Shown here: positions 1 through 23,362 of the stretch, piece after piece | How positions within the stretch are numbered: position 1 is the first letter of the stretch | Layout: each line of letters opens with the position of its first letter | From: Myxococcota bacterium | GTDB taxonomy: Bacteria; Myxococcota_C; UBA6777 | NCBI GenBank assembly: GCA_023150835.1 | Contig: JAKLKB010000111.1 | Coordinates: forward strand, 1 to 23,362 | Direction of reading: 5' to 3' | Length of the DNA: 23,362 nucleotides | Notes under the pieces: generated by a model | Seen by the model: only the letters and a program-made list of their open reading frames with translations | The model's database searches: none | Told to the model about the DNA's origin: nothing | Made by a program: the position numbers and the translations under genes

Positions 1-895
1 GAAAGCTTGTTCAAAGTGTTCGATGTTTTGGTAAGCAAGTGAAGATCGGAAAATTAGAAAAAGGAAAAGTCTGTTCGGTATGTTCTCTGGGAGTGGTGTA
101 AGGAGACCGCCAAGAACCCCAAAGCTAGGGCGGCGCCAACAATTTATTAAGCGGATGAAAATCTGTTGGTTGTTATGCGGATGGGATGATGAAGCGTTTA
201 CGAAAAAGCATAAGCAAAGCGGTACTATCAACGAAGGTTTGTTCTGCACCGATGCTTTGCGGATAAGAGATGCGTCGGCCTTTTATTTCAGTTTTTTATA
301 TGTTTGCTCTTTGACGTTCCTCCTTCGCGCAGCTAAACTGGGATAAGACCAACGCCGCCGATAAAGGCCATGTTCGAGGAGAGCGATGCCCGATCAGAAA
401 TGCGATCAAATGCCCCTCTTGGCTGATAAAAGCTGTGTTCGTGCTATTTCAAGAGGCAGGGCTGTTGGTTTGAAAAACGATGGCTCACCTCGCCAACAGT
501 CAAGGGAGCGCTGCTCTCTTGTTGGGCTTGGGGGCAACGCCTCACAAAACAGATCGAACCGGGAAAGTCTCGTATGAAAAGACGATTGGGCCAAGGCAAC
601 AAAAAGCAGCGGGCGCATGAAAGGTAAGCACTGCGCTGGATTATTTACGTTGGAAACCATCGAAGGCAAAACCATCACAACTGCTGCCGATGTAAGAAAA
701 GCGACCGATCGCTAAAACCACAACCCTCACCCAAAGAAAGGACGGCGCTACCTACCCCCTTGATATATAGCAGAGATCGGTTCGATAGGGACGAATTCAG
801 CGTCGAAGATTAGATTTCAGACGCTCTGGAATTTTACTGCTCACCAGTTCATCGTCAACTGCTATAAAAAGAGGACTTCCGCGCCTTAGTGCGTA
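1..895. other. Gap without convincing gene, upstream of the integrase
   Basis: I see no reading frame here with a recognisable protein; the longest (80-346 plus, 88 codons) has no good ribosome binding site and no family features. The stretch contains one divergent copy of the dispersed repeat (433-560) and a short inverted repeat at 136-169 (arms CCAACA and TGTTGG). A TATAAA at 863-868 could be a -10 element for the integrase, but no good -35 lies 16-18 bases before it. This is where an attI site and cassettes would be expected if the integrase ran an integron; I found no full attC pattern. Confidence 0.55.
433..560 (+). repeat. Dispersed repeat element, divergent copy 1 of 4
   Basis: This aligns along its length with the copies at 13182-13308, 20650-20780 (minus) and 21980-22110. 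Shared landmarks in order are GTGTTCG, CTGTTGGTTTGAAAAAC, a TCAAGGG hairpin arm, and CACAAAA followed by a GAACC-type end. The hairpin is at 501-521: CAAGGGAG pairs with CTCTCTTG with one G.U. The middle part (about 479-500) differs most from the other copies. An added 7-bp inverted repeat, CTGTTGG with CCAACAG, lies at about 462-499. Confidence 0.6.
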
Positions 896-2686
896 ATGAT
901 AAACCTAACAAGACCGACATTTGCCACAAGCATCGACAGATACGAGCGCCATCTTTTATGTATCGGAATCAAAAAAGAAGAAGTTTTTCATTGTGTTAAG
1001 TGGATTCGCTATTATCTTAATTTTTGCGCTAAATATTCATTTAATTTGGAAGAATTTGAGACAATAGATTTTTTTATTGATAAACTAAAAGAGAAAAAAC
1101 AAGAAATTTGGAAGAGAAAACAAGCAAGAAATGCAATTCACACTTTCTTAAATTTACAAAACATTCCGTCTACCTGCGACCGTTGCGATGAGTACCAAAA
1201 GGAGACTTGTAACGCGGACTCAAACAAGCCGAAAACCGAGCACTACCATGATCACGAAAGAAAGCAACACCAAGCGTTGTTATCGAACGCTATACAAATA
1301 AACAGCTTCCAAGAAGCTTCTGCAGAAAACAACAGATACCACACCGTTGCCTCGGAAGAAAGCAGAAACGAAGAAGCTTTCGCAAAAAAAGACGAGCTTA
1401 TCATAGAAAAAATAGAGATGTCCCAGTCTTTTGTATCGAACGAAGGTTTAAAAGTAAGCAACGCATTTTCTAGAAATTCAGCAAGAGAACATGCTGTTTC
1501 GGTGGATGAAGTTTCTCGTTTGGATGACGACATAAAACCTAGCAATTGCTTTGCAAACAGAACAACAGCGCAGACACTTGATCAGACAGAGAACCACATT
1601 GGCTCGCCTGTTTTCAAAAAGACGAGCCAGATAGAGAACCCTATTGATTTGCCTGTTTCCCAGAAAACGAACCAGACAGAGAATCACATCGATCCGCCCA
1701 TTCCTCAAAAAATGACTTGGACTGTTGTCTATCGCTTGCTTGGGTCGGCTATCGAGACCAGACATTACTCCCCCAAAACACTCAAAAGCTATAAAGGTTG
1801 GGTGTATCAACTGGAATTGTTTTGCAATCACAAACCTCCAAGCGAACTCTGCCATACGGACGTCGCCGCGTTTTTGAGCCATCTTGCCGTACACCGCCGT
1901 ATTTCCGCTTCGAGTCAAAACCTCGCTTTTCATGCGCTGTTGTTCGTTTTTAAGCATATACTCCAGAAAAATCTTGAAAATTTTACGGGCGTAATTCGCG
2001 CTAAAAAAACGAAATATGTACCTGCCGTATTGTCTCAACAAGAAGTACGAAAGCTGTTCGCAAACCTTGAAAAACCCATCGATTTGATCGCGATGGTTTT
2101 GTACGGATGCGGCTTGCGCTTGTCAGAAGGACTCAACCTGCGCGTACAAGATATCGATTTTGACAACGAACGACTGCTTGTCCGCAACGGGAAAGGAAGG
2201 AAAGATCGATGTGTTCCTTTGCCAGAAAGCATTCGTTCTCAACTTCAGAAGCAATTTCAACAAGTCGTAAAACTTCACCAAGAAGACAAACGTGTGGGCT
2301 TTGATGGAGTGTTTCTTCATGGAATTCATAGCGGAAGAAACAAAAATGCTGCAAAAGATTTGATTTTACAATGGTTTTTTCCAGCAGAACATCTAACAGA
2401 AACCCAAAGCGGAGAACTCCGACGCCACCACGTCCACGAAAGCTCCGTTCAAAAGGCTATCAAAAAAGCAGCTTACGAAGCCGAGATACCAAAACGAGTG
2501 ACTCCACATATCCTTCGGCATAGCTTCGCGAGCCATTTGCTACAAGCGAATTTTGATATCCGCACCATTCAAGAACTCCTCGGGCACAATAACCTTAACA
2601 CAACAATGATTTATACACATACTGTAAAAAGCTTTACCAAAAAAGAAGCCCAAAGTCCGCTCGATTTTTTAAACACCGAAGAATAG
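896..2686 (+). CDS. Integron-type tyrosine recombinase with long extra N-terminus (IntI family)
   Basis: A site-specific recombinase of 596 residues. The C-terminal half (about 273-592) is a complete integron integrase: core-binding domain 273-370, then catalytic residues R408, K436, H538, R541, H564 and the nucleophile Y573. The IntI-specific insert lies at about 494-523 (FFPAEHLTETQSGELRRHHV), which separates IntI from XerC/D. IntI proteins are normally about 320-340 residues. Here residues 1-92 look like a second core-binding, SAM-like domain (Tyr/Phe-rich helices), joined by a hydrophilic linker (about 93-229) and three 15-residue repeats (230-274). The first half is visibly A-rich and AT-rich compared with all other genes in the window, suggesting transfer. 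The start ATG at 896 follows an in-frame stop at 887 and has no good ribosome site at normal spacing. An ATG at 1712 would give a normal-length IntI but also lacks one. No cassette array is visible, so it may be a solitary integrase. Confidence 0.88.
   Translation: MINLTRPTFATSIDRYERHLLCIGIKKEEVFHCVKWIRYYLNFCAKYSFNLEEFETIDFFIDKLKEKKQEIWKRKQARNAIHTFLNLQNIPSTCDRCDEYQKETCNADSNKPKTEHYHDHERKQHQALLSNAIQINSFQEASAENNRYHTVASEESRNEEAFAKKDELIIEKIEMSQSFVSNEGLKVSNAFSRNSAREHAVSVDEVSRLDDDIKPSNCFANRTTAQTLDQTENHIGSPVFKKTSQIENPIDLPVSQKTNQTENHIDPPIPQKMTWTVVYRLLGSAIETRHYSPKTLKSYKGWVYQLELFCNHKPPSELCHTDVAAFLSHLAVHRRISASSQNLAFHALLFVFKHILQKNLENFTGVIRAKKTKYVPAVLSQQEVRKLFANLEKPIDLIAMVLYGCGLRLSEGLNLRVQDIDFDNERLLVRNGKGRKDRCVPLPESIRSQLQKQFQQVVKLHQEDKRVGFDGVFLHGIHSGRNKNAAKDLILQWFFPAEHLTETQSGELRRHHVHESSVQKAIKKAAYEAEIPKRVTPHILRHSFASHLLQANFDIRTIQELLGHNNLNTTMIYTHTVKSFTKKEAQSPLDFLNTEE
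1583..1717 (+). repeat. Three 45-bp in-frame tandem repeats in the integrase linker
   Basis: Units are 1583-1627, 1628-1672 and 1673-1717, each encoding 15 residues of the form QTENHIDxPxxQKTx. They join the extra N-terminal half to the normal integrase core-binding domain; the third unit ends at the methionine-threonine where ordinary IntI proteins would begin. The units differ from one another, so the duplication is not recent. Confidence 0.85.
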
Positions 2687-3015
2687 ACATTTTCTATGGA
2701 TTCATTCGGGGAGCCGCTTGGGTGGTTGTGAGCGCGATGGCCGCAGTCAGTTTAAGCGGTTGTTTGGAAAAGAGGGTGAGGCCGCAGTCAGTTTGAGCGG
2801 TTGTTTGGGAAAGAGTGTGAGGCCGCAGTCAGTTCGAGCGGTTGTTCGGGAAAGAGGGTGAGGTGGCAGTCGCTTGGGCAGTTGTGAGCACAGGGGCTAC
2901 AGTCGGTGGGTTGTTTTTGAGGATAGCAGTGCTTTGTTTTTCGTTACGGGTTGATAAAGCGAGACAGGCAAGCCGCACTGCATTCGAGGTCAGCACAGTA
3001 GCGCTTTGTTTTTCG
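2687..3015. other. Repeat-rich gap between convergent genes
   Basis: No gene is supported. The stretch lies between the integrase (plus) and the large secreted-protein gene (minus), which converge. It holds a 41-bp tandem repeat (2739-2861), degenerate relatives of that unit on both sides, and a copy of the last bases of the minus-strand gene (2931-2954). No Rho-independent terminator is obvious for either gene. Confidence 0.6.
2739..2861 (+). repeat. 41-bp tandem repeat, three units plus degenerate flanks
   Basis: Units at 2739-2779, 2780-2820 and 2821-2861 share the frame GGCCGCAGTCAGTT, then GAGCGGTTGTT and AAGAGGGTGA, with only a few differences each. Weaker versions occur before (2711-2738) and after (2862-2893), both containing CGCTTGGG and GTTGTGAGC. 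The unit length is not a multiple of 3 and no gene covers it. Confidence 0.9.
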
Positions 3016-3026
3016 TTACGGGTTGA
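2931..3026. repeat. Direct repeat: 3' end of the minus-strand gene duplicated downstream
   Basis: A 24-bp identical sequence occurs at 2931-2954 and 3003-3026, 72 bases apart, with weaker similarity continuing on both sides. The second copy contains the stop codon (3016-3018, minus) and the last codons of the large minus-strand gene. Read on minus, the outer copy encodes a similar ending (RFINP-stop against HFVNP-stop). Confidence 0.85.
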
Positions 3027-6000
3027 CGAAGTGAGAGCGAGTTTCGAGGGCGATATCAAGAGGCGAATTGGCAAGCGAAAGGAAAGCTTGGACGAGAGCA
3101 GAACCCGCTTGTTTGGCCGAGAGGACGAGCGTGATACGAAGGGTTTGCTTGGAGCCAAGAGAAGGGATGCGATGGATGCGATAATGGCCTGTGCTGCGGT
3201 CTTTTTCGATAAACACGCCTTTGGGTTCAGATTCAAAACGAACAAAGCGAGCGATATTATTGAAGTGTAGGCGGATATCGATATCTTGAGCTGCTGCTCC
3301 ACCGATGTTTCGGAGGGTGAGAGTATATTGGCTTTCTTGTCCGACTTGAGTGACAGATTGCGCGGGAGTCAGGTGGGCTTGAAGGATCGGACGCTTGGGA
3401 AGGATGACGCGGGGAGAAGAAGTCTCTTCGAGCTTGAGTTGAAAGTTACGGATTTGAAGGCGACTGTCCCCGTAGGCGACGATCTGGACGCGCCCTTGGG
3501 AGGAACTGAGATGGCGAACCGTATGGGCCAATCCAAACCAGTAGGAAAGTCGATGGCCACGAACTTTGACTCGAACGAGAGTCCAGCCTTGGGCTTGGAA
3601 GCGCCCACCTCCGAAGTATAGCCTGTTTGAAAAAGAATCGTGTTTGCTGTCTTTGTGAACCTGCAAAGAGAAACCACGTGCTGCATTGGCGACCTCAAAA
3701 GAGAGCGTGTAGTTTTTGAGCATATCGTCGCCAAGAGTCAGACGGGCTTGGTTGTGTGAGATGGTACGGGCCTCAAGCGCGCCGTTGGTCATGACCCAAT
3801 CGCCGTCGATATCGAAGTCGCCCGGGATATCTTTGTAAGATCTTTGGAGAGCGGCTTGGAGCGTTCGACGCTGGGCTGTTTGAAGAGATTTGAAGCGCTC
3901 GGCGTGTTTGCGAGCGATCAGCAGCACAGAAGAAAGTTGCGCACGTTGTTCAAGAGCAGACCATTGCTGCGCTGCAACGGAGAATTGAGCTTGTTCTTCC
4001 CAGATTTTAGAGGACTTGTTGAGCTCCTGAAGATCAGAAAGGTCGCGTAAAGCCGAAGAAAGAGAGCGTTGGAGTCGGCGAAATTCACCTGTGGAAAGAA
4101 GGGATGCGCCCGTCAAGAGCCACTCAAGGCCAAAGGAGGAACGCAGAGTGGCTGTGCTGTTGGGGGCGCTCCAAAGAAGGGTGGCTCGTGTGGGTTGAAG
4201 GTGTTTGAGGAGGGTATGGGCGCGAGGAAAGGCCGCGATGGGAGGGAGAGAACGTGCAAGAGAGCGTTCGCCTGTATAGAGGATTGGCAAAAGTCCGAGC
4301 ATGGTTTGATAAAGAAAGGTCGCTTGTTTACGCAAAGAAGCATGAGCAGAAAAGCCATTGTGAGTGGCTGTTTGCTTGAGGCTCGCACGCATCGCAAGGG
4401 TTTTGGGAGAAGGATGACGGAGAGAGTCGATCAGATCGCGGATGGCGTGTGGGGTTGGGGCGAGGATCATGTGGTTCTCGACGTAGACGAGACGCAAAAC
4501 GCGGAAGACTTCGGGGATTTGTTGTTGGCGCATGGCGTGGCGGCGATAACGGGGGTAGGGGCGTGGGCGGCGATAACGGCGGTGGCGTCGATATCCTCGG
4601 GAGTCGTGGCCGTAAGCGCGGGGGATGCGCGAAGGATAGGCGTTGGGATCGAACTTTTTTCGGGACTTTTCTTCGACGAAGCGGATGGGGGCGATGCGAT
4701 AGATCTTGTAGCCCTCATAAGAAGTCGATTTGAGTTCGAAGGCAAAGACGCCAGCGATAGAAGAAAAGAGTTTGTGGACCCGAGGTTGGTCTTGGAGTTT
4801 GAGGACTTGGATCCACGAGGGCCAGAGGGTGCCTTTGGGGTTGTAGAAAAAGATGGAGAAATCTTGTCCGAAGGCGCGAAGCGTTTGTTCGATGGTACCG
4901 TTGAGGAAAGCGCGTTCGACACGGACGACGTTTTGCATGAAGTAGGCGTGGAGGGGCGGTGCGAGCTTTTTGAGAGAGGCTTCGAGATCATGCCAGATCG
5001 AAGCGAGCGGGATATGGGTTTGGATGGCGGAGAAAGTGCGTGCGGGAGCGTAGTTGGAAAGCGAGCCGTCGACGGAGGGGAGCGAAAGGAGGCGAGAAAA
5101 GCCGCGCAGTTTGGCGGGGTCGAGCGAGAGATGGAAGCGGCTGACGAAGTCGGAACCTTCGGTCTGTAGGGTGATGCCGGCGCTTTTCCACGCAGAAAAG
5201 CCCAATCCATCGAAGATATCTTGTATTCCGATAGAGAACTGGCTGAGCGCAGAGCGGAACTGGGGTTCTAGCGTAAGGGCGGCTTGATTGAGGAGGGATT
5301 CGGTGGCGACGTAGAGAGAAAGGCCGCTACGGAATTGAGTGGCGCGCAAGAAGCCGAGGAAGAGAGGATCTTTGTCAAGGCCGATGCCTTGGCCGTTTGC
5401 GCGAGAAAGCATCTCTTTGAGTAATTCTGGTGTGGTGGCAAACAAGACGTGGTTGGGCAAGAACGTGAAGTGTACGTTGGTTTCAAGACCTTGGAGGAGT
5501 TGGACGGATTGGTTAGCGATCTTGTAATCAGCGCGCTTGACAGGGATTTGTTGAAGGAGGACGTCGACGAGCTTTTGCGCACGGGCCTGATCGGCATAAC
5601 GCAGGATGGCGGCCAATTGGAGGCGCTCGGAACCGACGGGGACGCGAACGACTGCAAAGACATGAGGGCCGTCAAAAAGAGCGGTTGCTTCGGAAAGGCG
5701 CATCCCTGCGAGTTGTTGAAGCAGTTTGTCGAAGAGGTGGGTGACGCGGGTACTTTCGAGCCCAGAGAGGACGCCACCGAGACCAAAACGGTGCAAAACA
5801 AAAGACAGAGTTCCTGCGCGTTTGCGGTTTTTTTTCCACCAACGCTTGAGTGGTTTGAGTTCGGGTTCTGCGAGCAGCTTGGCGAGCGAAGTCTGCGTCA
5901 AACCGCGTGAGATCTTGGAAAGCGAAGAGAGCGTAAGCGCAACTTGTGTGCCTTTGGGAAGAAGGCGGATCTCTTGTTGGGCCTCGATGTAAGTGGGCAG

Positions 6001-6117
6001 GCCATTGTTGGGTGGAGGGGCTTTGGGTGGGAGTGGATTTGCGTGGGCGTGGGAGAGCGTCCACAAACCAAGGCAAAGAGCGAAGGCGAACCAGAGACGC
6101 AAGGGACGGTAGCGCAT
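3016..6117 (-). CDS. Large secreted protein, DUF3352-like with C-terminal jelly-roll and beta-sandwich domains
   Basis: A predicted exported protein of 1033 residues with unknown function. The start at 6117 is chosen because AAGGAG precedes it by a few bases and it opens a signal peptide (MRYRP, hydrophobic core about 7-22, probable cleavage near residue 26, HAHA-N). Upstream in-frame codons give no such signal. Residues about 40-400 resemble DUF3352-type proteins found in cyanobacteria and deltaproteobacteria. Residues about 499-530 form an Arg/Tyr-rich insert (repeated RRHRRYRR and YPRYRR). About 680-760 is helical and Gln/Leu-rich. About 763-904 looks like a concanavalin/DUF1080-type jelly roll (GDFDIDGDWVMTNGALEAR, later YFGGGRF). 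About 905-1025 resembles a CARDB/DUF11-type surface beta-sandwich (YTLTLRNIGGAAAQDI). It stands alone on minus with an 855-bp gap upstream. The domain names are my recognition, not a search result; exported status is the safer part. Confidence 0.75.
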   Translation of the reverse strand: MRYRPLRLWFAFALCLGLWTLSHAHANPLPPKAPPPNNGLPTYIEAQQEIRLLPKGTQVALTLSSLSKISRGLTQTSLAKLLAEPELKPLKRWWKKNRKRAGTLSFVLHRFGLGGVLSGLESTRVTHLFDKLLQQLAGMRLSEATALFDGPHVFAVVRVPVGSERLQLAAILRYADQARAQKLVDVLLQQIPVKRADYKIANQSVQLLQGLETNVHFTFLPNHVLFATTPELLKEMLSRANGQGIGLDKDPLFLGFLRATQFRSGLSLYVATESLLNQAALTLEPQFRSALSQFSIGIQDIFDGLGFSAWKSAGITLQTEGSDFVSRFHLSLDPAKLRGFSRLLSLPSVDGSLSNYAPARTFSAIQTHIPLASIWHDLEASLKKLAPPLHAYFMQNVVRVERAFLNGTIEQTLRAFGQDFSIFFYNPKGTLWPSWIQVLKLQDQPRVHKLFSSIAGVFAFELKSTSYEGYKIYRIAPIRFVEEKSRKKFDPNAYPSRIPRAYGHDSRGYRRHRRYRRPRPYPRYRRHAMRQQQIPEVFRVLRLVYVENHMILAPTPHAIRDLIDSLRHPSPKTLAMRASLKQTATHNGFSAHASLRKQATFLYQTMLGLLPILYTGERSLARSLPPIAAFPRAHTLLKHLQPTRATLLWSAPNSTATLRSSFGLEWLLTGASLLSTGEFRRLQRSLSSALRDLSDLQELNKSSKIWEEQAQFSVAAQQWSALEQRAQLSSVLLIARKHAERFKSLQTAQRRTLQAALQRSYKDIPGDFDIDGDWVMTNGALEARTISHNQARLTLGDDMLKNYTLSFEVANAARGFSLQVHKDSKHDSFSNRLYFGGGRFQAQGWTLVRVKVRGHRLSYWFGLAHTVRHLSSSQGRVQIVAYGDSRLQIRNFQLKLEETSSPRVILPKRPILQAHLTPAQSVTQVGQESQYTLTLRNIGGAAAQDIDIRLHFNNIARFVRFESEPKGVFIEKDRSTGHYRIHRIPSLGSKQTLRITLVLSAKQAGSALVQAFLSLANSPLDIALETRSHFVNP

Positions 6118-6450
6118 AATAGGCTCCTTCTGTTGAGGGGTACGAGTGTCGGGCCACAGGGAAAGAGACGTCGTTTGTAGCGGAGAGGAAGGGCTGTTGC
6201 AAGAGGCCAGCAGAAAGGACCGAAGGTACAAACGTTGCGCAGCAGAGTTCTGTTGTGCTGGTCGGGTTGCAAGAGGCTAGAGACGAAAGACGGAAGAGGA
6301 TACTGCGAGTCGCAGGGAGGTGTATGTTGGGGGATGTGGGTGTGAAGAAGGCGAGGGTTTCGTGGCTGCGGGTCGCATGGAGGTGAATGTTGGAGATGAT
6401 GAAGAGGGCGGTCGCGGGTGAGATGAGGGGAGAGTGCGGTGGTGCGATCA

Positions 6451-6561
6451 GAAGAGCGCGGCAGCGGGAGAGAGAGGTGGTAGATGGTTGTTAGGGGCAA
6501 GTATGCGTGGGTTAAAATTGTCAGGAAGAGCGCGGCAGCGGGAGAGAGAGGTGGTAGATGG
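6451..6561 (+). repeat. 37-bp perfect direct repeat, 74 bp apart
   Basis: 6451-6487 and 6525-6561 are identical (starting GAAGAGCGCGGCAGCGGGAG, ending GTGGTAGATGG). The 37 bases between them are unrelated. No gene covers either copy. Confidence 0.9.
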
Positions 6562-6590
6562 AGCGTGCAGCAGTGCGAGTCGAGCGAGTG

Positions 6591-6671
6591 GTACGAGATT
6601 CGCTCGTTGCGTTATCGTAAAGAGGTCGGTGCAGACAGGTGTGGCTGCCCAACAATCGGGCGTCTAGGCAC
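6591..6671 (+). repeat. Isolated copy of the GGCTGCCCAACAATCGGGCG element
   Basis: 6640-6671 matches, with one difference, the conserved core of the 74-bp tandem repeat at 13353-13538. Weaker similarity runs back to 6591 and matches 13310-13352 (both contain TACGA then ATCGTAAA). The 8-bp GGGCAGCC arm that forms a hairpin in the other locus is not kept here. Confidence 0.75.
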
Positions 6672-6710
6672 TCTCCTATACATCACTCGGATATCGTACG
6701 AGATGGTAGG

Positions 6711-6773
6711 TTGAGCGAGTCGCGGTGCGAGTTGAGCGAGTCGCGGTGCGGGTTGAGCGAGCAGCGGCGCGAT
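6711..6773 (+). repeat. 21-bp tandem repeat, three units
   Basis: Units at 6711-6731, 6732-6752 and 6753-6773 share TTGAGCGAG, then CGCGGTGCG or a close variant. The third unit is the most changed. It lies about 200 bases upstream of kbl. Confidence 0.85.
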
Positions 6774-6889
6774 GGGAGTGTTACGATCGTGGTTGGTGGT
6801 GCGTCTGTGTGGATCGAGGGGTCGATGTGGTCGGAGGTCTGGGTCTTGTGCGTGCGGCGTATTGTGGTTTGAGAGGTGGTTGTGGTAGG

Positions 6890-7002
6890 CAAGATATCTT
6901 GCATTTTGGAGAGGAAGCAGCCGTTGTTTGGCGGCGTAAGACGGTCGTAGGAACCGCGTGGAAAGGTGAGCGATGTACAGCCAAAAGAGCCAAGATATCT
7001 TG
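6890..7002. promoter_or_regulatory. Twin CAAGATATCTTG palindromes bracketing the kbl start
   Basis: The same 12-bp perfect palindrome occurs at 6890-6901 and 6991-7002, 101 bases apart: one before kbl and one inside its first codons (residues 7-10). The upstream copy extends to 14 bp (6889-6902). Two identical operators about ten helical turns apart would suit a looping repressor. However, GATATC is frequent throughout this window, so chance is a real alternative. Confidence 0.3.
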
Positions 7003-8166
7003 CAAGGGCAACTGAAAGAGATCGAAGGGGCAGGGACTTATAAACGAGAGCGGATCATCGAGTCGTCGCAGTCGGCGTCGATTCGGGTTCAGGCGCGTGA
7101 TGGGGAAGTGTTGAACTTTTGTGCGAACAATTACCTTGGATTGAGCAACAACCCGAGTTTGATCGAAGCGGCGAAAGAGGCGTTGGATACGCATGGTTTG
7201 GGCCTGAGCTCGGTGCGTTTTATTTGCGGGACACAAGATATCCACAAGGCGTTAGAGCGCAAGATCGCGGCGTTTCATGGGATGGAAGATACGATCTTGT
7301 ATTCGAGCTGCTTTGATGCGAACGGTGGTTTGTTTGAGACGCTGTTGGGGGCGGAAGATGCGATCTTGAGCGATGCGTTGAACCACGCTTCGATCATCGA
7401 CGGGATCCGTTTGTGCAAAGCGAAGCGTTATCGCTATGCGAATGGGGATATGGAAGAGTTGGAGACTCAACTCAAAGAGGCCCAAGGTGCGAGGGTTCGG
7501 ATGATCGCGACCGATGGTGTGTTTAGTATGGACGGTTATCTGGCCAAGCTGGATCGGATCTGTGATCTGGCCGAAAGATACGACGCTTTGGTGATGGTTG
7601 ATGAATCCCATGCGACGGGATTTGTGGGCAAGACGGGACGAGGGACGCCTGAACATTGCGGTGTGATGGGGCGTGTGGATGTGATCACATCGACGCTTGG
7701 AAAAGCACTGGGTGGTGCGTCGGGTGGTTACACAACAGGTCGCCAAGAGATCGTGGATCTGTTGCGGCAACGCTCGCGTCCGTATTTGTTTTCCAACACG
7801 CTTGCGCCTGCGTTGGTGGGTGCGGCGATCAAGGTGTTTGAGATGTTGTCTGCCTCGACAGCGCTGCGAGATCGTTTGGAAGAAAGCACGCGATATTTTC
7901 GGGAAAAGATGACCTTTGCGGGATTCAAGATCAAAGAAGGCGTGCATCCGATCGTGCCGATTATGCTGGGAGATGCGCGCCTTGCGTCACAGATAGCGGA
8001 GGATATGTTGGCGCGTGGGATTTATGTGATCGGCTTCAGCTACCCCGTCGTGCCAAAGGGCGAAGCGCGGATTCGCGTGCAGATATCGGCGGGTCACACA
8101 CGCGAACAGCTTGATCAGGCGATCGCTGCGTTTGTGGAAGTGGGCAAAGCGCACGAAGTGATCTAG
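6973..8166 (+). CDS. kbl: Glycine C-acetyltransferase (2-amino-3-ketobutyrate CoA ligase)
   Basis: A cytosolic pyridoxal-phosphate enzyme that cleaves 2-amino-3-ketobutyrate with CoA into glycine and acetyl-CoA, the second step of threonine breakdown after threonine dehydrogenase. It has 397 residues, the usual Kbl length. Visible features are [14 protein letters not shown] (45-61), [10 protein letters not shown] (86-95), [19 protein letters not shown] (210-228), which is typical of Kbl rather than BioF or HemA, and the cofactor lysine K244 in [22 protein letters not shown] just upstream supports the ATG at 6973. No tdh is next to it, so the partner enzyme must lie elsewhere or the enzyme runs independently. 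The kinase gene follows 82 bases later on the same strand; co-transcription is possible but nothing links their jobs. Confidence 0.95.
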
Positions 8167-8248
8167 AGCGTTTGTCGCAAAAGTCTGTTTGAGGCTGAGA
8201 GAGGCTTGTTGTGTTGTGAGCGGGCGCTGGCGGTAAAGGTGTATTGGG

Positions 8249-10837
8249 ATGCAACGTTTGGTGGTTCTATCCTCGGAGACAGAGCGCTATCCGCTGCTTG
8301 CGGGTTGGTTGGGGACGTCATTTGCGTTGGAGCAAGTCGCCGATATCGCGCAAGCGCGGACGTTGCTTCGGCAAGACCCACCGATGATCTGGTTAATTTT
8401 CGTGGAAGATGCGTTGGTCGGGCTGGATGCCTTTTGGCATGAACTGCGTTACGCTGCGGAGCGTGCGCCTCATTTGCGGCTGTTCGTGTTGGCAGGACGC
8501 AAGCCGAGTTGGTGGCCTCATGTCGAAGAAGCTGGTGAGGAGATCTTGCCCGCAGTTCCGACCAGTTCGACCGTATTGCGTAACGCACTCAAAGAACTTT
8601 TGTATCGAGGGCCATCCTCGTCTTTACAAACAAGCGACGCCATCGAAGAAGACGGTCGCATAGGAGACACAATGCAACGTTTTATTGGGCGACGGATGGG
8701 GTCGGCGCTGATCGAAGAGGAGATCGGTCGCGGTGCAATGGGAGCGGTATTTGCGGCGCGCCAAGTCGCGTTAGAGAGAAAAGTGGCGGTCAAAGTGATG
8801 TTGCCTGCGTTGATGGGTGACGACATGGCAGCGCAGCGTTTTCGGCGAGAAGCCTTGGCGATCGCAAGGCTAAAAGACAACCACATCGTGCAAGTGTTCG
8901 AGGCTGGTTTTGCGGAAGATGGCGTTTTTTACATCGTGATGGAGTATCTGGAAGGCGGTACGATCGAGGATCTGCTAGAGCAACAAGGCCCACGACCGAT
9001 CGCAGAAGCGGTTCGGCTGGTCAAGCAGGTTTGCAAGGGGCTTTGCACAGCGCATGATGCGGGCCTGACGCATCGCGATATCAAGCCGTCGAACTTGATG
9101 ATCAGCCCTGAAGGTCGGCTCACGATCACGGACTTTGGTTTGGTGCGAGATACGAGTCAGATCCGTCAAACCAAGACCAACGCGATCTTGGGGACACCTG
9201 CGTATCTTGCGCCAGAACAAGCATCAAGCAGCGAACCCGATCCACGGACCGATATCTATTCGTTGGGGATCGTTTTGTACGAGTTATTGACAGGGGAGCT
9301 ACCGTTTATTTCGGACAATCTGGTTGAAGTGTTGGTGATGCACTTGCGTGAACCCTTGCCCGATCCGCGTCGATCGCGTCCCGAGATCCCTGAGGCCCTT
9401 GTGCGGATCTTGCAGAGGATGACCGAAAAGAATCCGAATCATCGTTACAAAGACAGTCATGCGCTGTTGGCGGCCTTGGAAGACTTGGAGCGCAATGGTC
9501 TTTCGGTGGCTACGGCTTTTCCGTTGGCTGCGGCTCCGCGCACGCCTTCCCCTGTGGGGATGGGCCTCTCAGGGACTGTGAGCGCCGCGCCTTCGCCATC
9601 GTTGTGGGCGCAAGCTGCGCCGTTGGTGTCGGGGGCGGCGTCACAGACCGGTACGGCTCCGATGGGTGGGATGAATACAACAAACAGCGGTTTGTTTGCG
9701 TCGCCGACGGTGGGACGGCCAACACCACCGCCGTTGGAAAGCGGACTGCAACAGACGCTTCAACAGCTCAAACTGATGGGGATGCCTGAGATCGATCTTG
9801 AACAGCCCGAAGGATGGGGGATCTTTGGTGCAGAAGGGCAAGTGATGCAGCAAGTGGGAGCGTTGTTGGAGCCTTGGCGTGGTTTGGGTCAGAGTATTTT
9901 TCGGCACGCATCGACGGTGGCTGCGCATGGTTTGGGGGCTTGGTGGATGGCCTCGATGCAGCGGCTTGGACAACGATTGTTGTTGATGCCGCGCCCCGAA
10001 GGGTGGGGCGGAGTGTTGTTGCGTCGTGAAGCGGGTTGGGGTTCGGCATCACAAAGCAACAGCGCGATGCTCAGCCAAAGTATGATGCTTGATCCTGCGG
10101 GGGTTTTGTTGCATCTCGATGCTGTGGATACCGTCCTTGTTTTCGATGGTTCGGGGACTCCGCTGCAACAGCGATCTCGGCGCCCACAAGTGGTTGCACC
10201 GCTTCAGCAACTGCTGCATCCGTTGATCTTGGGTGTGGCGTCTTGGCCGTCGGAATGTAAAGAGTTGGAGTTGTGGTTTGAGCAAAGTCGGATCTTTGTG
10301 TGGCGGATGCGTGGGGAGATCTGGCTGTTGTTGGGAGGGGTGCATCTTGCACGAGCGGGTATTTTGGGCATCCAACAGCAGATGATGCAGCACTTTGACA
10401 GCAGCGCAAGCGGTAGCCAGTCGGCATCGTTGTGGGCGCAGCCATCGCTGCAACCATCAACACACCTTCAACTGGCGCAGAGTGGCTCGATCTCGCAAAG
10501 TGGGGCGTTTGCACCAAGCGGGGCGGTTTCACAAGCTGTTCCTGTACATTCGGGGGCTTGGGGGGATTTGAGCTTTCAGTCCTTGGAGCCGGTGGCCAAT
10601 CCGCTGTCGCAACAAGTGGTTGAAGGGGTACAACAAGCCTTTGCGCGTTATATCGGTCCGATGGCGAAGGTGGCGCTTCAAAAAACGGCTCAAAAGCTAG
10701 GTCATTCGAGAAAAGACTTTCCTTCGAGTAAAGCGCTTCGACTCCTCGATAGCTTGGCAAACCAGTTGAGCGAAGATAAGCGGGCAGCCTTTCTCAAAGA
10801 GGCTCGTGCGCTTTTGCCACCCGAAGCGCTGCGTTAA
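8249..10837 (+). CDS. Ser/Thr protein kinase with receiver-like N-terminus and C-terminal sensory region
   Basis: A Hanks-type kinase of 862 residues with no membrane segment, so probably cytosolic. Residues 1-120 look like a degenerate response-regulator receiver. By my alignment the phospho-acceptor place is E53 rather than Asp, so it would not be phosphorylated. The kinase domain spans about 150-425: GRGAMGAVFA loop (160-169), K182, E201, HRDIKPSN with D277, DFG 295-297, APE 321-323, so all catalytic residues are present. A Ser/Pro/Gly/Gln-rich linker follows. Two stretches at about 525-590 and 615-715 look like roadblock/LC7-type alpha-beta modules. The last about 85 residues (ARYIGPMAKVALQKTAQ) resemble the helical domain found at the C-terminus of some cyanobacterial and myxobacterial signalling proteins (DUF8082-like). 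AAAGGTG seven bases before the ATG supports the start. The target is unknown; the accessory-domain names are tentative. Confidence 0.9.
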   Translation: MQRLVVLSSETERYPLLAGWLGTSFALEQVADIAQARTLLRQDPPMIWLIFVEDALVGLDAFWHELRYAAERAPHLRLFVLAGRKPSWWPHVEEAGEEILPAVPTSSTVLRNALKELLYRGPSSSLQTSDAIEEDGRIGDTMQRFIGRRMGSALIEEEIGRGAMGAVFAARQVALERKVAVKVMLPALMGDDMAAQRFRREALAIARLKDNHIVQVFEAGFAEDGVFYIVMEYLEGGTIEDLLEQQGPRPIAEAVRLVKQVCKGLCTAHDAGLTHRDIKPSNLMISPEGRLTITDFGLVRDTSQIRQTKTNAILGTPAYLAPEQASSSEPDPRTDIYSLGIVLYELLTGELPFISDNLVEVLVMHLREPLPDPRRSRPEIPEALVRILQRMTEKNPNHRYKDSHALLAALEDLERNGLSVATAFPLAAAPRTPSPVGMGLSGTVSAAPSPSLWAQAAPLVSGAASQTGTAPMGGMNTTNSGLFASPTVGRPTPPPLESGLQQTLQQLKLMGMPEIDLEQPEGWGIFGAEGQVMQQVGALLEPWRGLGQSIFRHASTVAAHGLGAWWMASMQRLGQRLLLMPRPEGWGGVLLRREAGWGSASQSNSAMLSQSMMLDPAGVLLHLDAVDTVLVFDGSGTPLQQRSRRPQVVAPLQQLLHPLILGVASWPSECKELELWFEQSRIFVWRMRGEIWLLLGGVHLARAGILGIQQQMMQHFDSSASGSQSASLWAQPSLQPSTHLQLAQSGSISQSGAFAPSGAVSQAVPVHSGAWGDLSFQSLEPVANPLSQQVVEGVQQAFARYIGPMAKVALQKTAQKLGHSRKDFPSSKALRLLDSLANQLSEDKRAAFLKEARALLPPEALR

Positions 10838-11035
10838 GGTTGTGCGGAGATCGAAGGCGAGGATGTGCTTGTTTTGTGGGGGCCGTTGTGTTAAGGGGGT
10901 GACCGCGTTACGCACCGTTTTGGGGCGGTATCGTCTGAGTCGATAAAGTCCTTGCGTCCCGTTGGGGATGGGTGGACGGTGCGAGACGACGGCGTCGATG
11001 CCGAGACCTAGGTTGGCTTTTTGGGAGCAGAGAAG
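10838..11035. other. 198-bp gap between kinase and folE
   Basis: No gene, clear terminator or strong promoter is visible. The gap is long enough for folE to have its own promoter. Confidence 0.4.
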
Positions 11036-11800
11036 ATGTTGAAGATACAAAGAAAACAACCGCCAAGCCTCGATCCGTTTTTACCCGAAGGGGCGGAAAC
11101 GCCGATTCGGGAGGAAGCGTTGAGTGTGCCGACGGAGGTAAAGGTTGAGCGGATAGCGGATCTTTTTGGGCAGATCATGGAAACCCTTGGTCTGGATCTG
11201 CACGATGACAGCTTGCGGGAAACTCCGCAGCGGTTTGCAAAGATGTATGTCCAAGAGATCTTTCGCGGCTTGGATCCACAACAACGCCCACGCATCGCGA
11301 CTTTTGAGAACCGTTATCAGTACAAACAGATGCTCGTGGAGCGTGATATCCGTTTGCATTCGTGTTGCGAACATCATTTCCTGCCGATCTTGGGGCGTGC
11401 GCATGTGGCGTATATCCCCGATCGCCATGTTGTCGGTCTTTCGAAGTTGAATCGCGTGGTTGATTATTACGCCCGTCGCCCACAAGTCCAAGAGCGTCTA
11501 ACGCAGCAGATCGCGGCAGCTTTGCAACAAGATCTGGAAACGCCCGATGTTGCGGTATGGATCGAGGCGAGTCATTTGTGTGTGGCGATGCGGGGGATAC
11601 AAGATGAAGCGAGTGTGACGGTGACATCGGCCTACGAAGGGCGTTTTCGAGAGCCAACGATCCAGTTACAATTTCTTGCGGCGATCGGGAAGGTCGGGAG
11701 TGAGGCGGCTGCGCAAACAGGGCCGTTGGCATTGTTGATCCAAAAGGGCAAGTCTTCTGCTTTGGACGATGAAGGCGAATCTTCCGATGCGTTGGACTGA
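11036..11800 (+). CDS. folE: GTP cyclohydrolase I
   Basis: This enzyme converts GTP to 7,8-dihydroneopterin triphosphate, the first step of tetrahydrofolate and related pterin synthesis; it acts as a cytosolic decamer with zinc. The zinc ligands are visible: C111 and H114 in CCEHHFLPILG, and C182 in SHLCVAMRGIQ. The catalytic His corresponds to H113. The GLSKLNRVVDYYARRPQVQE segment (134-153) is also typical. It has 254 residues against about 222 in E. coli, through about 30 extra at the N-terminus and a Ser/Asp-rich C-terminal tail. The ATG at 11036 is preferred over an in-frame TTG at 11021 because GGGAG lies eight bases before the ATG. The reading frame of the next gene overlaps its 3' end, implying co-transcription. 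Confidence 0.96.
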   Translation: MLKIQRKQPPSLDPFLPEGAETPIREEALSVPTEVKVERIADLFGQIMETLGLDLHDDSLRETPQRFAKMYVQEIFRGLDPQQRPRIATFENRYQYKQMLVERDIRLHSCCEHHFLPILGRAHVAYIPDRHVVGLSKLNRVVDYYARRPQVQERLTQQIAAALQQDLETPDVAVWIEASHLCVAMRGIQDEASVTVTSAYEGRFREPTIQLQFLAAIGKVGSEAAAQTGPLALLIQKGKSSALDDEGESSDALD

Positions 11801-13160
11801 TCCGCCAAGCGATCACGATCATTTGTTGGTGCTGTGGTGGTGTCCATTTCTGTTGTTTTCGGGCTTGTGGGGGCAATGGGGGCCGAGTGGTGGTTGGGAT
11901 GCGTTGTGGTTGGCGTGGGGTCAGATGGGCGGAGGAGTCTGGTTGTTGTTGGCGGTGCATTCGTGGTTGGGGGGAGAAGGGGGGCGGGCGCGTTGTTTTT
12001 TGCGCGGGGCGACGACAAAAGCCCAGCAGACGGGGATGATGTGCCTTGATGGATTGGGTGGTGGCGCGTTGTGTTTGGCGTACGTTGGAGGGTACGATTG
12101 GGCGGCGCTTGCGTTGGGTGTTGCGGTGGTGTCGCGGATCTTTTGGGTGCGAAAACAGCGGGTGTGGTTAGAGCAAGAGGGCGTCTGGTTGGGTGGTTTT
12201 CCTTTGCAACGGATGCGGTTTGTGCATCTTCGGCACGTGTGGAGGGAGGGCGGATGTGTTCGGCTGCGCGATGAGCGTGGTCGTGGTGTGGACATCGAAG
12301 CAGCGGATGCGCAAGAGGCCGAACGATGGGAAAAAGCGATCTTGGAGGCTCAACAGGCTGGGTTGGCGGGGATGGAAGAAGGTTTTGTTGCGCAGCGGCG
12401 GGGCGAGGGCGGGTGGGAGGTGAAGTTCGGCAGCGGAGAAGCCTTGTTTGTGTCGTCGGGATGGTCGTTGGATGCGATGCAAGGGCAGGGTGAGAGCCTT
12501 CGATCGAAGCGGTGGCGGGTGGTCTTGGGAGGGGTGCTGTGTGGTGTGTGGTGCGCGATCTGGTGGTTGGGGCTTGCGAAGGCGGGGGGGATGGCGTCGT
12601 CGTGGGGGCGTGGAACGTTGCATTTTCTTCTTGGTTTGGGGGGCATTGTTTTGGTGTGTTGTCAGTCGGGGGAGGCGTGGGTTCCAAAGGGAGCGACGCT
12701 TCGATGGTTCGGGCCGATGGGCGCGTTGCGTTGTTATCGAGGGATCGTGCGAATAAGTCTTATTGGGTTGGGGGTGTGGTTGTTGTGGGATCTGATGCGA
12801 TTTGCGGTGTGGGGAAGCGCGTTGCATTGGACTTCGTGGTGGATCTTGGTATCGAGTGTGTTGATCGTGGCGTTGGATCCGTCGGGTGCGATGGCTTGGA
12901 TGGTGCGCGTGAAGGGAGAGCCGTGGATGCGGCGTGTGGGTTGGCGGGAACGGATGCCGATCGAGAGATGGGAGTCTGTGGCGTGGTGTCGAGGTGTTTT
13001 GTTTTGGAAAGAGGGCGGTATCGAGCGATGCGCGGTTTTACCGTGTCGTGTCGATGCGAAAGCAGCGGCGATGTGGCTGTTTGGGGAGATCGAGGAAACG
13101 CCCGACGAAGCCGACTCAACGGCGCTTGAGGTAGCGGTCCGTGAGGACGAGCGAACATAG
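11787..13160 (+). CDS. Polytopic membrane protein of unknown function overlapping folE
   Basis: I do not recognise this protein. It has about 457 residues, is very rich in Trp, Gly and Leu, and shows two similar halves. Each half has hydrophobic segments (first half about 13-30, 38-60, 84-118; second half around WRVVLGGVLCGVWCAIWWLG, HFLLGLGGIVLVCC, and two more near GVWLLWDLMRF and WWILVSSVLIVAL) followed by a soluble stretch. The soluble part of the first half (VWLEQEGVWLGGFPLQRMRF) loosely recalls bacterial PH-type domains of YdbS/YdbT-like membrane proteins; this is weak. The ATG at 11787 is preferred because GAAGG lies 11 bases upstream; an ATG at 11769 in the same frame has nothing comparable. 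Either start lies inside folE, so translation may be coupled. A role in pterin metabolism cannot be inferred from position alone. Confidence 0.65.
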   Translation: MRWTDPPSDHDHLLVLWWCPFLLFSGLWGQWGPSGGWDALWLAWGQMGGGVWLLLAVHSWLGGEGGRARCFLRGATTKAQQTGMMCLDGLGGGALCLAYVGGYDWAALALGVAVVSRIFWVRKQRVWLEQEGVWLGGFPLQRMRFVHLRHVWREGGCVRLRDERGRGVDIEAADAQEAERWEKAILEAQQAGLAGMEEGFVAQRRGEGGWEVKFGSGEALFVSSGWSLDAMQGQGESLRSKRWRVVLGGVLCGVWCAIWWLGLAKAGGMASSWGRGTLHFLLGLGGIVLVCCQSGEAWVPKGATLRWFGPMGALRCYRGIVRISLIGLGVWLLWDLMRFAVWGSALHWTSWWILVSSVLIVALDPSGAMAWMVRVKGEPWMRRVGWRERMPIERWESVAWCRGVLFWKEGGIERCAVLPCRVDAKAAAMWLFGEIEETPDEADSTALEVAVREDERT

Positions 13161-13181
13161 GTGTCACTTGTCGCCAAAAAA

Positions 13182-13308
13182 AAAGCCGTGTTCGCGAACA
13201 TCCAAGCGACAGAGTTGTTGTCTTGAAAAACCTGCGATCTCTTCGCCGATACGAGGTCAAGGGAGCCGCGACCTTGGAAGTGGGGTATGGGGTGAAACCC
13301 CATCACAT
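13182..13308 (+). repeat. Dispersed repeat element, copy 2 of 4
   Basis: The copy starts about 25 bases after the membrane-protein stop. Landmarks are CCGTGTTCGCGAAC, CAAGCGACAGAG, TTGAAAAACCTGCGATCTC, TTCGCCGATACGAGG. The first hairpin, 13258-13276, has arms CAAGG and CCTTG. The second, 13287-13303, has perfect 7-bp arms ATGGGGT and ACCCCAT around GAA. Compared with the other copies both arms of these hairpins have changed together. Confidence 0.85.
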
Positions 13309-13346
13309 AATACGAAATCCGCAGGGTGTGTGATCGTAAAACGTAG

Positions 13347-13538
13347 GGGCAGCCCCCTGTGGCTGCCCAACAATCGGGCGTCTACGCACGAATCGGCTTT
13401 ATTGAGCGCTAGTTTTTTCCATTGCTCCCCCTGTAGCTGCCCAACAATCGGGCGTCTACGCACGAATCGGCTTTATTGAGCGCTAGTTTTTTCCATTGCT
13501 CCCCCTGTGGCTGCCCAACAATCGGGCGTCTACGCACG
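13347..13538 (+). repeat. 74-bp tandem repeat, two full units and a partial third, led by a strong hairpin
   Basis: Units begin at 13353, 13427 and 13501. Each opens CCCCCTGTGGCTGCCC, followed by AACAATCGGGCGTCTACGCACG, and then a tail with TTGAGCGCTAG and TTTTTTCC that the last unit lacks. Units differ at one base (GTGGC or GTAGC). The first unit is preceded by GGGGCAG, so that GGGCAGCC (13347-13354) pairs with GGCTGCCC (13361-13368) in an 8-bp stem. Each unit also contains GCGTCTACGC, a small palindrome. A lone relative lies at 6591-6671. Confidence 0.92.
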
Positions 13539-13610
13539 ACCCTCCGATCGCACATCTTTCGGAGGTCGTATAAGTCCAACCGCGTAAGTCCTATCAACAA
13601 ATTCCAAGGA

Positions 13611-14549
13611 TCAAGGCAATTGTTCTTTGAGTTCTTTGATGCGTTTTTTGACGGAGGCATTGAGAGGGTCGAGAGTGAGGGCGAGTTGGAGCTTGCTGAT
13701 GGCGCCTTGGACGTTGCCTTTGAGGGCGTCGGCTTCGGCTTCGCGGGAGAGGACATCGACTTTTTGTTTGCGAGGGGCGACCATCTGTTCGTAATTTTTC
13801 TGAAAGGCTTCTTGTTGTTTCACGTGCCCTTGAGAGGCATGGGCGGCGAGAGGGTTGGTATAATTTCCGATCTTGGCGTCATAACTGGCGCGTTGTGCGG
13901 GGTCCATCAAGACGCGGTAGGCTTCGGTGATGTGTTGGAAGACGTCTTGGAGCAGTGCGTGGAGTTCTTGGGGGAGTTTGCGGTAGTGCTGATCGGGGTG
14001 GTATTCTTTGGAGCGCTGGCGGTAAGCATCGCGGATCTCTGAAGGGGTCGCATTTTTAGGGAGTTTGAGTAGGTTGTAATAGTCGCCTCGGCGAGCGTAA
14101 AGTTGAAGGCTTTCCAGTTGCTTTTTGAGGCTATCTTGTTCTTCGGTGGGGGGGAAAGAGCCGCGATGTATGGGCTGTTGGCCTTGGGGGACGAAAGTGT
14201 TGTCGTCGAAGGTCATGAGGTGTTCAAGTTCTTTGCGCCGTTGAGGAGTCATATCCATCAAGCGGATCTCCATACCGGGCTGACCACCGAGGAGATCGGC
14301 TTCTTCGGCGCTGATCACTTGATCGACCTCTCCCCAACTCCAGATCTCGAAGCCTTCGATGCTTTCGAGCAAAAAGACCAATTGGACGCGTGTTCCGATG
14401 GGCTTGTTGCGCGGTGATTTCACGAAGTAATTTCCGCGCCCGATTTGGCGTTCGTACTCTTCGCGGAAACGTTGCATATTGTTGAAGCGGATACGGATCG
14501 CCAGTTCGCACTGGGGTCCGGGTTGATTGGAGATCTGTGGAGCCTTCAT
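13611..14549 (-). CDS. PilZ domain - J-domain - helical repeat fusion protein
   Basis: A predicted cytosolic signalling/chaperone-linked protein of 312 residues. Residues about 14-110 match the PilZ type common in myxobacteria (GNYFVKSPRNKPIGTRVQLV, then SWGEVDQV and GQPGMEIRLMDM). The classical c-di-GMP residues (RxxxR with D/NxSxxG) are not evident, so binding is uncertain. Residues about 155-226 are a J-domain (DYYNLLKLPKNATPSEIRDAY) with an intact HPD motif at 184-186, needed to stimulate DnaK ATPase. Residues about 265-310 form one or two TPR-like helices (AEADALKGNVQGAISKLQLA). The glycine/cysteine regions of a full DnaJ are missing, so it is a specialised co-chaperone. The ATG at 14549 is preceded by GAGGA; a TTG codon immediately before it is a less likely start. 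It is transcribed away from the rhomboid gene. Confidence 0.88.
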   Translation of the reverse strand: MKAPQISNQPGPQCELAIRIRFNNMQRFREEYERQIGRGNYFVKSPRNKPIGTRVQLVFLLESIEGFEIWSWGEVDQVISAEEADLLGGQPGMEIRLMDMTPQRRKELEHLMTFDDNTFVPQGQQPIHRGSFPPTEEQDSLKKQLESLQLYARRGDYYNLLKLPKNATPSEIRDAYRQRSKEYHPDQHYRKLPQELHALLQDVFQHITEAYRVLMDPAQRASYDAKIGNYTNPLAAHASQGHVKQQEAFQKNYEQMVAPRKQKVDVLSREAEADALKGNVQGAISKLQLALTLDPLNASVKKRIKELKEQLP

Positions 14550-14994
14550 CAAATCCTCGCCTATCCGGTCGGATGCGTTGGAGGGCAGGGCATCGGTTGG
14601 TGGGGCGATGCCAAAAGAAACGGAAGTGCGCGTTCTTTGTCGGGTCTTGAGGAGTCTTCTTCACAAAATGCAAGTGTTGGTTCGTCGTGACGAGCCAACG
14701 GGCTTTTGCGACGAAAGCCGCGCAAGGCCCACCACTATACGATGCTTCGTTGGTTTTATGAAGAACCTTATGCGTGGTGATCGCAAAGAGACGACGTGAT
14801 CGCGATGTGGGTTTGGTTTGTTTTCGCTGCATCTGGTTTGTCAGAAAGGTTCCCCCTATGATACAAGCCGCGCAGGGTTTGTGTGATCCTCGCCGCGCAG
14901 GGTGAGCGTTTGCTGGATCGGTTGTCTTGCGGATGTTGGAGAGGGGTGAGAGAGCATCCTCCCAACGCTCCGCCATAGCTCTGTAGGGAGAAGA
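14550..14994. other. Divergent 445-bp gap with inverted repeats
   Basis: The gap separates the PilZ/J-domain gene (minus) from the rhomboid gene (plus). No gene is supported. Inverted repeats are 14589-14612 (GGCATCG with CGATGCC) and 14676-14699 (GTTGGTTCGTC with GACGAGCCAAC, 11 bp with one T.G). The latter is followed by GGGCTTTT and could be an operator or weak terminator. GCCGCGCAGGGT occurs twice (14867-14878, 14892-14903). No convincing sigma-70 promoter was found. Confidence 0.5.
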
Positions 14995-16602
14995 ATGTTT
15001 TCAGGTTTTTTGCGAAGCGTACAAGAAATTCCCGTGACGTTGGGCTTTTTTGTGTTGCACGTGGCGTTGTTTTTGATGATGGTCGCACAAGGCTCCGTGG
15101 ACGAAGAAATGCCTCTGTTGTTGGGGTTTTCGTATGAGACGATGCGTGACTTTGGTGCGCAGATCAACCCGTTGATTTGGAGAGGTGAGGGGATACGTCT
15201 CTTTACAGCGGGGCTTTTGCATGGGGGGTTGCTGCACCTCGTGCTCAATAACCTTGTTCTCTACAACCTCGGATCGATCTTAGAGCGGATGTTGGGGAGC
15301 TTGCGCTTTTTGATGTTGTACGTGCTGGCTCTGCTTGTCGGGAACCTTGCGACGTTGTTGTATATGCCGCCGTATGCGGTCTCGCTGGGGGCTTCGGGGG
15401 CGATCATGGGCTTGGCTGGGGCGCTTTCGGTGTTTTTGTTAATGGATCGCGAGGGCCGATTTTTGCGCACAACTCCGCGAAGTCGAAACTTTTTCTTGTT
15501 TTTGGTTGCGCTCAACCTTGTTGTGGGTGAGTTGATCAGCATCATCAACAATGCCGCGCACATCGGCGGTTTTGTTTGCGGTGTGGTGTTTGGGTTGTTC
15601 TTTTGGGGGCGTATCCCCGGGACAGGCTTTTCTCGCAGTTTCGGATCTTTTTTGATGGTCTGTTTGCTTGGATTCTTGTTTTTGGGCCTACGCATCGGGC
15701 TTACCCCTCAAGACAGCCACGCTTGGTTTCTTCATCAAGCCCTCGAAACGACGCAACGCGGTGATGTACAAAATACAGAACGCGCCTTGCTCAAAGCCCT
15801 CGAAAAGAAGCGCGACACACCCACCCTCGAAAAGATCGGCACGCTGTACCAATACACCGAACAATGGGAACGATCGCTTGCTGTATACCGCGAACTCCAC
15901 ACCAAAGCACCACAAAATATCCTTTACACAATCCACTTGATCGAAGCGATGACCAAGACGGGACGCCATACCTCCGCAGATGTCCTATTCGTGCCTCTGC
16001 GCCAACGTCTCGAAGGGATCGAAGGTAGCGAGATTGCTCTGGCAATGCTGTTGCTTGCACGCCACCAAGAACGCGACGCGTTGTTGCTGCTTGGGCGTCT
16101 TTTGGAAAAAGAACCCCGACAATCCGTCTATCACAACGCGATGGCATGGACCCTCTTGACCGCCGATGATCGGCGCTTTCGCAACCCCACGCTCGCCCTT
16201 CAACACGCCAAGATCGCCGTCCAAGAAACTCAGTCTCGCCTCGGAACTTTTCTCGATACTCTCGCAACGGCTTACTTTCAAAACCATCAGCCCCAAAAAG
16301 CCATCGACTTGATCCACCAAGCAATGCGCTGTCCAGATGCAAAAGATCCAAGCGCGCTCTTGATGATCCATCTCCACCGTCAAAAGCAAAAATTCCTCCG
16401 CTCCCTTGCTTCCGCATCTTCTGCTTCCAAACCCACGCTCAGAGCCGCGACTTCCGCTTCCAAGCCCACACTTCGCTCCGCATCTTCCGCTTCCAATCCC
16501 ACACTTCGTTCCGCATCTTCCGCTTCCAAACCCACGCTCAGAGCCGCATCTTCCGTATCTTCACCCTCTTCTGTTCCTGCTGTGCGATCTCGTCAACCGT
16601 GA
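14995..16602 (+). CDS. Rhomboid-family intramembrane serine protease with TPR-like C-terminus
   Basis: A membrane protease of 535 residues expected to cut transmembrane substrates. The rhomboid core spans about 10-230 with six or so membrane segments. HGGLLHLVLNN (76-86) gives the conserved His/Asn of segment 2, GASG (132-135) gives nucleophile S134, and NNAAHIGGFVCG (185-196) gives catalytic H189, so the Ser-His dyad is intact. Residues about 235-460 are soluble helical pairs typical of TPR repeats (TLYQYTEQWERSLAVYRELH; LATAYFQNHQPQKAIDLIHQ). The last about 75 residues are Ser/Ala-rich with four 11-residue repeats. The ATG at 14995 has AGGGAGA just upstream. TPR tails occur in other bacterial rhomboids and probably recruit partners; the substrate is unknown. 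Confidence 0.9.
   Translation: MFSGFLRSVQEIPVTLGFFVLHVALFLMMVAQGSVDEEMPLLLGFSYETMRDFGAQINPLIWRGEGIRLFTAGLLHGGLLHLVLNNLVLYNLGSILERMLGSLRFLMLYVLALLVGNLATLLYMPPYAVSLGASGAIMGLAGALSVFLLMDREGRFLRTTPRSRNFFLFLVALNLVVGELISIINNAAHIGGFVCGVVFGLFFWGRIPGTGFSRSFGSFLMVCLLGFLFLGLRIGLTPQDSHAWFLHQALETTQRGDVQNTERALLKALEKKRDTPTLEKIGTLYQYTEQWERSLAVYRELHTKAPQNILYTIHLIEAMTKTGRHTSADVLFVPLRQRLEGIEGSEIALAMLLLARHQERDALLLLGRLLEKEPRQSVYHNAMAWTLLTADDRRFRNPTLALQHAKIAVQETQSRLGTFLDTLATAYFQNHQPQKAIDLIHQAMRCPDAKDPSALLMIHLHRQKQKFLRSLASASSASKPTLRAATSASKPTLRSASSASNPTLRSASSASKPTLRAASSVSSPSSVPAVRSRQP
16414..16545 (+). repeat. Four 33-bp in-frame tandem repeats at the rhomboid C-terminus
   Basis: Units at 16414, 16447, 16480 and 16513, each encoding ASSASKPTLRA or a close variant. 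Units 1 and 4 are nearly the same, as are 2 and 3, so two rounds of duplication are likely. The resulting tail is Ser-rich and basic, and probably disordered. Confidence 0.9.
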
Positions 16603-16622
16603 TCTCTTACGCAGTTTTTTCT

Positions 16623-16654
16623 TTGACATGATCTGACATCCCTTTCATTAGAAT
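16623..16654 (+). promoter_or_regulatory. Possible sigma-70 promoter for the four-cysteine protein/RecD2 unit
   Basis: A perfect -35 (TTGACA, 16623-16628) is followed by a good -10 (TAGAAT, 16649-16654), but the 20-base spacing is longer than the usual 16-18. CATTAG at 16646 has better spacing but a poor match. It would give a leader of about 70 bases. Confidence 0.4.
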
Positions 16655-16688
16655 GGGTCAACGTGAAACGATGAGCGATAACCCTTGC

Positions 16689-16713
16689 GTGGCGCACTCC
16701 TTTTCAGCGCCAC
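16689..16713 (+). other. Leader hairpin before the four-cysteine protein gene
   Basis: GTGGCGC (16689-16695) and GCGCCAC (16707-16713) form a perfect 7-bp stem with an 11-base loop, ending a few bases before the strong ribosome site GGAGGAT. It lies in the presumed untranslated leader and could affect message stability or translation. No T-run follows, so it is not a terminator. Confidence 0.5.
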
Positions 16714-16731
16714 CCTTACGGAGGATCAGAG

Positions 16732-17625
16732 ATGACTCGCAACAAATTGGCACGCACCGAACAAAGCACTTCTCCTTCTCTTAGCGAACAAATGAAACAA
16801 AACACTCAGTTCCAAGGTCTCGGCTTCGAGATCTTTGGAGAACAAGAGTTCGTTCGCTACCCTGTCATCGGTGTCAATCAACCCACCAGTGACTACAAAC
16901 CCGAAGGCAAATTCCATAACCGCGTGACGGGCGATGTCTACGACTCCGTTGAGGTTGTCTTCCTCGGCCTTCGCCGCTCGATGACCTTTCGCCCCAATGG
17001 CTACAATGATCCCGTCCCTGCTTGCTTTAGCAACGATGCTCTCCGTCCCGACTCCACCGTCGAACAACCTGTGCATCACACCTGCCATCGCATGGGACCG
17101 CGTGGTCTGATCGCCGAATGCCCTAACGCCCGTTGGAATCGCACCAACGACGGGAAAGCTCGCCGCGCTTGTGACCTCCGTTATACCGCTGCTGTTGATA
17201 TGAACGGCAAGCACTTCTTGATGTACTTCCAAGGCCGCTCCATCGCCCCGCTCGAACGCTTCTTGAGCCAAGTCCGCCAATTCCGCCAACCGTTGTTTGG
17301 TGTACGCGTCGGTCTCAGCTTGATCTATCGCACCAAAAAAGAAGGCTTCATGGGCAACTTCTACGAGATCAACTTCCCCGATATGTCCAACCCTTCCGAG
17401 CGCGATCGTGTCGAAGTTGTTGACGCTCTTGAATTCCAAGAAATGGCCCAATTCTTCAAAGATTACTTTGACACCGCTCCCTCCGAACTCTACCATGAAG
17501 GCGAAGGCGAACCCGACAAAACAGCCGCCACAAATCCCCGTGACGGTGTTCGTTATGCCGATGCCACCGAAAAAAATGATGCGTCCGTCGAAGATCGCTG
17601 GGGCAACGCCAACAACGATTTCTAA
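16732..17625 (+). CDS. Four-cysteine protein resembling phage DNA-metabolism proteins, RecD2 neighbour
   Basis: A soluble protein of 297 residues with no firm assignment. Four cysteines (C98, C118, C130, C147) lie in a block PACFSND...HHTCHRMGP...ECPNARW...RRACDLRY. That layout resembles a family I associate with phage and prophage genes, where the cysteines probably bind zinc. Around it are beta-rich stretches (about 70-85, 150-167, 188-215) that could form an OB-like fold. The last about 60 residues are acidic and polar and end in NDF. Single-stranded DNA-binding proteins also have acidic tails ending in Phe, so I infer possible DNA binding, but the similarity is loose. GGAGGAT just before the ATG is a strong ribosome site, better than most in the window. 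The RecD2-type helicase follows after 45 bases, suggesting a shared role in DNA repair or recombination. Confidence 0.75.
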   Translation: MTRNKLARTEQSTSPSLSEQMKQNTQFQGLGFEIFGEQEFVRYPVIGVNQPTSDYKPEGKFHNRVTGDVYDSVEVVFLGLRRSMTFRPNGYNDPVPACFSNDALRPDSTVEQPVHHTCHRMGPRGLIAECPNARWNRTNDGKARRACDLRYTAAVDMNGKHFLMYFQGRSIAPLERFLSQVRQFRQPLFGVRVGLSLIYRTKKEGFMGNFYEINFPDMSNPSERDRVEVVDALEFQEMAQFFKDYFDTAPSELYHEGEGEPDKTAATNPRDGVRYADATEKNDASVEDRWGNANNDF

Positions 17626-17670
17626 TCCACACAAAAACGACACGCCAAAAAAAACGAACGGGTCAACACG

Positions 17671-19992
17671 ATGCCGATCAGCCCATCTCACACCATCCAT
17701 CCCGAATTCTCTCCCCCAACAGATCGTTCCCCATCTCCCATCCCACCCGCCTTGCGCGATCTTGGCAAGGGGCGGGCCGCAGGAAAGGGCCGAATCGAGA
17801 GCAAGGGGCGGGCCGAAGGAAAGGGCCGAATCGAGAGCAAGGGGCGGGCCGAAGGAAAGGTAAACACCGAGCCGCCTTGTGCTTATGAGGCTGTGGTGAT
17901 CGGGCTGATCTATCGTAAGCCCCAAACCTCTTGGGGGGTGGTGCGGATCCGTCTTGCCGAAGAGATCGCCTGTGCCAAGGGTGCTGTGATGCCCGTTGCC
18001 CTCGGCTCTTGGATTCGGATCGAAGGGTGGTGGGAAGATTGCGAACAGTGGGGGCGTTTGCTGCGCGTGTGGTCGATGCGTGAGTTTGTCCCTGTGGGTG
18101 CGGAAGGGATGACGCGCTATCTGTTGAGCTTGCGTCTTCCTCGCCTGACACCCCCGCGCTGCGAAGAGATCGTCCGAACCTTTGGACGTCATACCCTCGA
18201 AGTCATCGAACAAAAGCCCGAACGACTCAAAGAGCTGGCTTGGCCAGAAGACTTTGCTTCCCAGATCCATCGGGCCTTTTGCCGAAAGATGCCGTCTCGT
18301 TCTTTGCTCGCATCTCCCGAAACATGGGGGCTTTCGCTCGAACAAGCTGAACAACTGCTTCGACACCACGGAAACCGCACGCTCGATCTGTTGCGCCGCG
18401 ATCCCTACCGTTTGTTGTGTGAGGCTGGACTGGCCTTTTCCCTTGCAGAACAAGTCGCTGAGCGCCTCGGCCTTCAATCCCAAGATCCCCGTCGTGTCCG
18501 CGCTGCGATCCAAAGCATTCTCCGCGATGCTGCCGAAAATGAAGGACACACCGCACTCCCACGCCAAGAACTCCTCGCACGCACCCGCAGCCGTCGCCTC
18601 CAACTCGACCCCCAAACCGCGTTGTTTGCGATCTCCCGTATGGAGCAAGAAAACCTCCTTTGTGCCGATCCCGAGGAGGCCTTGCTCGGACTCCCCGAAC
18701 TCGTCCAAGAAGAACGCGAGATCGCTCGCGGCTTGTGGAAGCTTAACCGCCAACGCCAAGAACGAGAGATCCTCGCCCCCAACTCCGACCTCAATCCGCA
18801 ACAAGCCGAAGCCATCCGCCAGATCCAACAATCCCGCTGCATGATCCTGACAGGTGGCCCCGGTACAGGAAAAACCTACACGGTGCGTTCCATGCTTTCT
18901 CTTGGCTGGAAACAGCCGATCTTGGCCGCACCTACGGGAAAAGCCGCAAAGCGCCTTACCGAGTTGACGGGGATGGCCGCGTGGACGCTCCACCGCTTGC
19001 TCGAATACAACCCGACGGATCGCCGCTTTGGACGAGATGCCGAGTCGCCCCTTGATGCCGACTTGATCGTTGTCGACGAAGCCGCGATGCTCGATATCCC
19101 CCTGATGTCCGCTTTGATCCGTTCCATCCGCACCGAACAAACCACGCTTGTGCTTTGCGGTGATGCCAACCAACTACCCTCCGTTGGACCCGGAAACCTC
19201 CTGATGGATCTGATCCAAACACAGCTACTCCCCGTCGTGGAGCTAAAACAAGTCGTCCGTCAACACGAGCAAAACCAGATCATCCCCAATGCCCAACGCA
19301 TCCTCGAAGGAACACCCATCCTCGTCAACAACAAACAGTACGTCGACTTCAAATACTTTTCCGTCGACGCTTCCACCCAAGTGACCGAACGCAAAACCCT
19401 CGTCGAAACCCTCCAGCAGATCTTTTCTCGCCTGCGCAAAGACGGCTACGCCGCCGAAGATATCCAAGTCCTCTCCCCAATGAAAAAAGGCGATGTCCCG
19501 GGCGCTTATGCACTCAATGATGTTCTCCAAAAGCTGCTCAGCCCCGGGATCGACGGTCGTTCGATCGCCAACGGAAACACGCGCTTTTTTCTCGGGGATC
19601 GCGTGATTCAATTGCGCAACGACTACGAACGCGAAGTCTTTAACGGAGACACGGGCGTGATCGTACAAGTCGGTGCAGGGATCGACGTTCGATTCGAACA
19701 ACGCATCGTCTCTTATGATGCCGCAAGTCTCGGTGATCTCGAACTCTCTTACGCCATCTCGATCCACAAAAGCCAAGGCTCCGAATGGCCCGTCGTGATC
19801 CTCCCCCTCTCTCTTGCCCACAAACAAATGCTCTCCCGCCGCCTGCTTTACACCGCGATGACCCGCGCTCAAAAACTCCTGATCCTCGTTGGAGATGAAC
19901 GCGCCGTCGCTCACGCCGTCTCTTCCAACGAAGCAGAAGGCCGCCGGACCACCCTCGCCGATTGGTGCCGTACCCTCCAAGCCATCCGCTAA
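17671..19992 (+). CDS. recD2: RecD2-type SF1B DNA helicase
   Basis: A 5'-3' DNA helicase of 773 residues, of the RecD2/TraA type that works without RecBC. Residues about 70-150 match the RecD2 N-terminal beta domain, and about 150-330 the helix-hairpin-helix region (LPRLTPPRCEEIVRTFG; GLSLEQAEQLL). The motor starts near 375 (LNPQQAEAIRQI) with Walker A GGPGTGKT (395-402, K401), Walker B VVDEAAM (D469, E470), CGDANQLPSVGPG, and C-terminal motifs SYAISIHKSQGSEWPVVILPL and LLYTAMTRAQKLL. All look intact. Residues 1-67 are unusual: a Pro/Ser-rich start and a basic 12-residue repeat. The ATG at 17671 has only a weak ribosome site, so translation may depend on the gene before it. The last 31 bases of the gene region recur 61 bases downstream. 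The gene converges with hemJ. Confidence 0.93.
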   Translation: MPISPSHTIHPEFSPPTDRSPSPIPPALRDLGKGRAAGKGRIESKGRAEGKGRIESKGRAEGKVNTEPPCAYEAVVIGLIYRKPQTSWGVVRIRLAEEIACAKGAVMPVALGSWIRIEGWWEDCEQWGRLLRVWSMREFVPVGAEGMTRYLLSLRLPRLTPPRCEEIVRTFGRHTLEVIEQKPERLKELAWPEDFASQIHRAFCRKMPSRSLLASPETWGLSLEQAEQLLRHHGNRTLDLLRRDPYRLLCEAGLAFSLAEQVAERLGLQSQDPRRVRAAIQSILRDAAENEGHTALPRQELLARTRSRRLQLDPQTALFAISRMEQENLLCADPEEALLGLPELVQEEREIARGLWKLNRQRQEREILAPNSDLNPQQAEAIRQIQQSRCMILTGGPGTGKTYTVRSMLSLGWKQPILAAPTGKAAKRLTELTGMAAWTLHRLLEYNPTDRRFGRDAESPLDADLIVVDEAAMLDIPLMSALIRSIRTEQTTLVLCGDANQLPSVGPGNLLMDLIQTQLLPVVELKQVVRQHEQNQIIPNAQRILEGTPILVNNKQYVDFKYFSVDASTQVTERKTLVETLQQIFSRLRKDGYAAEDIQVLSPMKKGDVPGAYALNDVLQKLLSPGIDGRSIANGNTRFFLGDRVIQLRNDYEREVFNGDTGVIVQVGAGIDVRFEQRIVSYDAASLGDLELSYAISIHKSQGSEWPVVILPLSLAHKQMLSRRLLYTAMTRAQKLLILVGDERAVAHAVSSNEAEGRRTTLADWCRTLQAIR
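17767..17859 (+). repeat. 36-bp in-frame tandem repeat near the RecD2 N-terminus
   Basis: Units at 17767-17802 and 17803-17838 and a partial third at 17839-17859 differ by about one base. Each encodes KGRAEGKGRIES, giving a basic, probably disordered linker before the conserved N-terminal domain. The near-identity points to recent duplication. Confidence 0.92.
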
Positions 19993-20058
19993 ACTTTTGG
20001 TTCGGGGAAAAAAGGCGGGTACAGAGCGCCGTACCCTCCAAGCCATCCGCTAAACTTT
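19967..20058 (+). repeat. 31-bp perfect direct repeat: recD2 3' end duplicated
   Basis: 19967-19997 (the last nine codons of recD2, including the stop, plus five bases) is identical to 20028-20058, 61 bases further on, between recD2 and hemJ. The outer copy is not translated. Its GTACCC (20031-20036) forms one arm of the hemJ terminator. Confidence 0.95.
20008..20036 (-). terminator. Rho-independent terminator of hemJ
   Basis: Read on minus: GGGTAC (20036-20031), an 8-base loop, GTACCC (20022-20017), then three bases and six T (20013-20008). It starts about 33 bases after the hemJ stop. It has no T-run on the plus strand, so it should not terminate recD2 transcription. Confidence 0.75.
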
Positions 20059-20068
20059 CGGGGGGTTT

Positions 20069-20608
20069 TCAGCGCGTAGTGTTCTTTCGCATCGTGCGGT
20101 AGATCCGAATCGCAAGCACCAAGACCCCCGTCAAGATCACCAGCCCCAACAATCCCCACAAAAAATCCACCGCGCTTTTGAGTACCACCAAAAAGACGAT
20201 CGCTACGAGGAAAAGCGTCGCGACCTCATTCCACATCCGTAGCTGCGTTGACGTGTAAACCAGATCATCGCGTTGAAAATGCCTAATTATCCGACCGCAA
20301 GAAAGATGATACCCACACAGGCCCACCACAAACCCCAACTTCACCCACATCCAAGGCTCACGCCAGTACCCAAACCCGTACAGCAGCGCAAAGCCCGTCA
20401 GCAACGTCACCACCATCGACGGCCATGTGATGCCGTACCACAAACGCCGCTGCATCAGCTTGAATTGATCAGCCATCGCTTCTCGCACAGGCGGCTCGCA
20501 CCGCTCGGTCTCTTTGTGGTAAACGAACAGCCGCACGATATAAAACAGGCCCGCAAACCACGTCACCACAAAGACGATGTGCAGAGCCTTGGTGTACAAG
20601 AGCCACAT
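20069..20608 (-). CDS. hemJ: Protoporphyrinogen IX oxidase, HemJ type
   Basis: A membrane enzyme that oxidises protoporphyrinogen IX to protoporphyrin IX, the step before iron insertion in heme synthesis. It has 179 residues and about five membrane segments, in the normal range for HemJ (formerly UPF0093). Visible features are KALHIVFVVTWFAGLFYIVR (7-26) with the conserved heme-ligand candidate H10, WMWVKLGFVVGLCGYHL (86-102) with the conserved K90, and RMWNEVATLFLVAIVFLVVLK. AGGAGG ten bases before the ATG supports the start. It is convergent with recD2 and has its own terminator. No other heme gene is next to it. Confidence 0.92.
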   Translation of the reverse strand: MWLLYTKALHIVFVVTWFAGLFYIVRLFVYHKETERCEPPVREAMADQFKLMQRRLWYGITWPSMVVTLLTGFALLYGFGYWREPWMWVKLGFVVGLCGYHLSCGRIIRHFQRDDLVYTSTQLRMWNEVATLFLVAIVFLVVLKSAVDFLWGLLGLVILTGVLVLAIRIYRTMRKNTTR

Positions 20609-20938
20609 AAACGCGTATCCTCCTGAGGGAAAGAAGGGTTGGTTGGATGGGTTCTATTTTTGTGGGATGCCACCCCACACCCCGCAAGGGAACTCCGTCC
20701 CCTTGACCCCGTGTTGACGAAGAGATCGCAGGCTTTTCAAACCAACGGCTCTGTCGCTCGCAACGAGTGCGAACACGGGGGGGGTTCTCCGCTGCGTAAG
20801 CCCTATCCAAGAAGAAAGACCTTGTTGGATTTGATGGTGTGTGGAGATGCGCATTCTTCCTTCCACTGAGCGAACAAGCCACGAGAGCATACTCGATCCG
20901 CCTTATAAAAAGCAGGGCGATCTACAGGAGTGTTGATC
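20609..20938. other. Divergent gap between hemJ and the ApbA-like gene
   Basis: No gene. It contains a dispersed-repeat copy on minus (20650-20780), an eight-G run, the motif GCGTAAGCCCTATC (20794-20807), and TATAAA (20904-20909), which could serve as a -10 for the plus-strand gene, although no clear -35 is present. Confidence 0.55.
20650..20780 (-). repeat. Dispersed repeat element, copy 3 of 4 (inverted)
   Basis: Read on minus it runs CCGTGTTCGC, GCGACAGAGCCGTTGG, TTTGAAAAGCCTGCGATCTC, CGGGGTCAAGGGG, TTCCCTTGCGGGGTGTGGGG. The first hairpin, 20685-20705, has arms CAAGGGGA and TTCCCTTG. The second pairs GTGGG with CCCAC. It matches copy 4 closely in its second half and copy 2 in its first half. 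Confidence 0.88.
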
Positions 20939-21934
20939 ATGAAGGTGTTGTTGGTTGGAGCGGGTGCTGTAGGGCAAGTGTTTGGCCGCCATTTGCAAAA
21001 GGGCGGAGCCGAGATCCATTTTTTCGTGCGAGAAAAGTACGCACAAGAAGCTCGACAAGGCTATTGGATGGCCCCGTGGGATCGCAAAGATCCGCTATCG
21101 CATCCTGTACGTCTCGAGGGATTTGGCGTGTTGACCACGCTTGAAGAAGTCCGGCAGACGCGATGGCAACAAGTGTATCTTTGTGTGTCTTCGGCGGCGT
21201 TGCGGGTGGGTTGGATCGAAGAGCTTGCCCAAGTTCTCGGTGATGCCGTCGTGATCGCACTACAACCCGGCGTACACGATCGCGATCTGCTTCATCGCTT
21301 CATTGAACCTGAAAGGCTTGTGATGGGAACGGTCGGCTTTTTAAGCTATCACGCCCCGCTGTCCGATGAATCCGTTCTCCATCCTTGCACAGCGTACTGG
21401 TTTCCTCCGCTTTCTCCTACGCCATTTTCGTCTCCCTCCAAAGAAAACTGCCGCTCCGTTGTCGAGGCGCTCAAACGCGGAAAGCTGCCTGCGATCGCTG
21501 TTCGCGATATCGTCGGATCTTCGGCCTATATCTCGGCCCTTTTGATGCACCTTGTCGCGGCGCTCGAATGCAACGGGTGGTCCTGTGAACAGCTTGCCCG
21601 TAGCCCCGACCTTCAAAGCATCCGCAGCGCCACGCTTGAGGTCTTCTATGCGTTTCAAGATTCCTATCGACCGCCTCTTCCGCTTTGGTTGTTTCGATTG
21701 CTTTTGCGCCCGATCTGGATGCGTCTGGGACTCGCGATCGCCCCCAAGATCGTCCCTTTTTCGATCGAGCGCTTTTTACAGGTCCACTTTTCCAAGGTGG
21801 GCGATCAGACGCTTCTGATGCTTGCGGACTCTCTGGCGTTTGGACAGCAGCGCGGCCTCTCGATGCCCGCGCTGTTCTCGCTTTCTGAACGGCTGCGTCA
21901 ACAACGCGCAAAACATCGCGCCGAAAACGCATGA
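20939..21934 (+). CDS. ApbA/PanE-type 2-dehydropantoate reductase family protein
   Basis: A probable NAD(P)H-dependent oxidoreductase of 331 residues. The N-terminus MKVLLVGAGAVGQVFGRHL is the Rossmann dinucleotide motif GxGxxG typical of ketopantoate reductases, followed by the family-like strand pattern QVYLCVSSAAL and ALQPGVHDRDLL. The C-terminal half is helical, as in PanE, but includes a basic, hydrophobic stretch (PLPLWLFRLLLRPIWMRLGL). The conserved lysine of true PanE (usually in a KxxxN-type helix) is not clearly placed, so the pantothenate role is not certain and I give no symbol. GGAG eight bases before ATG 20939 supports this start over GTG and TTG codons at 20930-20935. A dispersed-repeat copy follows 45 bases after the stop. 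Confidence 0.8.
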   Translation: MKVLLVGAGAVGQVFGRHLQKGGAEIHFFVREKYAQEARQGYWMAPWDRKDPLSHPVRLEGFGVLTTLEEVRQTRWQQVYLCVSSAALRVGWIEELAQVLGDAVVIALQPGVHDRDLLHRFIEPERLVMGTVGFLSYHAPLSDESVLHPCTAYWFPPLSPTPFSSPSKENCRSVVEALKRGKLPAIAVRDIVGSSAYISALLMHLVAALECNGWSCEQLARSPDLQSIRSATLEVFYAFQDSYRPPLPLWLFRLLLRPIWMRLGLAIAPKIVPFSIERFLQVHFSKVGDQTLLMLADSLAFGQQRGLSMPALFSLSERLRQQRAKHRAENA

Positions 21935-21979
21935 TGGCGCGAAATAGAAGTCCGAAGTGGTTCGCAGCGTTGAAACAAC

Positions 21980-22110
21980 CCCGTGTTCGTAAACGCCCAA
22001 GCGACAGAGTCGTTGTGTTGAAAAACAAAGCTCTCTTCGCCGATATGGGGTCAAGGGGACGCAGTTCCCTTGCGGGGTGTGGTACCTCGCCCCACAAAAT
22101 CAAACCAACC
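21980..22110 (+). repeat. Dispersed repeat element, copy 4 of 4
   Basis: Landmarks are CCGTGTTCGTAAAC, CAAGCGACAGAGTCGTTG, TTGAAAAACAAAGCTCTC, TTCGCCGATATGGGGTCAAG. The first hairpin, 22052-22072, has arms CAAGGGGA and TTCCCTTG. The second pairs TGTGG with CCACA. It fills most of the gap between the reductase and hydrolase genes, and its end is 34 bases before the hydrolase start. Confidence 0.88.
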
Positions 22111-22144
22111 GCTTGATTCCTGTAAAGAAGAAAGGAGAACACAC

Positions 22145-23098
22145 TTGCGTCGTTTTGGCTTGTGGTTGATGGGTGGCTTGGTGGTATTGGTGCTTTTGGT
22201 AGGAGGGGTGATCTTTTTGTTGAGTACGCCGGATCTTCCGCATGAGACAGTGCGAAAACAGTACGGGCAAGCGCCCTCGCGGTTTGTGTTGTGGTCGGAT
22301 GGAACTCGTGTTCATTATCGCGATCAAGGGAAGCCCGATGCACCGGCTCTTTTGCTGCTTCATGGATCGAATGCTTCGCTTCATACATGGGAAGGATGGG
22401 TAAAGGCGCTTTCGCCCAAGTATCGGGTGATTACAGTCGATCTGCCCGGGCACGGGCTGACGGGGAAGATCGCTGACGGTCGTTATGGATACGACGGGAT
22501 GGTGGTGTTTTTGGAGCGCTTTGTGGCTTGGATGAAGTTGTCGCGTTTTGTGTTGGCAGGCAACTCGATGGGCGGGGCGTTGGCGTGGAAGTATACGTTG
22601 GCGCATCCTGAGCAGGTTCGTGCGTTGATCTTGGTCGATGCTGCGGGGGTTCCGCGCAAACAAGCGGGTCGATTGCCTCTGGCTTTTCGTTTGGCGCGTG
22701 TACCGATCTTGCGCAGCGCTATCTTGTACATCACACCGCGTTCTTTGGTGGCGGAAGGATTGGGGCGTTCCTACGGCGATCCCACCCAGATCACCGATGC
22801 GCTGGTCGATCGATACCATCGACTCGCGCTTCACGAAGGAAACCGCGCCGCGACGGTTGCGCGTTTTGCGACTTACGCCACGGATGTGGCGATCCCGCCG
22901 CTGTCAAAGATCAAAGCTCCGACGTTGATCTTGTGGGGAGAAAAAGATCTTGTCACACCGCTCGATATGTCAGAGATCTTCTTGCGTCAGATCCGTGGCA
23001 GCAAGCGCGTCCTTTATCCCAAGCTTGGGCATCTTCCGATGGAAGAAGATCCACAAACTACCGTCCGCGATGTCTTGGCTTTTTTGCAAAGCTTGTAA
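22145..23098 (+). CDS. Membrane-anchored alpha/beta hydrolase
   Basis: A probable serine hydrolase of 317 residues with an N-terminal membrane anchor (residues about 5-27, LWLMGGLVVLVLLVGGVIFLL), so the catalytic part likely faces the periplasm or lies at the membrane. The fold markers are complete: oxyanion HGSN (73-76), DLPGHGLTG (99-107), nucleophile elbow GNSMGG with S141, acid D268 in LWGEKDLVTP, and H296 in LGHLPMEEDP. The substrate is not predictable; the closest general group is the small-molecule esterase/C-C hydrolase type. I chose the TTG at 22145 because AAAGGAG lies seven bases before it and it opens directly into the anchor. The in-frame ATG at 22070 lies inside the dispersed repeat and would add 25 polar residues with no ribosome site. 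Confidence 0.88.
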   Translation: MRRFGLWLMGGLVVLVLLVGGVIFLLSTPDLPHETVRKQYGQAPSRFVLWSDGTRVHYRDQGKPDAPALLLLHGSNASLHTWEGWVKALSPKYRVITVDLPGHGLTGKIADGRYGYDGMVVFLERFVAWMKLSRFVLAGNSMGGALAWKYTLAHPEQVRALILVDAAGVPRKQAGRLPLAFRLARVPILRSAILYITPRSLVAEGLGRSYGDPTQITDALVDRYHRLALHEGNRAATVARFATYATDVAIPPLSKIKAPTLILWGEKDLVTPLDMSEIFLRQIRGSKRVLYPKLGHLPMEEDPQTTVRDVLAFLQSL

Positions 23099-23145
23099 GT
23101 TCCGCGCTAGATATCGGATGGGGCTTACGCGTCTGCTCTGTTGGG

Positions 23146-23160
23146 TGGGGCGCTGCCCCA
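23146..23160 (+). other. Short strong hairpin after the hydrolase gene
   Basis: TGGGGC and GCCCCA pair perfectly around GCT, about 48 bases after the stop. There is no T-run, so at best it is an atypical terminator or RNA-end stabiliser. Just before it, 23116-23130 carries GGATGGGGCTTACGC, a motif that recurs in inverse form at 13582 and 20794. Confidence 0.4.
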
Positions 23161-23224
23161 TACGCGCCTTGTTAAGGTGGAAACACCGGATAGTCTAGCC
23201 TGATCGCCGTTTCTTTTGTCGCCC

Positions 23225-23359
23225 CCCCCTCAATCCCCCCGTGAACGGGGGGAAGTTGGAACGGGCAGCGTCTGCGCGTCGTGCATACAGCGTGTGTCAT
23301 GGAACACCAAAACCTCGCTGCCTCCGACTTTCGCTCCCTCCCCTGTTCACGGGGGAGGG
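23225..23359. repeat. Fold-back element with imperfect inverted arms
   Basis: The left arm (about 23225-23270) and right arm (about 23313-23359) are inverted relatives: both read CCCCCGTGAAC, then a G-run, AAG, GGA and GGCAGCG when the right one is reversed. Each arm also folds by itself (23235-23252 and 23336-23359). It looks like a small non-coding mobile or fold-back element; its right edge may lie beyond the window. Confidence 0.6.
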
Positions 23360-23362
23360 CTG

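What the first reader, a model, noticed from the sequence alone, without database searches (positions are those of the whole stretch)
433..22110. A roughly 130-bp dispersed repeat in four copies, with a hairpin kept despite sequence change
Copies at 433-560, 13182-13308, 20650-20780 (minus) and 21980-22110 align end to end. The first hairpin's arms differ between copies, yet pair in all four: CAAGGGAG/CTCTCTTG, CAAGG/CCTTG, and CAAGGGGA/TTCCCTTG in two. A second hairpin is ATGGGGT/ACCCCAT in one copy, GTGGG/CCCAC in another and TGTGG/CCACA in a third. Paired change suggests selection on structure. Four copies in 23 kb would mean many per genome. All sit between genes, and none encodes a protein. 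It could be a non-autonomous mobile element, a processed RNA, or a protein-binding repeat of the REP type.
Basis: seen in the sequence. Interest (0 to 1): 0.72.

Follow-up and report, generated by a model that had tools for sequence, protein, structure and literature searches.

The report
Abundant miniature transposon in a myxobacterium
The repeat is one of about 750 copies of a small mobile DNA element that carries no genes and has spread through the spaces between genes of an uncultured myxobacterium; it is a known kind of element, unusually abundant here, and one of its strands looks like a transcription stop signal.

Summary
The four copies are real and belong to a family of about 750 copies in this 7.56-Mb Myxococcota genome. 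The family is also abundant in its one sampled congener (MAG KLAP109) and was not convincingly found in three same-family genomes. The best-preserved copies are about 171 bp long. They have 17-bp terminal inverted repeats (TAGGACTTACGCAGTTG), some have exact 5-7-bp target duplications, and many sites are occupied in one genome and empty in the other. No partner transposase was found.

The claim of selection on structure holds only in part. One inner helix and the first 3' hairpin covary among copies beyond shuffling. However, many copies have mismatched arms in that 3' hairpin, orthologous copies diverge at the intergenic rate (0.094 against 0.092), and most changes in the three scored stems break the pair.

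An added finding: on its minus strand the element reads as a long hairpin followed by a T-run. Genes that end beside it do so preferentially on that side, in both genomes. This suggests a portable or tolerated terminator, as proposed for SPRITE, but termination itself was not tested.

The parts
426..549 (+). copy 1, 127-position core of the element; 346 bp upstream of the integron-integrase gene at 896; no recognisable terminal repeats
   Evidence: 87.0 bits, E 1.2e-21
13179..13307 (+). copy 2, core; abutted on its 3' side by a different repeat (AATACGAAATCCGC...)
   Evidence: 112.9 bits, E 7.6e-29
20658..20785 (-). copy 3, core; lies between divergent genes, 49 bp upstream of the UPF0093 gene at 20069-20608 (-)
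   Evidence: 125.2 bits, E 2.9e-32
20789..20805 (-). 5' terminal inverted repeat of copy 3 (TAGGGCTTACGCAGCGG, 3 mismatches to TAGGASTNACGCAGTTG)
   Evidence: none of 2000 random 40-position windows did as well
21974..22099 (+). copy 4, core; between two + genes, 45 bp upstream of the called start of an alpha/beta-hydrolase gene (22145)
   Evidence: 137.3 bits, E 1.3e-35
22106..22122 (+). 3' terminal inverted repeat of copy 4 (reverse complement CAGGAATCAAGCGGTTG, 4 mismatches)
   Evidence: 5 of 2000 random windows reached 4 mismatches

Best explanation
It is a MITE: a short DNA transposon without a gene, moved in trans by a transposase that recognises its terminal inverted repeats TAGGACTTACGCAGTTG and duplicates 5-6 bp of target. 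SHOWN: terminal repeats, target duplications, about 750 copies, intergenic location, occupied/empty polymorphism between two congeners, a second 116-bp family with the same termini, and divergence of orthologous copies at the intergenic rate. INFERRED: that a transposase acts in trans (none was identified), and that the interior hairpins matter to the copies that propagate rather than to each resident copy. ALSO INFERRED, weaker (about 0.4): on its minus strand the element ends in a long hairpin followed by a T-run and acts as, or is tolerated as, an intrinsic terminator. This would explain why genes that end next to it do so preferentially on the side from which they read that strand.
For: Terminal repeats: TAGGASTNACGCAGTTG with at most 1 mismatch occurs 181 times in the genome and its reversed control 0 times. 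With at most 3 mismatches in 15 it is found beside 91 of 299 cores at the 5' end, mostly 27-30 bp from a fixed anchor, and beside 80 at the 3' end, mostly 21-24 bp from the core; shuffled flanks give 1 and 0. Pairs of termini cluster at 116 bp and at 157-171 bp. Exact 5-7-bp target duplications flank 9 of 37 long pairs and 10 of 13 of the 116-bp pairs. Mobility: in DNA syntenic with KLAP109 (G001), 10 G001 copies lie at sites without one in G000 and 14 G000 copies at sites without one in G001; 22 G001 copies have a copy at the matching site, of which about 16 are close enough to be orthologues. Census. Orientation to the next gene on the 3' side is close to even, 100 sense and 109 antisense. 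Divergence between orthologous copies: stems 0.085, inner helices 0.07, unpaired 0.11; intergenic DNA 0.092, coding 0.062. Terminator-like strand: at least 5 T in 7 after the P1 arm in 198 of 254 copies. Gene ends within 60 bp: 67 of 113 on the right against 32 of 91 on the left (Fisher p 0.0007); in G001 51 of 74 against 28 of 58 (p 0.02).
Against: No transposase with these termini was found: the two intact DDE transposases and the IS630-type one whose flanks were scanned lack them, and two long TIR-bounded stretches (1.3 and 2.0 kb) hold no transposase gene. It may be lost or hidden in assembly gaps. About 60% of cores have no recognisable terminal repeat although their core identity to the consensus (0.79) is only slightly lower than in copies with both (0.82). 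Polymorphic copies are no closer to another copy (median 0.85) than shared ones (0.855), so precise loss may account for part of the polymorphism; only part of each genome was sampled. In the window only 2 of 8 ends are recognisable. The orientation bias was found after looking at several comparisons, with a home-made gene caller.
Confidence: 0.9

Rival explanations
1. A domesticated portable terminator: the element is mobile by origin, but many copies are now kept because their minus strand terminates transcription of the gene that ends beside it.
For: Orientation bias at gene ends in both genomes; hairpin plus T-run on the minus strand in 198 of 254 copies; precedent in SPRITE, and QMITE2 in gene 3' regions.
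Against: Stems in orthologous copies evolve at the intergenic rate and most stem changes in the scored helices break the pair. The bias could come from purging of harmful orientations rather than from benefit. The terminator scan of the window listed no site at copies 3 and 4, though its 3-8-base loop limit excludes such a long hairpin.
Confidence: 0.25
2. A structured non-coding or cis-regulatory RNA whose structure is under selection in each copy.
For: Stable three-hairpin fold (z -3.2 and -4.3 in two copies); covariation in helix P2 (102 double compensated changes against 35 in shuffles) and P4 (134 against 43); covariation score above all 500 shuffles and above all slid controls.
Against: Near-even orientation to the next gene on the 3' side; neutral-rate divergence and broken pairs in orthologues; no covariation beyond shuffles in P1 or P3 and little in P5; presence/absence polymorphism; no Rfam match.
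Confidence: 0.06
3. A REP-type palindrome spread by a RAYT (Y1) transposase, or attC sites of the integron integrase at 896-2686.
For: High copy number, palindromes, intergenic position; an integron integrase in the same window.
Against: Terminal repeats and target duplications; much longer than a REP; only two weak Y1_Tnp matches in G000 and none in G001, which has as many copies of the termini; both orientations, not in cassette arrays; no GTTRRRY core-site motif seen at the element ends.
Confidence: 0.03

Closest known systems
QMITE2 of Coxiella burnetii (PMC5896051)
   Same: 150-190-bp MITE with stable stem-loops, variable target duplications, many copies without terminal repeats, found at gene 3' ends, and with a palindrome that serves as landing site for another element (IS1111)
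   Different: Different sequence and termini; 78 copies against about 750; target duplications 7-11 bp against 5-7; the element that lands in the hairpin here is itself a 210-260-bp repeat without a known enzyme
SPRITE of Streptococcus pneumoniae (PMC3049150)
   Same: Dispersed repeat with a long stem followed by a T-rich tract, enriched at gene 3' ends, proposed to be co-opted as a terminator
   Different: SPRITE has only AAAA/TTTT termini and no demonstrated target duplication; here 17-bp termini, target duplications and empty sites are seen
ERIC elements (review PMC10969869)
   Same: MITE-like intergenic element at very high copy number (711 reported in Photorhabdus luminescens)
   Different: Sequence relation to ERIC was not tested by alignment; found here only in one genus of Myxococcota among the genomes searched

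Membership tests
MITE | short (under about 500 bp), no transposase gene | tested here: met
   about 171 bp, no coding capacity
MITE | terminal inverted repeats | tested here: met
   TAGGACTTACGCAGTTG, 17 bp; recognisable at both ends in 51 and at one end in 69 of 299 copies
MITE | target-site duplication | tested here: met
   exact 5-7 bp in 9 of 37 long pairs and 10 of 13 of the 116-bp pairs
MITE | mobility shown by occupied and empty sites | tested here: met
   10 G001 copies and 14 G000 copies at sites without a copy in the other genome; 22 G001 copies with a copy at the matching site
MITE | termini shared with an autonomous partner element | tested here: inconclusive
   none found among the transposases and TIR pairs examined; assembly is fragmented
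REP element | 20-40-bp palindrome mobilised by a RAYT transposase | tested here: not met
   about 171 bp with terminal repeats; two weak Y1_Tnp matches in G000 and none in G001
integron attC site | RYYYAAC/GTTRRRY core sites in a cassette array of one orientation | tested here: not met
   element ends carry target duplications, copies lie singly in both orientations; motifs judged by reading the sequence, no attC model was run
intrinsic terminator | GC-rich hairpin followed by a T-run on the transcribed strand | tested here: met
   minus strand, 198 of 254 copies with at least 5 T in 7; the hairpin encloses a long structured loop, so it is not a typical terminator
intrinsic terminator | ends transcription | not testable with these tools
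   no RNA data
Rfam RNA family | match above gathering score | tested here: not met
   no match in the window or in 10 further loci, and none at E up to 1 over copies 3 and 4

The most novel reading that the evidence does not exclude
The element does not amplify in bursts of near-identical copies: copies differ by about 30% pairwise, and those present in only one of the two genomes are as far from their nearest sampled relative (about 14%) as shared copies are. This could mean that copying is error-prone, or that precise loss through the hairpin-rich interior is a main driver of turnover, while the minus-strand terminator decides which insertions survive.
Probability: 0.08. Interest if true: 0.6.

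Novelty: new member of a known kind. Interest (0 to 1): 0.34.

Why it matters
It is a large MITE load (roughly 1.7% of the genome) in a phylum where one search for such elements in the literature turned up nothing relevant. The two closely related genomes give direct occupied/empty comparisons. The terminator-side bias, seen in both genomes, gives a simple test of how such repeats come to sit behind genes.

Tried and rejected
Autonomous partner: searched DDE_Tnp_1, DDE_Tnp_1_2, ISAzo13 and IS630-type families in one or both genomes; the intact IS982 and IS4 transposases and the IS630-type one lack these termini, and the ISAzo13 search was uninformative because its controls did not ring. TIR-bounded stretches of 1339 bp (G000:C183) and 2037 bp (G001:C435) proved to be combinations of these repeats with other DNA (the second encloses a 515-aa gene that is not a transposase), and a lone terminus at G000:C102 abuts a gene for a cysteine-rich protein. 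attC and RAYT explanations rejected. Leader or riboswitch role rejected on orientation. Copies outside the genus: no viral match to a 22-base core pattern, no plasmid match to copy 4, no strong match in three same-family genomes (best E 0.003, 25 bits). Literature search with an 11-base piece of the terminal repeat: nothing relevant.

Full report
OBSERVATION. The four copies are real: 426-549 (+), 13179-13307 (+), 20658-20785 (-) and 21974-22099 (+). Copy 4 used alone as a BLAST query returns at least 40 places in the genome, the output cap, the weakest listed at E 6.7e-21. Large contigs read in full hold 74 copies in 789 kb at E below 1e-12, and another 773 kb hold 80 by nhmmer. That is about 10 per 100 kb, or roughly 750 copies in 7.56 Mb. 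Some of these regions were chosen because they held a known copy, so the density may be slightly high. Three genomes of the same family show nothing beyond one weak match at E 0.003. No match was found in viral contigs with a 22-base pattern or in plasmids with copy 4.

ANATOMY. The best-preserved copies measure about 171 bp: TAGGACTTACGCAGTTG, a short A-rich linker, the 127-bp core, and the inverted terminus. The 17-bp terminus occurs 181 times in the genome with at most one mismatch, against 0 for the reversed pattern. Termini lie at a nearly fixed distance from the core: 91 of 299 copies at the 5' side and 80 at the 3' side, against 1 and 0 in shuffled flanks. Exact direct duplications of 5-7 bp flank 9 of 37 long pairs. 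A separate 116-bp family with the same termini has them in 10 of 13.

MOBILITY. The two genomes are about 90-96% identical in most syntenic stretches. Of the copies whose flanks could be matched in both, 10 in G001 lie at sites without a copy in G000, 14 in G000 lie at sites without a copy in G001, and 22 G001 copies have a copy at the matching site. About 16 of those are close enough to be orthologous; the rest may be independent insertions. Alignments show the whole element as one insertion relative to the empty site (for example L074 against C70:34881, and L189 against L175). This shows gain, precise loss, or both.

STRUCTURE AND SELECTION. Among 346 aligned copies, helices P2 and P4 have about three times as many double compensated changes as shuffled columns (102 against 35, 134 against 43). 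P1 and P3 have no excess, and P5 and the alternative helix P2b have little. The tool's own count on 61 copies agrees: covariation score 0.138, against 0.108 in shuffles and at most 0.100 in slid controls. Relatedness of copies can produce part of this. The P4 arms come in two main types, AAGGG or CATAG on the 5' side and CCCTTG or CTATGG on the 3' side. Of 363 copies, 226 are AAGGG/CCCTTG, 46 combine non-matching types and only 2 carry both changed arms; the remainder have other letters in an arm. In 16 orthologous pairs (two could not be scored) the core diverged by 0.094 overall (stems 0.085, inner helices 0.07, unpaired 0.11) and intergenic DNA beside it by 0.092. Of 52 stem changes in P1, P4 and P5, 34 leave a non-standard pair and one is compensatory. 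An earlier test on 10 pairs, using each copy's own predicted fold, found fewer stem changes than random placement, so weak constraint on stems is not excluded. The simplest reading is that resident copies evolve almost neutrally and that helix-preserving variants arose in propagating lineages.

POSITION AND POSSIBLE EFFECT. Only 10 of 234 copies overlap a called gene, although 84% of the DNA is called coding. Orientation to the next gene on the 3' side is close to even, 100 sense and 109 antisense. One asymmetry stands out: genes that end within 60 bp of the element do so on its right side in 67 of 113 cases and on its left side in 32 of 91 (p 0.0007). The sister genome agrees, 51 of 74 against 28 of 58 (p 0.02), and with known shared copies removed p is 0.03. 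A gene ending on the right reads into the element's minus strand, where the P1 hairpin is followed by at least 5 T in 7 bases in 198 of 254 copies. The comparison was made after viewing the data and rests on a home-made gene caller, but the second genome is a partly independent repeat of it. No RNA data were available.

WHAT IT IS. All tested defining features of a MITE are met except the identification of an autonomous partner, which the fragmented assembly may hide. The closest published parallels are QMITE2 of Coxiella, SPRITE of pneumococcus and, for copy number, ERIC with 711 reported copies in Photorhabdus. It is a new family of a known kind.

OPEN POINTS. About 60% of cores lack a recognisable terminus although their cores are only slightly more diverged (0.79 against 0.82 identity to consensus). 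Copies differ by about 30% pairwise, and polymorphic copies are no closer to a relative than shared ones. With about a quarter of one genome and a ninth of the other sampled, missing source copies may explain this, but precise loss or error-prone copying are not excluded.

Noticed in passing
window 896-2686 (+): Integron integrase (TIGR02249, 337.7 bits, cut-off 265) with about 280 extra N-terminal residues that matched no family; copy 1 lies upstream of it. No attC search was made.
   Followed up: partly
L170:4243-4358; G000:C70:30544-30659; G000:C87:79379-79494: A second MITE family of 116 bp with the same terminal repeats, much more uniform (median 93% identity to one copy) and with 5-6-bp target duplications.
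   Followed up: partly
window 13308-13574 and 6620-6671: Another dispersed repeat (ends CGGATTTCGTAT / ATACGAAATCCG, inner GGGGCAGCCCC palindrome), about 174 places in 2.1 Mb; three 74-bp units in tandem in the window; it abuts copy 2.
   Followed up: partly
window 23156-23362 (to the contig end); G000:C138:116385; G000:C128:22371: A 210-260-bp repeat inserted beside GGGG...CCCC hairpins of two other repeats, with the hairpin present on both sides of the insertion, as if hairpins were its landing site and were duplicated.
   Followed up: partly
elements with P4 arms CAAGGG/CTATGG or CCATAG/CCCTTG (for example L136:19054 and L134:3751): The two non-matching arm combinations look like inversions of one another, as if the hairpin had flipped.
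   Followed up: no
window 2739-2871, 16411-16575, 17765-17872: Tandem repeats of 41, 33 and 36 bp: the first just downstream of the integrase gene, the other two inside called genes.
   Followed up: no
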